From Subtercola sp. PAMC28395 (GTDB lineage Bacteria > Actinomycetota > Actinomycetes > Actinomycetales > Microbacteriaceae), in assembly GCF_018889995.1 (NCBI RefSeq), contig NZ_CP076547.1, positions 806,001-870,000 on the forward strand: a DNA stretch of 64,000 bases, given 5' to 3'. Shown one piece after another: positions 1 to 64,000 of the stretch (position 1 is its first letter; each line of letters begins with the position of its first letter). A program made the position numbers and the translations under genes. A model generated the notes under the pieces. It ran no database searches. It was given only the letters and a program-made list of their open reading frames with translations, and was not told the origin of the DNA.

Positions 1-1431
1 GATGAGAATGCTCAACGGGTTCTCGATGCGCCGAACGAACGCTGCGAGCCACTGCGCCGCGAGCGCACCATCGAGTACACGGTGGTCGGCCGACATCGTG
101 ACCGTCATCACCGTGGCAACAGCGAGCTCCCCGTCGACGACGACCGGCATGGGCCGAGCCCGGCCCACCGCCAGAATCGCCGACTGGGGCGGGTTGATGA
201 TGGCAGAGAACTCTGTCACACCGTACATGCCGAGGTTCGACACCGCGAAGCTGCCTCCCTCGAGTTCGTGCTGTTTCAGTCGCCCGGCGCGGGCGCGCTC
301 GGCGAGCTCGACGACCGTTCGCGAGACCTCGCTGAGCGCCATCTTCTCGACCGACCTCAACACCGGCGTGACCAGCCCGCCGTCGATCGAAACGGCGACC
401 GACATGTCGACAGTGGAGTAACGCCGAATGGCGTTCTCCCCCCACGTCGCGTTGGCTTCTGGCACGTCGGTGAACGCTGCTGCGGCAGCCTTCAGCACGA
501 AGTCATTGACCGAGATCTTCACGGGCGAGGTTTGGTTCACCCGTGCGCGCAGCTCGAGCAGGGCATCCACGGTGCAATCGGCGACGAGGTAGAAGTGCGG
601 CACCGTGGACTTGCTCTCGGTGAGGCGCCTGGCGATGGCCCGGCGCATGCCGGTGTGCGCGATCTCCTCGTACTCCCCGGTCGGTGCGGCTGAGGCCGGG
701 GTCGGAAGAGCAGCGGGAGCAGCCACCGCAGCAGCCGGAGCGGCCGGCGCGGCCACGGCAACCGGAACCGCAACGGCAACGGCTGCCTGTTCGCCAACAA
801 GCTCGGGCGTCGGCACAGCGGCGACCTCCGTCGCGGCGAGACTGTCGATGTCGCGTCGCACGATGCGCCCTCCGGGCCCAGAACCTGCGACCTGCGAGAG
901 GTCGAGACCGCGTTCCCTGGCCAGGCGCCGAACGATGGGGCTCACGAAGAGGCGGCCTCCAGCGCTGCCGTGGCTCGCTGCGGGTTGAGAGGCCTCATCG
1001 TCTGGGCCGACCTTTGCCACAGCATCCGGAGCTGACGGCGGCAACTCCGTCGGCAGGCCCTCGAGCGCTGGCGCCTCGACCTCTGGAGCGGTCTCGGGCT
1101 CGGGAGGTTCCGCCGCGGTGGTGCCAGCGGGCGCAGAGGTCCCTGAGGCCGCAGATGCCGGGGCTGCGGGTGCCGGGGTCGCGGCCTGCTCCCCCGCCTC
1201 ACCTACGACGGCGATCGGCTCCCCGACAGCGATCGTGTCGCCTTCAGCGACAAGCAGCTCGAGCACGGTGCCGCCGGTCTCGGCCGCGTACTCCACAACG
1301 GCCTTCTCGGTCTCGACCTCGGCGAGCGGCGACCCCACAGCGATCTGGTCGCCCAGTTTCACGAGCCAGGTCTGAATCGACGCCTCGCTCGTATTGGCCA
1401 GGACCTCCGGCATGCGGATGATCGTCGACAT
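1..1431 (-). CDS. Dihydrolipoyl acyltransferase (E2) of a 2-oxo-acid dehydrogenase complex, 3' end cut by window edge
   Basis: This is the E2 core enzyme, which carries the acyl group on a lipoyl-lysine and transfers it to CoA. I translated 477 residues without meeting a stop. The N-terminal lipoyl domain has the ETEKAVVE motif with the lipoylated Lys near residue 43. An Ala/Pro-rich linker follows, then a peripheral-subunit-binding segment (VSPIVRRLARERGLDL) and a second Ala/Pro linker. The catalytic domain carries ADHRVLDG near residue 448. Only the last few residues lie outside the window. Its ATG overlaps the E1 stop by one base (TGATG), so the two are translationally coupled. The acyl substrate (acetyl, acetoin-derived or branched chain) cannot be told from sequence alone. 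An E3 gene may follow beyond position 1. Confidence 0.93.
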   Translation of the reverse strand, partial: MSTIIRMPEVLANTSEASIQTWLVKLGDQIAVGSPLAEVETEKAVVEYAAETGGTVLELLVAEGDTIAVGEPIAVVGEAGEQAATPAPAAPASAASGTSAPAGTTAAEPPEPETAPEVEAPALEGLPTELPPSAPDAVAKVGPDDEASQPAASHGSAGGRLFVSPIVRRLARERGLDLSQVAGSGPGGRIVRRDIDSLAATEVAAVPTPELVGEQAAVAVAVPVAVAAPAAPAAAVAAPAALPTPASAAPTGEYEEIAHTGMRRAIARRLTESKSTVPHFYLVADCTVDALLELRARVNQTSPVKISVNDFVLKAAAAAFTDVPEANATWGENAIRRYSTVDMSVAVSIDGGLVTPVLRSVEKMALSEVSRTVVELAERARAGRLKQHELEGGSFAVSNLGMYGVTEFSAIINPPQSAILAVGRARPMPVVVDGELAVATVMTVTMSADHRVLDGALAAQWLAAFVRRIENPLSILI

Positions 1432-3617
1432 CAGTTCGCTCCCATTCCGCGTCGAACTCGCTCGAGGCCTTCGACGACTTCTTCGGTGCGCGCGATGGCC
1501 GCACGCTCCAGCACACGCGAGATGCTCGGGCTCGCCTCGCCACCGGTGACCCGCTCGATCGGCTGGTCGAGGTAGTCGAAGAACCGCCGCTGCAGCTCGT
1601 CGGCGAGCCACCCGCCGTACGACGTGCCCTGCGCACCCTGCTCAACGATCAGCACCGCGTTCGTCTTGCGGATGCTCTGCCCGAGGGTCTCCCAGTCGAT
1701 GGATGCCCGGTCGAGCCAGCGCAGATCGATGACTTCAGCGTCGATCCCGGTCAGCTCGACCGCCTCGAGCGAATGGCGAACCATCGAGAGGTAGCTGATC
1801 ACCGTCACGTCGTTGCCCTCACGGCGCACACCAGCCTTGCCGAAGGGCAGCTGGTAGTCGAGATCTCCGGCGGGGATCTCGTCGAGCTGCGAGTAGAGGT
1901 CGACGTGTTCGATGACGAGCACGGGGTCCTGCAGCGCCAGGGCAGCGTTCATCAGCCCGATGTAGTCGGCCGCCGTCGAAGGGGCGACGATACGCCAGCC
2001 TGGGCTGGTGGCGAAGATGCCGGCCGGGTCCATGAGGTGCTGCGAGCCGTAGCCCGAACCCATCGCGATCTTGGTGCGCAAGACCAGGGGCACCGGGTTC
2101 ACTCCGCCGAACATGTGACGGGCCTTGCCGATCTGGTTGAAGACCTGGTCGGCGGCAACCCACATGAAGTCGGGGTACATGAACTCGACCACGGGCCGGT
2201 AGCGGCCGTCGAGGGCCATGCCCCCGCCGAGTCCAGCGAAGGCGTTCTCCGAGATGGGGGTGCCGAGTACCCGGTCGTCGAACTCCTTCTTCAGGTTCTT
2301 GGTCGCGCCGTTCGTCCCCCCGGCGAGCTTGTGCACATCTTCTCCGAGCACAACGATCCGGTCGTCCTGCTCCATCCTCCGGCGCATCACGCCCGAGACG
2401 GCGTCGACGAATTTCGAGGTCACGAGTTCACCGGTGTAGTCGAGAGGGTCGAGGGTCCGGGCATCCGCCAGCTCACTGGTGTCGCCTCGTACACCCACGT
2501 TCACGAAGTCGGTGTCGGGCCAGAGTTCAGGCCTGATGCGTCGTTTGCCCTGCGCCTCCGGGTCGGCCTCGACGAGTTCGGCGACGGCCTTCTTCATGGC
2601 GGCCTGGGCCTGGGCACGGACGCTTGCCACTCCGGCCGAGTCGATCTGGCCGAGCGCGATCATCTCCTTCGCAACACGCTCGAGCGGGTCGCGCGCGCGC
2701 CAGGTCGCCTCTTCGTCTTTGGAGCGATACCCGAAGGCACTGCCCGGGTACGGCCCGTTCTGGTGGAAGAAGCGGTAGACCTCGGCCTCGATCACGGTGG
2801 GGCCCCCGCCCGAACGCATGATCTGCTCGGCCATCTGGGTGACCAGGTGAACAGCCAGCGGGTCCATGCCGTCGACGCGGAACGACGGGATGCCGAAGCC
2901 GAGCCCCCGCGCCGAGAGTCGCGGCTCACCGGTCGACTCGGCGACGCTCGTCGAGACCGCATACCCGTTGTTCTCGATGAAGAAGGCGAACGGCAGCTTC
3001 CACGCCGAGGCGAGGTTCATCGTTTCGAGCACCGAGCCGATGTTCACGGCGCCGTCCCCGAAGTAGCTGATGGTCACGTCGGTGGTCTTTGCGTGTTTCT
3101 GGGCCCAGGCATTGCCGGCACCGAGCGGCACACCGCCGCCCACGATTGCATTGGTGCCGAGCGCGCCCGCCTCGAACCACTGCAGGTGCATCGAGCCCCC
3201 GCGGCCCGCACAGTACCCCTGCGCCAAGCCGAGAATCTCGGCGAGCGTCTTCTGCAGTACGGTCTGCACCGGCTCTGTCACGAGGTCAGCCAGATCGAAC
3301 GATGAGCCGGTGACGTGCGTGAGTGCCTTCGCCAGAAACTGGTGGTGACCCCGGTGAGAACCGTTGATCGCATCAGTCGAGCGCAGACCGACGATCGAGC
3401 CGACGGCACCGCCTTCCTGGCCGATGCTCGAGTGGGCTGGCCCGTGTACCAGGCTCTCGCCGGCGAGTTCGAGCACGGTCTCCTCGAACGCACGAATGAG
3501 ATGCAGTTCGGCCAGCATGGCGGCCAGAAGCTGTGGGTCGGCGGCCTTCCAGTCGGCTGCCGTGGTGGTGACCTGAATCCATGGCTGTGCTGGATCCAAT
3601 CGGCGCTGTTTGGGCAT
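1431..3617 (-). CDS. Fused alpha-beta thiamine-diphosphate 2-oxo-acid dehydrogenase E1
   Basis: 728 residues. The protein decarboxylates a 2-oxo acid with ThDP and passes the acyl group to the E2 encoded next. The alpha half (about 1-390) holds the ThDP motif GDGAVNIG ending in IENN near residue 189-215. The beta half (from about 396) has the transketolase-type pyrimidine domain (VLGEDVHKLAGG, ENAFAGLGGGMA) and the C-terminal domain (VLIVEQG). In many complexes these are two polypeptides; here they are one. I chose the ATG at 3617 because GGAGAGAGGGACG precedes it; in-frame codons further upstream lack such a site. Divergence from a VOC/GntR/aldehyde dehydrogenase operon suggests an inducible catabolic complex, for example for acetoin or another 2-oxo acid, rather than housekeeping pyruvate dehydrogenase. 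Confidence 0.93.
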   Translation of the reverse strand: MPKQRRLDPAQPWIQVTTTAADWKAADPQLLAAMLAELHLIRAFEETVLELAGESLVHGPAHSSIGQEGGAVGSIVGLRSTDAINGSHRGHHQFLAKALTHVTGSSFDLADLVTEPVQTVLQKTLAEILGLAQGYCAGRGGSMHLQWFEAGALGTNAIVGGGVPLGAGNAWAQKHAKTTDVTISYFGDGAVNIGSVLETMNLASAWKLPFAFFIENNGYAVSTSVAESTGEPRLSARGLGFGIPSFRVDGMDPLAVHLVTQMAEQIMRSGGGPTVIEAEVYRFFHQNGPYPGSAFGYRSKDEEATWRARDPLERVAKEMIALGQIDSAGVASVRAQAQAAMKKAVAELVEADPEAQGKRRIRPELWPDTDFVNVGVRGDTSELADARTLDPLDYTGELVTSKFVDAVSGVMRRRMEQDDRIVVLGEDVHKLAGGTNGATKNLKKEFDDRVLGTPISENAFAGLGGGMALDGRYRPVVEFMYPDFMWVAADQVFNQIGKARHMFGGVNPVPLVLRTKIAMGSGYGSQHLMDPAGIFATSPGWRIVAPSTAADYIGLMNAALALQDPVLVIEHVDLYSQLDEIPAGDLDYQLPFGKAGVRREGNDVTVISYLSMVRHSLEAVELTGIDAEVIDLRWLDRASIDWETLGQSIRKTNAVLIVEQGAQGTSYGGWLADELQRRFFDYLDQPIERVTGGEASPSISRVLERAAIARTEEVVEGLERVRRGMGAN
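3590..3600. promoter_or_regulatory. Candidate GntR operator within the E1 5' coding region
   Basis: The palindrome TGGATCCA followed by AT reads ATTGGATCCAGC on the minus strand, about 20 bases inside the E1 gene. It matches the other two sites in this control region and could act as a roadblock site for the GntR regulator at 4348. A weaker TGAATCCA occurs at 3574-3581. Confidence 0.4.
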
Positions 3618-3670
3618 CGTCCCTCTCTCCATTGACGGGGTCTGCGGGCACTCGGCGCCGCAGTACTGAA

Positions 3671-3700
3671 AGAATACGCACAGATTGAATCCAATTACAA
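3671..3700 (-). promoter_or_regulatory. Candidate promoter of the E1-E2 operon with operator in its spacer
   Basis: On the minus strand TTGTAA (3700-3695) and TATTCT (3676-3671) are separated by 18 bases, a plausible sigma-70-type promoter in a locally AT-richer stretch. The near-perfect dyad ATTGAATCCAAT at 3684-3695 lies inside the spacer and touches the -35 box. A protein bound there should block RNA polymerase, which fits repression by the GntR/FCD protein encoded at 4348. Confidence 0.5.
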
Positions 3701-3746
3701 CGCGAATTAGACAAATCGCTGGCGAAACGTCCTCATTTCGGCAAAG

Positions 3747-3757
3747 ATGGATCCAAC
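3747..3757. promoter_or_regulatory. Candidate GntR operator in the VOC gene leader
   Basis: ATGGATCCAAC contains the perfect palindrome TGGATCCA about 22 bases before the VOC start codon and just ahead of its AAAGGAG ribosome binding site. It repeats the dyad of the E1 promoter region, so one regulator could control both directions and itself. Confidence 0.45.
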
Positions 3758-3777
3758 CACCGACAAAGGAGTCCCGA

Positions 3778-4305
3778 ATGGCACTGCCCGGCCTGCGCGG
3801 CACCGAGCACATCGGTTTCACCGTTCCCGACCTCGACGAAGCCGACCGCTTCTTCGTCGACATCCTCGGCGCCGAGCGCGTCTACTCCCTCGGCCCGTTC
3901 GCGCACGAACAGGGCAACTGGATGCTCGAACACATGAACGTTCATCCACGCACCGTCATGCGCCGGCTCACCTTCTACCGGGTCGGCACGGGCGTGAACT
4001 TCGAGGTGTTCGAATACGAAGCGGCCGACGGCGCCCTTCCGCAGCCGAGCAACAGTGACATCGGCGGCCACCACCTGGCGTTCTACGTCGACGACCTCGA
4101 TGCCGCTGTAGCCTACCTGCGCGTTAACGGGATTCGCGTGCTCGGCGATCCGACCGCCTCTCGCAATGCGAGCGAAGGGCAGAGATGGGTGTATTTTCTG
4201 AGCCCATGGGGTATGCAGTTCGAGCTCGTAAGCTACCCGAACGGCAAGGCCTACGAACGCGACTCCCCCGTCGTGCTCTGGCACCCGGCCCGCCCGGCCG
4301 AATAA
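3778..4305 (+). CDS. VOC-superfamily protein (glyoxalase/extradiol dioxygenase fold)
   Basis: 175 residues in two beta-alpha-beta-beta-beta modules. Potential metal ligands are the His of EHIGF near residue 11, the His pair of GGHHLAF near residue 100 and the Glu of QFELVSY near residue 155, the usual His/His/Glu layout of metal-dependent VOC enzymes. AAAGGAG lies 5 bases before the ATG. It is the first gene of a rightward set with GntR and aldehyde dehydrogenase and diverges from E1-E2. It probably opens, isomerises or lyses a substrate ahead of the aldehyde and 2-oxo-acid steps. The exact reaction cannot be assigned: dioxygenase, lyase and isomerase members look alike at this level. Confidence 0.8.
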   Translation: MALPGLRGTEHIGFTVPDLDEADRFFVDILGAERVYSLGPFAHEQGNWMLEHMNVHPRTVMRRLTFYRVGTGVNFEVFEYEAADGALPQPSNSDIGGHHLAFYVDDLDAAVAYLRVNGIRVLGDPTASRNASEGQRWVYFLSPWGMQFELVSYPNGKAYERDSPVVLWHPARPAE

Positions 4306-4347
4306 CCCTCCACTCTTCATCGACCCCGATCACCGAAAGACGCACCG

Positions 4348-5010
4348 ATGCCCGCAGTCGCACGTGATGGAATCGCGAGCTCACGCATTGCCGGGTCGCT
4401 GCGCGAAGCCATTCTGCGCGGTGAGATCGCCCCGGGCGAGCGCATTCGCCAGGAACAGATCGCAGCAGACCACGACGCGAGTCGCCTGCCGGTGCGCGAG
4501 GCGTTACGGATGCTCGAATCAGAGGGCCTCGTCACCCTGGTCGCCAACACCGGGGCCTGGGTCTCGCACCTGAGCCTCGCCGAGTGCGACGAGCTGTACC
4601 AGATGCGCGAGCGCATCGAGCCGCTGCTGCTCGGGTACAGCATCCCGAATCTCGAGGAGAAGACGATCGCGCACCTCGATGCGCTCGCCTCCGAGATGGA
4701 GGCCACCCACGACGTCTCGCGGTTTCTCATGCTCGACCGCGAGTTCCACCTCGCCAGCTATTCGGGCGCCTCGACCCTGATGCTCGGTGACACCGTGAGC
4801 CGGCTGTGGAACATGACCCAGCACTACCGACGCGCGTACTCGATGCGGCTCGATCGCGACAGCAACCGCATCGTGCACGACGAGCACCACATGATCGTGC
4901 GAGCGATCGAACTGCGCGATACCGATGACGCGGGGCGCGTGCTGCTCGGCCACATTCGCCGCACACGGCTCGAGCTCGCCCGGCACCCCGAGATCTTCGA
5001 GCTCGACTGA
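4348..5010 (+). CDS. GntR-family transcriptional regulator, FCD subfamily
   Basis: 220 residues. The N-terminal winged helix includes LREAILRGEIAPGERI and the recognition region SRLPVREALRMLESEGLV. The rest is the all-helical FCD effector domain with DREFH near residue 129 and HHMIV near 176, residues that usually bind a metal and a carboxylate effector. It lies 42 bases after the VOC gene and 80 before the aldehyde dehydrogenase, so it is likely autoregulated. VanR, an FCD regulator of Caulobacter, is known to bind ATTGGATCCAAT. Sites of that form occur in the VOC/E1 control region, which makes this protein their probable binder. Confidence 0.9.
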   Translation: MPAVARDGIASSRIAGSLREAILRGEIAPGERIRQEQIAADHDASRLPVREALRMLESEGLVTLVANTGAWVSHLSLAECDELYQMRERIEPLLLGYSIPNLEEKTIAHLDALASEMEATHDVSRFLMLDREFHLASYSGASTLMLGDTVSRLWNMTQHYRRAYSMRLDRDSNRIVHDEHHMIVRAIELRDTDDAGRVLLGHIRRTRLELARHPEIFELD

Positions 5011-5090
5011 ACAGACGAACGGGCATCCGAGCTCTCTGCCTTACCCCATGACCGAACAGCCAACACCGTCAGCCAGATAAGAGGAACACC

Positions 5091-6467
5091 ATGGCCATCG
5101 CAACAATCAACCCCACAACCGGCGTGACCGAGCAGACCTTCGAGCCGCACGATGCCGCGGAGATCGAGAGGCGCATCGCCCTCGCTGACGCCGCGTATCG
5201 CGCACTTCGCCTCACCTCTTTCGCCCAGCGAGCCGAATGGATGCGCGCCGCAGCCGATCTCATCGAGCAGGAGGTCGACGACGTCGCCCGGCTGCTCACG
5301 CTCGAGATGGGCAAGCCGCTCGCGCAGGCGAAGGGCGAGACGCTGAAGTGCGCCAAGAACATGCGGTTCTATGCCGACCACGCCGAGGGCTTTCTCGCCT
5401 ACGAGGCGCTCGAGAACCCGTCCGCGGTCAACGCCTCCCAGGCCGGCGCGCGGTACGAGCCGCTCGGTGTCGTGCTCGCCGTGATGCCGTGGAACTACCC
5501 GCTCTGGCAGGTCGTTCGCTTCGCCGCACCCGCCCTGATGGCCGGCAACACCGGTCTGCTCAAGCACGCCTCGAATGTTCCGCAGTCGGCGCTCTACCTC
5601 GGCTCGCTCTTCGAACGCGCCGGCTTTCCCGATGGTTCGTTCGCCACACTGCTGATCGGTTCGGCAGAGGTTGAGGCCGTGCTCGACGACTGGCGCGTCA
5701 AAGCCGTGACCCTCACCGGCTCGGAGCCCGCCGGGCGTTCGGTCGCCTCCATCGCCGGCCGCAACATCAAGAAGGCCGTGCTCGAACTCGGCGGCTCCGA
5801 CCCGTTCATCGTGATGCCGAGCGCAGACCTGGAGAAGGCCGTCGCCACTGCCGTGACCGCGCGCACCCAGAACAATGGGCAGTCCTGCATCGCCGCCAAG
5901 CGGTTCATCGTGCACACCGACGTCTACGACGCCTTCACCCGGCTCTTCACCGAGCAGATGGCTGCCCTCGTGATCGGTGATCCGTTCGACGCGGCCACCC
6001 AGGTAGGGCCTCTCGCCACCAAGTCGGGGCGCGACGATCTCGCCGAACTCGTCGAGGATGCGAGGATGCACGGGGCGAGCATCCTCGCCGGTGGCACCAC
6101 CCCCGACGGCGCGGGCTGGTTCTACCCGCCGACCGTCATCGCCGACCTGCACGACGGCATGCGGCTCGTGCTCGAGGAGGCGTTCGGGCCCGTCGCGACG
6201 CTCTACCGTGCAGACACCCGCGAAGAGGCCGCGCGCATCGCCAACCAGACCACCTTCGGGCTGAGCTCGGCGCTGTGGACGACCGACGCCGACGACGAGC
6301 AGTTCTTCGTCGACGAGCTCGACGCGGGCGCTGTGTTCATCAACGGCATGACCGTCTCGTACCCCGAGCTACCGTTCGGCGGCATCAAGGACTCGGGCTA
6401 CGGTCGCGAACTGGCGGCGGCGGGCATCCGCGAGTTCTGCAACCTGAAGACGGTCTGGAAGGCGTAG
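5091..6467 (+). CDS. NAD(P)-dependent aldehyde dehydrogenase (succinate-semialdehyde dehydrogenase-like)
   Basis: 458 residues, the length of the short bacterial succinate-semialdehyde dehydrogenase group. The protein oxidises an aldehyde to the acid with NAD(P). Visible motifs are [11 protein letters not shown] near residue 130, the catalytic Glu in LELGGSDPF near 232 and the catalytic Cys in [11 protein letters not shown] near 266. The C-terminal pattern [15 protein letters not shown] is typical of the group. AGAGGA precedes the ATG. It ends the VOC-GntR-ALDH set. Succinate semialdehyde is a guess from similarity; another aldehyde formed in the pathway feeding the E1-E2 complex is equally possible. 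Confidence 0.9.
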
Positions 6468-6490
6468 CTGTGAGTGGGTCTCATTCTCTG

Positions 6491-6575
6491 CGGAGGGCGT
6501 GAGATTCGAACTCACGAGACGTTTCCGCCCACCAGTTTTCAAGACTGGCTCCATCGGCCACTCGGACAGCCCTCC
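6491..6575 (-). tRNA. tRNA-Ser (anticodon UGA)
   Basis: 85 bases fold as a class II tRNA. Acceptor arms are GGAGGGC/GCCCTCC with discriminator G. The anticodon stem CCAGT/ACTGG encloses the loop CTTGAAA, giving anticodon TGA. The T arm is GTGAG TTCGAAT CTCAC, and a long variable arm (TGGGCGGAAACGTCTC) is present as expected for Ser. CCA is not encoded. It lies just downstream of and convergent with the aldehyde dehydrogenase gene. Bases 6576-6788 beyond it show no gene. Confidence 0.97.
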
Positions 6576-6788
6576 ATGCCCGCGGCGTCAGACGCCAACA
6601 GACAGGAGTCGATCCTACCCGACGGGGGTGCAACCGCACGAACGCGAGCGCTGCCCGACTGCCAGGCACCCCTGTGCGAGCAGAAAAACGCCCAAGAAAG
6701 TGCTTATGGGTTATTAGTCGCCCGCGAACAGTTGGTGCGCGCCGAACCCGCCCACTCGAACACCTCTCTGTGATGCTTCGGCGCCCCT

Positions 6789-7109
6789 TCAGACAAGCCC
6801 AATTGCCCATTGCGAAGACGCCCGCCGGCACGCGACGATCCATCGGCGGCGGGCAACGGCCATCACCAGCAAGAAAATGCCAAGGCCGGCGAAAATGACG
6901 GTCACAACAGTCCCCGCGATGATCGCTCCGGGAGTCGGGTCTTGCAGCACAAGTGCACCGACGAACGCGCTGCCCGTAAGGAACATGCCCCCGAACAGCG
7001 CCCCACTCCGAGGGCTCTTGAGCGAAACACGGTAGGGCCCGGTCGTGTTGTCGCTGCCCATCCAAGCGAATGGTTCCCGCGGAAGCTCACCGAGCTGCGT
7101 GCGCCTCAT
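6789..7109 (-). CDS. Small two-helix membrane protein at the end of the secretion operon
   Basis: 106 residues. The first half (about 30) is soluble and basic. Two hydrophobic stretches follow: about residues 40-58 (ALFGGMFLTGSAFVGALVL) and 66-88 (IIAGTVVTVIFAGLGIFLLVM). A basic tail (ARRRW) comes next. The ATG overlaps the upstream stop (TGATG), so it is coupled to the preceding gene and is the last gene of the leftward operon. I do not recognise the family. Position after a WXG-type candidate substrate allows an immunity or anchoring role, but nothing in the sequence proves it. It could also be an unrelated small membrane protein. Confidence 0.65.
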   Translation of the reverse strand: MRRTQLGELPREPFAWMGSDNTTGPYRVSLKSPRSGALFGGMFLTGSAFVGALVLQDPTPGAIIAGTVVTVIFAGLGIFLLVMAVARRRWIVACRRASSQWAIGLV

Positions 7110-7855
7110 CACTCGACGCTCTCCTTTATTCGCACGAAATCCGCCAGAATCGCCAGAAGGCCAGCCGCGTCGACCCCTTCAGTTCTCCGCTGGTCGTCTT
7201 GGTCGTGAACGTCTGCGACATCCCAGAGTTCATCGTCCTGAGCGCGCACGAACAGGTGATTCTTGGCAAAGATGCTGGAGCCCGAACTCGCCTCGCTACC
7301 GAAATACACAACGCCGAGCGGGTGCCGCGCGACGCTGCCGTCGATGACCTGCTTCAGAAACGCTACGTCGGGTGCCGAAGGCTCCTTGACGACCATCTCC
7401 CATGATCCGAGGGCCGTCGGCTGCAGAAAGATCGACAGCTCGGGTGCCTGCAGGTACAGCGCCGCTTCGGCGCCGTTTTCCGTAATCAGTGCGATCTCCG
7501 TCCAACGAGCAGCGACCTGTAGCGTCGCAGCGAGCAGCCGAATCCCTCCTCGCGGCACCAGCAAATCACCCTCGAGCACAAGTTCACCCCGAGCAACCAG
7601 GCTCGACGCCCCGACAGCGACAATCTGTTCGGTCAGAAAATCTTCGTTGACCTGGAGAAACTCGAGGGCTTTCTGTCTCCGGATGCCCGCCGTCAGCGAA
7701 ATCGCGTACGCAATCTCAGCGGCGCCGAAGCCGACGACCTCATCCGGCCATTCAACGGTGCCCACGTCAACAGTGCCCACGTCTCGGGCGCTCGCTTCTG
7801 CGACGACTGCTTCAGTCGGGCTCGACTCGGTGTGGCTCGCATCGAACATGGTCAT
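7109..7855 (-). CDS. Soluble accessory protein of the WXG100 cluster (possible secretion chaperone)
   Basis: 248 residues, acidic, with no signal peptide or membrane segment. The ATG at 7855 is preceded by AAGGAG at 5-base spacing. A longer frame begins at 7924 and overlaps the upstream stop as TGATG but lacks a good ribosome binding site, so it remains an alternative. After a disordered N-terminus the protein alternates helices and strands (FGAAEIAYAISL, EGDLLVPRGGIRLLAATL, ARWTEIALI). This resembles in general form the EspG-type chaperones that escort ESX substrates, but I see no decisive motif. It follows the WXG-type candidate substrate, where a dedicated chaperone or immunity protein is often encoded. 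Confidence 0.7.
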   Translation of the reverse strand: MTMFDASHTESSPTEAVVAEASARDVGTVDVGTVEWPDEVVGFGAAEIAYAISLTAGIRRQKALEFLQVNEDFLTEQIVAVGASSLVARGELVLEGDLLVPRGGIRLLAATLQVAARWTEIALITENGAEAALYLQAPELSIFLQPTALGSWEMVVKEPSAPDVAFLKQVIDGSVARHPLGVVYFGSEASSGSSIFAKNHLFVRAQDDELWDVADVHDQDDQRRTEGVDAAGLLAILADFVRIKESVE

Positions 7856-7923
7856 TCTCGCTCCTTCTTGCTGCTCACTGGCTTCATGCTCACTAGCTGA
7901 TGAATTCTGTCTGTCCAAATCCA

Positions 7924-9024
7924 TCAGAAGGGCCAGACCTTTCGTGCATTCTTCGCGACGCTGTTGGCGAAGTCCTCAGCGCCGTGTGCGGCCGATTCAA
8001 CACCGTGAGCGGCTGCTGAGGCACCGTCGCCGATCGCCTTTCCGGTCGAGTTGGCTGCATCCCCGATCATTCTGCTCGTCACCTGGCCGCCAACTCTGAG
8101 GTTCTCATTCGATTCGTCGACGAAACTGTGGAACGCCGGAACCTTGTCGTAGGCGAGCGAACCCAATGCCATTCCTCCCGAGGCGAGCCCCGCAATCGCA
8201 TCAACCGGAGGGATCGGGATCATTGCCACCACACCGAGCCCCGTCTGGATCCCGTCGTAGACCGCCCTGCCGTTCTGCTTGTTCGCGATGTCAGAGCCGA
8301 CGGTGATAACACCGACGACGGCGCCCAGCGGGCCGAGCACCTTACCTACAGTGCCCAGAACAGAGGCGGCCGAACCGAGCTTGCCTGCGAAGGCGCTGTC
8401 GCCGAGCATCCGACTCACGTCTTGGGTCATGGCCTCCCAGTTCTTGCCATCAACGAAATCCGTTAGCGTGTCGAAGCCTTTAGCAAGTTTGCTGGATTTG
8501 AGACCATCCTCGAGGAAGTGCAGGCTAACCCACCGCTGAAGCTTGCTCCCAGCATCGATCGTGTCGATGAGGTCTTTCACCCCGCCCATGTTGTACATAT
8601 TGTCGAAAGTCTTCTTGCCCGCGAGAAACGTCGGGTTGGTCAGAAGGGCCTTGATCATGCCCCCGCCCACTCCGATCATGCCGCCGACCTCTTCGGGTAT
8701 CCGGCTCCAACCATCGAGGAGCCCGCCGGCACCGCCCGCAGAACCCCCGACTCCGGATGCCCGGCTAGCCTGATCCTGCTCGTCGGCGTTCGTGCGGAGA
8801 TTAGTCGCCGAGTTGCGCAGCAACCTGGCGGCCGCCGAAACATTGCGGCTGTACTCGGAATCCCAGGAGTGTCGAAACCGCACCGCAACCGGCCCGACCC
8901 ACGCACTGATCTGGATCTGGTGGCCGACGGTCAGTCTGGCGGCATCAAGTTTGTCGCCGAGCTGGTCGAACCTCTGCGCCAGTTCGCGCAGTTGGGCCAC
9001 ATCGGCCCCATATGCACCTGCCAT
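7924..9024 (-). CDS. WXG-type candidate type VII substrate with hydrophobic C-terminal region
   Basis: 366 residues. The first 100 form a helical hairpin like a WXG100 protein, with W42-V-G44-P45 at the turn. A Gly/Ala hinge (about 105-125) leads to a C-terminal region of about 240 residues. That region has glycine-rich hydrophobic segments (GAVVGVITVGSDIA; TGLGVVAMIPIPPVDAIAGLASGGMAL) and a tail of small and basic residues ending WPF. N-terminal WXG/LXG modules fused to longer C-termini are typical of secreted type VII effectors. I recognise no enzymatic motif in the C-terminus; a membrane-active function is conceivable. Start chosen at 9024 with a GAGG site. It lies 94 bases after the small WXG100 gene. 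Confidence 0.78.
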   Translation of the reverse strand: MAGAYGADVAQLRELAQRFDQLGDKLDAARLTVGHQIQISAWVGPVAVRFRHSWDSEYSRNVSAAARLLRNSATNLRTNADEQDQASRASGVGGSAGGAGGLLDGWSRIPEEVGGMIGVGGGMIKALLTNPTFLAGKKTFDNMYNMGGVKDLIDTIDAGSKLQRWVSLHFLEDGLKSSKLAKGFDTLTDFVDGKNWEAMTQDVSRMLGDSAFAGKLGSAASVLGTVGKVLGPLGAVVGVITVGSDIANKQNGRAVYDGIQTGLGVVAMIPIPPVDAIAGLASGGMALGSLAYDKVPAFHSFVDESNENLRVGGQVTSRMIGDAANSTGKAIGDGASAAAHGVESAAHGAEDFANSVAKNARKVWPF

Positions 9025-9118
9025 GCAAAATCCTCGTCTCGGGGGGTGGTGGTGCGAAAAATTGAGGGTGCCGGTTGTGGGGCCAAGCGGTGAGCCCGGC
9101 CCCACAACCGAACAAGAG

Positions 9119-9382
9119 CTACGCCGAAGCCGTCTCCTGGTCTTGAGCGTTCTTCGAGGCTTTCTGTGAGGCGTCTTTCAGTGCTGCGACGACCTGCTTC
9201 AGCTGCGAGGTGTACTCGCCCGACCATGCTTGGCGAAACTGCTCCGAGTCCGGCCCTGTCCACTGCGTGTTGCCGAGCGCCGCCGTCAGCGTGCTCAACA
9301 CGCCCTCGATGTCGCCCGCCTTCTGGTTGAGCTGACTGCTGAGCTGCCGAACCTGCTCGACGTCAAGACCCCAAACTGCCAT
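9119..9382 (-). CDS. WXG100 (EsxA/EsxB-like) secreted protein
   Basis: 87 residues, the normal size of ESAT-6-type proteins. Helix 1 (VEQVRQLSSQLNQKAGDI) and helix 2 (FRQAWSGEYTSQLKQVV) flank the diagnostic turn W41-T-G43-P. AGGAGAAGG precedes the ATG. It lies 133 bases downstream of the EccC/FtsK-type ATPase gene, the motor that exports such proteins. The larger WXG-type protein encoded next has its W-x-G-P turn at almost the same residue number, so the two could pair as a heterodimer. The classic C-terminal YxxxD/E export signal is not evident (tail ...QETASA). Confidence 0.95.
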   Translation of the reverse strand: MAVWGLDVEQVRQLSSQLNQKAGDIEGVLSTLTAALGNTQWTGPDSEQFRQAWSGEYTSQLKQVVAALKDASQKASKNAQDQETASA

Positions 9383-9515
9383 GGTTCCTTCTCCTCTTTC
9401 TTGTGTTTCGTCTGATGTGTGGGTAGAGCTGATACTGCGGATGGTGCGGTATGTGTGTCACGATATGGCTCCGGCCACGGCCGGGTCGATGGGTTCAGTT
9501 CCCCATGCAGGCGGG

Positions 9516-12500
9516 TCACGATTCACTGATCGCCACCTGGATCTTCATCGATCGGCCCCCCGCGACGAGGAAGCCGCGGCCTGGCGGAAAGTCCGCTCGC
9601 CTGATTCGGCCTGTCGAGGTTCCGAGCAGAGTGTCGCCGTCGAGGTCTCCTGGCGTGAGGAGCAGACCCCTGCGACCGGCTTTGAATGGCGCAGCCAACG
9701 TCCAGGCCTGCGACCAGGTCGAGGTCTCAGACTCGCCGACCACCAACTGCTCGGTTCGGGCGGCCATCTTGATGAGCCTGTCGATGGCGGCCTCGGCGTC
9801 AGAGCCGGTGTATTCAGTGACGTTCTCGATCAGAATCGCCACACTTCCGGGCTCGAGCTGACCGGATTCGAGACGCTGGATGAGAGCCGCGGCGCTCGCG
9901 CTCGCTGCGTCGATGTCGGTCGCAGACGCATCCCAGGTGCGACCTCGGCTGAGGGGGGTGCGGCGGGGGCTGAAGAACGCGAGATGGATGATCCGCGGGT
10001 CTCTGCGCAGAGAATCCGCGATGGTCGCCAAAGCCGTCGTGCGACCGCTGCCGGGAGGCCCGGAGAGCATGAACGTTCCCGTGGTGCCGATTCCGATGGG
10101 TGACAGGTACGCGTCTTCCACGCCGATGACGGGGCTGCCGTCACCGTCGCGGCCGGGCAAGGAGGCGAGCGGAATCATGTCGCCGAGCCGCTCGATCGGC
10201 GGCGCGGCTGCAAGCTTCTGCCTCTGCATGCTCGCCCCGAGCGCCTTCATCTGCCTCGCCTGGACGGCGACGTTCGAACTCGACCCGAGAATCGCAAGCT
10301 GCACCTCATTGCCGTCGACGATGCCTCGCCCCGGAGGCGACGCCATCGTCAGCACGTCTTTGGCGACCCCGAGCATCAGGTAGTCGTCTTCGGTGGCCAG
10401 CCGCAGCACGATGCGCTTCTGAACCGTCGATCCGATCGAGGTGGGAATGGAATTCGGCCTGTCGCCCGTCATCACGATGTGCACGCCCAGCTGGCGCCCG
10501 TCGGCGGCGATCTGGGCGAAGACCGTGAACCAGCTCGAGTTTGAGGCGAATTCGTAGGCCTCACGAAAGGCGGCCATTCCATCGATGAGCAGCAGGATGC
10601 GCGGCTCAGCGGGCTTCGACGCGAGCTGCCGGTACTCCCCGATCGTTCCCGCACCGAGTTCGGCGTACCGTTTCGCTCGATCTTCGACGAGGTCGCGCAG
10701 CTTGCGCAGCAGCCTCACGACCCGTTCGTCGTCGTCGCCAGAGACGATCGAGCCGACGTGCGGAAGGTCTTTGAGCATCCGCAGCCCGCCGGCGCCGAAG
10801 TCGAGGCCGTAGACCTGCACTGGGCCTCCCCGAAGGGTGACCGACGCGGCCACAGCGATGGTGCGGAGTGCTGCGCTTTTCCCCGAGCCGCCCGTGCCGA
10901 AGATCGCCATGTTGCCGTCACGATCGGGTTCGTAGAAGCACGTCGGCTGCGACTGCGATGCAGGGTCGTCGACGACGCCGATGACCAGCCGCGCATCCGT
11001 TCGCGGGTTGGGTACGAGCCGGAAGTCATAGACGGCCGCCAGCTCATCGAGCCACGGTCGCCGGGGTGCCGGAACCCCTGCACCCTCGGATGCCCGAGCG
11101 ATCGTCGACACGATGCGGGAGATGTCGGTCGGGCCGGGGTCGGCGACGACCGCCGCCTCGAGCTCGGGTACATCCCACACCGCGCCGCTGCCGAAGCCGA
11201 TCTCGCGGATGTCGACGCGGGGCCGAGGTGGCTCGCCGTCTGTCCAGCCACCCGCATACCCGGTCTGGAAGGCAGCGAGTCGACCGGGGCCTGTCTTGGC
11301 CGTTCCCCGGCCCGGAATCGTCGGGTCGAAGGAGGCGGCGATCGGGGTGCCCAGAATGTCGGTGGAGTCTTCGGCGTCGGCCATGCGCAATGCGATGCGC
11401 AGGTTCGTATTGGCCCGCAGATTGTCTTTGATGACGCCGGCCGGCCGCTGGGTCGCGAGGATGAGGTGCAGCCCGAGCGAACGGCCACGCTGCGCCACAT
11501 CGACGATGCCGTCGACGAATTCCGGTACCTCGGTGGCCAGAGCGGCGAACTCGTCGACGAAAATGAGCAGGCTGGGCGGCGTCTCGGGGTCACCCTGCTT
11601 CTCGAGCGAGACGAGATCCTTGGCTTTCTTGCGCTGCAGCAGGTGCTCGCGGAACCGCAGTTCTGCCCGCAACGAAGTCAGGGCTCGGCGAACAAGGTGA
11701 GGCGAGAGGTCGGTGACCAAGCCCACGGTGTGCGGCAGTAGAACACAATCGGCGAAAGCCGCCCCGCCCTTGTAGTCGACGAAGAGAAAGGTGACCCGGT
11801 CGGGGCTGTGAGCTGCGGCGAGGCCGAGCACCCACGATTGTAGAAACTCACTCTTGCCTGCCCCTGTTGTGCCGCCGACCAGGGCGTGCGGGCCCTGGGT
11901 TCTGAGGTCGAGGTGGAATGCCCCGGTACCCGAGTACCCCACGAGGGCGCGCAGGTTTCCCTCCGCCTTGCGGCGAACCGGCGGTGAGCCGTCGCGAACA
12001 ACCAACGAGCCGTTCTCGCGCCACCGATCAATCACCGCTGCGGGTTCGTTGATCAGCTCGGGGCCACTCAGGGCGGAGTAGGCGATCGATCTCGGGAGGT
12101 CTGACTCGTCGTCGACGGGCGAACCGACGTCGATTACGGGCGAAAGCGCTCGGGCGAGAAGGTGGGCGGTGTTCAGATCGACGGTTTCCGTGCGAATCGG
12201 GTGCGACTGCTCGCCCAGCCTTACGTGGCCGACCGCGGCATCACCGTCGGGCGTGAGGCTCAAGAATGTTCTGCAGACGGCCGGCAACTGGTCAGCCGAC
12301 GCCGCGCACCAGATGAAGTGCACGTTGGCATCGGCGCCTCGCTCGGCGAGTCGCGTTGCCCGTGCGCGATCGATCTGCGCGTCGTTCTCGATGATGACGA
12401 TCACAGAGGGCAGAAACGGCAGCGGCGTATTCTCATCGTCGCCCGCCTCTGCCGCGCCTGACTTCAGCCTGCCCCGAGGGGCAGGGGCCGCGCCCGCGGT

Positions 12501-13985
12501 TCGCTGCTCGATCAGTTCTTCGAGGCGGGCAAGCAGGGCCTGCACCGCGACGGGGTTGTCGGCCAGGTGGTCGCCAACCAGAGGGCTGTGCGCTGATGAG
12601 GTGTGCGGCATCCATTTCAGCCACTCCCACACGGGAAGCGAGCGTGCCGAAACGATCGCCGCGATGACAAGCTCGGCCGGCGAATGCAGGCCTGCGACAT
12701 GCAGAACGACGCCCCGGGCGACACCGTCGAGTACGTCTCGCGAGCCCGCAAGGCCCAAGGCACCCGTCGACCTCCAGTCGACCACGAAGGGAACGTCGTC
12801 GATCGTGCTGAACTCAATTGCAGCCGCCTCGAGCCGCGCCCAGTGCACGGGCAGCGTCTCGTTGCTGCCGGGCAGAACGAGGGAGCTTCGAGACGGTGCA
12901 GTTCCGGTGCCGAGACGAGCAGTGAGAAACGTTTCGTGCTCGGGCCGAACAGCCCACATCGTCGGCGTGTGCCGACGCATCGATTCGACAACCTCGGTGA
13001 CCGACGGTGACTCCGCATTGCGTGCGGCCCGCTCGGCAGCGTGAGCCTGTGCCTGCCGCTGGGCACTCGCCTCCATCGCCGCACCGAACTGCTGGGTCTG
13101 GGATTTCAGCATGCGGCCATTCGAGAGCTTCGTGTCGATGAACGTTCCCACAATGAGAAGTGGGCTCAGAGCCACGAACAGAAGACTCGCCAGCTGCTGG
13201 GTGATCACGTAGAGAACAACGCCCATAATGATCGGCGCGACGATCGACAGGTAAGGAAATCGCTGCCGAGCTGGCAGCTTGGGCGGCGTCGGTGCGACGA
13301 TCTCGATTCCCGGGAATCGAGCGACAACGCGAGGGTTGCGCACGAACTCGACGACGGACCCACTCTGCTCTGCTGACCCGAGCCGCAAGAGGGGCGCGAC
13401 GCTCAGCATTGTCTCGCCGACCGTGACCACGTCAGACGATGTCAGTGAGGCGCGAACGATCTGTTGCCCGCCGAGCAGTGTGCCGTTCGCCGATTCGAGA
13501 TCGATGATCTCGACATACTCCGAGACGTTGACGCGGGCGTGCCGTTTCGAGACGAGAGAGTCGCCCAGCCGAACGTCAACCCCGTAGTCGCGGCCGATCG
13601 TGCTCGCGCCGAAGGGGAGGTCGAACGTCTTGCCCCGATCGGGCCCTGCCACCACAGTCACCCGGGCCGCCGCCTGTCCCCGTTGCTCGCCGGGGCGAAT
13701 GAAATCGCTTCCGGCGTAGACCAACTCGATGCTCGAACCAGAGCGCAGCCCTGACTCCGCGAGATCAGAATCCGGGTCGAGAAGTCGCACAGGCGTCGAA
13801 ACGCCGGTGGCATTCGTGCCGCCAGTCTGAATCGTCAGGTTCGGCTCTTCGGTTGCGCCCGAGCGCAGCGGGTCGGCGACGAAGAGCGCCGAAGCGATGT
13901 CTTTGACCAGCGCCGTCGAATCGGCGGTGATCTCGACGTCGACATCGGACTCACCGGCACGTTTGAGTGTGACTTTTACGCGCAT
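9516..13985 (-). CDS. EccC/EssC-type FtsK-SpoIIIE ATPase with ubiquitin-like and FHA N-terminus
   Basis: 1489 residues; the motor of the type VII-like apparatus. Residues 1-90 look like a beta-grasp/YukD-type domain (VKVTLKRAGESDVDVEI ... SGLRSGSSIELVY). An FHA domain spans about 110-190 (STIGRDYG, SKRHARV, SANGTLLGG). Two membrane helices lie near 245-285. Three tandem FtsK ATPase modules follow. Module 1 has Walker A GGTTGAGKS near 705 and Walker B LLIFVDEFAAL. Module 2 has GTGGSGKS near 1031 and LLLIDGM. Module 3 has GPPGSGRT near 1311 with a weak Walker B (AILIENV). The start at 13985 (TGATG overlap with the upstream stop) is preferred over a longer Arg-rich reading. N-terminal FHA domains recall EssC of Firmicutes rather than mycobacterial EccC. 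Confidence 0.93.
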   Translation of the reverse strand: MRVKVTLKRAGESDVDVEITADSTALVKDIASALFVADPLRSGATEEPNLTIQTGGTNATGVSTPVRLLDPDSDLAESGLRSGSSIELVYAGSDFIRPGEQRGQAAARVTVVAGPDRGKTFDLPFGASTIGRDYGVDVRLGDSLVSKRHARVNVSEYVEIIDLESANGTLLGGQQIVRASLTSSDVVTVGETMLSVAPLLRLGSAEQSGSVVEFVRNPRVVARFPGIEIVAPTPPKLPARQRFPYLSIVAPIIMGVVLYVITQQLASLLFVALSPLLIVGTFIDTKLSNGRMLKSQTQQFGAAMEASAQRQAQAHAAERAARNAESPSVTEVVESMRRHTPTMWAVRPEHETFLTARLGTGTAPSRSSLVLPGSNETLPVHWARLEAAAIEFSTIDDVPFVVDWRSTGALGLAGSRDVLDGVARGVVLHVAGLHSPAELVIAAIVSARSLPVWEWLKWMPHTSSAHSPLVGDHLADNPVAVQALLARLEELIEQRTAGAAPAPRGRLKSGAAEAGDDENTPLPFLPSVIVIIENDAQIDRARATRLAERGADANVHFIWCAASADQLPAVCRTFLSLTPDGDAAVGHVRLGEQSHPIRTETVDLNTAHLLARALSPVIDVGSPVDDESDLPRSIAYSALSGPELINEPAAVIDRWRENGSLVVRDGSPPVRRKAEGNLRALVGYSGTGAFHLDLRTQGPHALVGGTTGAGKSEFLQSWVLGLAAAHSPDRVTFLFVDYKGGAAFADCVLLPHTVGLVTDLSPHLVRRALTSLRAELRFREHLLQRKKAKDLVSLEKQGDPETPPSLLIFVDEFAALATEVPEFVDGIVDVAQRGRSLGLHLILATQRPAGVIKDNLRANTNLRIALRMADAEDSTDILGTPIAASFDPTIPGRGTAKTGPGRLAAFQTGYAGGWTDGEPPRPRVDIREIGFGSGAVWDVPELEAAVVADPGPTDISRIVSTIARASEGAGVPAPRRPWLDELAAVYDFRLVPNPRTDARLVIGVVDDPASQSQPTCFYEPDRDGNMAIFGTGGSGKSAALRTIAVAASVTLRGGPVQVYGLDFGAGGLRMLKDLPHVGSIVSGDDDERVVRLLRKLRDLVEDRAKRYAELGAGTIGEYRQLASKPAEPRILLLIDGMAAFREAYEFASNSSWFTVFAQIAADGRQLGVHIVMTGDRPNSIPTSIGSTVQKRIVLRLATEDDYLMLGVAKDVLTMASPPGRGIVDGNEVQLAILGSSSNVAVQARQMKALGASMQRQKLAAAPPIERLGDMIPLASLPGRDGDGSPVIGVEDAYLSPIGIGTTGTFMLSGPPGSGRTTALATIADSLRRDPRIIHLAFFSPRRTPLSRGRTWDASATDIDAASASAAALIQRLESGQLEPGSVAILIENVTEYTGSDAEAAIDRLIKMAARTEQLVVGESETSTWSQAWTLAAPFKAGRRGLLLTPGDLDGDTLLGTSTGRIRRADFPPGRGFLVAGGRSMKIQVAISES

Positions 13986-14710
13986 CAGTCCTCGTTCTGG
14001 GGTGCGTCGAGCAACGGCAGGTCGATACGGGTGACGATGCGGGTCGCGATGGCGTGCTCGATCAGGCGCGCCCGTCGGTTGGTGGCGTACGAGGTCAGCC
14101 CGCCACGCAGGCCCTGAACGCCGGCACGATCGAGCTTGTCGCACACGTTGTCGAGCTTGCGGTTGAACCGGGTGCTTGCCCAGCCCAGCCGCTTGGCTGC
14201 CATCACCGACGTCGGCAGCTCGCTCATTCCCGTGCCTTCGCGCAGCAGCATCGGTTCAGCAAGGGCCAGGATGACCAGCTTCTGCGACGGCGTGAACGTC
14301 ACGGCCCCTACGGTGGTCACTCCGCTGGCGGCCTCACCCAAGCCGCTGTCAGAGAACGTCGGCTGCGACGCGTGCACCGTGAACTCGTAGGTCGTCGGGC
14401 CGGCAGTGAAGATGACCACTAACGTCGAGAACACCACGGGCAGGCGCGCACCCGGCGCGAGCCAGGCCTGAACACGACCCTCGCCGTCAGATACCGTCGC
14501 CGACAGCCGGGTACCGACATTCGACAGCCACCAGAGGCCGTCGGTGTAGTGAATCTCGAGAAAACGACGGTGCAGAAACTGGTTGTCGTCGATGCCGAGG
14601 TCGGCGTCGCGGCCGATCGAGAAGACCGTGTCGGCCTCGAGCGAGAACCATTCGCCGCAGTATTCCACGCTGACACCATCACGGGTGCGTGCCGCATCCA
14701 CGCTGCTCAT
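13985..14710 (-). CDS. FHA-like domain protein with C-terminal winged-helix-like region
   Basis: 241 residues. The first 110 resemble an FHA fold (FSIGRDADLGID, LHRRFLEI), but the usual Ser-x-x-His/NGT phosphothreonine-binding set is partly replaced, so binding may be lost or altered. The C-terminal 90 residues (SQKLVILALAEPMLLREG ... AAKRLGWASTRFNRKLDNV) read as a helix-turn-helix domain. The start overlaps the kinase stop as ATGA and the stop overlaps the EccC start as TGATG. An FHA domain joined to a DNA-binding-type domain inside a kinase/phosphatase/secretion operon suggests a phospho-responsive adaptor or regulator. The function is not established. Confidence 0.8.
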   Translation of the reverse strand: MSSVDAARTRDGVSVEYCGEWFSLEADTVFSIGRDADLGIDDNQFLHRRFLEIHYTDGLWWLSNVGTRLSATVSDGEGRVQAWLAPGARLPVVFSTLVVIFTAGPTTYEFTVHASQPTFSDSGLGEAASGVTTVGAVTFTPSQKLVILALAEPMLLREGTGMSELPTSVMAAKRLGWASTRFNRKLDNVCDKLDRAGVQGLRGGLTSYATNRRARLIEHAIATRIVTRIDLPLLDAPQNED

Positions 14711-16362
14711 GGCGCACATCCGGCGGCGGGGGTCGCCGACGCCTGGCCGTTCTGGCGTCTGATCGAGACCTCGATGCATGTCGAACCCGACGCGTCAGCC
14801 GGCACGGTCACGGTCGGAGAATCGACCGTTGCGACCGGCCCGGGCTGGCCAGCAGTGACGACATCCCACAGGTACAGATCGCCGGCCTGCGGCAAAGGGT
14901 TCACCCAGGTGAAGACAACGCCCCCGGGGCCGACGGCGCCGCTCAGCGACCCCGGTGTCGGTACGGCAGAGTCTACGAGCGGATCGACGGGCGTATCTGA
15001 CGTCGTCGGCACCTGGGGTGGAGTTGTCGCCGGATTCCCGGTCACCAGCACGGCCGTGACGATGCTCGCACCGAGCACCACGAGCGAGCCCGCGACGATG
15101 GTGGGCAGCAACCAGCGTCGTAGCGGCGTGGCCGAAGCCGCGGCGCCACCGCGTTGCACGTCACCCGCCGGAGCATTCTTGGGCCGACGCTGGGTCTCCC
15201 CGAGTTCAGGAGCTTCTACGGCCGGCGGCCGCACCCACTCGAGCGGCTGGTTTCGGGGCGCCCCCTTCGCCACGGTTGCGTCAAGACCCGGTACCGAGGT
15301 GATCGGCGGCGCAGAGCGATCACCGGTTCGAGCGTCGAGACCCGCACCGAATCCACTGCGCGAACCGCTGGGATCGTCGGCGCCCGAACGCCGCGGGCGC
15401 ACCGGGGGCGTGCTCTCTGGATCGATGTTCGCGATGTTGCGCACTCGGGTGAGGCCCGCGTCTTCGTCGCGGTCGTCGATCAGGTCTATGACCTCTTCGC
15501 TCACCTCGACCTGCGTCATCGACATTCCGAGCTCGATCTGCACGCGCTGCAGTAGGTGCGCAAACTCGATGGCTGTCGGCGGCCGGTCGGCCGGATTCTT
15601 GCTCATCGAGCGCGCGAGCACCTCGTCGAGCGAAACGGGCACATCTTCGCGGCCAAGTGGGGGCAGCGCCATGTTCTCGATGCGGTTGATGACCGTGGCG
15701 CTCGTGTTGGTTGCACCGGGCAACTCGAATGGCGAGCGACCGGCAAGCAGGGTGTAGATGGTTGCGGAGAGCGCGTAGACATCGGATTGCGGGCCGCTCC
15801 ACGCCGGAACGGCGAACGACTCGGGCGGCGACCACGGAATCGACATTCCCGTCGACGTAGCGCTGCCGTCGGTCGTGGTGGCCGAGATTCCGAAGTCGGT
15901 CAGTGCCGGGCGGTTGTATTCTGTTACGAGAATATTCGCGGGCTTGATGTCGCGATGCAGAATCCCGGCCCGATGCGACGTCTCGACCGCTCCAGCCACC
16001 TGGATGCCGATTCGGATCGCCTCACTGACACTGAACCGCTCACGTGTGAAACGCACATGCAGGTTGGGGCGTGAGCAGTACTCCATGACCAGGTACGGTC
16101 GCCCGTCAGTGGAGACACCCGCCTGGTAGATGGTGACGATCGACGGGTGGGTCGAGAGCATCGCCATCAGGTTGGCTTCGGCCGTGAACTCCTCCACGGC
16201 ACCCGAACGAAGTTTGTCGGTCAGCAGTACCTTCACCGCGACCGGTCTCTTCAGCGGCTCTTGGTAGAGAAACACATCCGCGAAGCCACCACTCCCGAGG
16301 TTCTTGACATACGTGAAGCCAGCAAGATCTGGCGGGATGCTCGGGGCCCGACGCGCGCTCAT
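14707..16362 (-). CDS. PknB-like transmembrane Ser/Thr protein kinase
   Basis: 551 residues. The kinase domain (about 15-270) has a glycine loop LGSGGFADV, ATP-binding Lys in VAVKVLL, the catalytic loop HRDIKPANIL near residue 137 and DFG near 155, so it should be active. A Pro-rich juxtamembrane stretch precedes a single membrane helix at about 417-440 (LLPTIVAGSLVVLGASIVTAVLV). The outer part of about 110 residues looks like one fibronectin-III-type domain (VVFTWVNPLPQAGDLYLWDV), not PASTA repeats. It lies between two FHA proteins with ATGA overlaps and close to a PP2C phosphatase, so it most likely phosphorylates the FHA-partner proteins and tunes the secretion apparatus. Confidence 0.95.
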   Translation of the reverse strand: MSARRAPSIPPDLAGFTYVKNLGSGGFADVFLYQEPLKRPVAVKVLLTDKLRSGAVEEFTAEANLMAMLSTHPSIVTIYQAGVSTDGRPYLVMEYCSRPNLHVRFTRERFSVSEAIRIGIQVAGAVETSHRAGILHRDIKPANILVTEYNRPALTDFGISATTTDGSATSTGMSIPWSPPESFAVPAWSGPQSDVYALSATIYTLLAGRSPFELPGATNTSATVINRIENMALPPLGREDVPVSLDEVLARSMSKNPADRPPTAIEFAHLLQRVQIELGMSMTQVEVSEEVIDLIDDRDEDAGLTRVRNIANIDPESTPPVRPRRSGADDPSGSRSGFGAGLDARTGDRSAPPITSVPGLDATVAKGAPRNQPLEWVRPPAVEAPELGETQRRPKNAPAGDVQRGGAAASATPLRRWLLPTIVAGSLVVLGASIVTAVLVTGNPATTPPQVPTTSDTPVDPLVDSAVPTPGSLSGAVGPGGVVFTWVNPLPQAGDLYLWDVVTAGQPGPVATVDSPTVTVPADASGSTCIEVSIRRQNGQASATPAAGCAP

Positions 16363-17774
16363 TGTGGAGCCTCGAAGACCACAGAGACCCCATCACCCAG
16401 ATCGAGCAGGTCGCCGTTCGCCAACATGGTCGGCTCTTGCGGATGCAGCCGTTCGGGGGCCCTGCCGGGCCGGTACAGTCGGGTTCCGTTCGTCGTATCG
16501 AGGTCCACGGCGAAGACATGGATGCCTTCCCGGCGAATGGCGAGATGGTTGCGCGAGATGTCTTGGTCGGGGCTCGGCACGGTCACAAGGTGCGGCATAG
16601 ACCCTGCCGAGACACGACCCGCGCTCGGCTTGCGCCCGATGACGACGTCACGATCGAGTTCGACTTCGGCGCCCGTCGACACCAGCAGCCTGCCCGCACT
16701 CACGGCGGGGGCGACACCCGCTGATGATGCGGGGGGCCCAGCTGACCCACTCTGCCCTGCGAACCCCGCACTCTCACGTGCGGCTGCAGCCCGCAATGCC
16801 TGTACCTGCTCCATCGACACGGTCTCACCGTCATGATCGCCCTGGGCCTCGGGGATGAAGTCGCTCTGGAGTTCGGCAGAGATGCCACTGCCGAATCGAG
16901 GAACGCCGACAATCATCCCTCCGGGCGCGGGCGACGGGTTGGGCATGGGAGGCGGAGGCAGCGCGGGTGCCTTCACGGTGATGACGGGCCCGACTGAGCG
17001 ACGGACATCCACACGTTCTGATTCTGGTTCTGGTTCTGTTTCTGGTTCATCGCTCGGGCGCACAGCTGCTCGCTCGACCGAGGACGCCACGGTCTCTCCC
17101 GACAGCATCTCGTCGTACAGCAGCCCCGTGGTGTCATCGAATGGGGTCGCTGTCTCTACAGAAACGCTCGGAGCCCCTACGCTCTCCCCCGTCGCGGTTT
17201 CGACCGAGACGGGGGTTTCAACCGGGACGGGGTCGACCTTCGGAGCTACGACCGGCCCGATGGCCTCGGGCTGAACCGGCGCCACGACGGGCAGAGGTGA
17301 CACGACAGCGGGCACGCGCGGCGATGACTCTGAGAGCATGCACTCGACACCCGCGCAGAGAACGACTCCGCTGTCGATCGGGAGTATGAAGTCGATGGCA
17401 CCGGCTGGCATCGATGAGATGACGACAGACCGAGGTGTCGTCGAGATGCTCTCACTCCAAGTGGTGACGCGGGCGCCCGATACAGCGAACGACCCGACGT
17501 CGGCGTCTCCTTCGATGAACACCGAGAGCGGGCCTCTGACGGCAATCAATACCTCATCGCCGACGAACGCGACGACCGCGAACGAGGGCAGGTCGGCGAG
17601 GCTGGTTCCGAAGGTTCCGGTGAGCGCCTCGAGGAGCGCGCCGAGTCCTTTACCCTCTTTCAGCGCCTCGTAGACCTCGTGCAGCAGTTTCGGGGAACTG
17701 AGCGCGGGAAGCAGCGCGACTCCCCCGTCAGCGACGATGCCGAACCAGGCTCCCGGGGCATAGCGGTGGGTCAC
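16359..17774 (-). CDS. FHA-domain protein with Pro/Val-rich linker
   Basis: 471 residues. An N-terminal domain of about 160 residues of alternating strands and helices (GAWFGIVADGGVALLPAL ...) has no family I know. A long low-complexity linker rich in Pro, Val, Glu and Thr spans about 165-340. A canonical FHA domain closes the protein (VVIGRKP, DISRNHLAI, TTNGTRLYRPG). The intact GR/SRNH/NGT residues predict phosphothreonine-peptide binding. Both ends overlap neighbours by ATGA. It is probably a scaffold recruited by the kinase encoded next. Confidence 0.88.
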   Translation of the reverse strand: MTHRYAPGAWFGIVADGGVALLPALSSPKLLHEVYEALKEGKGLGALLEALTGTFGTSLADLPSFAVVAFVGDEVLIAVRGPLSVFIEGDADVGSFAVSGARVTTWSESISTTPRSVVISSMPAGAIDFILPIDSGVVLCAGVECMLSESSPRVPAVVSPLPVVAPVQPEAIGPVVAPKVDPVPVETPVSVETATGESVGAPSVSVETATPFDDTTGLLYDEMLSGETVASSVERAAVRPSDEPETEPEPESERVDVRRSVGPVITVKAPALPPPPMPNPSPAPGGMIVGVPRFGSGISAELQSDFIPEAQGDHDGETVSMEQVQALRAAAARESAGFAGQSGSAGPPASSAGVAPAVSAGRLLVSTGAEVELDRDVVIGRKPSAGRVSAGSMPHLVTVPSPDQDISRNHLAIRREGIHVFAVDLDTTNGTRLYRPGRAPERLHPQEPTMLANGDLLDLGDGVSVVFEAPQ

Positions 17775-18628
17775 GAGGTCGCCCCGTGTGTCTCCGACCG
17801 CGGAACCGTGTCGTTGAGGTCGTCACGCCTTGATTCGCGGGGAAGGGGCAGGTGAGGAAGTGTCTCGCTGCCGACCTCGTGCCCTGCCACCGACACCGCG
17901 TCAACGACAACAGCCGTCACGTTGTCGCGACCGCCGTGCAGCAGCGATTCATGCACCAGGCGCGTTGCCGCCGCCTGCGGAGCGACCTCATCGCGCAGAA
18001 TCTGCTGAATGTGATCGTCTGTGAGCTCGCCGGTCAGTCCGTCGGAGCAGACCAGCAGGCGGTCACCCGCAGACGCCGGAATGTACCAGTAGTCGGGCTG
18101 GCTGTCGCTGCCGGCACCGATCGCACGCGTGACCACGTTGCGCTGGGCGTCTCTGGTTGCCTGCTCTGAGGTGAGCTCGCCACGTTCGACGCGCTCCTGA
18201 ACGAGGGAGTGGTCGACGCTGATCTGTTCGAACTGCCCCTCAGCGAGCCGGTAGGTTCGTGAATCGCCCAGGTTGATCATCAGCCAATACGCTGCCTCGT
18301 CGACCTGGGCGACGGCGACGCCGCTGAGCGTGGTGCCGGCACCGGCGCCTCGGCCTTCGGGTAGCAGGCGCACTCGTTCGGCCGCATCGGTGAAGGCCAG
18401 CTGCATCTCTTCGAGCGAGATGCTCGGCTGAGACGCAAGCCGGGTGTAGACCTCGATCACTGTGGCGCTGGCGACCTCTCCCGCATCGTGACCACCCATG
18501 CCGTCTGCAACGAGAAAGAGTGTTCCGCTGGCGAGAAAGGAGTCTTCGTTCAGGGCACGGCGAAGTCCCTTGTCGGTCGCCGAACCGACGTTGACCACAA
18601 TCGGCGGCTCAGTACCGATGTCGGTCAC
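17771..18628 (-). CDS. PP2C-family Ser/Thr protein phosphatase
   Basis: 285 residues with the complete PP2C signature set: RRALNEDSFL, LVADGMGGHDAGE, GAGTTLSGV, INLGDSRTYR, LLVCSDGLTGEL and GGRDNVTAVVV. The conserved Asp residues for the two-metal centre are present. It should reverse phosphorylation made by the kinase two genes downstream. Both ends overlap neighbours (ATGA), so it is produced together with the RDD-FHA and FHA proteins. The protein is soluble: no membrane segment is seen, unlike PstP. Confidence 0.95.
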   Translation of the reverse strand: MTDIGTEPPIVVNVGSATDKGLRRALNEDSFLASGTLFLVADGMGGHDAGEVASATVIEVYTRLASQPSISLEEMQLAFTDAAERVRLLPEGRGAGAGTTLSGVAVAQVDEAAYWLMINLGDSRTYRLAEGQFEQISVDHSLVQERVERGELTSEQATRDAQRNVVTRAIGAGSDSQPDYWYIPASAGDRLLVCSDGLTGELTDDHIQQILRDEVAPQAAATRLVHESLLHGGRDNVTAVVVDAVSVAGHEVGSETLPHLPLPRESRRDDLNDTVPRSETHGATS

Positions 18629-19746
18629 CGGGTACTCACTGTGACGCGCCGATCGCCCAGGAGCAGAACGTCACCCGGGCTGAGATACACCGGAAGGTCG
18701 ACTCCCACGGGGATCTCGGGGTAGCCCCGCCGCTCAACGCGGGTTCCGTTCGTCGAATGGCGGTCGATGACACCGAGGCGATCGCCGTCGATGATGAAAG
18801 CGGCGTGGGTCTTCGACATCGACTTGGTGTGGTCGAGCAGCGAAACGAGCTGGGTCATGTCGCCCGTGCCTTGCGGATTTCGACCGATCAAACCCGACCC
18901 GGTGAGCACGACATCCTCGCCGGAGTCGACGCCGAATACCCATCGGGGTTGCGAGCGCACCGGCGGGGCCGCCCGAGTCTCATCGAGATCATCCCGGGAA
19001 AAATTGTCGCCAACCGAGATCCCCGCAGGGATCATCGAAGGAATCACAGACCCGGGCACGCTCGAAATCGGGGCCGGCGCAACGGCCGCTGCTCGGTACA
19101 CAGGCGCCGAGGGAGCCGCAGCCGCAACGGGCACCTGATACACGGGGGCAACCTCAGGCGCAACGGGCACCACCGGAACCTGGTACACGGGCGCCACCTC
19201 GGGAACCGCAGCCATCCCGGCATCGGACACCCCCGCACCGGCCACACTGACACCGCCGACTGCGCCGCCCTCCGTGTCCCGCAGCATCCACGTGCCCGAC
19301 GCCTGATCGTGCCACCCGCGCCGTGCCCCCGTCGAATCGAACAGGGGCGAGAGCGGTCCGACGATGATGTAGAAGGTCAGCGAGAAGATGATGAGCCGGC
19401 CGAGCGCCCGCCAGAACCCCGGCTCACCCATCGTGTCGAGCCGAACCAGCCGAATCTTCGTGGCCTTCATGCCCGGCGTCTGACCCGACCCGAGTGCCCC
19501 GAGGTAGAACAGCCCCAGCACGATTCGCAAGATGAGTGGAATCCACACCGCGAGCGAGATCATCGTCGAGTAGGCAGAATAGTCCCCGCGACCGATAGCC
19601 CCGCCGGCCGCTACGGTGAACCCGATCTGCACGACGAACGGAATCAGGCTGACCCACAACATGTCGAGCACATAAGCGCCTGCCCGCGAACCCATCGTCG
19701 CGCTCTGCTGCTCCAGCGCAGCTCGCTGGCCGGTAACCAGGCTCAT
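18625..19746 (-). CDS. RDD-family membrane protein fused to C-terminal FHA domain
   Basis: 373 residues. The N-terminal RDD domain contains about three membrane helices (SRAGAYVLDMLWVSLIPFVV; LILRIVLGLFYLGAL; FWRALGRLIIFSLTFYIIVG) with the GQTPGMKATKIRLV signature. A Val/Ala/Pro-rich linker with a repeated VAPVYQVPV motif follows. A complete FHA domain (SGLIGRNP, MSKTHAAF, STNGTRVERRG) ends the protein. The start at 19746 overlaps the upstream stop as ATGA; the longer frame has no support. It probably anchors phosphoprotein recognition at the membrane. Confidence 0.9.
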   Translation of the reverse strand: MSLVTGQRAALEQQSATMGSRAGAYVLDMLWVSLIPFVVQIGFTVAAGGAIGRGDYSAYSTMISLAVWIPLILRIVLGLFYLGALGSGQTPGMKATKIRLVRLDTMGEPGFWRALGRLIIFSLTFYIIVGPLSPLFDSTGARRGWHDQASGTWMLRDTEGGAVGGVSVAGAGVSDAGMAAVPEVAPVYQVPVVPVAPEVAPVYQVPVAAAAPSAPVYRAAAVAPAPISSVPGSVIPSMIPAGISVGDNFSRDDLDETRAAPPVRSQPRWVFGVDSGEDVVLTGSGLIGRNPQGTGDMTQLVSLLDHTKSMSKTHAAFIIDGDRLGVIDRHSTNGTRVERRGYPEIPVGVDLPVYLSPGDVLLLGDRRVTVSTR

Positions 19747-22082
19747 CGTCTTGCTCGCTTTCGTTTCTCGGTGAACCGTGCGGCACGGCGCATCCACTCG
19801 TCCCAGAACGACCGAAGAGACAGCCGACCGCGCGCCCGGCGCCAACGCGAGACCGATTTCTTCATCGCCCGCACGATGACGTCGACTTCGCTCCAGAACA
19901 CCGCCACCTGCTCGTCAGACGGTTCACCGGGGCCAAACACCCCATGGTCGACCTCGGCCGCCAGCGTCGTCACTCCCGATTCGGGGAAGCGTTCGGCGAT
20001 CGCCGTCGCACCTTCTCTGCGCGTGGTGCCGGGCGTCAGCGACGCACCGAGGTCGACGGCCGTGTCGACGACCTCTGACCATCCGCCGCTCAGCCTGTCA
20101 CTCGGCCGACCCGCGGTTGCGCGTCGCCGTCGACGCCTGGCCTTCAGCACCCCGATCACGACGATCGGCCCGATCAGAATGGCCAGCACGATCAAGACGT
20201 TCACCGCTACTCCGGCGATAGCCCAGATGCCTGCCCAGTCGTCGGTCGGTGTCTTCTGTTTCTGGTTGTCAGACAGCACATCGGGCGGCAGCTCGGCGGG
20301 AGCCTGCGCGGGGGGCGGCGGCTGCAGCACCTGCGGCTGCGGCTTGGTCTTCTGCTTGGGCGCCTGCTGTTGCGGCGTCTGGTCTTTCGGAGGCGTCGGG
20401 TCGAAAGTCATCCAGCCTGCACCCTGAAAGTCGACCTCGACCCACGCGTGCAGATCACTTCCGGTGATCGCAACAGAACCCTGCGCGGCATTGGCGGGAT
20501 AGAAACCCATCACCACTCGTGCGGGCAACCCCAGCTGGGTCGCCTCCAGCGCCATCGCCACGGCGTACTGCTCGTCATCGCCGACCATCTGGTCACCAGT
20601 GAGCAGGGTGTTGATGCGCTCGGAGCTGTGACCAGAACGAGAGACGGTGTCACCCTGCAGCCCATGGCTGAAGAAGCCCTGCGTGTGCAGCGTCGTCGCC
20701 AGCGCCCGGGCTTGGTCGAGTGCGCCAGTCGCCTCACCGATGGCGTTGTCGGCGGCACCGGTCACGCTGTCGGGAATACCGAATGACTTCGGCATGGTCA
20801 GCCGTGCGGCAGTTGTCGCCGCAAGCTGTTCGTCGGTGAATGTCGGCGGCACGATGACCTCGGCGGTGTACGAATCCCCCGCGACGAGCGGTACAGTCGT
20901 CACCGCCACACCTGTTGCACTGTTGTAGTGCAGCGCCTCGGCGAGCTGACCTGCACGATCGCCGCCGAAACGGAGTGCGGTGAGGTAGCCGACGTCGGGC
21001 ATCCAGACGCCGGCCAGGGCCTCGTCGGTGATGGTGATCGTGGCGGGGGTGCCGGCACGCGTGTCGACGATCTGTGTTCCGACACGGGAGAAGGTACCCG
21101 AACCCTCAGAGCCGCTGCCCGACACGTTGTAAACGATGCCGTCGTAGAGGTCGAGCGTGGCGAGCCGAATGCGGGCCCCGTCGGGCAGCCCCGACACCGT
21201 GAACAGGGTCGTGCTGGCGAAGTCGCGCACGTATTTGCGGTACGACTCGAGCGGGCTCGGGTAGGCTCGCAGGTCGAGGGGCGGCACGACCGTGTCGCGC
21301 AGGACGTGCCGCTGGGATGCGGGGAGTGCGGCGCCGGCCGTCGCGAAGCCGACCACGAGACCGACCACGATGAGGCCGGCCGCGAGCGCGGCGCGTCGAC
21401 TGCGTGCGGCAACGGGTTGAGCATTGTCGCCCTCGTATTCGATCAGGTCATCTGCTGTCGATACCGCGGCGAGCGACTCGGCGCGCCTGAACGCGACCCA
21501 GCCGATCGACAGCCCCGCGAGCAGAACGCCCCGTACGAGCGGCTCGACCGTCTCATGGGTGCCGAGGCTGATCGAGAGCGCGAACAAGGCAACCACCGGA
21601 ATCAGTGCCGTCGCCCAGCGCTGACGCAACCGCAGGGCGAGGCTGGCTGAGATGACACCGGCGAGAAGCGACGAAAGAAAAGGCACGATGAGCAGCTGAT
21701 CGAAGCCCGCCACCGGCGCCTGCACGGTGAGTAGCTGCTTCCACGACAGAACAGCGCCGAAGGCCAGTCCGCTCAGCGTGTCGAGCGACGGAATCACCCC
21801 GGCGATCGTCGTCGAACGCAGCGCGAGCCCACCGCCCAGCACGAAGTAGGCGACGATCGTCGCAGCGGCCACGACCAGTGCGTCCCACCGCAGTCGGGCG
21901 CCCAGGTAGGCGATACCCAACCCGAGCAGCAGCCCGCCGAAGCCGCCGATGAGGTACCCGAACCCGCCGAAGATCGGCGCGAATCCCAGCACCGAAATAC
22001 CGAGTACCGCAGCCAGATAGGCGAGGTCGATGAGCTGAGCGGATGCCCGCCGAGCCACTACACGTGCGCTGGTGTCTCTCAT
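19743..22082 (-). CDS. TgpA-like membrane protein with transglutaminase fold, catalytic Cys replaced
   Basis: 779 residues. About seven membrane helices fill residues 15-210. An outer domain follows (about 235-610), then a Pro/Gln linker, a further helix (VNVLIVLAILIGPIVVIGV) near 640 and a C-terminal cytosolic DUF4129-like region. The transglutaminase core keeps the His of DLHAWVEV near 545 and the Asp of FDPTPP near 559. Where active enzymes have G-x-C-E-x-F/Y it reads VGDDEQYA near 502, so the nucleophilic Cys appears to be Asp. The fold may therefore serve binding rather than catalysis. The MoxR-DUF58-TgpA order upstream is a widespread set. Confidence 0.9.
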   Translation of the reverse strand: MRDTSARVVARRASAQLIDLAYLAAVLGISVLGFAPIFGGFGYLIGGFGGLLLGLGIAYLGARLRWDALVVAAATIVAYFVLGGGLALRSTTIAGVIPSLDTLSGLAFGAVLSWKQLLTVQAPVAGFDQLLIVPFLSSLLAGVISASLALRLRQRWATALIPVVALFALSISLGTHETVEPLVRGVLLAGLSIGWVAFRRAESLAAVSTADDLIEYEGDNAQPVAARSRRAALAAGLIVVGLVVGFATAGAALPASQRHVLRDTVVPPLDLRAYPSPLESYRKYVRDFASTTLFTVSGLPDGARIRLATLDLYDGIVYNVSGSGSEGSGTFSRVGTQIVDTRAGTPATITITDEALAGVWMPDVGYLTALRFGGDRAGQLAEALHYNSATGVAVTTVPLVAGDSYTAEVIVPPTFTDEQLAATTAARLTMPKSFGIPDSVTGAADNAIGEATGALDQARALATTLHTQGFFSHGLQGDTVSRSGHSSERINTLLTGDQMVGDDEQYAVAMALEATQLGLPARVVMGFYPANAAQGSVAITGSDLHAWVEVDFQGAGWMTFDPTPPKDQTPQQQAPKQKTKPQPQVLQPPPPAQAPAELPPDVLSDNQKQKTPTDDWAGIWAIAGVAVNVLIVLAILIGPIVVIGVLKARRRRRRATAGRPSDRLSGGWSEVVDTAVDLGASLTPGTTRREGATAIAERFPESGVTTLAAEVDHGVFGPGEPSDEQVAVFWSEVDVIVRAMKKSVSRWRRARGRLSLRSFWDEWMRRAARFTEKRKRARR

Positions 22083-22085
22083 CTG

Positions 22086-23390
22086 CTATGCCGCCCGCCT
22101 CAGACCTCGAGCGAGCTCACCGAGGTCGCCGAGCGAGAGCACCGCTGCACCCGCGATCGTGCGGGCCGACACATCGATGCTCGTGCCGCACAGCACGGCG
22201 ATCACGCGCACACCGATGGGCACGTAGCTCGACGCCAGCCGAATCTGCTCGGGTGTCGCGGTCGCACCGAACAGCAGCACGGCCACCGAGGCACTCGGCA
22301 CCGTCGACCCCAGCTCCCGAGAGAGCTGCACGAATGTCGACCGGGACTCTGCGGTGACGATAGCCGACAGCCCGTCGAGCAACTGCTTGCGTGAGCCCGA
22401 CTTCACCCGCTCGCCCTGAACGAGTACGGTGAGCTGCTTCTCTTCACGCAGCGCCTGGGCACCCAGCGACCCGCACACCGAAACGGCGAGCTCGAATTCG
22501 TCAGAGGTGGCGTAGTCGGCCGGGTTGCGCGACAGCGCGATGGCGAGGTGCGACCGGCGGGTCTCTTCGAACTGCCTGACCATGAGTTTGCCGGTGTGCG
22601 CGAACGACTTCCAGTGCACGTGCCGTCGGTCGTCGCCCGGAATGTATTCGCGAAGGGCGTGAAACGACACGTCGTCGCTTGACAGGTCTTTGGTCGGCTC
22701 GCCTTCGAGGTCACGAAAGAAGCCCGTCGACGAACCCTCGAGAGCGACGGTTCGCGGATGCACGAAAAGCTCGACCGGCTCGGTCCAGTTCACAACTCGC
22801 CTGAACAACCCGAGAGGATCACCCCGAACCGACCTGACCGGCCCGACGGTCAGAACGGTGCGCCGGTGCGTAGGAATCGTGAAGAGATCTTCGTGGATGT
22901 CAGTCGCACCGAGCCGCGGAACGTGAAACGACGCCAACCCCCTGCCGACCGGCAGCTCGATCGTCGCCGCAAGTAGCGTTCGCGACGACGTGTTGCCCAC
23001 TACGACGTGACCGACGGCACGCTCGCCCACGACCACACGATTCGCCGCCAGGTCGAGGTCGATCGAATACGCCGAGCGGCCCGCGATGAACGGCAGCGCG
23101 AGCATGAGCACAGCGGTGGCAGCGAGCGCCACAGCGAGCAGCTCCTGCCAGCCCAGAATCTGACCGGCGACCCAGCTCGTCAGTGCAAGGGCAAGAACGA
23201 CCCAGCCGAACACCGTCGGCACCCGCAGTACACTCCGCGCGGCAAGAACAGCGGGGCGAATAAGCGGCCAGATGAGCACGCGTGAAACCTCGACCGCCGG
23301 CGCAACAAGGCGGCCGGCACTCTGCCGCGCGCCAGAGAACCCGCGGGCGATGCGGGCTGGTGCGATGCGGATGGTCGAGACGACGCTCAT
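22086..23390 (-). CDS. DUF58-domain membrane protein
   Basis: 434 residues. Two adjacent membrane helices lie near residues 55-95 (VFGWVVLALALTSWVAGQIL; LAVALAATAVLMLALPFIAG). A beta-rich middle follows, then the DUF58 signature REYIPGDDRRHVHWKSFAHTG near 260 with a downstream vWA-like part. The start at 23390 overlaps the MoxR stop by ATGA, and its stop is three bases from the TgpA-like start. DUF58 proteins are usually partners of MoxR ATPases in envelope-assembly or chaperone-like systems. No enzyme activity is known to me for this group. Confidence 0.9.
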   Translation of the reverse strand: MSVVSTIRIAPARIARGFSGARQSAGRLVAPAVEVSRVLIWPLIRPAVLAARSVLRVPTVFGWVVLALALTSWVAGQILGWQELLAVALAATAVLMLALPFIAGRSAYSIDLDLAANRVVVGERAVGHVVVGNTSSRTLLAATIELPVGRGLASFHVPRLGATDIHEDLFTIPTHRRTVLTVGPVRSVRGDPLGLFRRVVNWTEPVELFVHPRTVALEGSSTGFFRDLEGEPTKDLSSDDVSFHALREYIPGDDRRHVHWKSFAHTGKLMVRQFEETRRSHLAIALSRNPADYATSDEFELAVSVCGSLGAQALREEKQLTVLVQGERVKSGSRKQLLDGLSAIVTAESRSTFVQLSRELGSTVPSASVAVLLFGATATPEQIRLASSYVPIGVRVIAVLCGTSIDVSARTIAGAAVLSLGDLGELARGLRRAA

Positions 23391-24361
23391 GCGGCCGGGC
23401 GCCTCGTCTGCGGCGCGGCGACACTGCCCATGACCCGCGACAGCACCTTCTCGGCCGTCATGCCGGCGAACTCCGCCTCGGGGTCGAGCACGATGCGGTG
23501 GGTCCACACGGAGGGCGCAAGGTCTTTGATGTCGTCGGGAGTGACGTAAGGCCGGCCCTGTGCCGCCGCCCAGACCTTCGCCGAACGGATCATCGCCAGG
23601 GCTCCACGCACCGAAACGCCGAGCCGGGCATCCGACGAATTGCGCGTCTCTTGGGCGAGCTCGGCGGTGTACCGCAGCACCGAGCTGTCGGTGTGTACTG
23701 TCGTCGCGAGGTCGGCCATCGCCGCCACCGCGTCGGTGGTGATCATGGGGGTGAGAGCGGCGGCCGGGTTGCGCGACGCTGAGCTCGCCAGAATCAGCTC
23801 AGCCGAGGCGAGGTCGGGGTAGCCGATCGACGTCTTGATCAGAAAGCGGTCGAGTTGCGCCTCGGGCAGCCGGTAGGTTCCCGCCTGCTCGATCGGGTTC
23901 TGGGTCGCGATGACCATGAACGGTCGGCCGACCGCGTGCCCGACACCGTCGACAGTGATTCGCGACTCCTCCATCACCTCGAGCAGTGCCGACTGGGTCT
24001 TCGGCGACGCGCGGTTGATCTCGTCTGCGAGCACGATCGACGCGAAGATCGGGCCCTTGTGAAACTCGAAACGGTGCGAATCCTGGTCGTAGATCGAAAC
24101 GCCGGTCACGTCAGACGGGAGAAGGTCAGGCGTGAACTGGATGCGTTGGTTCGTACCCTGCACCGTCGCCGCGAGCGCCTTCGCGAGCATCGTCTTACCC
24201 GTACCCGGTGCATCTTCGAGCAGCACATGCCCTTCGGCCAGCATCGCCGTCAAAACGAGTTGGATGACCCGACTTTTGCCGAGCACAGCCTTACCCACAT
24301 TGGCGACGAGCGTTTCGAACGTCGCGGCGAACCACTGCGCCTCTTCGGTGGTCATTGTCAT
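23387..24361 (-). CDS. MoxR-family AAA+ ATPase
   Basis: 324 residues. Walker A is DAPGTGKTMLAKAL near 48-62, Walker B is IVLADEINRASP near 110, and ATQNPIEQAGTYRLPEAQLDRF is the sensor-1/arginine-finger region typical of MoxR (residues near 155-177). The start is ATG at 24361 with AAAGGA upstream; longer readings lack a site. Encoded with DUF58 and TgpA-like partners, it probably remodels or activates a membrane or extracellular complex using ATP. Inference: it assists assembly of the secretion apparatus encoded in the same operon. Confidence 0.94.
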   Translation of the reverse strand: MTMTTEEAQWFAATFETLVANVGKAVLGKSRVIQLVLTAMLAEGHVLLEDAPGTGKTMLAKALAATVQGTNQRIQFTPDLLPSDVTGVSIYDQDSHRFEFHKGPIFASIVLADEINRASPKTQSALLEVMEESRITVDGVGHAVGRPFMVIATQNPIEQAGTYRLPEAQLDRFLIKTSIGYPDLASAELILASSASRNPAAALTPMITTDAVAAMADLATTVHTDSSVLRYTAELAQETRNSSDARLGVSVRGALAMIRSAKVWAAAQGRPYVTPDDIKDLAPSVWTHRIVLDPEAEFAGMTAEKVLSRVMGSVAAPQTRRPAA

Positions 24362-24377
24362 GTCTTCGTCCTTTCTT

Positions 24378-27300
24378 TCATCCGCCCCACGACCCATTGA
24401 TCTGGAGCCAAGGTCCGTTGCGCCAGGGCTCAACCGAAAAGCTGTCCGTAACACCAGAGCCACATGGCACCGTGATCGACCCATTTGGGGTGCTGAAGCT
24501 TCCGGCTACGCTCCCGACTTTGTTGACATTGCCGGACTGCGTGTTGGGTGGAACGTTCCAGCACCGAAACATTGAAACGTCGGTCCAGTTCCCCGCTGCG
24601 ACGTTCTGCCAGTGGTACGTGACTGTGTCGCCGCTCCTTGTGAGCCACAGCCTCATAGGCGGCGGGTCGTTCGCGTTGCCCGACCAGTCGGCCGTCGAGG
24701 TGCCTGCGGCATTGCTGTAGGAGACGTGGATCGACGTCGACTGGCTCGGCTGAAGCCCGCCGTTCGTCTGATTGCCGTTGCCGTTGCCGTCGACCCCCGG
24801 GCTCGCTGAGTTCAGGGCGCTGCCGTTCGAGTTGACGTTCCACACGAACTGAACCGCGTTGTCTTGGCGGTTGACCGCCTGCAGCGTGATGATCGGCTTG
24901 CCGAACGGTGAGACCGCATTTGATGTCGCCGCCGGGCCGCTCTGGCTCACCACCTTCGACGATTCGTAGATCTGCACCGAGTAGCTCGAACCGTTCTGCA
25001 GACCGCCGATGTGAATGCTCGTGCTTCCCGCACCGACCGAACCGGAACCGCCGCCGTTGACCGAGTAGTTGTAGGTGATCTCGTCGCTTCGAGAGCCGTT
25101 GAGGTCGCCCGCAGCGAAGGTGACGTCGAGAACCCCGTCTCCGGGTGTTGCGACGACGTTCTTCGGCGCTCCCGGTGGGGCCGCAGCACGGCGTGCATCG
25201 GATTGCCCACTGGTAGCGCCCTGCCCGGCCTTGTTCTTGGCGCTCACGGTGAACGTGTAGTCGGTCTGCGAGATCGAGACAGTGGCGTTCGCGGAGTTGC
25301 TCGGTGCGGCGAACGAGTTGACGACCGCCCCGTTCTGCAGAACGTTGACCGTGTAGCCCGCGATGGCGTCACCGTTGTTGTTGGGTACGCTCCAGGTGAG
25401 GGCGATTTGCGCCTGCCCGCCGACGGGCTGGGCGGCCGACGTCGTCGGCGCCCCCGGGGCATCCGGAACCCCTGCGGGCACCATCGGCGCCGACATGCCG
25501 CTCCAGTCGGAGGGGTCTGGTGCGCGGTTGTGCGCCTGAACGCGCACGGTGTACGCGGTGCCGTTCTCGAGGCCCGTCCACACTGTCGAGTTGCCGCTGA
25601 CGGTCTGCTGGGCTGACCCGAAGGCGGGCAGCGGCGAGATCTCAAGCGTGTAGCTCGTCACAGGAGACCCTGTGGTGACCGGAGTGTTCCACGAGACAGT
25701 GAGGCTCTTGTCACCGAAGACAAGACTGGGTGGGGCGGGGGCGGATGGCCGTGCATCCGGCCGTGCGACAGCCGAAGCAGGCGATGGGTCAGACTCACCG
25801 ATCGCATTCGTCGCCGTCACCGTGAACGTGTACTCGACATCGTTCGTGAGGTTGCTCAGGGTGCAGGTGGTCGAGGCGCAGGTATTCGTCGTGCCCTTGT
25901 CGCTGCGCACGGTGTATGAGGTGATCACCGAACCGTTGTTGACCGGAGGCGTCCAGGAGAGCACCACCGTGTGGTCCTGGATCGAGGTCACACTGGGTGT
26001 CGACGGTGTTCCCGGCTTGCCCTTGACGGTGAGGCGCACGCGCCCGTCGACTTCGCGGTCGGGGTCTTTCGTCGAATCCTGCACGCGGTAGCGCACGACC
26101 ATCGTTCCGACGAACGTGCTACTCGGCGTGATGGTGACGTCATTGCCGGTGAATGTGGATGACCCGTCACCTGTTTCGACCGTCGCACCGATGACCGTGA
26201 GCGCCTTGCCCGAGAACGGGCTGGTGTCGTTACCAAGCACGCTCACGGTGACGGCCTTGCCCTGGGCCGCGTTGTCGACGATGTCGTCGGCGGTCGTGGC
26301 CAGCGGTCTCGTCGAGGCGCTCACCGACAGGTTGAGCGTTCCCGTCACGGGGCTGTTAGTGCCGTCGCTGACGGCGATCGTGACCGTGCCCGTCTGGCCC
26401 TTCGTCGCGTCAGAGGCGGCGCTCGCCTTGAGGTTCTGGCCGTCGACCGACAGGGAGAATCCGGCAGGCACACTGCCGTCGATCGAGTAGCTCAGCTTCT
26501 GCAGGTCTTCAGGGTCGGGGTCTTTCGACATCGCCCGAAGGTTCACGGTGATCGGGTCTTCGCCCGGAGCGACGTTCACCGTTCCGCCGATGAAACTCGG
26601 CGGCCGGTTCGACGGGGCAAGCACGGTGATCGGGATTACCAGAACCGAGGTGAGGCCGGTCGGGTCGTCGGGCCCCGTTCCGTCGGTCACCTCGAACGAG
26701 ATCGCATCGGGACCGTAGTAGTCGGCGGCCGGGGTGTAGACGAGAGTCGTCTCATCTTTGATGAGAGCGTCACCGTTCGCGTGGTTCGCGGTGACCTTGT
26801 TCGCGACAGTGATGCGGGGCGTCTTGCCCTTCGCCACGTCGACGTAGTCGCTGAGTTTGAGCTCGACGCTCTGCCCACTCTTGACCTCAACGGGCTTCAC
26901 CGTCGACTTCAGCGTGGGGCGAACCACGCCGGTGCCAGGCACCAGCACGAATGCCGACGCCGTGAGCCCGTCAGGGTCTGTCACCGTGTAGAGCACGATC
27001 TGCGGGTCTACGGCCAGCGCTATGGTCACGCTGCCTTTGCTCATCCCCGTCACGGCAGGGTCGTCGCTCGAGACCGAGAGCTGGTCGGCCACCCCGTCGG
27101 GATCTTCGTCGTTCGTCAGCACATTCACGCTGACCGACGTCTGGCCGACGATTCCGGCAGCCGAGACTCGGTCGTCGCGCGCGATCGGCGCCAGCAGCGG
27201 CGCGCTCGCCGAGACGGTGACCTGCAGCACGCCGTAGGCCGTTCCGCCCCACGGATCGGCCACCTGGTACCCGATGCTGTAGGTGCCTTCTTTGTCGGGT

Positions 27301-30300
27301 GCCGATACCACGACGCGGTCTTTCGCGATCTCGGCGGTGACACCGTCGGCGGGCTGCAGGCTGCCGTCTACCAGCGAGAGTAGGTCACCATCGGGGTCGG
27401 TGTCATTGACGAGCACGGGAACCGCGACCTCGCGACCGGGCTTGACCGTGATCGAGTCTTCGACAGCATTCGGGTTCTGGTTGGTACTGCCGGGCTTGGC
27501 AATGCCGACGAGAACCGAGCCCACCGCCGACGCGCCCGGCCGATCTCGCACGACATAGGTGAACGAGTCGGTTCCGGTCGACTGAGCGTACGCCTCGTAG
27601 ACCAGCCAGCTGTCGCCGACCTCAGTGATGCGTCCCTTCTGAGGCGCAGTGCCCTGCCCCACGAGGTCGACCGAGTCTCCATCAGGGTCGATGCCTGTCA
27701 GCGTCACGGGAATGCGCACCGTCGTTCCCGACAATACGCGGGCGGTCAACGGCAACGGTCGTGGCGCAGAGTTCGACGCCGCATCGACCGGCAGAATGCG
27801 AATGGTGACGTATCCGGCGTCTTTCTGACCGAGGCTATCCATCACGTCATAGGTCGCGTACACGGTCTTGGCAACGGGCCCCGCCTTGAAGCGCAGCGTG
27901 TTTTCGGACACGAACAGATCCCCGTCGGCTGGCGACACGAGTGGGGCCACCAGCGTCGGAGACAGCGTGATCGTGTCTCCGTTAGGGTCGTAGTCGTTAG
28001 CGAGCACCGGAATTGTGACATAGTCGCCCGCCCGAACGCTGACCGTGTCGTCGACCGCGACGGGCGGATCGAGCTGCGCCGGGGCCGGCACGGGAATGAT
28101 GACGACATCCCCGGTCGACGATGACACCCCGTTCGACACCGTGTAGGTGAACGTCACAGGCCCGGTCATCGCATTGCGCGCCGACACCTTCAACACCCTA
28201 TGTTCGAGCACCGCAACGGTCAGCCCGGCGGAATCCGGCACCGACACCGACTGCACGACGAGGATTCCCCCATTCGGGTCTGAGTCGTTCTGCAGCACGT
28301 CGACGAGCACGTTTCGCCCGGTCGTGAGCAGGCCCTGGTCTCGAACCGCGATCGGCGGCGAATCAGAAGTCACCGGCTGCGTGACGTCGATGCGCACCAG
28401 ACCGGCGACCGTATTGGGCCCATCCGACGCGAAATACTGCACGTAGTATGTCTTCGCCGCCGTTGCGTTGAACGTGAACGTTCCCGCGGCGTAGTCCGGC
28501 GTCAGCGTCGTACCGGGGCTGCCATCGCCCGCCACTTTCGCCAGCCGCAGCGCGACACCGCTCGGGCTGATGTCATTCAGCAGCGGTGCGACCAAGACAT
28601 CTTGGCCGACCGTGGTGGTGAAGTGATCGCCGTTCGTAATCGGCTTAGTCGAGCCTGCTGCCTTCACGTCGACGCGCAACGTTCCCTTAGCGGTATCGGT
28701 GCCGTCAGACACCGATACCGCAATCGTCTTGCGGCCTTCAACCCCACCGACTGCGTCATACGTCACCTTGCCGTCGGGCGTGAAGGTCACGATGTCGGTA
28801 TCGCTCGACTCAGCTCCCGTGAGAATGAGGTCGTCTCCGTCGGGGTCGCTCCAGTCCGCCATCACGTTGACAGTGGTCGTCTTGCCGTTCTCGACCGTCG
28901 TCGTCGACGGTCGCTTCTGCACGGGCGGCCGGTTCGTACCCGCCGCGCTCACACTCAGCGTCACCGTGGCCTCGGCCTGGCCTCCCCGGCCGTCATCGGC
29001 CTTGTATCGAAAACTGGCCGACCCCGACGCATCGGCGTTCACCGTCACCTGCAGCTGTGAACCCCCGAAGATCGGCTCGACGGTTCCGATCGACGGCTGA
29101 CTGCCCGACAGTGTCGCCGTGAGAATATCGCCGTCTGCATCGGTGTCATTGTCGAGAACCGGCAGGATGATCGTTCTCCCTGCTCTCACACCGAAACTGT
29201 CGTCGACGGCAACCGGAGGAGTGTTGGCGGTCGAACGCTGGGGCAGGACGTTCGCGATCTGGTCTTGGTTGTCGGCGTTGTCGTCGAGTTCGCTCTGCGA
29301 CGGTGGCGGCGTCACATCGGCCCAGTTGTCGACCTGCAGCATGCTCTGATTGACCAGCCACATGAGCCCGCTGGTGAGGTCGTTGAGAACGACCACGTCA
29401 CGGTTCACCCGAAACCGCAGAACCGAATCGGGCTGCAGGTTGGGCACGGCAGCCGTCACGTCGTTGCTGTCGCCGGCACAGTCCCTGACATATTCCGCGG
29501 ACCCTGACCAGGCTGCGTAACCGCATCCGCCGAGGTACACCGGAGCCGCAGGAACCCCCTTCGCGCCAGCATCCGTTCGCTGGGCCTGACCGCCGTCGAG
29601 AGGTTGGGTGATGAGCTGCGTCGGGGTGGCGAGCAGAACACTCGAGCTGTCGGGGCCACTCTGTTGAAGAACGGCACCCCCAGCATCCGGAACCTGAACG
29701 GTCTTGCCCCCGGGCAAGTAGAGGGTCGAACTCGTCGAGTCGAAGATGGCCGCGTTCGCCCCGACAGCACTGATAGTCAGCACCGCGGTGTCGGCGAATT
29801 GCGGTAGCGACGTTCTGGTGGCCGGCTCGTACCCGCCAACCCCATCGGGTGCGATCACGACCAGCTCGTGATTGTCGCTAGACACAGCCCGCACGGCCCC
29901 ATCAGGCCCCACCGCAACAGCAGAACCAGCACCGAGCGTCACCATCGGGTCGGTGCCCTTCGCCGAGAACGAGTCGACCTGTGACGCCGGCACAACGTAG
30001 AGCGCACCCGTGTCAGGCTCGAGAATCGCCGTCGTCTCGCCACCGAGCACCACGGTCGCCTGCGTGGGAAGAGTCACGTCGCCGCCGAAGACCGACTTCG
30101 CTGGGTCGATCGTGTTCAGAGTCGAATCGGCGGTATCTACGGTCATCACCGTGTTGCCCGACTGCAGAACGTCGAACTGATCCGTCTTCGTTCGCAGACC
30201 CTCGTCGAGCACCTGCGACTGGTGGTTGAGGTGCCCCACCAGCAGCCCGCTGGCCTTGGTGACCCACACCCCGCCGTCATTAAGTTCGACATTGGCGGTC

Positions 30301-30407
30301 TTGAAGCCCTGGTAGAAGATCGCAATCAGGGCGAGCACCAGCGACGACGAGCAGATGATCGCCACAGAGATCAGCGAGCGTCTTCTGCTCAGTATGCCCC
30401 TCAGCAC
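24378..30407 (-). CDS. Giant surface protein with Ig-like/cadherin-like and FN3 repeats
   Basis: About 2009 residues. A single membrane helix lies near residues 10-35 (VAIICSSSLVLALIAIFYQGF) after an Arg-rich start (SRRRS), giving a long outer part. Residues about 40-350 are beta-rich and may form a propeller-like domain. About ten Ig-like/cadherin-like repeats follow, with the recurring pattern VDD..V..G....PVL.ND.DPDGD. Three to four fibronectin-III domains occupy about 1465-1840. A C-terminal domain has Trp-rich strands. The DPDGD turns suggest calcium binding. I chose the GTG at 30407 because GGGGGAG precedes it at 8 bases; ATG at 30476 has no site. As the first gene of the operon it is probably the external scaffold or cell-wall-spanning part of the apparatus. 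Confidence 0.88.
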   Translation of the reverse strand: MLRGILSRRRSLISVAIICSSSLVLALIAIFYQGFKTANVELNDGGVWVTKASGLLVGHLNHQSQVLDEGLRTKTDQFDVLQSGNTVMTVDTADSTLNTIDPAKSVFGGDVTLPTQATVVLGGETTAILEPDTGALYVVPASQVDSFSAKGTDPMVTLGAGSAVAVGPDGAVRAVSSDNHELVVIAPDGVGGYEPATRTSLPQFADTAVLTISAVGANAAIFDSTSSTLYLPGGKTVQVPDAGGAVLQQSGPDSSSVLLATPTQLITQPLDGGQAQRTDAGAKGVPAAPVYLGGCGYAAWSGSAEYVRDCAGDSNDVTAAVPNLQPDSVLRFRVNRDVVVLNDLTSGLMWLVNQSMLQVDNWADVTPPPSQSELDDNADNQDQIANVLPQRSTANTPPVAVDDSFGVRAGRTIILPVLDNDTDADGDILTATLSGSQPSIGTVEPIFGGSQLQVTVNADASGSASFRYKADDGRGGQAEATVTLSVSAAGTNRPPVQKRPSTTTVENGKTTTVNVMADWSDPDGDDLILTGAESSDTDIVTFTPDGKVTYDAVGGVEGRKTIAVSVSDGTDTAKGTLRVDVKAAGSTKPITNGDHFTTTVGQDVLVAPLLNDISPSGVALRLAKVAGDGSPGTTLTPDYAAGTFTFNATAAKTYYVQYFASDGPNTVAGLVRIDVTQPVTSDSPPIAVRDQGLLTTGRNVLVDVLQNDSDPNGGILVVQSVSVPDSAGLTVAVLEHRVLKVSARNAMTGPVTFTYTVSNGVSSSTGDVVIIPVPAPAQLDPPVAVDDTVSVRAGDYVTIPVLANDYDPNGDTITLSPTLVAPLVSPADGDLFVSENTLRFKAGPVAKTVYATYDVMDSLGQKDAGYVTIRILPVDAASNSAPRPLPLTARVLSGTTVRIPVTLTGIDPDGDSVDLVGQGTAPQKGRITEVGDSWLVYEAYAQSTGTDSFTYVVRDRPGASAVGSVLVGIAKPGSTNQNPNAVEDSITVKPGREVAVPVLVNDTDPDGDLLSLVDGSLQPADGVTAEIAKDRVVVSAPDKEGTYSIGYQVADPWGGTAYGVLQVTVSASAPLLAPIARDDRVSAAGIVGQTSVSVNVLTNDEDPDGVADQLSVSSDDPAVTGMSKGSVTIALAVDPQIVLYTVTDPDGLTASAFVLVPGTGVVRPTLKSTVKPVEVKSGQSVELKLSDYVDVAKGKTPRITVANKVTANHANGDALIKDETTLVYTPAADYYGPDAISFEVTDGTGPDDPTGLTSVLVIPITVLAPSNRPPSFIGGTVNVAPGEDPITVNLRAMSKDPDPEDLQKLSYSIDGSVPAGFSLSVDGQNLKASAASDATKGQTGTVTIAVSDGTNSPVTGTLNLSVSASTRPLATTADDIVDNAAQGKAVTVSVLGNDTSPFSGKALTVIGATVETGDGSSTFTGNDVTITPSSTFVGTMVVRYRVQDSTKDPDREVDGRVRLTVKGKPGTPSTPSVTSIQDHTVVLSWTPPVNNGSVITSYTVRSDKGTTNTCASTTCTLSNLTNDVEYTFTVTATNAIGESDPSPASAVARPDARPSAPAPPSLVFGDKSLTVSWNTPVTTGSPVTSYTLEISPLPAFGSAQQTVSGNSTVWTGLENGTAYTVRVQAHNRAPDPSDWSGMSAPMVPAGVPDAPGAPTTSAAQPVGGQAQIALTWSVPNNNGDAIAGYTVNVLQNGAVVNSFAAPSNSANATVSISQTDYTFTVSAKNKAGQGATSGQSDARRAAAPPGAPKNVVATPGDGVLDVTFAAGDLNGSRSDEITYNYSVNGGGSGSVGAGSTSIHIGGLQNGSSYSVQIYESSKVVSQSGPAATSNAVSPFGKPIITLQAVNRQDNAVQFVWNVNSNGSALNSASPGVDGNGNGNQTNGGLQPSQSTSIHVSYSNAAGTSTADWSGNANDPPPMRLWLTRSGDTVTYHWQNVAAGNWTDVSMFRCWNVPPNTQSGNVNKVGSVAGSFSTPNGSITVPCGSGVTDSFSVEPWRNGPWLQINGSWGG

Positions 30408-30803
30408 TCGCGTGACTCCCCCGGAATTGAATTGCAGACTCCCTGCTCCCCCTGATGATGGAGCACACCGCCTCATGAGGGCGATGGGTAGAAATCCCCA
30501 TCAGCTTCTCGATCACATTGAATTCGTGCAAGCCTGTGAAGTCAGTGGCACCCGAGAGAGGGGCAACCAATACGCGCTGCAGCGTGAAGACCCTCGGACG
30601 CAGGCGAATACCGTGATTCAGTCCCCTGGGTCCCACTTCGTTCCGAGGGGACAATTCGCCTCGATCCAGTCAAGGACGTCTCGCGTTGGCATCAGTGAGT
30701 CGCTATGCGACAGCCTCCGACGTTCATCGCGAATCAACCGCCCGATTATGCGCCACAATGGCCTCAGTAGATGTATCACTATGCGCTGGGGGAGGCCTGG
30801 GAC
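30408..30803. other. Divergent control region between secretion operon and sensor operon
   Basis: These 396 bases contain no convincing gene and must hold the promoters of both the leftward secretion operon and the rightward response-regulator operon. Two inverted repeats stand out: GATGGG/CCCATC at 30483-30488 and 30497-30502 (8-base gap), and GTCCCC/GGGGAC at 30621-30626 and 30647-30652 (20-base gap). Either could bind the LuxR-type regulator encoded at 30804. I could not fix -10/-35 boxes. Confidence 0.5.
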
Positions 30804-31460
30804 GTGATGCTCCAACGGGGAACTGTGACCAAGGTGGCGGTGGTCGACGACCACGCCTTCGTTTCGGCCGCCCTCGCCGCGATCCTGGCCGACCACCCCT
30901 CACTTCAACTAGTCGGCGACGCGCCCACAGTGCCTGCCCTCCTCACACTCGATCTTGCCCCCGACCTCGTTGTTTTGGACCTGCGCCTGGCCGACGGATC
31001 ATCCCCCGTGAACAACGTCGGCCGCCTTCGAGATGCTGGCGCCGAAGTGCTTGCGTACACTTCGGCCGAGCATCCGCAGCTCATCAGGGCCGCCGCAAAG
31101 ACCCCACTGCTCGGCCTGGTGCGCAAGTCGGCCCCGCTAGACACACTGGTTGATGCACTGGAGGCCGCGGCCACCGGGTTCGTCGCCCCTTCGGCCGACC
31201 TAGCGTCTGCTCTCAGCTCCGACCCTGAGGTGAAGGACGCAGGCCTGAGCGACCAGGAAAGCCGAGTGCTCGCATTATTCGCCGACGGTCTGAAGACGCA
31301 AATCGTCTCAAGTGAGCTCGGCATCGCTCCCGGAACCGTCGAGGACTATGTTCGCCGAATCCGCGCAAAGTACGCGCGCGTCGGCCGACCCGCTCACAAT
31401 AAAGTCGACCTCTACAAGCGCGCACTCGAAGACGGCCTACTTCGCTCTCCCAGCGAATGA
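30804..31460 (+). CDS. NarL/LuxR-type response regulator
   Basis: 218 residues. The receiver domain has the acidic pair in VAVVDDHAF, the phospho-acceptor Asp in LVVLDLRLADG near residue 54, the Thr/Ser of AYTSAEH and the Lys of GLVRKSAP, so it looks fully functional. The C-terminal LuxR-type HTH runs from LSDQESRVLALFADGL through SELGIAPGTVEDYVRRIRAKY. I chose GTG at 30804, with GGGGGAGG 8 bases upstream; ATG at 30807 is the next codon. It is divergent from the secretion operon and overlaps the histidine kinase start (ATGA), so it is the natural candidate to control that operon. Confidence 0.92.
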   Translation: MMLQRGTVTKVAVVDDHAFVSAALAAILADHPSLQLVGDAPTVPALLTLDLAPDLVVLDLRLADGSSPVNNVGRLRDAGAEVLAYTSAEHPQLIRAAAKTPLLGLVRKSAPLDTLVDALEAAATGFVAPSADLASALSSDPEVKDAGLSDQESRVLALFADGLKTQIVSSELGIAPGTVEDYVRRIRAKYARVGRPAHNKVDLYKRALEDGLLRSPSE

Positions 31461-32671
31461 GCGCACAAAAGGCAACGATCGAAGCCGCACCTGCAGCAGC
31501 GCACGAGGCCGAAACGCGCATGCGCCGTCTTACATCTTTCACCTTGGGCATCGGAGCCCTCATCGCCTTCGGTTCCATCAGCGAGAACATCGTCGCCCAG
31601 CTCGCCGACTTTCACCTTTGGTGGTCCGTTGTGGCGATTTCGGCCGCCGTAGCCCTTCCCCTTGCCTTGGCAGTCGCAAGTCGGGTTGCGTCAAGACGAA
31701 CCCTTCGAGCCCTCGCCGGTGCAATTGCCATCACTTACCTCGCGGCCCTACTTACCCTCACCCTTGGCACGCGCACTGGCACATTGCCTCCAGAAGCAAA
31801 CGCCCCATGGATGCTCGGGATCACACCGATCGCCGCGATCGCCGCAGCGCTCGCCTTCAGCATGCAACTGGCTTGGGCATATTGCGGCATCACCGCAGTA
31901 CTGGTCGCGGGGGACCGCATCCTCGCCCACTCGACCGACATTGCCCTGGTTGCGACTCAAGATGCCCTTGTCGCCCTCCTTGTGCAGGCAGTCTTCACTG
32001 CCCTCGTGCTCGTGAGCCTCTCTACCGCACGCACACTCGACCACCTCGCTCACCAGGCCCGCATGGAGATGACGGAACGCGCCGTGCGGGATGCACGGCT
32101 CAGACAGCGCGTGCACGCCTCCTCTCTTGTTCACGACCATGTGCTTGCCACCCTCCTACTCGCATCTCGCGATGAATCCGACGACTTTCGACCAACGATC
32201 TCTGTCTCGGCCCTGAACAGCCTCACAGCGATAGCGCGGTACGCGGCACCTCCAATGGCCATAGCCGTGTCTCCGCTCGACTTCGCCTGGAGGCTGCAGG
32301 CAACGACAACGCAGATGGCGCCGTTCGCCTTATTCGAGTACGCGCTGGCCCCGGCGGCCCACATGATTTCGGTCGACGTGGCTGAGACACTCTCCGAAGC
32401 CGCGGCGGAGGCTCTACGAAACAGCCTCCGCCACGCTGGTGGGTCCGATGTCAACCGAGCGGTTCGCGTCGATCTCTACGCAGCCGGAGCTCGCATTGTG
32501 ATTCTCGACGACGGAGCAGGCTTTGATCTCGCAAGCGTGCCCGAGAGCCGCCTCGGTCTCAGAGTCAGCATCACTCAACGCGTGACTCTCCTTCCTGGAG
32601 GGCGAGCCAGCATATTGTCACGCCCGGGAGAGGGAACAATTGTCTCGCTGGAATGGAATTCGCGTGACTGA
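31457..32671 (+). CDS. Membrane histidine kinase
   Basis: 404 residues. Five to six hydrophobic helices occupy residues about 28-200. A helical stretch with SSLVHDHVLATLL near residue 222 matches the H-D-x-V-L-x-x-L phospho-acceptor box of HisKA_3-type kinases. The ATPase domain has the N box EALRNSLRHAG near 318, the G1 box IVILDDGAGFDL near 350 and a final G2-like GEGTIVSLEW. It overlaps the response regulator by ATGA. The sensed signal is unknown; the sensor part is the membrane bundle itself, with no sizeable outer domain. Confidence 0.88.
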   Translation: MSAQKATIEAAPAAAHEAETRMRRLTSFTLGIGALIAFGSISENIVAQLADFHLWWSVVAISAAVALPLALAVASRVASRRTLRALAGAIAITYLAALLTLTLGTRTGTLPPEANAPWMLGITPIAAIAAALAFSMQLAWAYCGITAVLVAGDRILAHSTDIALVATQDALVALLVQAVFTALVLVSLSTARTLDHLAHQARMEMTERAVRDARLRQRVHASSLVHDHVLATLLLASRDESDDFRPTISVSALNSLTAIARYAAPPMAIAVSPLDFAWRLQATTTQMAPFALFEYALAPAAHMISVDVAETLSEAAAEALRNSLRHAGGSDVNRAVRVDLYAAGARIVILDDGAGFDLASVPESRLGLRVSITQRVTLLPGGRASILSRPGEGTIVSLEWNSRD

Positions 32672-33689
32672 ATCTCAGCCGAGCTTTGACGTGCCGGCCC
32701 TCCTCAAGCTGCCGAGCATCGGTTCATCCGTTCTCTTCGTCGCCTATTCCGCGACAGTACTGGCTCTCGCGTACACTGCGGGCGGAGACCCGATGCGTAC
32801 TTGGCAAGGCCTATTAGCGCTCGTCCTTGCGCTCGCTTCAGCAGTGTTGGTACTCGCCGCGGGAACCTACCCGCTTGCACGAGGCCGGTCAGCCCTCATC
32901 GCCGCCGCGCCGGCCGTCGTCGCCTACCTCATCACCCTGAACTTGCGTCCGGACGGCCTGCCCGGGTGGACCGCCTGGTACGTCCTGTCTGGCACGCTGG
33001 TGCTTCTAGCCCTCGCCGTCAGAGGACGCATCGCCATGGCCTGGGTCGGATTCGCAGCCGTGACCGCAGTGAATATCTTGTGGGCGGTCAGAGCTGGTCG
33101 AAACCCCCTCGACGGGCTGATCATGATGCAGGCTGCCGTTGCTATCCTCGTCTTCGGCAGCCTCTTCGCTGTAGGCCTTCGAACACTCATGGGCCGACTC
33201 CACGCTTACTCGGAGACGGAACACAAGCGAGCCGCATCAAGTGCAGCCGAGATTGCCACCGCCGAGGAACGCCGCGACCGCGTCGTCGAACTAGACGCCC
33301 TCGTTCGCGAACCCCTGACCATCCTCGCGTCAGACCTTTTCCTCAGCGCCGATTTCCGGTCCCGTCTCCGCGCCCTTGAGGGTGAACTGAGGGACCGAGT
33401 AAGTGGCGCCAACTTCCTCGTCGAGCCCGCGACGGTGGCCATACGAGCCGCGCGTGCGCGGGGAGTCGACGTGCTGTTCTTCGACGACGTTGGACTAGTT
33501 CAACTTCACCTTGACATCAAAACCCGCCTGGCTGCAACGATGGCGACAATTCTCGACGCCGTCGACCGCGGCTCAGCGACACTGCGACTTTCATCTGAAG
33601 CGCCTGGCACTATCAGGTTGTCAGCCGTCACTGAGGTCGATGGTGACCTCCATCGGTCGACCCAAGTGATCCACACACGCATGGGCTAA
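32664..33689 (+). CDS. Kinase-like membrane protein lacking the phospho-accepting His
   Basis: 341 residues beginning at a GTG that overlaps the histidine kinase end by 8 bases, preceded by GGAATGG. Five to six membrane helices fill about 20-175, as in its neighbour. A coiled-coil stretch (ERRDRVVELDALVREPL) then occupies the place where HisKA_3 kinases have H-D-x-V-L, but no His is present. The C-terminal 100 residues keep an ATPase-like pattern of strands and helices without recognisable N or G boxes. I read it as a degenerate histidine kinase that may dimerise with or modulate the active kinase. Alternatively it is an unrelated sensor membrane protein. Confidence 0.75.
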   Translation: MTESQPSFDVPALLKLPSIGSSVLFVAYSATVLALAYTAGGDPMRTWQGLLALVLALASAVLVLAAGTYPLARGRSALIAAAPAVVAYLITLNLRPDGLPGWTAWYVLSGTLVLLALAVRGRIAMAWVGFAAVTAVNILWAVRAGRNPLDGLIMMQAAVAILVFGSLFAVGLRTLMGRLHAYSETEHKRAASSAAEIATAEERRDRVVELDALVREPLTILASDLFLSADFRSRLRALEGELRDRVSGANFLVEPATVAIRAARARGVDVLFFDDVGLVQLHLDIKTRLAATMATILDAVDRGSATLRLSSEAPGTIRLSAVTEVDGDLHRSTQVIHTRMG

Positions 33690-33754
33690 GACGCTTTCCC
33701 GCCGCCCTGCCAGAAGCACGCCGAGGTCGGATCTTTGGCGCGAGCTCCACTGCG

Positions 33755-33778
33755 ACCCTCTGACCCTCTGACCCTCTG
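33755..33778. repeat. Three tandem copies of an 8-base unit
   Basis: ACCCTCTG is repeated three times without change and followed by ACAGAGG, whose CAGAGG can pair with CCTCTG to form alternative small hairpins. It lies between two convergent genes (stop at 33689 rightward, stop at 33822 leftward), so it may act in transcription termination. It could equally be replication slippage. Confidence 0.6.
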
Positions 33779-33821
33779 ACAGAGGATCTGCCACACGAGT
33801 TTCCGGTCGGGAGCATTCGGG

Positions 33822-34751
33822 TTAGACCAGGGTCGCGAGCGCGAGCGCGAGCCCGTCGGCGTGCACCGACGTCGTCACCTCGGTGGCCGCCGCCTTCACG
33901 TCATCGGGAGCCTGGCCCATGGCGACAGCCCGGCCATCCGCACCGGCCCACTCGAACATCTCGATGTCGTTGCGCCCATCGCCCACCGCGAACAGCCGCG
34001 ACGACGGGATGCCCAGCAGCTGCCGCACGCGTTCAAGCCCGGTCGACTTGTTGACGCCGTCGGGAGCGATGTCGAGCCACGCCGTCCACCCGACCGAGTA
34101 CGAGACGCGGTGCAAGCCCATGGTCTCGACGATCGCGAGGAAGTCCTCCATGTCGTGACCGGGCGAGATGACGACAACGCGCGTGGCGTCGATCGACAGG
34201 AGATCTTCGAACGCGACCTGCTCGCCGCCGACGCCCATCGAGTCACTCGGAAACTCGCCGGTGTAGCGAAAGTAGCCCTCTTCATCTTCGACGGCATAGT
34301 GAGCCTGGGCCAGGTGTGCCCGGATCTGCGTGAGCACCGCGGCCGGGTTGAAGGTCTCGACGATCTCGCGCCGATAGCCGAGCGGAGCATCCGGGTCGCG
34401 TTGCAGCGTGATGGCACCGTTCGAGCACACGACATACGTCGGCGTGATATCGAGCAGGTCGAGCACCGGCAGGGTCGCGGCGACGGAGCGGCCGGTGGCG
34501 AGCATGACCTCATGGCCGAGGCCGGTGAGGCGGGCGACCTGGTCGATCACGGCGTCGGTGATCGAGCCGTCTTCGTGCAGGATCGTGCCGTCGATGTCGA
34601 GCGTGACGAGCCAGCGGTCGACCGGATGCCCGGCTCTCGCCGGCGCGTCAACAAGCGCATCGGCGGGAATCTCTGCGCCTGCCGGCAATTCCCCGGGCAA
34701 CGCACCGACGTCGCCCGCGCTGGCGCTGGCGCCTGACGTTTCGACACTCAC
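33822..34751 (-). CDS. HAD-superfamily (Cof-type) sugar-phosphatase-like hydrolase
   Basis: 309 residues. After an Ala-rich extension of about 45 residues the HAD motifs appear: motif I DIDGTIL near 52, motif II LATGRS near 84, Lys of GVNKSTGL near 230 and motif [17 protein letters not shown] near 255. The large type-IIB cap lies between motifs II and III. This is the usual layout of Cof phosphatases acting on sugar phosphates or FMN. The GTG start overlaps the serS stop (GTGA), so the two are co-transcribed. Substrate unknown. Confidence 0.88.
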
Positions 34752-36025
34752 GGCCGGCGCCCGTTCAGCGGCTCGACGACCTCGAGGCCACCGAGGTACG
34801 GCCGCAGCGGCTCCGGCACGAGCACCGATCCGTCGGCGCGCTGGTGCGTTTCAAGGATAGCGACGATCCACCGGGTGGTGGCGAGGGTGCCGTTGAGGGT
34901 CGACACGGGTGCGGTCCTGCCCGATTCGGTGCGGTACCGGGCATCCAGTCGCCGTGCCTGGTACGTGGTGCAGTTCGAGGTCGAGGTGAGTTCGCGGAAC
35001 GTGTCCTGCGTGGGCACCCAGGCTTCGATATCGTATTTGCGCGCGGCACTCGAGCCGAGGTCACCGGCAGCGACGTCGATGACGCGGTAGTTGAGCCCGA
35101 GCGAGGTCAGAAGGTCTTCCTGGTAGCTGAGCAGTTTCAGGTGCTCAGCCTCGGCCTCTTCGGGCAGCACATACGAGAACATCTCGAGCTTGTTGAACTG
35201 GTGAACGCGCAGGATGCCCCGCGTATCTTTACCGCCCGACCCCGCCTCGCGGCGGTAGCAGGTCGACCAGCCGGCGTAGCGGTAGGGGCCCTCGCTCAGG
35301 TCGAGGATCTCATCGGAGTGGTACCCGGCGAGCGCCACCTCACTGGTGCCGGTGAGGTAGAGGTCATCGGCGGGCAGGTAGTAGATCTCGTCGGCATGCT
35401 CGCCGAGGAAACCGGTGCCGCGCATGATCTCGGGGCGCACGAGGGTGGGGGTGATCATGGGGGTGAAGCCCGAGTCGAGCGCCTTCTGCAGGGCCAGGTT
35501 CATGAGAGCGAGCTCGAGGCGGGCGCCGATGCCGGTGAGGAAGTAGAAGCGTGCGCCGCTGACCTTGGCGCCTCGCTGCAAGTCGAAAGCGCCAATCAGC
35601 TCGCCGAGCTCGACATGGTCGCGGGGTTCGAAGTCGAACGTGGGGCGCGTTCCGACCTCGCGGAGCGTGATGAAGTTCTCTTCGCCTCCCGAGGGCACCC
35701 CCGGGAGGATGGGATTGGCGATGGAGCCGACGAGGGCGAGGAACTGCTGCTCAGCATCCGTCGCCCGCTGGCCCGCAGCCTTGACCTCAGCGGCCAGCGA
35801 CTGGGCTTCGGCCACGAGGGCCTTCTTCTCGTCGGGAGCGGCCTTGGCGACGCGCTTGCCGAAGGTGTTCTGCGAGGCGCGCAGGTTCTCGAAGTCGGTG
35901 ATGGACGCGCGCCGCTCGACGTCGGCGGCGAGGGCCTGGTCGACGAGTTCGACGGAGTCACCCCTGGCTGCTTGCGACTGCTTGATGGCCTCGGGATTCT
36001 CGCGCAGAAGTACTGGATCGATCAC
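34748..36025 (-). CDS. serS: Seryl-tRNA synthetase
   Basis: 425 residues, the normal length. The protein charges tRNA-Ser, including the UGA isoacceptor at 6491. The N-terminal coiled-coil arm (about 30-105) precedes the class II catalytic core. Motif 2 is [34 protein letters not shown] near 252-280 and motif 3 is [16 protein letters not shown] near 380; [12 protein letters not shown] is the Ser-binding loop. It starts with GTG. TAGGAT at 36033-36038 sits 7 bases upstream, so the mRNA may be leaderless. Confidence 0.97.
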
Positions 36026-36032
36026 CTAAGCA

Positions 36033-36038
36033 ATCCTA
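36033..36038 (-). promoter_or_regulatory. Candidate -10 box of serS
   Basis: TAGGAT on the minus strand fits TAnnnT and is 7 bases from the serS GTG, which would place the transcription start at or next to the start codon. No clear -35 box is seen in the GC-rich DNA upstream. Confidence 0.4.
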
Positions 36039-36125
36039 GGGCTTGCACCCCGGGCCGGGATGGGGCGGGTGGGGCAGTTGGATCTCTGGGTCGGGGCGGC
36101 CGCCGAGACGGGGCGCGCCCGGATA

Positions 36126-36184
36126 GTCAGAGCTGCGTGCCGCGTGCACTGTGCACGTCGTGCGGCGTGTGGACGATTCCGTGG
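36126..36184. repeat. 59-base imperfect direct repeat, copy 1
   Basis: Matches 36301-36359 at 52 of 59 positions (starts GTCAGAGC, ends GATTCCGTGG). It contains the internal palindrome GTGCACTGTGCAC. Not part of a recognisable gene. Confidence 0.8.
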
Positions 36185-36300
36185 CGAGCGCGCTGCCCCG
36201 AGTCGGGGTTGGGACCGGGTGTAATGGCCTGGCCGTCGGTGAGGGCGGGGGTGGGTGACGCCCTGCGAGGAGGCTGTTGGGTCTGGGCGTACACACATTC

Positions 36301-36359
36301 GTCAGAGCGGCCTGCCGCGTGCACTCTGCACGTCGACTGGCGTGTGGACGATTCGGTGG
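36301..36359. repeat. 59-base imperfect direct repeat, copy 2
   Basis: Second copy, 175 bases downstream of the first and in the same orientation (starts GTCAGAGC, ends GATTCGGTGG). The seven differences are substitutions with no length change, which suggests duplication followed by drift. Confidence 0.8.
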
Positions 36360-36414
36360 ATGGCGCACCCCCGGAGATGCTGACTGTGGTCCGAGCGAAG
36401 TGGGTGGACGAGGC

Positions 36415-36507
36415 GGGCGGGGGTGGGCTGCGCGGCGAGCGGGGTGGGCGGGGGTGGGCTGCGCGGCGAGCGGGGCGGGCGGGGGTGGGCTGCGCGGCGA
36501 GCAGGCT
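36415..36507. repeat. Three tandem copies of a 31-base G-rich repeat
   Basis: Units at 36415-36445, 36446-36476 and 36477-36507 share the core GGGCGGGGGTGGGCTGCGCG. Copies 1 and 2 differ at one base, and copy 3 differs only near its end. Because 31 is not a multiple of 3, the repeat cannot preserve a reading frame, which argues against coding. Runs of four to five G could form quadruplexes. Confidence 0.85.
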
Positions 36508-36571
36508 GCTGCCGGAGCTACCGAGAGGCCCCCGATGCGTGCAGCGGCGGCGATGCCCTACGTTTAGGGTT

Positions 36572-37558
36572 GTGGCCAATGCTGAGCAACCGACCGGAGC
36601 GACTGCCGCTGTGAAGCGCGCCGCTGTGGTCTACAACCCCACCAAAGTCGACGGCGACCGGCTGAAGAAGTCGGTGGCGTCACACGAGGCCGCGGCAGGG
36701 TGGGGCGAGACCCTCTGGTATGAGACCAGCGTCGAAGATGCGGGCCAGGGGCAGACGCGGGCAGCTCTGGCAGAAGGCGCGAGTGTGGTGCTCGCGGCCG
36801 GGGGCGACGGAACCGTTCGCGCCGTCGCCGAGTCGCTGCGGGCAACCGGTGTGCCGATGGCCCTGCTCGCCTCGGGCACGGGCAATCTCCTCGCGCGAAA
36901 CCTCGACCTGACGCTCGACTTCGAGACCGCTGTCGGGCTGATGTTCACGGGCTACGACCGATCGATCGACCTCGGGCTCATCACGGTGCACCGAGTGGAT
37001 GCGGCCGAGTCGACGCACGTGTTCCTGGTGATCGCCGGCCTCGGCATCGACGCCAAGATGATCGCGAACACGAACGACAAATTGAAGAAGACCTTCGGCT
37101 GGCTCGCGTACATCGACGGCACGATGCGGGCGCTCCCCCAGCTGCGGCCGATCAAGATGAAGGTCAGCATCGACAACGAGAAGTGGCGGAGCGTGAGCGC
37201 ACACTCGGTGATGGCGGGCAACTGCGGGCTACTGCCGGGCGGCATCGAGCTCATTCCCGACGCCAAGCTCGACGACGGAGTGCTCGACTTCATCGCCCTG
37301 CGGCCCCACGGGTTGTTCGGCTGGGTACGGGTCTGGAACAAGCTGACGTTCGAGAACGGCGTGCTGCTGAAGTCGGCCGCCGGGCGCCGGCTGCTCGAGC
37401 TCACGCCGAAGGGCAACGACGTTGTCTACCGGAAGGGCCTCGACCTGAGGCTCAGGCTCGAGGAGCCACAGGAGATCCAGCTCGACGGCGACGAGTTCGG
37501 CCTGGCCGACGGCCTCGAGATGTGGATCGAGCCTGCCGCCCTGCGCGTGCGCGTCTGA
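36572..37558 (+). CDS. Diacylglycerol kinase-family lipid kinase
   Basis: About 328 residues from GTG 36572, or 315 from GTG 36611. The DAGK catalytic domain shows VVYNPTKVD near the start, the nucleotide loop AAGGDGTVRAVAESL near 77, LASGTGNLLARNLDL near 105 and the C-terminal DGDEFG element. Family members phosphorylate diacylglycerol or related lipids at the membrane. Start choice: TACGTT (36559-36564) is a possible -10 box 7 bases from GTG 36572 (leaderless), while GTG 36611 has GGAG at an 11-base spacing. It stands alone, convergent with pheA. Confidence 0.9.
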   Translation: MANAEQPTGATAAVKRAAVVYNPTKVDGDRLKKSVASHEAAAGWGETLWYETSVEDAGQGQTRAALAEGASVVLAAGGDGTVRAVAESLRATGVPMALLASGTGNLLARNLDLTLDFETAVGLMFTGYDRSIDLGLITVHRVDAAESTHVFLVIAGLGIDAKMIANTNDKLKKTFGWLAYIDGTMRALPQLRPIKMKVSIDNEKWRSVSAHSVMAGNCGLLPGGIELIPDAKLDDGVLDFIALRPHGLFGWVRVWNKLTFENGVLLKSAAGRRLLELTPKGNDVVYRKGLDLRLRLEEPQEIQLDGDEFGLADGLEMWIEPAALRVRV

Positions 37559-37572
37559 CGTCGGTTGGGCAG

Positions 37573-38535
37573 CTACGCGTCGGGCTCGCCACTCACCAGC
37601 CCGCGCAACCAGTCCCGCGCCTCGATGAAGACCTCGTCGTCGTAGCGGTCGACATACTCCACCGGCGCGTGATCGGCACGCGGATACGACCCGAGGAAGA
37701 TCAGGTTCGGGCTGAACCGGCGAAGGCCCAGCAGTGCGTCGGCAACGCGTTCATCGAGAACGTGCCCATCGGCATCGATCACGAAGCGGTAGCGACCGAG
37801 GGCGTCACCGATCGGGCGTGACTGCAGCAGGCTCAGGTTCACCCCGCGGGTGGAGAACTGCTCGAGCAGTTCGAGCAGGGCGCCCGAGCGATCATCCGGC
37901 AGCTCGGCGATGATGCTCGTCTTGTCGGCGCCCGTCGGTGCAGGCAGGGCAGTGCTGCGGCTGACGAGCACGAATCGCGTCACGGCGTTCTGGTTGTCGC
38001 CGATGTTGTCGGCCAGGATCTGCAGTTCGTGGTGCTCGACGATGCGCGCCGGGGCGATGGCGGCGTCGGCCAGGTCGCTGTCGAACAGGTTGAGCGCACT
38101 GGCAACGTTCGACGTCGACGGGATGTGCCCGTGCGTCGGCAGATTCGCCTCGAGCCAGTTGCGGCACTGCGCATACGCCACCGGATGCGCGTTCACCACG
38201 TGCACGTCTTCGAGCTCGATGCCGGGGCGGGCCACCAGCGCGAACTGCACCTTCACGAGGTACTCGCCGATGATGCGCAGGTTCGGGATGCTCGCCAGCG
38301 CGTCTTGCGTGGCACTCACGCCGCCCTCCACCGAGTTCTCGATCGCGATCATCGCGGCCACACTGTGGCCCGAGACGACGTCGTCGAGAGCCTCGCCCAC
38401 ATTGTTGACGCTGCGCCAGGTCTGGCCCGCGGCCTCCGGCACCTGCGCGAGGGCTGCTTCGGTGAATGTGCCGGAGGGACCGAGGTAGCTGTAGGTGCGC
38501 GGTGCGTCGTTGGGTTTCGGAGGTACGGCTGGCAT
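37573..38535 (-). CDS. pheA: Prephenate dehydratase
   Basis: 320 residues. The protein converts prephenate to phenylpyruvate in phenylalanine synthesis. The dehydratase domain begins YSYLGPSGTFTEAAL, includes AIENSVEGGVS near 66 and the catalytic TRF in NAVTRFVLV near 187. The regulatory ACT domain (TSIIAELPDDRSGALLELL) carries LQSRPIG, the counterpart of the ESRP motif that binds phenylalanine, so feedback inhibition is expected. It is monofunctional, with no chorismate mutase domain. Confidence 0.96.
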   Translation of the reverse strand: MPAVPPKPNDAPRTYSYLGPSGTFTEAALAQVPEAAGQTWRSVNNVGEALDDVVSGHSVAAMIAIENSVEGGVSATQDALASIPNLRIIGEYLVKVQFALVARPGIELEDVHVVNAHPVAYAQCRNWLEANLPTHGHIPSTSNVASALNLFDSDLADAAIAPARIVEHHELQILADNIGDNQNAVTRFVLVSRSTALPAPTGADKTSIIAELPDDRSGALLELLEQFSTRGVNLSLLQSRPIGDALGRYRFVIDADGHVLDERVADALLGLRRFSPNLIFLGSYPRADHAPVEYVDRYDDEVFIEARDWLRGLVSGEPDA

Positions 38536-38588
38536 GCCCCGAGCCTACTGCGAGACCAGTGAGAGATTTTCTGGGAATTCTGCCAACC

Positions 38589-38619
38589 CGCGTAAGGGAA
38601 ACCGACCAGCCGACTCTCT
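38589..38619 (+). promoter_or_regulatory. Upstream element shared by two exported-protein genes, copy 1
   Basis: CGCGTAAGGG and CGACTCTCT are 22 bases apart start-to-start, 107 bases before the start of the gene at 38696. The same pair with the same spacing occurs at 40340-40370 upstream of the paralogue at 40421 (CGCGTAATGG, CGAGTCTCT). This could be a promoter read by an alternative sigma factor or an operator. Confidence 0.45.
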
Positions 38620-38695
38620 CTTCATAGGAACACGTGATTACACGATTCGAAGGTTCCTTCACCGAGTGCGGTGCCAAATGCAAAGGAAGACGTCA

Positions 38696-40297
38696 GTGCG
38701 AGTATCAAAGAAGGTTGCGGGGCCGCTCATGGCCTTGCTTTTGACTGCAGGGCTTGTGGCCACTATGGGGGCCACGTCGGCCTCCGCGTCCGACCACAAG
38801 GGCGGGTTCAAAGTCCACCAGCCGCTCGCGTGCAAGCGGGGCGATGCCGGAGGACTTCGACCAGAAGACGGCTGCGACTACCATCCCTTTGGTGGTGGCA
38901 AGACCGGTGGGGTGACGTTCGGTTGGGATGCTACGTACTACGCAGACAACAGGGATTTCAGTTCGTTCAACCCTCTCAGTGCCCCCCGCATGTTCCCGCA
39001 GAGCAGCTCCGGCTTCAATTGCATCACTGCAGACAACGGCTCGATGGTGTGTGACCGCAGCAGCGCCGGCGCCCCGAATACCGGGAAGGTAGGCGCCACC
39101 GTCAACCAACTCGGCCTGTACTCGTATCGGGGCGACGTCATCAGTTGGACCGAAGACGACACTGCTGACTGCGGTGGGTACACCGGTGGATTGTGTTTCG
39201 TCGCGACGTTCAATTTTCCCCACTACGTCGCAACCGCCTACTACAGGTACGACGCAGGGACCGGTCTCGTACGCGAACCCTCTGTGCTCTGGGCCAAGAG
39301 CGACGGCACCTATATTGGCCAGTCAAAGCACTTCCTAACCGGTAGCGACCCCGAGGCAGACCTGCAGCCCGCTGGCGCAATGAACGCCATCAGCTTCGTC
39401 AGCCCGGGTAGGAGTCTCACCGCACTCCCAGCAGGCAGCGACGTCACCTACGGCGTCACTCTGACCGCTACACAGTCCGGTTCAGCGGTGGTCACGCTCA
39501 ACACTCAAGGGGTCAAAGATCTGACAGAGGCAGTGGTACCCGATTCGTGGGTGCGCATCGGAACGGGTAACCCGACGGTCGTCAAGTACCTCGTTCCCTA
39601 CATGAACGCCGGCGAGATCAAGTCGCTCTCGCTCCACTTCACGGCGACTGGCACCGAGAACGTCGCGATCGACGCCGACGTGAACTCGCAGTCGAAGACC
39701 CACGCCGCCGTCGATCTGCGACCCGATGCTCCTGCGTGTGATGTGCCCGCAACCGGGGCAGTTGTTCCGGTGGGCGGCGAGCAGACGACTCTCTACGATG
39801 TCAATTGCCATGTTCCGGCCGGCACGCACCTCGAGACGCGCCCGCATTCTGACACCCATGGCGTGATAACGATCGTCGGAGGAGCCTCTCTGGTATTCAA
39901 AGCCGACGACCCGAAGTTCACCGGCAAGGCCCGCACGGCCGTCTGGGCCGTCAACGACAACGGCCAGAGTGCTGAGCCCACGTTCATCGACATCAACGTC
40001 ATTCCGCCGGCAACTGCACTCGCCGACACGTTCACTGTGACGGCGGGTCAGACCTTGACGCTGGATGCTGCACACGGAGTCGTGGCGAACGACCAGTTTG
40101 CCGCGGGCCCTGACGGTTGGTACGTGGAGGCGGGCAACCCTCCGGCCAACGGATCGCTCGACATCCGTGCCGACGGTTCGCTGACGTACACGCCGAAAGC
40201 CGGCTTCACAGGTGACGACACCTTCCGCTATCGCCTCGGCGGCCGTAACGGCTCGCACAGTGGCGTGGTCACGGTGACGATGCACGTGACCCCGTAA
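38696..40297 (+). CDS. Exported protein, paralogue 1 of a three-member family with C-terminal cadherin-like module
   Basis: 533 residues from GTG 38696 (AAAGGAAG at 6-base spacing; the upstream ATG at 38678 lacks a site). A signal peptide ends ASA near residue 31. An N-terminal domain of about 190 residues, rich in Tyr, Gly and Cys, has no family I know. From about residue 235 the module shared with the proteins at 40421 and 51401 begins: FVSPGR, VTYGVTL, IKSLSLHF, two Cys about 35 apart, PPATALADTF, GWYVEAGNPPANG, YTPKAGFTGDDTFRYRLGG. The last 95 residues look like a cadherin-like/VCBS-type beta sandwich. No LPXTG or C-terminal anchor is present. Probably a secreted or wall-associated adhesion or matrix protein. 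Confidence 0.88.
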   Translation: MRVSKKVAGPLMALLLTAGLVATMGATSASASDHKGGFKVHQPLACKRGDAGGLRPEDGCDYHPFGGGKTGGVTFGWDATYYADNRDFSSFNPLSAPRMFPQSSSGFNCITADNGSMVCDRSSAGAPNTGKVGATVNQLGLYSYRGDVISWTEDDTADCGGYTGGLCFVATFNFPHYVATAYYRYDAGTGLVREPSVLWAKSDGTYIGQSKHFLTGSDPEADLQPAGAMNAISFVSPGRSLTALPAGSDVTYGVTLTATQSGSAVVTLNTQGVKDLTEAVVPDSWVRIGTGNPTVVKYLVPYMNAGEIKSLSLHFTATGTENVAIDADVNSQSKTHAAVDLRPDAPACDVPATGAVVPVGGEQTTLYDVNCHVPAGTHLETRPHSDTHGVITIVGGASLVFKADDPKFTGKARTAVWAVNDNGQSAEPTFIDINVIPPATALADTFTVTAGQTLTLDAAHGVVANDQFAAGPDGWYVEAGNPPANGSLDIRADGSLTYTPKAGFTGDDTFRYRLGGRNGSHSGVVTVTMHVTP

Positions 40298-40339
40298 CGA
40301 CGGCGAACACGTCCTCTCCTCATGCGCAGTTTCTGAAGT

Positions 40340-40370
40340 CGCGTAATGGATTGGCCCCTGTCGAGTCTCT
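40340..40370 (+). promoter_or_regulatory. Upstream element shared by two exported-protein genes, copy 2
   Basis: CGCGTAATGG and CGAGTCTCT, again 22 bases apart, 81 bases before the start at 40421. Identical spacing in two non-coding regions that otherwise differ suggests conserved function rather than recent duplication. Confidence 0.45.
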
Positions 40371-40420
40371 TAGTTGAAGGCTCGATGGGGGCCTGTTCCA
40401 TGAGCGCAAAGGGATGTGCC

Positions 40421-41518
40421 ATGAATATGTTGAGAATCACAGGTCGAAGAGTCACTACACCGCGGATGCGCAGTCGAAATCGGGTGGCACGCGCACTCAT
40501 CGGAGCCCTGGCCACGGTCGGCGTCACATCGAGCCTTGCTCTCGGCGGCGCGACGGCAGCCCGGGCTGACGATGCACCACCCGCGACGATCGTCGGCGAA
40601 TCGGTGATCACCAGCTTCATCAGCCCCGGGCGCACAAGCGTCGCAGGCGACAGCGTCACCTACGGGGTCACACTCCGCGCCACCAAAGCCGGCACGGCGG
40701 CACTCACCCTCGTGATCGACGGAATGGAGTCGGTCTCCGAGTCATCCGCTCCGCGCGAATGGATCCGCCACGGAGACCTCACCGGATCTCTGGCCCACCG
40801 GCTCATCTGGTACAACATTCCGTACTTGAGCGAAGGCGACATCGTCTCGCTCTCGCTACATTTCACCGTCTACTCGAACGAGAACCTGGTCACGGCAACC
40901 CTCGCTGGTGGCCCGAGCACCACTGAGCACGTCGACGTCGTACCGGCAGGCCCGGCATGCACCGGTCTAAAGGAACTCATGCCCGCGCAGTCCGGTGCCG
41001 GCATCACAACACCACTCGACGGCGTGACCTGCCTCGCGCCTGCGGGAACACGTCTGGGCGCCGAATCTTCCGCGAGCCACGGCGAAATCGTGCCGCTCTC
41101 GGATGGCAAGCTCGCCTATCGCAGTCTTGACGCTGCCTTTACTGGCACCGAGACGTTTTACCTGTTCACCACAGATAGCCGACGGGATCGAAGCGATTCA
41201 ACTCCAATCAGCATCAACGTGGTGGCGCCGGCAACAGCAGTCGCCGACGAATTCACGGTCGCGCCCGACACCACACTGACGCTGGATGCCCGGCATGGCG
41301 TCATGGCGAACGACTCCCTCCCGTTCGGGCGAGACGGCTGGTCTATCGAGTCCGGCTTTCCTCCCGCGCACGGCACCCTGGACGTTCGCGCCGACGGTGC
41401 CCTGACATTCACGCCCGAACCTGGTTTCACCGGGGACGTGACCTTTCGCTACCGCCTCGGTGGAGCATCCGGCGCCCACAGCAACGTGGTGTCGACGGTC
41501 ATCCACGTCACATCGTGA
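40421..41518 (+). CDS. Exported protein, paralogue 2 (signal peptide plus bare shared module)
   Basis: 365 residues from ATG 40421, preceded by AAAGGG. The N-terminus is long and Arg-rich, with cleavage after ARA near residue 49. Almost the whole mature protein is the shared module: SFISPGRTSVAGDSVTYGVTL, SLSLHF, a Cys pair (PACTGL, GVTCLAPAGT), APATAVADEF, DGWSIESGFPPAHG, FTPEPGFTGDVTFRYRLGG. It therefore defines the module's limits. It lies 123 bases after paralogue 1 in the same direction. No catalytic motif or anchor is seen. Function unknown; likely extracellular. Confidence 0.87.
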   Translation: MNMLRITGRRVTTPRMRSRNRVARALIGALATVGVTSSLALGGATAARADDAPPATIVGESVITSFISPGRTSVAGDSVTYGVTLRATKAGTAALTLVIDGMESVSESSAPREWIRHGDLTGSLAHRLIWYNIPYLSEGDIVSLSLHFTVYSNENLVTATLAGGPSTTEHVDVVPAGPACTGLKELMPAQSGAGITTPLDGVTCLAPAGTRLGAESSASHGEIVPLSDGKLAYRSLDAAFTGTETFYLFTTDSRRDRSDSTPISINVVAPATAVADEFTVAPDTTLTLDARHGVMANDSLPFGRDGWSIESGFPPAHGTLDVRADGALTFTPEPGFTGDVTFRYRLGGASGAHSNVVSTVIHVTS

Positions 41519-41669
41519 CCCCGCTCCGTGTGGCCGTTCTCGGTCGATAGGCGCCGACGGTCGGGCAAATGCGCAGGGCTCCTCCTGCACAACCCGGAGT
41601 GAAGGTTAACTTTGTCAGCGCAGGGCGCAAGTCCTCGCCGCGGGTGGGCGGAGATGCCAGACTGGTGCC

Positions 41670-43295
41670 ATGAATGAGCGCGCCGGGCTGCGAGCCCTCC
41701 CCGAAGACCTGGTCGACATCAACGCTCTGGTGAGCGCGTACTACGAGCTGACGCCAGACGTGACGAACCCGGAGCAGAAGGTGATCTTCGGCACGAGCGG
41801 GCACCGCGGCTCGTCGCTCGACACGGCCTTCAACGAGACGCACATCCTGGCGATCACGCAGGCGATCGTGGAGTACCGGGCGCTGCAGGGCATCAGCGGG
41901 CCTCTCTTCATCGGCAGAGACACTCATGGGCTGTCGAAGCCGGCAGAAGACACGGCGCTTGAAGTGCTGAATGCCAACGGTGTCACCGTCTGGACCGACT
42001 CGCGTGGCTCATGGACTCCCACGCCTGCTGTCTCGCACGCGATCCTGCGTTACAACCACGCCGAGGCCGGCCACTTCGACCAGGCCGACGGCATCGTGAT
42101 CACGCCGAGCCACAATCCTCCCCGCGACGGCGGTTTCAAGTACAACCCGCCGCATGGTGGCCCCGCCGACTCCGACGCGACCGGCTGGATCGCGAATCGG
42201 GCCAACGAGATCATCGCCGAAGGCCTGGTCGATGTGAAGCGCGGAGAGGCGATTCCGAGCGACACCTACGACTTCCGCGAAAACTACGTGAGCGACCTGT
42301 CGAGGGTGATCGACCTCACGAAGATCGCCGAGTCGGGCATCCACATCGGCGCAGACCCGCTCGGCGGCGCCAGCGTCGAGTACTGGGAGCTGATCGGCGA
42401 GCGCTACGGGCTCAACATCGACGTGGTCAACACCGCGGTCGACCCGCAGTGGGCGTTCATGACGCTTGACTGGGACGGCAAGATCCGTATGGACTGCTCT
42501 TCGCCCTACGCGATGGCGTCGCTCGTCGCGAACAAAGACGCCTACGACATCTCGACGGGCAACGACGCCGATGCCGACCGTCACGGCATTGTCACGCCCG
42601 ACGCCGGCATCATGAACCCGAACCACTATCTCGCTGTGGCGATCCAGTACCTCTACACCCATCGCACCGAGTGGCGCGCGGATGCGGCGATCGGCAAGAC
42701 GCTCGTCTCGAGCTCCATGATCGACCGGGTTGCAACCTCACTCGGCCGTACCCTGTGGGAGGTGCCGGTCGGATTCAAGTGGTTCGTTCCCGGGCTGATC
42801 GACGGAAGCGTCGCATTCGGCGGCGAGGAGTCGGCTGGGGCGTCGTTCCTGCGGTTCGATGGCAGCGTGTGGACGACCGACAAAGACGGCATCATTCTCG
42901 CTCTGCTCGCGTCGGAGATTCTCGCGGTGACGGGCAAGACGCCGTCCCAGCACTACGCCGAACTGGTCGAGAAGTTCGGCGACCCGGTCTACGAGCGCAT
43001 CGATGCTGCCGCGACGAAGGCACAGAAGGCCGAGCTGGCGAAGCTCGACGGCGATGCGATTCCGGCGACACAGCTCGCTGGAGAGCCGATCACGGCGAAA
43101 CTCTCGCGCGCACCGGGCAACGACGCGGCAGTGGGCGGCGTGAAAGTCACCACCGAGCACGCCTGGTTCGCAGCAAGGCCCTCGGGTACCGAAGACGTCT
43201 ACAAGATCTACGCCGAATCGTTCCTCGGGGCCGACCATCTGAAGCAGGTGCAGGCCGAGGCCAAGCTGATCGTGGACGGCGCTCTTGGCGCCTAG
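41670..43295 (+). CDS. pgm: Alpha-D-glucose phosphate-specific phosphoglucomutase
   Basis: 541 residues, the usual length of the bacterial glucose-specific type. The protein interconverts glucose-1-P and glucose-6-P. Signatures are FGTSGHRG near 40, the phospho-Ser loop [12 protein letters not shown] near 146, the Mg-binding NDADADRHG near 297, [11 protein letters not shown] near 386 and the phosphate-binding [12 protein letters not shown] near 506. The ATG at 41670 has no strong site (GGAG is about 16 bases upstream). It stands alone, convergent with the D,D-carboxypeptidase gene. Confidence 0.97.
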
Positions 43296-43450
43296 CCGCG
43301 GCTGAGGCAGCGGCTACGGTGGCCTCGGCCACTCGCGCCCCCGCGCTCTACGCGCGAATTGAGGCGCCTGCGCCGCAGTGAGTCGGGTACATCAGTCTCA
43401 CTTCAACAGACTCACCGCCGGCGGCAAAGGTAGGTTTGCTGCTGTGAGGG

Positions 43451-44437
43451 TCAGCCGGCGTAGTCGGGAGCGGCGGGGAGGCCGAAGAACTCTTCGAGCG
43501 TCTCAACCCCGGTGTTGTGCATCTCGGTGGAGAGCTCGGTTCCGACGTAACGGAAGTGCCAGGGTTCGTACTCGTAACCCGTGATGGCCGTCTTGTCGGC
43601 GGGGTACCGCAGAATGTAGCCGAAGCGGTAGGCGTTGGCCGCCAGCCATTTGCCTGAGGCTGTCTTGCCGAAGCAGTCGAAGTCGGTGGTGCAGCCGCTG
43701 GTCGTGTCGAGAATATCCATGGCGAGGCCGGTCTGGTGCTCGCTGAAGCCCGGGCGGGCGCTCGTCTTGTCTGCGCCGGCAACCCCGTCGATACCGACGT
43801 AGTACTGGTACGCCTTCACCTGCACGCTGTAGTCCCGGTATCCGCTCTGCGCCACGAGCTGGGTGCCGACCTCATTCTTGTCGGCGACGAACATTGCGGC
43901 CAGCGCCGCCAGTGGCGTCAGCCGAAGCTGGTAGCCATTCGGGTTGGGGATGTCCGATGGAATATCGCTGAGCTCGTTCGGAACGAAGTTCTCGGCATCG
44001 GGAATCGGGCGCAGCTTGTTCACAACGAACCAATAGCTGTTCGGGTCGTCGATCGACAGCTGTGTCTTGTCGAAGCCTGCTGGTGGGGGCGGCGTGAACG
44101 GGGGCGAGGGTGACGAAGGCGTCGGGACGGGCGAGACTGCAGGCATGGGAAGTTCGGGCGTCGAACTGGGTGACGGGACGGCCGATGTTGTACCCGCGAC
44201 GTTCGCGGCGGGTGGCAGGATGCGCGGGGCGGCGATGAGCACGGCTGCGACAGTGCCGCCGACGAACAACGACAAGACGATCACGATGGTCGAGACGGCG
44301 ATGACGCGGCGCCTGACCACGGTTCGCCGGGTTTCTGGCGAGCCGGGGCGTTCGGTGGAACGGCTCGGAGAGCGGGCGTCGCGCCGCCGGGGAGCGGGGG
44401 CGTGATCATCCGGAGTCTGCGGGTTGTCGGTTGCCAC
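43451..44437 (-). CDS. D-alanyl-D-alanine carboxypeptidase, M15/VanY family
   Basis: 328 residues. A cytosolic Arg/Pro tail is followed by one membrane helix near 43-68 (VIAVSTIVIVLSLFVGGTVAAVL) and a Pro/Ser linker, so the enzyme is anchored with its active domain outside. Zinc site and catalysis are SEHQTGLAMDI near 233 and EPWHFRYVG near 289, with SGYRDYSVQ near 197. It trims the terminal D-Ala from peptidoglycan stem peptides. GTG start; AGTGTA on the plus strand (TACACT on the gene's strand, 44444-44449) lies 6 bases upstream, so the mRNA may be leaderless. Confidence 0.94.
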   Translation of the reverse strand: MATDNPQTPDDHAPAPRRRDARSPSRSTERPGSPETRRTVVRRRVIAVSTIVIVLSLFVGGTVAAVLIAAPRILPPAANVAGTTSAVPSPSSTPELPMPAVSPVPTPSSPSPPFTPPPPAGFDKTQLSIDDPNSYWFVVNKLRPIPDAENFVPNELSDIPSDIPNPNGYQLRLTPLAALAAMFVADKNEVGTQLVAQSGYRDYSVQVKAYQYYVGIDGVAGADKTSARPGFSEHQTGLAMDILDTTSGCTTDFDCFGKTASGKWLAANAYRFGYILRYPADKTAITGYEYEPWHFRYVGTELSTEMHNTGVETLEEFFGLPAAPDYAG

Positions 44438-44443
44438 TCGCCA

Positions 44444-44449
44444 AGTGTA
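44444..44449 (-). promoter_or_regulatory. Candidate -10 box for the D,D-carboxypeptidase gene
   Basis: TACACT on the minus strand fits TAnnnT and ends 6 bases before the GTG start, the spacing expected for a leaderless transcript. No ribosome binding site precedes this GTG, which supports the reading. Confidence 0.45.
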
Positions 44450-44526
44450 AAGCGGGCGCCTGTGCCACTAGCCAGCTAGGAAAGTCTGGCTCCTTTCGAT
44501 CGGCAGGCGATCGCAATCATTTACTC

Positions 44527-45411
44527 TCAGTCAGCGATGCTGAAGAAGTGCGCGGTGCCCCCCGGATTGCTCACGGTGATGGCTTCGTCGAGGTCTCGGA
44601 ACTGTGCATCGAGGGTGTGCCCGACCAGCTTGATCGAGGTGCTGCCATCGGCATTGGTGAGCACCTTGGAGACGAGCATCGTGTGGTCGACGCCGTTTCC
44701 GTTCTGGGGATCCCAGTCGAACATGACGACATCGCCGACCTTCACCTTGGCCCGGTCGCTCAGTTCGAGTCGGGTGGTGTCTGGCCGGGAGGCGAGATAG
44801 TCGTCCATCTCGTTGCCACGGATCCAGCTGTAGCTGTAGTCGCCTGTCGTCGCGTAGTCGCTGTACCAGTCATCGTTCTGCTCCCAGCCGCGGGCGAGCA
44901 GGGTCTGATTCACAATATTGCCGCAGTCGTTGTCGGGAAACCTGCCCCACTCGGCGAGGTTGTAGTTCTGCCAGTAGGTGAAGGCGTACTGGAGTTGACG
45001 GTCGACAGTGCTGATCGCCTGATAGCTGAACTGCGGGGCGGCGGCTCGGGTCGTGCCGTCAGACTGGCCGAGCGTGATCGAGACGGTTGCCGGCTGGTAG
45101 TCGGCAGCAGCCGGCGTCACCACGCTGATCGTCTGGTCGTCAGTCACCGAGAAGGATTCCGCCGGCACCCCGCCGATGAGCACCGAGACGGTCTTGCCGA
45201 GGCCCGTGCCCGTGAGCGCAAGGGCCGTGCCACCGAGCAGCGAACCGGAGGCGACACTCGCCCTGGTCACTTCGGGGACCGGCGTCGGTGAAGGGCTCGG
45301 TGTTGCTGGGACGTTTGCGTCTTCGGCGGTTGCGCGCAGGGCAACGCCGCCGACGATCGCGGTCAGGCTGGCGCCACCGGCAAAGAGGAGAAGAGCGCGA
45401 CGAGAAGGCAT
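44527..45411 (-). CDS. Exported amidase-domain protein with IPT/TIG domain
   Basis: 294 residues. The N-terminus PSRRALLLFAGGASLTAIVGG resembles a Tat signal (twin Arg before a hydrophobic stretch), ending near residue 30. An IPT/TIG immunoglobulin-like domain covers about 48-125. The C-terminal part matches the putative amidase family (Amidase_6, NlpC/P60-like fold). The likely catalytic Cys is in NDCGNIVNQTLLARG near 163 and the His in VDHTMLVSK near 245. It probably cleaves a peptide or amide bond in the cell wall, in keeping with the neighbouring carboxypeptidase. Substrate not known. Confidence 0.85.
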   Translation of the reverse strand: MPSRRALLLFAGGASLTAIVGGVALRATAEDANVPATPSPSPTPVPEVTRASVASGSLLGGTALALTGTGLGKTVSVLIGGVPAESFSVTDDQTISVVTPAAADYQPATVSITLGQSDGTTRAAAPQFSYQAISTVDRQLQYAFTYWQNYNLAEWGRFPDNDCGNIVNQTLLARGWEQNDDWYSDYATTGDYSYSWIRGNEMDDYLASRPDTTRLELSDRAKVKVGDVVMFDWDPQNGNGVDHTMLVSKVLTNADGSTSIKLVGHTLDAQFRDLDEAITVSNPGGTAHFFSIAD

Positions 45412-45504
45412 CCATCCAGAACATCATTCGCATCTATGAATTACATGTGTGCCCCGAAAGGGGGAACACAGAGAATCACGCGCGCGGGTCCACAGAGATC
45501 TGAG

Positions 45505-45533
45505 TTGCACGTGCCTTTCGCGGGGTGTAACTT
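45505..45533 (+). promoter_or_regulatory. Candidate promoter of the MFS exporter gene
   Basis: TTGCAC and TAACTT are separated by 17 bases, about 70 bases before the start at 45602, in the divergent gap with the amidase gene. Both boxes fit actinobacterial sigma-70 preferences reasonably. Confidence 0.4.
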
Positions 45534-45601
45534 TGCAGTCTACGCAAACTTTTTTCGGCAGCACCCTCCCGCACTCACGCACTCCCTTTCAGAGGAATTT
45601 C

Positions 45602-47428
45602 ATGTCTCGCGCCAGTACCTCCGGCAAAGCCCGGGCCCAATCGATCAAAGACGCCGGCGGCGTCATGTCGCACCGGCAGATCATGGTCATCATCTTCGCC
45701 TTGATGGCAGGCATGTTCCTTGCCGCCCTCGACCAGACCATTGTCGGCACCTCGATGCGTACGATTTCCGACGACTTGCACGGCCTGAGCCTGCAGGCGT
45801 GGGTGACGACCGCGTACCTCATCATGTCGACGATCTCAACGCCGATCTACGGCAAGCTCTCGGACATCTTCGGCCGTCGGCCGCTGTTCATCATCGCCAT
45901 CACGATCTTCCTCGTGGGCTCGCTGCTGGCCGGCATCTCGACGTCTATGTACGAGCTCGCGGTGTTCCGTGGCATCCAGGGTCTCGGTGCCGGTGGCCTG
46001 ATGGCCCTGCCCCTCGCGATCATGGGTGACATGCTCGCCCCGCGCGAGCGCGCAAAGTACCAGGGCTACTTTCTGGCCACCTTCGGCATCGCCAGCGTCA
46101 TCGGCCCGCTGCTGGGCGGCCTGCTGGCCGGCTCGAATGAGATCCTCGGCATCACCGGGTGGCGCTGGGTCTTCCTGATCAACCTCCCCATCGGCATCGT
46201 CGCCCTCGCCGTCGTGCTCAAGTTCCTGCACCTGCCGCACACCAAGCGCACCGTTCGCATCGACTGGTGGGGTGCGGCCATGGTCGTGCTGGCACTCGTT
46301 CCGCTGCTCCTCGTGGCTGAACAGGGCCGTGAGTGGGGTTGGGGTTCTGCTGGGGCGTGGCTCTGTTATGTACTCTCGGCCGTCGGCATCGCCGCGTTCA
46401 TCTTCGCCGAGCGCCGGATGGGCGACGATGCACTCATTCCGCTGAAGCTCTTCAGGTCATCCACCTTCTCGATGGCGACAGTGCTCGGCGTTCTCGTCGG
46501 GTTCGGCATGTTCGGTGCCATGATGACGATTCCGCTGTACCTGCAGATCGTTCAGGGCCGCACGCCCACCGAATCGGGCTTCCTCATGCTGCCGATGATC
46601 CTCGGGCTCATGATCTCGTCGATCGTCAGCGGGCAGATGATCGCCCGAACCGGCCGGTACAAGAAGTTCCCGGTCATGGGCACCGCGTTCATGGCCGTCG
46701 GTTTCTACCTGATGACGTATCTCACCGTCGACAAGCCCCTGTACTTCGTCATGATCGCGATGTTCCTCATCGGCCTGGGCCTCGGCCAGATGATGCAGAC
46801 GCTCACCATCGCGTCGCAGAACTCGGTCGGCCCGCGTGACATCGGTGTGGCGACGAGCGCGTCGACCTTCTTCCGGCAGATCGGTGGAACGCTGGGCACC
46901 GCGGTCGTCTTCTCGTTCATCTTCACACGGCTGCCCACGACCGTCGCCGACGCGTTCAGCTGGACGTCGACGCAGCAGGGCATCGCCGCAGCTGCCACCG
47001 ACCCGGCCGTGACGGGCAACCCGGCGAACGCACAGGTGCTCGGCTGGATCCAGAACCAGGATGTCGCCGCCATCGGCTCTGCGCTGAACGGTGACACGGC
47101 CTTCCTGAGCGTCATCGACCCGCGCCTCGCGTACCCGTTCCTCAGCGGTTTCTCGTACGCGATCGCCTCGGTCTTCTGGATCACGCTCGCCGTCATTCTG
47201 GTGGCCTTCGTGCTCGCCCTCTTCCTCAAGGCTCCCCCGCTTCGTGCGAAGTCGGCCATGCAGGAGGCAAGCGATTTGGATGCCCGTGACGACGTGCTGG
47301 CGGCTGAAGCCCTCGCTGCGGCCAACCTCACCGGTGCCATGATCGAACCCGGCACCTCGAGCGAGCAGTTCGACTCGGTCGCGGCCCCCGCCGGAGCCGC
47401 AGGCCCAGACGCACCGCGCCACGGCTGA
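45602..47428 (+). CDS. MFS drug exporter, DHA2 (EmrB/QacA, 14-helix) family
   Basis: 608 residues from ATG 45602 with AGAGGA upstream. Fourteen membrane helices can be traced. Motif A-like YGKLSDIFGRRPLFI follows helix 2, and LDQTIVGTSMRTIS (motif D1) lies in helix 1. GFATFGIASVIGPLLGGLL-type motif C (antiporter motif) is in helix 5. A cytosolic acidic tail of about 60 residues ends the protein. It exports lipophilic or cationic compounds against protons. No local TetR or MarR regulator is present. Substrate cannot be told. Confidence 0.94.
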   Translation: MSRASTSGKARAQSIKDAGGVMSHRQIMVIIFALMAGMFLAALDQTIVGTSMRTISDDLHGLSLQAWVTTAYLIMSTISTPIYGKLSDIFGRRPLFIIAITIFLVGSLLAGISTSMYELAVFRGIQGLGAGGLMALPLAIMGDMLAPRERAKYQGYFLATFGIASVIGPLLGGLLAGSNEILGITGWRWVFLINLPIGIVALAVVLKFLHLPHTKRTVRIDWWGAAMVVLALVPLLLVAEQGREWGWGSAGAWLCYVLSAVGIAAFIFAERRMGDDALIPLKLFRSSTFSMATVLGVLVGFGMFGAMMTIPLYLQIVQGRTPTESGFLMLPMILGLMISSIVSGQMIARTGRYKKFPVMGTAFMAVGFYLMTYLTVDKPLYFVMIAMFLIGLGLGQMMQTLTIASQNSVGPRDIGVATSASTFFRQIGGTLGTAVVFSFIFTRLPTTVADAFSWTSTQQGIAAAATDPAVTGNPANAQVLGWIQNQDVAAIGSALNGDTAFLSVIDPRLAYPFLSGFSYAIASVFWITLAVILVAFVLALFLKAPPLRAKSAMQEASDLDARDDVLAAEALAAANLTGAMIEPGTSSEQFDSVAAPAGAAGPDAPRHG

Positions 47429-47447
47429 CCTCTGACGCGCCACTTCA

Positions 47448-47499
47448 GGTGCGCGAAAACGTCCCCAAGACTCACGTTTTGGGGACGTTTTTGCGCACC
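47448..47499. terminator. Large inverted repeat after the MFS gene
   Basis: GGTGCGC-g-AAAACGTCCCC and GGGGACGTTTTTGCGCACC pair almost completely around a 14-base centre, giving a stem of about 18 pairs with T- and A-rich sections on both strands. It lies 20 bases after the exporter stop, between convergent genes, and could terminate from both sides. A related element follows at 47586. Confidence 0.65.
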
Positions 47500-47585
47500 C
47501 GCGCGGTGCACGTGCCCGCCGAATGGATGCTCGGGGTTGTCGGCAGCGATCGCCTCACACACTCGAAACTCACGCTCGTCCCCCA

Positions 47586-47635
47586 GTGCGCGGAAACGTC
47601 CCCAAGCCTCAGTCTTTCGGGACGCTTGCGCGCAC
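47586..47635. repeat. Second, related inverted repeat
   Basis: GTGCGCGGAAACGTCCC and GGGACGCTTGCGCGCAC flank a 16-base centre. Arms and even the loop (CAAGCCTCAGTCTTTC versus CAAGACTCACGTTTTG) resemble the element at 47448, 138 bases away. The similarity of loops as well as arms points to a duplicated palindromic element rather than two independent terminators. Confidence 0.65.
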
Positions 47636-47675
47636 CCCGTGAAGTTCAGAGGCCGGGACGGAAGCAGGGCGCAGG

Positions 47676-48605
47676 TTACTCGAAGACGGTGGTCGCGGGG
47701 AGGCGCTTGCGCATGACGGCGATGGCCTCGGGGTTCTGGTCGATGAGCACGAAGTTGCGCCCGAGAGACGCCGCGACTGCCCCGGTTGTGCCGCTGCCGG
47801 CGAAGAAGTCGAGCACCCAGTCGCCCCTACGGGTCGACGCCTGCACGATGCGCCGCAGAACGCCTTCGGGCTTCTGGGTGGGGTAACCCGTCTTCTCCTT
47901 GCCGGTGGGTGACACGATGGTGTGCCACCACACGTCGGTCGGCAGCTTGCCGCGCGCGACCTTCTCCGCCGAGACGAGGCCAGGAGCCATGTATGGCTCC
48001 CGGTCGACCTCCTCTGAGTTGAAGTAGTAGGCGTCAGGGTTCTTGACGTAGACCAGGATCGTGTCGTGCTTCGTCGGCCACTTCGACTTCGACTTCGCGC
48101 CGTAGTCGTACGCCCAGATGATCTCGTTCAGAAAACTCTCGCGGCCGAACAGCGCGTCGAGCAATACCTTCGCGTAGTGCGCCTCGCGGTAGTCGAGGTG
48201 CAGGTAGAGCGTGCCGTCGTCGGCGAGCAGGCGCCAGGCCTCGAGCAGACGTGGTTCGAGGAACTCCCAGTAGTTCTCGAAGACGTCGTCATACCGCAGC
48301 AGGTCACCCTTGATCCGCTCGTAGCTGTTGCCCTTGAAACCCGTGATGGTGCCGGTGCCGGCGGATGCCCGAACGGCGGTCGTGCCCTGCCGCCGCTGCA
48401 CGCGCCCGGTGTTGAAGGGCGGGTCGAGGTAGATCAGCGTGAAAGAGGAGCCGGCGAGGGCAGACAGCACCTCGAGGTTGTCGGCGTGGAGCACGCGGCT
48501 GGGCTTCGACGGCGTCTCGTCGAGGCGATCATCCGGAGTCTGAGGGCTGCCTGTCGGCGTCACCTGCTCGCGCTGTTCGTGCGGGGAGAGCGGCGAAGCG
48601 GGCAT
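47676..48605 (-). CDS. Site-specific DNA methyltransferase (beta class, N6-adenine/N4-cytosine type)
   Basis: 309 residues from ATG 48605. The motif order is catalytic LDPPFNTG near residue 66 first, then the SAM-binding FFAGSGTTGAVA near 268, which defines the beta class. TYPTQKPEGVL-like GYPTQKPEGVLRRI near 240 is also typical. DPPF rather than DPPY still allows adenine methylation. No restriction endonuclease or specificity gene is nearby, so it is a solitary enzyme that may have an epigenetic or cell-cycle role. Target sequence unknown. Confidence 0.9.
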   Translation of the reverse strand: MPASPLSPHEQREQVTPTGSPQTPDDRLDETPSKPSRVLHADNLEVLSALAGSSFTLIYLDPPFNTGRVQRRQGTTAVRASAGTGTITGFKGNSYERIKGDLLRYDDVFENYWEFLEPRLLEAWRLLADDGTLYLHLDYREAHYAKVLLDALFGRESFLNEIIWAYDYGAKSKSKWPTKHDTILVYVKNPDAYYFNSEEVDREPYMAPGLVSAEKVARGKLPTDVWWHTIVSPTGKEKTGYPTQKPEGVLRRIVQASTRRGDWVLDFFAGSGTTGAVAASLGRNFVLIDQNPEAIAVMRKRLPATTVFE

Positions 48606-48675
48606 GTTCTCATTGTGACAGCAGCGCGTCAATCGGTGGCACCGCTCAGGCGCAGGGCGTACCCTCGATCAGATC

Positions 48676-48963
48676 ATGAGTACCGAAACAAAGCACGAGC
48701 CCGACAAGAACCGTTACATGCTGCTGGTGGATGACCGGGAGGCCGGCCTCGCCGACTACCGCATCCAGGGCAGCGAGATCGTCTTCACGCACACCGAGGT
48801 CGACCCGGCCAAGCGCCAGGGAGGCCTCGGCGGCACGCTCGTCAAGGCCGCTCTGGATGATGTTCGAACGTCAACCGGACTGAAGGTTGTCGCGCAGTGC
48901 CCGTTCGTTGCCGACTGGATCGACACCCACCCCGAGTACCACGAGCTGGTCGAGCGCGGCTGA
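48676..48963 (+). CDS. Small GNAT-like N-acetyltransferase (YjdJ/GTN type)
   Basis: 95 residues. The single-domain short GNAT group is recognised by YMLLVDDREAGLADYRI, IVFTHTEVDPAKRQGGLGGTLVKAALDDVR (the acetyl-CoA loop here is RQGGLGG) and VVAQCPFVADWIDTHPEYHELV, whose CPF-x-x-x-W/Y element is diagnostic. It starts 70 bases from and divergent to the methyltransferase gene. Substrate unknown. The 210 bases after it, before the convergent lipoate ligase gene, hold nothing I recognise. Confidence 0.88.
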   Translation: MSTETKHEPDKNRYMLLVDDREAGLADYRIQGSEIVFTHTEVDPAKRQGGLGGTLVKAALDDVRTSTGLKVVAQCPFVADWIDTHPEYHELVERG

Positions 48964-49173
48964 GAATGGCCCTCAGCGAGCGGGTCCTGGCGCGACCCGC
49001 GACCCGCGATCCCACGCCCGGGCCGCGCGAGGCGAGGTCAAGCCTTCGGCACGGTTGCTTGAGCGGCCGCCCGGCCCGCCACCTGCGATATTCGTCGGAG
49101 AGCGTCTTTGCAGACACGCGCTTCGACACGCACGCGCCTGGGGCGCGAGCTACTCAACCAGCGGCGGCAGCCA

Positions 49174-50223
49174 TCACGGAACGCGCTCGATCCACTCCCT
49201 CGTGCTGAACTTCTCGTCGACGAGCTGCTGCGCCTTGGCGTACTCGTCATCGGTGATGTCTCCGGGCGTCGCGCCGTAGAGCGAGGTGAACGTCGCCTTC
49301 ATACGGTCGATGATCTCGGCACGGCTGAGCCCGGTCTGGCTGCGCAGCGGGTCGACGCGTTTGGCGGCCGACTTCGTGCCCTTGTCGCTCATCTTCTCGC
49401 GGCCAATGCGCAGCACCTGCACCATCTTCTCGCCGTCGATGTCGTAGCTCATTGTCACGTGGTGCAGCACAGCACCGTTGCCGAGCCGCTTCTGGGCCGC
49501 ACCGCCGATCTTGCCGGTCGGACTGGAGATGTCATTCAAGGGAACGTAACTCGCGTCGATACCGAGCGACTTCAGGGCGACGAGCACCCACTCGTCGAGA
49601 AAAGCGTAGGAGTCGGCGAAGCTGAGGCCCTGCACCAGGTCGGCCGGCGCGTAGATCGAGTACGTCACGACCGACCCGGCCTCCATGAACATGGCCCCGC
49701 CACCGCTGACCCGACGAACCACGTCGAAGCCGTACTTGGCGGCGTTCTCGGGGTCGACCTCGTTCTTGAGCGACTGGAAGCTGCCGATCACGACGGCCGG
49801 TGAATCCCACTCCCAGATGCGAAGCGTGGGAGCGCGGCGGCCCTCCCCCACTTCGACAGCCAGCACCTCATCGAGCGCCATCTGCATGACGGGAGGCACT
49901 GCCTTCGAGTGGATGATCTGCCAGTCGTAGTCTCGCCAACTCGTCGCCTTGGCAAGCGAACGCCGAATCGCGACCGCAACGCCTTCTGGCGAGAACCCGA
50001 GCAGCGTGGCATCCTTCGGCAGTGCAGCCTTGATCGCGGCCGCGATCGACGCTGCATCACTCTCGGCCGAGAGCCCGTTCACGGCGTCGTTGATGTCACC
50101 GAGCGCGCTGTCGGGCTCGAGGAAGAAGTCGCCGGCCAGTCGGAAGTCGGCGAACACCCCGTCGATGACCTCGAGGTCGACCACGACGAGCTTGCCACCA
50201 GGGACTTTGTATTCTCCATGCAC
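49174..50223 (-). CDS. lplA: Lipoate-protein ligase A with accessory domain at the N-terminus
   Basis: 349 residues from a GTG start. Residues about 1-80 resemble the small accessory domain that in E. coli LplA sits at the C-terminus. The ligase domain follows, with RRVSGGGAMF near 176 (lipoyl-AMP pocket) and the catalytic Lys in SPTGKIGGAAQKR near 240. It activates lipoate with ATP and attaches it to lipoyl domains such as that of the E2 at 1-1431. The permuted order is a known variant in actinobacteria and archaea in general terms. Not linked to the E2 operon. Confidence 0.9.
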   Translation of the reverse strand: MHGEYKVPGGKLVVVDLEVIDGVFADFRLAGDFFLEPDSALGDINDAVNGLSAESDAASIAAAIKAALPKDATLLGFSPEGVAVAIRRSLAKATSWRDYDWQIIHSKAVPPVMQMALDEVLAVEVGEGRRAPTLRIWEWDSPAVVIGSFQSLKNEVDPENAAKYGFDVVRRVSGGGAMFMEAGSVVTYSIYAPADLVQGLSFADSYAFLDEWVLVALKSLGIDASYVPLNDISSPTGKIGGAAQKRLGNGAVLHHVTMSYDIDGEKMVQVLRIGREKMSDKGTKSAAKRVDPLRSQTGLSRAEIIDRMKATFTSLYGATPGDITDDEYAKAQQLVDEKFSTREWIERVP

Positions 50224-50370
50224 CTGTTCAGCCTAACAACCGTGGGTCGCGCCCACGCTGCTCCCGTCGAAGCACAGCCCCGCCAGCGCAGGCTGTCGCG
50301 CGCGCCCGCACGCTGGACGACTCGAACTCACGGTCGGGGCGCTGTACGGCAAACAGCGGCACGCAAGTTC

Positions 50371-50427
50371 GGGCGGAGATCCGATACTCCGCCGCAAATG
50401 CGCACGGGGAACGCGACATCTCCGCCC
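50371..50427. repeat. Inverted repeat upstream of the lipoate ligase gene
   Basis: GGGCGGAGAT (50371-50380) and ATCTCCGCCC (50418-50427) are perfect 10-base arms around 37 bases. Outside the arms AAGTTC and AAAGTC also roughly mirror. The gap between two leftward genes (50224-50469) contains no gene, so the repeat may be a terminator of the hydrolase gene or a mobile palindromic element. Confidence 0.6.
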
Positions 50428-50469
50428 AAAGTCGAGCTGGCTGGGGGCGCCGCGCCTTGCCAGCGGGGG

Positions 50470-51342
50470 TCAGCGGGTGGTCGGCACCACCAGGCGCTGG
50501 TCGAGCCACGCGATCAGGTCGCCGATCACCTCGTCGCGGTTCGTCTCGCGCAGGACCTCGTGCCGGGCATCCGGATACAGCTTCACGGTCACGTCGTGCA
50601 ACTGGGCCTTGCGGTACGCATCAGCCAGCTTCTGCACACTGCGCTCTCCACCGAGGATGTCGTCGGTGCCGGCCAGGATGAGGATCGGGATGTCGGTGGC
50701 AAAGCTCTTGGCCGGGCGGCCAAAGAGTCGTAACCCGTCTGCCAGCCCGAACAGCTTGAGAACCTTCGCCTCGAACATGAGATCGTCTGCAGCGGCTTTC
50801 GTCTGTACGGCCACGTCGCGGCTCAGCCATTCGTAACCGGTGCCCCCGCCGCCGGGTGGGCGGTGGCGTCGGCTGAGGTCTCCGCCATCCATCGAGCCGG
50901 GCATCCGGTAGGCCGTACCCACCAGAACAGCACCCGCGTACCCGGCAGACGAGGCGTTGAGGAGCTTCTGCACCATGAGCGAGCCCCAGCTCTGGGCCAG
51001 CAGCACGATCGGCATGCCGGGGTGCTTCGCCCTGATGATCTCGGTGAACTGCCGGATGCCCGCGATCGTGGCACGCAGGCCCCCGGCTCCGAGGTGGCCG
51101 AGCCGGGTGTGGTCGCCACCGTACTGGTCGAGACCGGTCTGGCCGTGACCGCGGTGGTCGTTGGCGTAGACCGAGTAGCCGGCCGCATTAAGCTCGCGCG
51201 CGACCTGGTCGTAGCGCTCGGCGTACTCGCCGAGGCCGTGTGAGATCTGGATGATCGCGCGAGGGTTCGCGATCAGCCATTCGTAGTACGTGATGGTGAC
51301 GCCGTGTTCGTCGTTGAAGGTTGGCACATGCTCATTCTGCAC
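50470..51342 (-). CDS. Alpha/beta hydrolase (monoacylglycerol lipase/lysophospholipase-like)
   Basis: 290 residues from a GTG start. The serine-hydrolase fold shows the oxyanion region ISHGLGEYAERY near 33, DHRGHGQT near 61, the nucleophile elbow LAQSWGSLM near 117, the Asp in LAGTDDILGG near 228 and His in DARHEVLRE near 258. The elbow is A-x-S-x-G, not G-x-S-x-G, a minor variation. It probably hydrolyses monoacylglycerols or similar esters. It is divergent from paralogue 3 (58 bases to its start), which may share its control region. Confidence 0.9.
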   Translation of the reverse strand: MQNEHVPTFNDEHGVTITYYEWLIANPRAIIQISHGLGEYAERYDQVARELNAAGYSVYANDHRGHGQTGLDQYGGDHTRLGHLGAGGLRATIAGIRQFTEIIRAKHPGMPIVLLAQSWGSLMVQKLLNASSAGYAGAVLVGTAYRMPGSMDGGDLSRRHRPPGGGGTGYEWLSRDVAVQTKAAADDLMFEAKVLKLFGLADGLRLFGRPAKSFATDIPILILAGTDDILGGERSVQKLADAYRKAQLHDVTVKLYPDARHEVLRETNRDEVIGDLIAWLDQRLVVPTTR

Positions 51343-51400
51343 CCTGCCTGAACCCGAATGATGTATGCTGACGTTTTCTCATTACCGGAAGGACTGGAAC

Positions 51401-53380
51401 GTGTCGTCACCTGTCAGCAGCGATGGCCTGGGGGCTCACCAAACACCGGGCCGGAGGCGGCGCAGGCGACGACTTCTTATTGCGGCACTGTCGGCACTTA
51501 CCCTCGTCAGCGGGTTGGTGGTGATTCCGGCGACCACGGCCTCTGCCCTCTCGATCGACTGTGCATACACACCAGGTCTAGGCGACTACGCGGCACGCAA
51601 CGGTATCGACTGCGAGGTGGGCACCAGCGGGGGGTTCATCAGCACGGCCGGCCCCGGCGGATTCAGCAGTGCCTTCATGCCTGGAGGTGCCGTTGCGCCG
51701 GGCATGATGTCGTCGTACTGCGTCAATGAAGCCCCCTCGATGCCCGAGGAGCTCTACGCCAGAGGCACGGTCACGACAGAGTCATACTCCTACGCCAACG
51801 GAACAGCCTCGACGTATTACTACCGTGACGGCAAGTTCTTCGCCCAGCGGGATATCTTCGACCTGCACGGCGATGGTGACACGGGCGGCCGCGACACCAT
51901 CACGATCAGGGACTTCTCCCTCGGCAACGGGCTCATGGTCAAGTGGCAGCTTGACTGCCTGAACCGCACAGGATGGCTTCAATCGGTCATCGACACCAAC
52001 AATGTCGACGTCGATGAGTATGTCGTCGGTCCTTCGCCGACAGCTACTCCCATTCCCACCCCTACGACCACCCCGCCAACACATTCGAGCGAACTGCCCG
52101 TCTCCAGCGCCAGCCTCACTCCGGTCGCAGGGGGAACGAACGAGTTCACGTACAGCGTGGAGCTCAAGAACACCCACGCTTTCGCGCGACCAATGAGTCT
52201 CGAAGTCGACGAGTCGACCTTCACCGTGACAAAAGTCTCAGCGATGCCACCCGGTGGCTCCTGCCCGAGCGCGAGTGGGCTCGCACTGCGCTGCGTGGTC
52301 GACCCCATGGCAGCCAACTCATCGGGAGTCTTCACCTTTCTCGTCACAGCGAAACCGACCGCGGGTTCGTCGGCCGACCTGGTCTCGATAGCCTCCGTGC
52401 ACGGCCTCATCGGCGCCCATGCTGTGGGAGCAAGCTACAACCTCTCCCACGCACGGGTTTCGCCGTTCAACGGGTCGATGGAGACGACGAGCTTCATCTC
52501 GCCAGGGCACGCGCCTGCAGCGGGTGCCGACGTGACCTACGGCGTGACTCTGCGAGCGACATCTGCGGGCTCGCCGACGGTGAAACTCAGCGTGAATGGA
52601 CTGGCAAACGCATCGGAGGCATCCGTTCCCGCGGGTTGGGTACGGTCTGGTTCGCTCGACGGCACGACGATCACCTACAAGGGATCGTTCATGAACGTGG
52701 GCGACATCAGGTCACTCTCACTTCACTTCAGACTCTCGGGGACGAGCAACACCGCGAGTGTTCTGTCTTCGGTGAATGATGCACCGGCAAAGACCGACAC
52801 CGTGACGATCCAGCCGGATTCCCCGGTGTGCACGGGCAGCGCCGTCGTGCAGAACCGTACGGCACAGGTGCAGCTCGATGCACTCTCGTGTTCCGTTGCG
52901 GCCGGTTCGCGACTCAGCGATGTGTACCACCCCGAGGCCCACGGGCAACTCACGGTCAAACCCAGCGGCGCACTGTTCTACCGAGCCAGAGACGCCATCT
53001 TCAGCGGTGATGACACGGCCTACGTGGTTGCCATTGATTCGGCGGGCCGTGCGAGTGCGCCCACCGCGATTCCTGTGAAAATCGCACCCCCGGCCACCGC
53101 AGTCGCCGACGAATTCAGGGTGACCAGCGGCGGCTCCTTGAACGTTGCTGGTGCAGGCACCGGGTTGACGGCGAACGATGTGTTCCCTGCCGGGCGCGAG
53201 GGCTGGCTGGTCGAGGCAGGCAACCCGCCCGCAAACGGCGACGTGCAGGTGAATGCCGATGGGAGCATCCGGTACACACCGCACGCGGGGTTCCGTGGCG
53301 ACGATACCTTCCGCTACCGCCTCGGAGGGCCGCAGGGAGCACACAGTGATCCGGTGACTGTGACCGTGCACGTGCAGTAG
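51401..53380 (+). CDS. Exported protein, paralogue 3 with extra domains before the shared module
   Basis: 659 residues from GTG 51401 (GGAAGGA at 7-base spacing). A long Arg-rich signal sequence ends ASA near residue 49. An N-terminal domain of about 165 residues with Cys and a Ca-loop-like DLHGDGDTGGRDT is followed by a Pro/Thr linker (PTATPIPTPTTTPP). A DUF11-like beta domain comes next (about 235-345). The shared C-terminal module closes it: TSFISPGH, VTYGVTLRATSAG, IRSLSLHF, Cys pair (VCTGS, LSCSVAAGS), PPATAVADEF, GWLVEAGNPPANG, YTPHAGFRGDDTFRYRLGG. Ends directly after the module with no anchor. Likely secreted surface protein; function unknown. Confidence 0.88.
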   Translation: MSSPVSSDGLGAHQTPGRRRRRRRLLIAALSALTLVSGLVVIPATTASALSIDCAYTPGLGDYAARNGIDCEVGTSGGFISTAGPGGFSSAFMPGGAVAPGMMSSYCVNEAPSMPEELYARGTVTTESYSYANGTASTYYYRDGKFFAQRDIFDLHGDGDTGGRDTITIRDFSLGNGLMVKWQLDCLNRTGWLQSVIDTNNVDVDEYVVGPSPTATPIPTPTTTPPTHSSELPVSSASLTPVAGGTNEFTYSVELKNTHAFARPMSLEVDESTFTVTKVSAMPPGGSCPSASGLALRCVVDPMAANSSGVFTFLVTAKPTAGSSADLVSIASVHGLIGAHAVGASYNLSHARVSPFNGSMETTSFISPGHAPAAGADVTYGVTLRATSAGSPTVKLSVNGLANASEASVPAGWVRSGSLDGTTITYKGSFMNVGDIRSLSLHFRLSGTSNTASVLSSVNDAPAKTDTVTIQPDSPVCTGSAVVQNRTAQVQLDALSCSVAAGSRLSDVYHPEAHGQLTVKPSGALFYRARDAIFSGDDTAYVVAIDSAGRASAPTAIPVKIAPPATAVADEFRVTSGGSLNVAGAGTGLTANDVFPAGREGWLVEAGNPPANGDVQVNADGSIRYTPHAGFRGDDTFRYRLGGPQGAHSDPVTVTVHVQ

Positions 53381-53387
53381 TCGTGAC

Positions 53388-53422
53388 GCGCGGTGACGGT
53401 ATGTGTGACGCCGTCACTGCGC
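53388..53422 (+). terminator. Hairpin terminator after paralogue 3
   Basis: GCGC-g-GTGACGG and CCGTCAC-t-GCGC form a stem of 11 pairs with one mismatch around an 11-base loop, starting 8 bases after the stop codon. No T run follows, as is common in high-GC actinobacteria. Confidence 0.6.
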
Positions 53423-53505
53423 ATCAAGACTGCGCGTCAACCCTGCACACCGGGGGCTCACGTCAGGGGTGCACGTCAGCGATGTGCGTCGGGGTGCTCG
53501 ACAGT

Positions 53506-53531
53506 GGTTTGCGTCAACGGTTTGCGTCAAC
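53506..53531. repeat. Two tandem copies of a 13-base unit
   Basis: GGTTTGCGTCAAC is repeated exactly, just before the convergent transglutaminase gene end. Shorter GCGTCA/ACGTCA words recur through 53381-53540. Confidence 0.7.
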
Positions 53532-53539
53532 GCTTTTCG

Positions 53540-54385
53540 TCAGGCCTCCCGGGTGATCTCCACCGAGACGAACAGGCGCGAACCGAACGGGCCGGCGTAG
53601 ACACCGCGAAGCGGAGCGACGTCGTTGTAGTCACGGCCGCGACCCACGGTGACGTGGCGGTCGCCGATGTCGATGGAGTTCGTCGGGTCGAACCCGCGCC
53701 ACTCCCCGCAGAACCACTCGACCCAGGCGTGCGATTCCCCGGTGACGGTCTCACCGATCGGCGCAGACGGCTTCGGGTGCAGGTAGCCCGAGACGTAGCG
53801 TGCCGGAATTCCGACGGAGCGCAGGGCGCCGAGGGCGATGTGGGTGATGTCCTGGCAGACACCCTTCTTCTCGACCCAGGCTTCGCGCGCATTCGTGTGC
53901 ACGCCGGTGACGCCGGTCATGTAGTCGACCTGGCGCCCGATCTCACTGCAGATCTCGAAAGCAGCGTCGCAGGGGTTGTCGAAGCGGGCAGCGATGTCAG
54001 CAGCGAGGGCGGCAACCTCGGCCGGCGGTTCGGTGAGACGGGTCTGCTTGATCTGCTCGACGGTCGACGTGACCTTCGCCGAGGCCTCAGCGAGCCCCTC
54101 CCAACTGAGATCATGCGGCGGATGCTCGCGGGGACGTACCTCGATCAACGAGTTCGCCGTGAGTGCCAACTCCTTGTGACCCGTCAGCACCTCGAACGAG
54201 CTGACCCTGGTTCCCCAGTAGTCGACGTAGGTGTGGTTCGACGACAAAGGCGTGATGTCGAGGTTGGAGAACAGCACGAACTGGCCGTCGGAGCTCACAG
54301 GGAGCATCCGTGCCTCGTTGTAGGAGGCCTGGACTTCGCCCTCGTAGCGGTAGCCGGTGGTGTGTTTGATGCGTAGGCGGGTCAT
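53540..54385 (-). CDS. Transglutaminase-like cysteine peptidase-fold protein
   Basis: 281 residues. An N-terminal beta domain of about 100 (RIKHTTGYRYEGEVQASYNEARM) is typical of the bacterial transglutaminase family that travels with alpha-E proteins. The catalytic triad is intact: Cys in KKGVCQDITH near 177, His in ESHAWVEWF near 219 and Asp in FDPTNS near 232. No signal peptide, so it is probably cytosolic. The start overlaps the alpha-E stop by ATGA. The trio is predicted in the literature to make or process a peptide-like modification, but the substrate is unknown. Confidence 0.92.
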   Translation of the reverse strand: MTRLRIKHTTGYRYEGEVQASYNEARMLPVSSDGQFVLFSNLDITPLSSNHTYVDYWGTRVSSFEVLTGHKELALTANSLIEVRPREHPPHDLSWEGLAEASAKVTSTVEQIKQTRLTEPPAEVAALAADIAARFDNPCDAAFEICSEIGRQVDYMTGVTGVHTNAREAWVEKKGVCQDITHIALGALRSVGIPARYVSGYLHPKPSAPIGETVTGESHAWVEWFCGEWRGFDPTNSIDIGDRHVTVGRGRDYNDVAPLRGVYAGPFGSRLFVSVEITREA

Positions 54386-55314
54386 ACTTTCTCACCCACC
54401 CAGCTCGGTGCGGCGTTGGTGGGGAAGTACCGCTGGCGGATAGCCTCGGACGCCTCACTCGTCGCTTCTTGCACCAGGTCCATGTGGTGAGGCAGGTCGT
54501 GCAGAATGTCCATGATCGGTCGGTACTCCAGTTGGCTGCGGATCTGGCCGAGCAGGCGCTGGGCCTGGTCGGTGACGGCGAGCCGGGTGTTTCGGGGTTC
54601 GATGTCGCGAAGGCTCTGCTCAGCTCGGGTGACCGAGAAGAGGATCGATCGGGGGAAGAGCCGGTCGAGCAGAAGGAACTCGGCGGCATTGCGCGCGCTC
54701 GGAACGCCGCGGTAGGTGCGCAGGTACGACTCGTAGGCACCGCAGGAGCGGAGAATCGTGGTCCACGACGGGCCGCTGGCCTCGGTGAGGCTGCGGGTGG
54801 CGAGCAGGCGGGCCGTCATGTCTGCGCGTTCGAGGCTGCGGCCGAGGGTGAAGAAGTGCCAGGCTTCGTCGCGGCTGGCCGCTGACTCCTGGATGCCGAC
54901 GGCGAGCGCCGAGCGCTCACGCACCCAGGCGAAGAACTCGTGTGTCTTCTCGACCGCGATCTTGCGCGGCATGCGGGCGCGGGTGGTGTTGAGGCACTCC
55001 CACAACTCTGTCGAGACGATCTCGCGGGCACGGCGAGCGTTCTCGCGGGCGGCGCCGAGCGAGTAGGCGATCGACGCGGGCTGCGTGCGGTCGACAGCGA
55101 GGATCGCCAGCACGTCGGCACGAGTCAATTCGTGATCGTCCGGTGGGATCTCACTGCCCATGACCGCGAGGAGCGACCGGCAGGCGAGGTTCTCCTCGAT
55201 CCACGGGTCTTCGAGCAGCAACTGGAGGTGCACGTCGAGGATGCGCGCGGTGCCGTCACTGCGCTCGATGTAGCGGCCGATCCAGAACAGGGACTCGGCG
55301 ATTCGGCTCAGCAT
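54382..55314 (-). CDS. Alpha-E domain protein
   Basis: 310 residues, almost all helical, with the diagnostic opening MLSRIAESLFWIGRYIERSD and further Arg/Glu-rich helices (FFTLGRSLERADMTARLL near 155). Alpha-E proteins have no known activity but nearly always accompany a circularly permuted ATP-grasp and a transglutaminase. Overlaps both neighbours (ATGA downstream, 7 bases upstream), so the three products are made in fixed proportion. Confidence 0.93.
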   Translation of the reverse strand: MLSRIAESLFWIGRYIERSDGTARILDVHLQLLLEDPWIEENLACRSLLAVMGSEIPPDDHELTRADVLAILAVDRTQPASIAYSLGAARENARRAREIVSTELWECLNTTRARMPRKIAVEKTHEFFAWVRERSALAVGIQESAASRDEAWHFFTLGRSLERADMTARLLATRSLTEASGPSWTTILRSCGAYESYLRTYRGVPSARNAAEFLLLDRLFPRSILFSVTRAEQSLRDIEPRNTRLAVTDQAQRLLGQIRSQLEYRPIMDILHDLPHHMDLVQEATSEASEAIRQRYFPTNAAPSWVGEKV

Positions 55315-57080
55315 TGTGCTGCTCCTTCGGTTCGCGCGGCGGGCAGGGCGTCTGCGTTGACCGCGCGGGGGGCGGGGAGGGGAAGGTCAAGCGATCGCGA
55401 TGCGAAGGTCCGGGCATCCGGCACCAGTCGCTGCTGCTGCTGTTGCTCCTGCTGGTCCTGGTGCGAGCGTGGCTTGTCGTACGGCGAATGGTCGGGGGTG
55501 TGCCCCACGATGGGGATCGCCTGCGTGTTCGCTGCCTGGTCGGCGACGAGGCCCTGGATGTTCTGCGCCACAACGGCAGTGCCGTCGATGGGCGAGAACC
55601 CGCCGGCGAACCCGACGACCCAGGTGTCTTTCGACCCACCGCCCTGCGACGAGTTCACCACGAGCTCGCCTTCGGGCAGCGCGACGCGGGTGAGCCCGCC
55701 GGGCAGCACCCACACGTCTTTGCCGTCGTTCACCGCGAAGGGGCGCAGGTCGGCGTGCCGCGGGCGCATTCCGTCTTCGACGAGCGTCGGTATGGTCGAC
55801 AACTGGATGACCGGCTGGGCGATCCAGCCACGCGGGTCTTTGATCAGCCTCTTGCGAAGAGCTTCGAGCTCCTTGGCCGAAGCGGCGGGCCCCACGACCA
55901 GCCCCTTGCCGCCTGAGCCGTCGACAGGCTTCACGACGAGTTCGGCGAGCCGGTCGAGCACTTCTTCGAGAGCACCCGGGTCTTCGAGGCGCCAGGTGTC
56001 GACGTTCGGGATGAGCGGCTCTTCTGACAGGTAGTACCTGATCAGGTCGGGCAGGTACGTGTAGACGAGCTTGTCATCGGCGACACCGTTACCCACCGCA
56101 TTCGCGATGGTGACGTTGCCGAGGCGCGCAGCGAGCAGGATGCCCGGCGAACCCAGCATCGAATCCGCACGGAACTGCAATGGGTCGAGGAACTCGTCGT
56201 CGACGCGCCGGTAGATCACGTCGACGCGCGTCGGCCCTGCCGTCGTGCGCATCCACACCCGGCCACCGGAGCAGAAGAGGTCACGGCCCTCGACGAGTTC
56301 GATGCCCATCAGGCGAGCAAGCAGGGTGTGCTCGAAGTAGGCGGAGTTGTAGACACCCGGGGTGAGCACGACCACATTCGGGTCTTCGACGCCTTCGGGG
56401 GCAGACGCGCGAAGGGCCTGCAGGAGCTTGTTGGGGTAGTCGCCGACCGGGCGCACCCGCATCGAGACGAAGAGTTCGGGCAGGGTCTGCGCCATGACCC
56501 GGCGATTCGAGATGACGTAACTCACGCCAGAGGGCACGCGAACATTGTCTTCGAGAACGCGCCAGGCGCCCTTCTCGTCGCGGATCAGGTCGATGCCGGA
56601 GACCTGGATGCGCACGCCGTTGGCGCTCACGATGCCCGCGGCCTCGCGGTGGAAGTGGCTGGACGAGCTGACGAGCCCGGCGGGGATGACGCCGTCGCGA
56701 ATGGCGTTCTGCGACCCGTAGATGTCGGAGAGGAACGCCTCGAGGGCCCTGACCCGCTGCTTGATGCCCTTCTCGACGCCGACCCATTCCTTCTGTTCGA
56801 TGACACGGGGCACCGCGTCGAGCGGGAACGGTCGCTCCTCACCGGCGAAGTCGAACGTCACTCCCTGTGCGAGATAGGAGCTGGCCAGGGCATCAGTGCG
56901 CCCCCGCAGCTCTTCTTGCGTCATACGTGCGAGCGCGTTGTAGATGTCTTTGTACGCCGCACGTGCTTCAACGGGAGACGACGAGTCTGGTTCGGGGAAC
57001 ATCTCGTCGTATGCGCTCGCGCCCTTGATGGGCTTGCGAGGCAAGAGGGTGGCGCCATAGCCGGCGAACAGGTCAACCAT
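55308..57080 (-). CDS. Circularly permuted ATP-grasp type 2 protein
   Basis: 590 residues, slightly long for the family (about 480-560). The order of elements is typical: YDEMFPEPD near 25, RVLEDNVRVPSGVSYVISNR near 195, TPGVYNSAYFEH near 245, NAVGNGVADDKLVYTY near 325, VVKPVDGSGGKGLVVG near 388 (the ATP-binding glycine loop) and ADLRPFAVNDG near 440. The enzyme type ligates a carboxylate to an amine using ATP. An extra C-terminal tail of about 60 residues is low-complexity, with a run of Gln and Glu (QDQQEQQQQQR), encoded by CTG/TTG-rich DNA. Substrate unknown. Confidence 0.93.
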   Translation of the reverse strand: MVDLFAGYGATLLPRKPIKGASAYDEMFPEPDSSSPVEARAAYKDIYNALARMTQEELRGRTDALASSYLAQGVTFDFAGEERPFPLDAVPRVIEQKEWVGVEKGIKQRVRALEAFLSDIYGSQNAIRDGVIPAGLVSSSSHFHREAAGIVSANGVRIQVSGIDLIRDEKGAWRVLEDNVRVPSGVSYVISNRRVMAQTLPELFVSMRVRPVGDYPNKLLQALRASAPEGVEDPNVVVLTPGVYNSAYFEHTLLARLMGIELVEGRDLFCSGGRVWMRTTAGPTRVDVIYRRVDDEFLDPLQFRADSMLGSPGILLAARLGNVTIANAVGNGVADDKLVYTYLPDLIRYYLSEEPLIPNVDTWRLEDPGALEEVLDRLAELVVKPVDGSGGKGLVVGPAASAKELEALRKRLIKDPRGWIAQPVIQLSTIPTLVEDGMRPRHADLRPFAVNDGKDVWVLPGGLTRVALPEGELVVNSSQGGGSKDTWVVGFAGGFSPIDGTAVVAQNIQGLVADQAANTQAIPIVGHTPDHSPYDKPRSHQDQQEQQQQQRLVPDARTFASRSLDLPLPAPRAVNADALPAARTEGAAQC

Positions 57081-57196
57081 GGTTGCGAGCCTAGCGCTGG
57101 GTTGTTGCCGGTGTGTTTCTTGCTGACGGGTACGGCCTCACGCGGCAGTGCCAAGTCCGTTCCCGCCTTCGGCGGATCGTGTGGTTGAGTGGTTCA

Positions 57197-57625
57197 ATGA
57201 CGAAGAAGAATGCGTATCCCGCAAGCACGACCGGCCGAACGATTGCCCGGGTGCTGCTGGGCAGCATCCTCGTGTTCGCGGGGACGAGCCACCTGACGTT
57301 CGCGCGAAAGGACTTCCAGGCGCAGGTTCCCGACTTTGTACCGCTCTCACCCGACGCCACCGTGCTCGCGTCAGGGGTGGTCGAGATCTCGCTCGGGTCG
57401 GCGCTGCTGCTTTCGCGAAAGCACCGCACCACCGTCGGATGGATCGCCGCGACCTTCTTCACGGCGATCTTTCCGGGTAACATCGCCCAGCTCGTGAACC
57501 ATCGCGATGCGTTCGGGCTCGACACCGACACGAGGCGCGCAGTGCGACTGGTCTTCCAGCCCGTGTTGGTGCTCTGGGCGCTCTGGAGCACGGGCGCCTG
57601 GCTGAACCGGCGGCGCGCCAAGTAA
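57197..57625 (+). CDS. DoxX-family membrane protein
   Basis: 142 residues with four predicted membrane helices (ARVLLGSILVFAGTSHLTF; ASGVVEISLGSALLL; GWIAATFFTAIFPGNIAQLV; FQPVLVLWALWSTGAWL). The short DoxX-like family is suggested by LGSILVFAGTSHL and the PGNIAQ turn. The role of these proteins is poorly defined (often redox- or lipid-related). The ATG at 57197 has only a weak site. Convergent with ribokinase across 68 bases without features. Confidence 0.82.
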   Translation: MTKKNAYPASTTGRTIARVLLGSILVFAGTSHLTFARKDFQAQVPDFVPLSPDATVLASGVVEISLGSALLLSRKHRTTVGWIAATFFTAIFPGNIAQLVNHRDAFGLDTDTRRAVRLVFQPVLVLWALWSTGAWLNRRRAK

Positions 57626-57693
57626 CGAGCGGCACGCGTTTTCGACAGCCGCGCGGTCGAGCTGCGCGCCTGAGCCTCAGTCTCGCGTCGTGG

Positions 57694-58665
57694 TCACGCT
57701 GGCTGCGCCCCGAGCCACCCCACCGAGCGGGCAGCCGCGGCACTGGCGGCCTTCATCGCTGCTTGCGCCGAGTCGCCGCGCGAAAGCCGCGCCGCGAGGG
57801 TTCCGCAGTAGGTGTCGCCTGCGCCCGTCGTATCGACCACGTCTGCCACGGGCGAACCCGGCACGGTGATGCCTCCCCAGCGCGAACCGTCGGGGCCGAG
57901 TGTGACCAGGAGCGAGTCAGGTTCGATACCGGATGCCCGGAGCTCCGCCGCTTCGTGCTCATTCACAATGACGGGGTCGGCCAGCGCCAGAACGTCGGCC
58001 GGTAGTTCGGCGAAAGGAGCGAGGTTCAGCACGATTCGGGCTCCGGTTGCCGAAGCCCAGCGGATCGCCTGGCGCACGACGTCGAGATCGAGCTCCAGGG
58101 ATACGAGGAGCACATCATCCTCGCTGAGGGGGGAGGGCTCGGAGTCGTAGACCGTGTCGGTCGTGCGCAGACTCGGAACGCCAGCCAAATCTGCTGACCG
58201 GGCGTCATCGCCATCGATGTCGGCTGCAGCAGCGATTTCGCCGTCCTCGGCAAACGGGGCACGGGTGACAGGTGCGAGTTCTTCCCGGCGCAGCAGCGTC
58301 AGATCCGAAAGCGCGACGCGAGCGTTCGCGCCGGGCGAGACGATGATCGTGTTCTCCCCGTGCGCGTCGACGGCGATCATCGCGTGACCAGTGGTGACGC
58401 CCTTCGTGACAGTGAGCGGACGAATGTCGATCGATCTCGTCGCGAGGCGTGTGCGATAGTCACGACCGTCGCCGTCGTCGCCGACCCGGCCGATGAAGAC
58501 GACATCGGCTCCCGCTTCGGCCGCTGCGACGGCCTGGTTCGCGCCCTTTCCTCCCCAGAAGGTCGCAAGATCACCGCCACGGAGGGTCTCACCCGGAAGC
58601 GGGTGCCTCTCGACCCTCACAACCGAGTCGACGTTCAGCGAACCCAGTACAAATACGCGACCCAT
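57694..58665 (-). CDS. rbsK: Ribokinase, PfkB family
   Basis: 323 residues from ATG 58665 with CAGGAAG upstream. The protein phosphorylates ribose, or a related sugar, at O5. The substrate motif FWGGKGANQAVAAA is near 36-48 and the ATP/catalytic motif VDTTGAGDTYCGTL near 278. About 45 residues of acidic, low-complexity sequence (near 148-190, EDGEIAAAADIDGDDARSADL...) interrupt the region before DDVLLVSLELDLDVV, where standard ribokinases are compact. This looks like an inserted surface loop. It is the last gene after the GT39 gene, 135 bases away and probably separately transcribed. Confidence 0.88.
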   Translation of the reverse strand: MGRVFVLGSLNVDSVVRVERHPLPGETLRGGDLATFWGGKGANQAVAAAEAGADVVFIGRVGDDGDGRDYRTRLATRSIDIRPLTVTKGVTTGHAMIAVDAHGENTIIVSPGANARVALSDLTLLRREELAPVTRAPFAEDGEIAAAADIDGDDARSADLAGVPSLRTTDTVYDSEPSPLSEDDVLLVSLELDLDVVRQAIRWASATGARIVLNLAPFAELPADVLALADPVIVNEHEAAELRASGIEPDSLLVTLGPDGSRWGGITVPGSPVADVVDTTGAGDTYCGTLAARLSRGDSAQAAMKAASAAAARSVGWLGAQPA

Positions 58666-58754
58666 GAACGACTTCCTGCCTGTGCCCAAACCCTTCGGGC
58701 AGAACAAGCCTAGGCGAGGGGTCTGGATCGTGCCGCTCTAAAGCGCGCACTGCC

Positions 58755-58787
58755 AGCGTGCGAGGAGAGCGTTTCTCCCCGCACGCT
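58755..58787 (-). terminator. Hairpin after the GT39 gene
   Basis: AGCGTGCG-a-GGAGA and TCTCC-c-CGCACGCT make a 13-pair stem with one mismatch around a short loop, 14 bases after the GT39 stop. It separates the glycosyltransferase pair from ribokinase. No U-tract. Confidence 0.65.
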
Positions 58788-58800
58788 TCAGTTTCCACTC

Positions 58801-60948
58801 TCAGCTGGTGGCGGCCGCTGAGGTCAGGTCGTACAGCGTGGTTCCATCGACCGTCGTCGCCGTGTAGTTCGCGACGACCCAGGCCGCAATGCTCGATGAT
58901 GCCGAGCTGCCACCGTTCGGCGCCCCGATGTTGCCAGAGGAGATGAAGTAGTGAATCTGCCCCGAGGCCACATAGGCCTGGAACTGCTCCAACGTCGGTG
59001 AGGGATCACTGCCGTTGAATCCGCCGAGCGGCATGACCGCCGCCTGGCTGGCCAGCTGGTAGCTTGCGGCATTCTGCGAGCCCACCGCCGCTGCGGCCCA
59101 GGTGTAGCTCGAGGCGTCGGCCGCCAACAGTGCGCTGACCTGGGCACTCACGGTCGCACCCCCGAGGAGGCCGCCTCCACCCATTCCGCCACCGCGGGTG
59201 CCAGCGGCGGCCGCGCCACCCGTTCCACCCGCCGTCGTTCCGCCTGCGGTACCACCGGCCGTTCCGGTGCCGGGTTGGCCCGCACCGAAAGGAGGAGTGA
59301 ATCCGCCCGTCGTACCCGGCCCACCCGCCGTTCCGCCGGGGGGAGTACCCCCGCCGCCTGCGCCACCACCTCGACCGAAGCCGCCGCCGCGTCCGAAGCC
59401 GGTGGACGACGCAACCGTCGGCCCTGCAGTGACGATCGAACCGGTGTGCCCCGTGGAGATCGTCTGAAGCGTGTACGCGGTCGGTGCCAGAAGCACGGCG
59501 ACGAGGGAGACGACGACCGCGGTCACCCGAAGCGCTCTCCGTTTCCAGCGGAACGCGAGCAGCAGTGCCCCGACGACGGCGAGCGCGAGCACCACGAACT
59601 TGAGCCACGGCAGCCAGTCAGTGGCCCGAGTCAGGAGCGCAAAAGCCCAGATGCCCGTGCCCAGAACGAGTGCCGCAGACAGGAGCCTGGCCCAGAGTTG
59701 ACGCCGTGTGTTCCAGAGCATCACGGCCCCGGCCCCGACGACCCCTGCGATCGCGGGTGCCAGCGCCACGGTGTAGTAGGCGTGGAAGATGCCCGACATG
59801 AAGCTGAAGATGAGACCGGTGAGAACGAGCCAGCCGCCGAACATGACGAAGATGGCTCGCCGGGCATCCGTTCGCTTCTGCCGACGGAGGAGGAAGAACG
59901 ACACCACAAGGAGAACGAGTGCCGCCGGGATGAGCCACGCGATCTGGCCCCCGAACTCGCCGTCGAGAAGGCGGGTGATGCCTGTCGCACCCCACTGGCC
60001 TCCCCCGGCAGCAGCGTTGCCGGCTCCGCCTGTGACGCTGCCGGTCTCGGCGCCCGTGAGGCGGCCGAAGCCGTTGTACCCGAAGGTCAGCTCGAGAAAG
60101 TCGTTGTTCTGGGACCCGCCGACGTAGGGGCGGAGCGTCGCCGGCACGAGCTCGACCAACGCGACCCACCAGCCGGCGGAGACGATAACTGCGCCGAATG
60201 CAGCGAGCAGGTGCAGCAGGCGCTTGCCGAATTTCACCGGCCCGGCCCAGGCGTAGGCAAGGGCAAGGGGCGGGAGGATGACGAACGCCTGGAGCTGTTT
60301 CGTCAGGATTCCGAACCCGATCATGACGCCAGCCAGGAGCAGCCAGCGCACGCGGCCACTCTCGATCGCCCGCAGGGTGAAGTAGACCGACGCCGTCATC
60401 AGGAGGACGAGCAGGGCATCGGGGTTGTTGAACCGGAACATCAGAGCCGCTACAGGAGTGCTCGCGAGCACTCCACCGGCGAGCAACGCGGCTCCCGGTG
60501 AGAAGTGGCGCCTCACGATCAGATAGACCAGGGCAACCGTGACGACGCCCATGAGCACCTCCGGAAGGAGGATCGACAGGGAACTCAGGCCGAAGATCCG
60601 CACGGAGATCGCCATGGCCCAGAGGCTCGCCGGAGGCTTGTCGACGGTGATCGAGTTGCCCGCGTCAGAGGAGCCGAAGAGGAATGCCTCCCAGTTCTGC
60701 GACCCGGCCTGCACGGCTGCAGAGTAGAACTCATTCGCGTAGCCGCTGCTCGTGAGGTTGTAGAGGTAAGCCACTGAAGTGATCAGGAGCAGGCCTATGA
60801 AGGCCGGGCGCTCCCACACGGCGTTGGTGGAACGGCCGCGCACGAGCCACCGGCCTAAGGAGCGGATTCTGCCCCCGAAGTCGGCCGGCACGGGGTTGGC
60901 AATGCCACTGCTGGACGCGGACGGCCGGGGAAGGGTGCTGCTGTTCAT
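58801..60948 (-). CDS. Integral-membrane GT39/ArnT-like glycosyltransferase
   Basis: 715 residues. About 12 membrane helices occupy residues 45-490. The first outer loop has NEFYSAAVQAG and SITVDKPPASLWAM, the conserved loop of PMT/ArnT-type enzymes that use polyprenyl-phosphate sugars; the usual Asp-Glu reads Asn-Glu here. A Gly/Thr/Ala-rich segment of about 90 residues (near 515-605, repeats such as GRGGGFGRGGG) links to a soluble outer domain ending in a conserved HYFISSGNIG region. It sits directly after the GT2-GtrA gene (TGATG), which probably makes and flips its lipid-linked sugar donor. Likely glycosylates a wall polymer or exported protein. Confidence 0.9.
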   Translation of the reverse strand: MNSSTLPRPSASSSGIANPVPADFGGRIRSLGRWLVRGRSTNAVWERPAFIGLLLITSVAYLYNLTSSGYANEFYSAAVQAGSQNWEAFLFGSSDAGNSITVDKPPASLWAMAISVRIFGLSSLSILLPEVLMGVVTVALVYLIVRRHFSPGAALLAGGVLASTPVAALMFRFNNPDALLVLLMTASVYFTLRAIESGRVRWLLLAGVMIGFGILTKQLQAFVILPPLALAYAWAGPVKFGKRLLHLLAAFGAVIVSAGWWVALVELVPATLRPYVGGSQNNDFLELTFGYNGFGRLTGAETGSVTGGAGNAAAGGGQWGATGITRLLDGEFGGQIAWLIPAALVLLVVSFFLLRRQKRTDARRAIFVMFGGWLVLTGLIFSFMSGIFHAYYTVALAPAIAGVVGAGAVMLWNTRRQLWARLLSAALVLGTGIWAFALLTRATDWLPWLKFVVLALAVVGALLLAFRWKRRALRVTAVVVSLVAVLLAPTAYTLQTISTGHTGSIVTAGPTVASSTGFGRGGGFGRGGGAGGGGTPPGGTAGGPGTTGGFTPPFGAGQPGTGTAGGTAGGTTAGGTGGAAAAGTRGGGMGGGGLLGGATVSAQVSALLAADASSYTWAAAAVGSQNAASYQLASQAAVMPLGGFNGSDPSPTLEQFQAYVASGQIHYFISSGNIGAPNGGSSASSSIAAWVVANYTATTVDGTTLYDLTSAAATS

Positions 60949-62312
60949 CAGGCTGCGCTCGCTTTCTGTGAAGAGTTCTGTTCGGCCGCGTCTGGCACGC
61001 TGAGAGACTGTGTCGCACTGAGAGTCTCAGCTGCGCGCTTTCCGTCGGAGGCCGAGATCACCGAGACAGTAGAGAACGCGGGTTCCTGGCCCGATGTGAG
61101 GGAGAGATGCGAGACGTCGATGCCAGCTGATTTCGGAGCACGGAACACCCAGCGGCGAAGAAGCACGAAACGCAGCACGGTCGCCACGAGGTTGGCTGCG
61201 GTGAGCACGATCAGCTCGACCGCAGTGCCAGCGTTCGGCGCCAGGGCAGCAAGCACGACGAGAGAGCCCGAAGTAATGACCCACGCGAGTCCGAACACGA
61301 TCAGGCCCTGGAACTGGTGGGTGACAGCCTTCGACGGCCCCCTGATCGCGAAGGTGAAGCGACGGTTCGCCCAGGTGTTGGCCACAGCAGTGATGAGGAG
61401 CGCGCTGAAGTTCGCGGCCTGGGCCCCGAGGACTCCCTGCAGCAGCAGGTAAAGCACCGCATAGGCCGCAGTCGAGAGCGCACCGACCACCCCGAACCGC
61501 AGCACTTGGCCGAGGAACGACGGCCTGGCCACCGGCCCGATCGGCGTGCGGCCGAGCTCGGCATAGATCGACTGCACCGGTATCGCACCTCTGGCAAGAT
61601 CGCGCCCCACCCGGAAGACACCGCGCAGGTCATCCCTGATGGTGGGCATGATCTCCACGCGTGAGTCCGTGTCGTCGATCCAGTCGACCGGTACCTCATG
61701 GATGCGAAGCCCGCTGCGCTGGGCGATGATCAGCAGTTCGGTGTCGAAGAACCACGAGTCATCCTGAACCAGCGGCAACAACCTGGCGGCCACGTCAGCA
61801 CGGATCGCCTTGAAGCCGCACTGTGCGTCAGAGAAACTGGCACCCAGCGTGCCGTGCAGCAGAACGTTGTAGCTGCGGGAGATGAATTCGCGCTTGCCGC
61901 CGCGTACCACTCGCGACGAACGGGAGAGCCGCGTACCGATCGCCATGTCTGAGTGCCCCGAGAGCAACGGCGCGACAAGAGGTGGCAGCGCTGCAAGATC
62001 GGTTGACAGGTCGACATCGACATATGCGAGCACGCCAGCCATCGACGAGCCCCACGCCAGCTTGAGCGCGTGACCGCGGCCCTTGCGCCCGGTGTGAATG
62101 ACGCGTACACCATCGATCTCGTCGGCCAGCCGGTCGGCGATCTGGGGCGTGCCATCGGTACTGGCGTTGTCGGCGATGGTGATCTGCCAGGTCGTCGACA
62201 TCTCGTCGGCGAGGTAGACAGCGAGGCGGCGGATGCTGGCGTCGAGAGCGAACTGCTCGTTGTAGACGGGCACCACGACGTCCAGGGCGAGGAGGGAGCC
62301 ATGCGGGGTCAT
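60948..62312 (-). CDS. GT2 (dolichyl-phosphate mannosyltransferase-like) fused to GtrA membrane domain
   Basis: 454 residues. The GT2 domain (about 8-230) shows VVVPVYNEQFAL, ADNASTDGTP, AYVDVDLSTDLAAL (the metal-binding DxD) and DSWFFDTELL. The GtrA domain (about 268-390) has four membrane helices beginning RFGVVGALSTAAYAVLYLLL, with TWANRRFTF. GT2 makes a polyprenyl-phosphate sugar and GtrA-type domains are thought to flip it. The coupling to the following GT39 gene by TGATG supports a joint pathway. The C-terminal 60 residues are Ser/Ala-rich and look disordered. Confidence 0.92.
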   Translation of the reverse strand: MTPHGSLLALDVVVPVYNEQFALDASIRRLAVYLADEMSTTWQITIADNASTDGTPQIADRLADEIDGVRVIHTGRKGRGHALKLAWGSSMAGVLAYVDVDLSTDLAALPPLVAPLLSGHSDMAIGTRLSRSSRVVRGGKREFISRSYNVLLHGTLGASFSDAQCGFKAIRADVAARLLPLVQDDSWFFDTELLIIAQRSGLRIHEVPVDWIDDTDSRVEIMPTIRDDLRGVFRVGRDLARGAIPVQSIYAELGRTPIGPVARPSFLGQVLRFGVVGALSTAAYAVLYLLLQGVLGAQAANFSALLITAVANTWANRRFTFAIRGPSKAVTHQFQGLIVFGLAWVITSGSLVVLAALAPNAGTAVELIVLTAANLVATVLRFVLLRRWVFRAPKSAGIDVSHLSLTSGQEPAFSTVSVISASDGKRAAETLSATQSLSVPDAAEQNSSQKASAA

Positions 62313-62439
62313 GGGAAGACTCTCTCGCCTCGGCCTCGCAGCGGTCTTGCGGTTTGCTATGACTCGCCTATGAACGTGCGGGCCCGGGGCGCGACGCCAT
62401 TCTCGTCACGCTTCCCTGTTCGTCGATCATGCGATAACC

Positions 62440-62454
62440 TGTGGTCAGACCACA
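62440..62454. promoter_or_regulatory. GntR/FadR-type operator 1
   Basis: TGTGGTCAGACCACA is a perfect 15-base palindrome with a single central base, of the TGGT-N3-ACCA form bound by FadR/PdhR/LldR-type regulators. It lies 52 bases before the regulator gene and just downstream of a possible -10 (GATAAC, 62433-62438), a placement for repression. Confidence 0.6.
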
Positions 62455-62465
62455 TGGTCCTACCA
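62455..62465. promoter_or_regulatory. GntR/FadR-type operator 2
   Basis: TGGTCCTACCA abuts operator 1 directly. The arms TGGT/ACCA match it. Two adjacent sites allow cooperative binding of two dimers. Likely target of the protein encoded at 62506. Confidence 0.55.
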
Positions 62466-62505
62466 CACCCATGACACCGAGCGAAGGGATGATCGGGGCC
62501 CCGCA

Positions 62506-63399
62506 ATGTCGCAGACCACACGTTCGCTCACCGCACCCGTGCCCTCCTCCTCACGCGTGGACGGCTCCGCCGCCACCTCGCCCCGCGCCTGGGAGGCCGT
62601 TCTCGCCCACCTCGAGGCACGGCTCGTCTCCGGCGACCTCGCACCCGGCGACCACCTGCCCTCCGAACGAACGCTCGCGTCTGAGCTCGGGGTGAGCCGA
62701 TCATCCGTTCGCGAAGCATTGCGCGTGCTCGAAGTGCTCGGGCTCCTCCGCACCCAGACGGGGTCTGGGCCGGAATCCGGCGCGATCATCATCGCCCGGC
62801 CCTCCGGCGGCATGTCGTCGCTCATGCGCCTGCAGGTCGCAGCCCAGGGCTTTCGGGTCGACGATGTCGTAAGCACCCGCCTCATTCTCGAGACGGCCAT
62901 TGCCGGCCAATTGGCCGAGCGCGGCGCGACGCCCGGACTCGCTCCGCTCGACCTCTCGGCAGCGACCGAGATCCTCGACGCGATGGAGGCGACGGGCGAC
63001 CGTGAACCGACTCCGCCGGAGTTCCTGGCGCTCGACGCGCAGTTCCACTTCTCGCTCGCCGAAGCCGCCGGCAATGACGTGATCGCCTCGATGATGACGG
63101 GCCTCCGCAACTCGATCGAGGGGTACTCGATTGCCGGCGCGCGCAACCTGGCCTCGTGGTCGACCACGGCAACGAGGTTGAAGCGCGAGCATCGGTCGAT
63201 CATCCGGGCCATCGAGGCGGCCGATTCGCAAGCCGCTCGCTCGGCCGTCACTGAGCACATCACCGGGTACTACGCCGAAGCCGGGTTCGGGCAGACCGCG
63301 CTCCTTCTCCCTCACAACCCGGACAGCCCTCACAATCCAAGCAGCTCAGACAACCCAGACAACCCCACGCCGAAAGGATCGATCCCCGCCCATGGTTGA
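62506..63399 (+). CDS. GntR-family regulator, FadR/LldR-like (FCD) type
   Basis: 297 residues. The winged helix (about 28-95) includes [26 protein letters not shown], close to the FadR/LldR consensus. The FCD domain carries [25 protein letters not shown] and the His of [11 protein letters not shown], the usual metal/effector ligands. The last 25 residues are a Pro/Asn/Ser tail ([18 protein letters not shown]) made of short repeats. It overlaps the dehydrogenase gene by 8 bases and probably represses both through the two operators upstream, released by lactate or another hydroxy acid. Confidence 0.9.
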
Positions 63400-64000
63400 C
63401 CGCAGAATCCCCAAGGTACGCGACCTCGCACCGCTCATGCACTTCAAGACGCCCGACCTGAATGCGAAGCGCCGCCGCCTCGAGGGTGCGCTGACCATCG
63501 CCGACCTGCGAGCCATCGCCAAACGGCGAACGCCCAAGGCTGCCTTCGACTACACAGAGGGTGCCGCCGAGGGCGAGATCAGCCTCGCTCGTGCCCGCCA
63601 GGCCTTCGAAGACATCCAGTTCACCCCGTCGATCCTGCGTGATGTGTCGAAAGTCACAACGGGCTGGGACGTGCTCGGCGCACCCGTCGCGATGCCATTC
63701 GGCATTGCGCCGACCGGCTTCACCCGCATGATGCAGACCGAGGGCGAGATCGCCGGTGCCGGCGCAGCCGCCGCAGCTGGCATCCCCTTCTCGTTGTCGA
63801 CCATGGGCACCACGGCCATCGAAGACGTCAAGGCAGTGAACCCGAACGGCCGCAACTGGTTCCAGCTGTACATGTGGAAGGATCGCGAGCGCTCGATGGC
63901 GCTGGTCGACAGGGCAGCCAAGGCCGGTTTCGACACCCTTCTGGTGACCGTCGACGTACCCGTGGCCGGTGCCCGTCTCCGCGACAAGCGAAACGGATTC
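63392..64000 (+). CDS. lldD: FMN-dependent alpha-hydroxy-acid dehydrogenase (L-lactate dehydrogenase-like), 3' end cut by window edge
   Basis: 203 residues lie in the window. The opening RDLAPLMHF leads to [22 protein letters not shown], the N-terminal signature of the family, with the substrate-binding Tyr. [11 protein letters not shown] and [13 protein letters not shown] bind FMN, and [14 protein letters not shown] and [21 protein letters not shown] follow the known order. The catalytic His and Arg lie beyond the window. The start is ATG 63392 inside the regulator's last codons, with AAAGGA 12 bases upstream. It oxidises L-lactate or a similar 2-hydroxy acid to the 2-oxo acid. Confidence 0.9.

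Follow-up and report, generated by a model that had tools for sequence, protein, structure and literature searches.

The locus of Subtercola sp. PAMC28395 described here raises the question of what a type VII-like export motor does behind a giant surface protein and a set of phospho-signalling genes, and to which known system such an assembly belongs. Within the window (the 64,000 nucleotides of contig NZ_CP076547.1, positions 806,001 to 870,000, that were analysed), 14 genes, all on the minus strand, run from 30407 to 6789 and form one predicted operon (Table 1). Two units can be told apart in it: unit 1 comprises the giant Ig/FN3 protein, MoxR, DUF58, transglutaminase, FHA proteins, PP2C and the Ser/Thr kinase, and unit 2 the EssC-type ATPase and the WXG100 proteins. 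Judged from its sequence, the locus is best read as an uncatalogued variant of the type VII secretion system (T7SS) under kinase/FHA control, with secretion as its predicted function.

Table 1. Genes of the predicted operon in order of transcription; positions are those of the window.
Product	Position	Strand	Basis
Giant surface protein, 2009 aa from GTG 30407	24378..30407	-	Pfam Big_9, fn3
MoxR AAA+ ATPase	23387..24361	-	AAA_3 1.3e-62, AAA_lid_2 4.3e-23 (Pfam)
DUF58 protein, two hydrophobic segments	22086..23390	-	DUF58 7.3e-10 (Pfam), hydropathy
TgpA-like membrane transglutaminase-fold protein	19743..22082	-	Transglut_core 6.5e-14, 7 hydrophobic segments
RDD membrane protein, FHA at C-terminus	18625..19746	-	RDD 1e-13, FHA 2.6e-6
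PP2C phosphatase, C-terminal tail with D-T-V-P-R	17771..18628	-	PP2C_2 1.1e-8
FHA471, C-terminal FHA domain	16359..17774	-	FHA 1.3e-7 (Pfam)
Ser/Thr kinase, one TM helix (422-440)	14707..16362	-	Pkinase 7.9e-38
h264, FHA-like and helix-turn-helix-like by eye	13985..14710	-	module marker gene
EssC/TsxC-type ATPase	9516..13985	-	FtsK-like ATPase domains, FHA, two TM helices
WXG100 protein (TsxA-like)	9119..9382	-	TIGR03930 2e-8
366-aa protein, WXG100-like N-terminus, candidate substrate	7924..9024	-	weak WXG100 match
Protein h271, possible substrate partner	7109..7924	-	homologues; no Pfam match
Small protein, two hydrophobic segments	6789..7112	-	DUF202 at E 0.024 only

The single-strand run agrees with the ~23.6 kb operon of the preliminary description, but its statement that almost every junction overlaps was too strong: nine of the 13 do so, as ATGA, GTGA or TGATG, and the other four are gaps of 3, 16, 94 and 133 nt. 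Because of these gaps, it is possible that the WXG100 gene has its own, second promoter upstream; a promoter and terminator scan of 6300-10500 gave no signal exceeding that of shuffled sequence. Pfam and NCBIfam confirmed the giant Big_9/fn3 protein, MoxR, DUF58, transglutaminase, RDD-FHA protein, PP2C, kinase, FtsK/SpoIIIE-FHA ATPase and WXG100-like protein. Among the four proteins said to bear FHA domains, three do so by Pfam (RDD-FHA protein, FHA471 and ATPase), but the fourth, h264 (13985-14710), is FHA-like by eye only: it matches no Pfam family, even with the threshold relaxed to E 10, and the usual FHA residues S..H and N-G are missing. The N-terminal 176 residues of FHA471 match 0 Pfam families.

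The ATPase combines a ubiquitin-like region (residues ~1-95), an FHA domain (~100-200), two TM helices and FtsK-like ATPase domains. All 10 aligned ATPases keep the FHA residues G-R, S..H and N-G unchanged. It had been called an EccC-type motor. The type VII-like assignment holds, but the protein is nearer to the Bacillota-type EssC (TIGR03928, 508 bits for a cut-off of 778) than to mycobacterial EccCa and EccCb (344 and 310 bits), all three scores being below cut-off; a mycobacterial-type EccC motor was rejected on this ground and for want of any EccB or EccD match.

The ATPase is predicted to start with a fused EsaB/YukD-like ubiquitin-like domain, which is new here. A profile of 27 ATPase N-termini matches a redesigned ubiquitin at 4.3e-10 and Hydra-1ubq at 1.8e-5, followed by ubiquilins from 0.0015 and EccD1 at 0.13. 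YukD is the Pfam family matched by most of these N-termini (7/27, best 2.4e-4), and the Subtercola N-terminus alone has no Pfam match. Against 4290 background ORFs, the ubiquitin-like profile gave four matches below 0.01, namely two EccD above the NCBIfam cut-off, one sister-genome counterpart of these (itself unscanned) and the ubiquitin-like stretch that starts the ATPase of genome G244, in another frame than the rest. Chains other than ubiquitin also come up with the smaller ubiquitin-like profiles (an aldolase at 0.015, an APC protein at 0.04). A single-sequence comparison of the fused domain with an EccD domain was negative and was later overtaken by the larger profile. At the profile level, the domain is also present on T7SSd-type ATPases; the Subtercola-clade profile alone retrieved no named T7SSd below 0.01 (best 0.02), and among T7SSd N-termini two had no Pfam match and YukD was matched in one of nine, at 18.8 of 27 bits. 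The T7SSd survey termed the missing ubiquitin-like partner of this subtype surprising (PMC11217815); the predicted fused domain would supply this part.

The earlier naming of a WXG100 protein and a candidate effector is backed by a W-x-G turn in the former and a WXG100-like N-terminus in the 366-aa protein, but the WXG100 protein stays just below curated cut-offs (26.7 of 27.3 bits, 34.3 of 44.85) and the effector match is weak (E 0.02; E 0.0077 in the genome search). The genome yields no further WXG100 match at E <=1. An EccC/EssC ATPase and a WXG100 protein encoded together, the general hallmark of a T7SS, are present here, both below curated cut-offs. Around 21 ATPases, examined in stretches of varying length that in places reached no more than 0-5 kb to one side, a first WXG profile found a match in only six neighbourhoods. 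A second, short-WXG profile found one near 17 of the 21 and none near four, a count that is partly circular because the profile was built from matches in the same and neighbouring loci; the W-x-G turn is visible in only five of the 17.

EccB, EccD, EccE and mycosin had been reported as absent. A search of the whole genome covered EccB, EccD and mycosin: EccB and EccD have no match at E 0.001, within the locus or elsewhere, and the best mycosin match is in a 1155-aa frame with 37 bits for a cut-off of 279. The T7SSa set of EccB, EccD and mycosin is therefore not found, and the earlier picture of a type VII-like motor and a WXG100 protein that share a transcription unit with phospho-signalling genes, EccB and EccD being absent, is upheld. 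T7SSb is not known to have EccB, EccD, EccE or MycP. EssC being its best NCBIfam match, the Subtercola ATPase resembles that of T7SSb, and EccB and EccD are missing in both; however, it scores below the EssC cut-off, the kinase is apparently active whereas EssB has a pseudokinase, and neither EssB nor EsaA, which mark T7SSb, was matched among the scanned window proteins. The component lists of PMC11217815 for T7SSc, d and e hold no EccB, EccD, EccE or MycP, and the absence is for this reason no puzzle in itself. The same survey already describes T7SS loci that include kinases, phosphatases, FHA proteins and giant Ig proteins (PMC11217815). Among them, T7SSe of Bacillota has a PPM phosphatase (TseF), a separate FHA protein (TseJ), a kinase, a giant protein and an FHA ATPase (PMC11217815), all of which have counterparts in Subtercola. 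Unlike the Subtercola locus, T7SSe has a separate TseB and two WXG100 genes and is restricted to Bacillota; FHA471 was rejected as TseJ, as it has no DUF6382 match.

Sequence comparison identifies unit 1 as the PFNA gene set known from Bifidobacterium. The PFNA operon holds pkb2, fn3, aaa-atp, duf58 and tgm together with prpC, a hypothetical gene and fha; it has been investigated in bifidobacteria as an immune-sensing cluster, and its description in PMC8430577 calls it unique to bifidobacteria and has co-transcription demonstrated in B. longum GT15 only. The core is found here as kinase, giant FN3, MoxR, DUF58 and transglutaminase genes in a common direction. The five core families, phosphatase and FHA are common to both operons, as is the order within the giant-MoxR-DUF58-TgpA block; in Subtercola, by contrast, the kinase lies downstream, there is an additional gene, h264, and the operon continues into the EssC-type ATPase and WXG100 genes. 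The giant protein has ten Big_9 and three fn3 stretches (Pfam), and its first 350 residues are propeller-like by eye. The Bifidobacteriaceae FN3 protein belongs to the same family (918-956 bits by profile), and the module profiles, for which no locus of family f82 was used, retrieve the Bifidobacteriaceae clusters. All nine Bifidobacteriaceae loci inspected have kinase, giant, DUF58 and TgpA genes, and MoxR is labelled in eight; labels are best-scoring open frames, so that overlaps can hide genes (MoxR and DUF58 are unlabelled in some loci). Six of the nine have PP2C and an FHA gene, and in five of these six the FHA match is on the opposite strand, in contrast to the published operon. Uniqueness to bifidobacteria is contradicted, because the PFNA set was found in non-bifidobacterial Actinomycetales loci. 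The preliminary description had considered the system poorly described; this does not apply to unit 1, published as the PFNA cluster (PMC8430577), but no link between PFNA and T7SS was found in the literature searched, and a word search of the main text of PMC11217815 returned no MoxR, DUF58, transglutaminase, fibronectin or PFNA.

Are the two units coupled? Among 396 Actinomycetales genomes, the ATPase, at a line of at least 800 bits that we chose ourselves, is found in 127 and the marker h264 in 164, with both in 100 (odds ratio 11.9, p 2e-25, uncorrected for kinship); 64 of the 164 h264 genomes have no ATPase above this line and 27 of the 127 ATPase genomes no h264. Of these 64, an ATPase is still matched somewhere in the genome at E <=1e-100 in 28, at 1e-70 to 1e-100 in nine and at best at 1e-50 to 1e-70 (taken as FtsK) in 20, whereas seven have none at 1e-50. 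For the 95 pairs that could be placed (the place of h264 is unlisted in five of the 100 genomes), 62 are adjacent within 1 kb and a further 17 lie within 20 kb, all on the same strand; the other 16 are far apart or on other contigs, and the 10 'different contig' pairs may hide closeness in draft genomes. The gene order of Subtercola is intact up to the ATPase in G008.

We consider it fairly probable that a PFNA-type envelope signalling module is coupled to a T7SSd-related export motor with a fused EsaB/YukD-like first domain and gates it through kinase and FHA domains. The membrane kinase, which presumably carries a domain outside the membrane, would sense the cell surface through this domain and/or the giant protein and would phosphorylate acidic-Thr-x-x-Arg sites in its own linker, which holds a T-R-V-R motif, and in the phosphatase tail. 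These phosphosites could serve as docking points for the FHA domains of the RDD protein, FHA471 and the ATPase, which would concentrate the motor at the envelope until PP2C resets it. MoxR-DUF58-TgpA may mature or load the giant surface protein, and export is predicted for the WXG100 protein and its WXG-fronted 366-aa neighbour. By eye, catalytic motifs are kept in both kinase and phosphatase, the latter being Stp1-like at 187 bits, below the cut-off of 230. Counted in the same sequences that yielded the motifs, [DE]TxPR occurs in 14 of 30 phosphatase homologues (0.3 expected) and TRxR in 21 of 35 kinase homologues (2.8 expected); 15 of the 30 phosphatase tails and 14 of the 35 kinases lack the docking motif, as do all six phosphatases and all six kinases that were examined from Bifidobacteriaceae. 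Thr with Arg at +3 is enriched only 1.8-fold in phosphatases. A looser acidic-Thr motif exceeds shuffles about two- to sixfold in most families, with no excess in FHA471, the giant protein and h264. More tentatively, this may be a widespread actinobacterial T7SS variant whose fused-EsaB motor is gated by the PFNA circuit via pThr-x-x-Arg, with bifidobacterial PFNA as a remnant or free-standing control half.

It could instead be argued that the two units, a PFNA envelope sensor or adhesin and a T7SS-like exporter, are independent and share a transcript for expression only, which we find rather doubtful. It would fit the 133-nt gap ahead of the WXG gene, the ATPases with little or no module nearby (G237, G280, G736, G727 and G683, in windows of unequal length) and the modules without ATPase: of the 64 h264 genomes below the 800-bit line, 18 were inspected around h264, and in 10 of these loci kinase, giant and TgpA genes are present and the 36.6-40 kb inspected contain no T7 ATPase, as is the case for all nine Bifidobacteriaceae loci (20 kb each). 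The module is therefore ruled out as an obligate T7SS part. An independent distribution, named beforehand as speaking against the assembly, was indeed found for the upstream genes in these 10 of 18 loci, yet the coupling is strong: 62 of the 95 placed pairs are adjacent and co-directional and 17 more lie within 20 kb, permuted orders of module genes near the ATPase (G367, G196, G094, G355) point to retained linkage, and the module also adjoins T7SSa loci in G473, G636 and G601.

The preliminary description had proposed the extra genes as candidates for the pore, and the giant protein might then be a wall-spanning conduit replacing EccB, EccD and EccE, in the manner of TsdI of T7SSd, which has been proposed to span the envelope; giant Ig-rich proteins occur in both T7SSd and T7SSe (PMC11217815). 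This is improbable. A pore role is undercut by the distribution of kinase, giant and TgpA sets without ATPase, the giant family being kept in loci with no T7 ATPase nearby, and 27 of the 64 h264 genomes mentioned have at best a presumed FtsK match. Moreover, the only hydrophobic segment of the giant protein is its predicted N-terminal membrane anchor (residues 35-53, numbered in the 2032-aa frame), the C-terminus having none, and its profile does not match the T7SSd giant of Bifidobacterium mellis at 1e-5. In the reading we favour, the giant protein and the MoxR set would serve the envelope module and not a dedicated pore. There is equally little likelihood that the locus is an ordinary T7SSd, a subtype of Actinomycetota with components TsdA, C, D, H and I (PMC11217815), although both share an FHA-bearing EssC-type ATPase with the predicted fused ubiquitin-like domain, a WXG100 protein, a kinase and a giant Ig protein. 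The Subtercola kinase and giant are of other families, and PP2C, FHA, MoxR, DUF58 and TgpA are added: on the module kinase profile, T7SSd kinases (G460, G508 and G781) reach 118-126 bits and module kinases at least 291, and the G460 giant does not match the module giant profile. No TsdH-like gene (short, single-TM) was recognised beside the Subtercola kinase and giant genes, and the T7SSd arrangement of a TsdD-type kinase, TsdH and TsdI adjoining the ATPase is not found. In a FastTree phylogeny of 65 ATPases (midpoint-rooted, considered without support values), the Subtercola ATPase appears on a neighbouring, separate branch from those of Bifidobacteriaceae T7SSd. Finally, B. mellis has a PFNA set and a separate T7SSd ~14 kb apart, the latter differing in gene content from the Subtercola locus.

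The pairing of a surface-signalling set with an export motor, the same in many related bacteria, connects the literatures on the bifidobacterial PFNA operon and on T7SS variants. Switching of type VII export by Ser/Thr phosphorylation has been raised as a possibility (PMC11217815), and this locus offers a system outside pathogenic mycobacteria and staphylococci in which to ask it. As for the downstream genes, the protein h271 was considered as an EspG-like chaperone, an idea that was dropped as no family match accompanies it; leaving out its own record, 15 homologues of the protein were found, and it has relatives in Agreia, Subtercola and Herbiconiux.

The operon is real: it joins a known signalling cluster, resembling the published Bifidobacterium kinase/FN3/MoxR/DUF58/transglutaminase cluster (PFNA), to a type VII secretion (T7SS)-like motor of a family common among Actinomycetales. 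What is new is the combination, its breadth and a fused ubiquitin-like domain. Its 14 genes run from 30407 to 6789 within a single 3.21-Mb contig, of which the window covers 806001-870000. Almost every junction had been described as overlapping; nine of the 13 overlap, by 1 or 4 nt, and four are gaps of 3, 16, 94 and 133 nt. Of the parts named in the preliminary description, Pfam and NCBIfam recognised a giant Big_9/fn3 protein, the MoxR and DUF58 proteins, a membrane protein with a transglutaminase core (TgpA), a Ser/Thr kinase, a PP2C phosphatase, a WXG100 protein and an FtsK/SpoIIIE ATPase that bears an FHA domain; they also recognised an RDD-FHA protein and a further FHA protein (FHA471). 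By eye, the kinase retains HRDIKP and DFG, and the phosphatase DGMGGH and DN. Four FHA-bearing proteins had been counted; again by eye, the RDD protein, FHA471 and the ATPase keep the signature residues and h264, the protein encoded next to the ATPase, does not.

Features of the operon and its surroundings
Feature	Position	Strand	Remark
tRNA-Ser	6490-6575	-	immediately downstream of operon
Operon	6789-30407	-	14 genes
Conserved protein	7109-7924		adjoins candidate substrate gene
Candidate substrate	7924-9024	-	366 aa, beside WXG100 gene
ATPase	9516-13985	-	EssC/TsxC-type, FHA-bearing
h264	13985-14710	-	module marker
Kinase	14707-16362	-	candidate motif in linker
FHA471	16359-17774	-	FHA protein
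Phosphatase	17771-18628	-	candidate motif in tail
Divergent genes	30771-33689	+	just upstream of operon

The ATPase scored 508 bits with the NCBIfam model of Bacillota EssC versus 344 and 310 with the two EccC halves, all below the cut-offs. As had been proposed, EccB and EccD are absent, with zero matches in the whole genome at E 0.001; mycosin has only a sub-threshold match in the genome, in a 1155-aa frame. The whole genome gave two WXG100 matches at E <=1, both inside the operon, and a stand-alone YukD was not found in it (one match at E 0.48). Among the best 120 of 516 matches, the ATPase has its best named relative in Cryobacterium roopkundense, at 68% identity, followed by Agreia, Herbiconiux, Cellulosimicrobium and others. 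ATPases above the Bacillota EssC cut-off were seen in 3 of 61 Bifidobacteriaceae genomes (G780, G792, G801; loci L099, L100, L101, L111-L115); two of them form a branch of their own in the tree, and these ATPases possibly arose by transfer from Bacillota.

Any kind of ATPase match at 1e-30, T7SSa-like EccC and FtsK included, occurred in 98/396 Actinomycetota genomes. Of 396 Actinomycetales genomes, 127 have the ATPase (counted at >=800 bits), 164 have h264 and 100 have both, which gives an odds ratio of 11.9 (p 2e-25, uncorrected for kinship). Sixty-two of the 95 placed pairs lie within 1 kb and 17 within 20 kb on the same strand, 6 are more distant on the same contig and 10 are split over contigs. 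The window's gene order is complete up to the ATPase in one genome (G008) and permuted or partial in G367, G196, G355, G354, G129 and G094; RDD-FHA is the only module gene near the ATPase in G237 and G280, and in G265 it is joined only by h264. Across 21 ATPase neighbourhoods of unequal lengths, the window included, we counted giant 9, MoxR 9, DUF58 10, TgpA 10, RDD-FHA 8, PP2C 9, FHA471 9, kinase 12, h264 9 and WXG 6. A short-WXG-protein profile raised WXG to 17/21 (W-x-G turn in 5/17), a weak test because the profile was made from matches in the same and neighbouring loci.

A separate distribution of the upstream genes had been named beforehand as counting against a single system, and it was found in part. 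Among the 64 genomes having h264 without an ATPase of at least 800 bits, we read the h264 surroundings in 18: ten loci hold kinase, giant and TgpA (MoxR and/or DUF58 labelled in nine), with no T7 ATPase found in the 36.6-40 kb read, and five have partial signalling genes. In the other three a T7SSa-type EccC lies close to h264 (G473, G636, G601; EccD confirmed in G473 and G601), and the PFNA-like module adjoins the T7SSa-type locus (L128/L169, L140/L170 and L137/L167, respectively). The module is therefore associated with two different T7 lineages.

The module also occurs in family f82, which we take from its 16S pattern to be Bifidobacteriaceae. Its DUF58 was matched in 19/41 genomes, weakly in two of the 19. 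Nine loci were read over 20 kb each, and all of them have kinase-giant-(MoxR)-DUF58-TgpA, MoxR being labelled in eight; six carry PP2C as well as an FHA gene, which in five of them lies on the opposite strand, and the ATPase is in none of the nine. Bifidobacterium mellis (G460) keeps its PFNA-type set and a separate T7SSd (kinase of 577 aa, proteins of 147 and 1798 aa, ATPase of 1523 aa) ~14 kb apart. Type VII, FtsK and WXG100 go unmentioned in the accessible portions of the PFNA papers PMC8430577 and PMC6803598, and the literature searched never brings PFNA, type VII secretion and Bifidobacterium together. Among the matches listed, the operon's gene combination was not found, and WXG100 is absent from the listed papers joining several of FtsK, MoxR, DUF58, transglutaminase and FHA domain. 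Some of these loci may have been counted as T7SSd in the supplements of PMC11217815. The mycobacterial moxR operon resembles PFNA, according to parts of PMC12067865.

ATPase residues 1 to ~95 are conserved among relatives. Searched alone, the window's own N-terminus gave zero Pfam matches; one of ten relatives' N-termini matched YukD (3.2e-4, Pfam), and a ten-sequence profile retrieved a redesigned ubiquitin (0.0015), then aldolase (0.015) and SAMP1 (0.5). The ten were compared with the N-termini of nine T7SSd-type ATPases; two of these come from Bifidobacteriaceae MAGs and seven from isolates, which include B. mellis, Bombiscardovia coagulans, Winkia neuii and Catenulispora pinistramenti. The gene set of T7SSd was observed in B. 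mellis, G508 and partly G781 and is assumed for the others. In hhalign the two groups of N-termini match along 82 columns with a probability of 74 (E 2.9e-5), and an unrelated control gave 0.1. The T7SSd-type profile alone placed ubiquitin-like proteins at the top (0.0013), with redesigned ubiquitin at 0.012 and APC protein at 0.044. The joint profile (27 N-termini) retrieved ubiquitin folds from 4.3e-10, YukD being the commonest Pfam match among its members (7/27).

Below 0.01, the joint profile matched 46/65 ATPase N-termini, profile members included, and 4/4290 other ORFs. Two of these four are EccD proteins above the NCBIfam cut-off, the third is the counterpart of one of them in a sister genome, and the fourth is a stretch, ubiquitin-like by eye, that starts the ATPase of G244 in a frame separate from the FHA-ATPase part (contig C15, L076/L077). 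At this threshold the ten-sequence profile alone matched 23/65 and 0/4290, with no named T7SSd among them (best 0.02), and the T7SSd profile alone 13/65 and 3/4290. In PMC11217815, Garrett, Higginson and Palmer describe T7SSd as lacking a detectable ubiquitin-like protein; by these profile results, that component would be a fused portion of the ATPase.

Gating of the motor by phosphorylation is the mechanism that we hold likeliest, with a slight leaning in its favour. FHA domains read the +3 residue, and Thr-x-x-Arg, mostly after acidic residues, is a candidate FHA docking motif in the phosphatase tail and kinase linker. Phosphatase homologues have [DE]TxPR in 14/30 (0.3 expected from shuffles) and TxPR within the final 50 residues in 15/30 (0.4 expected), and kinase linkers have TRxR in 21/35 (2.8 expected), expectations that are not independent tests because the motifs were first spotted in the same sequences. 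Both place Arg at Thr+3, which is the top enriched acidic-Thr context in kinases (68 versus 24.5) and only 1.8-fold enriched in phosphatases, where Pro at Thr+2 leads. Both motifs are absent from six Bifidobacteriaceae members examined, and TxPR is not in excess in h264 or FHA471. The Thr-x-x-Arg context is found both where a locus has the ATPase and where it lacks it.

At the downstream end, the protein beside the candidate substrate averages 56% identity per column across 15 aligned sequences, the named ones coming from Agreia, Subtercola and Herbiconiux. The divergent genes encode a LuxR-type response regulator, a histidine kinase-like protein and a third product, and are possible regulators of the operon.
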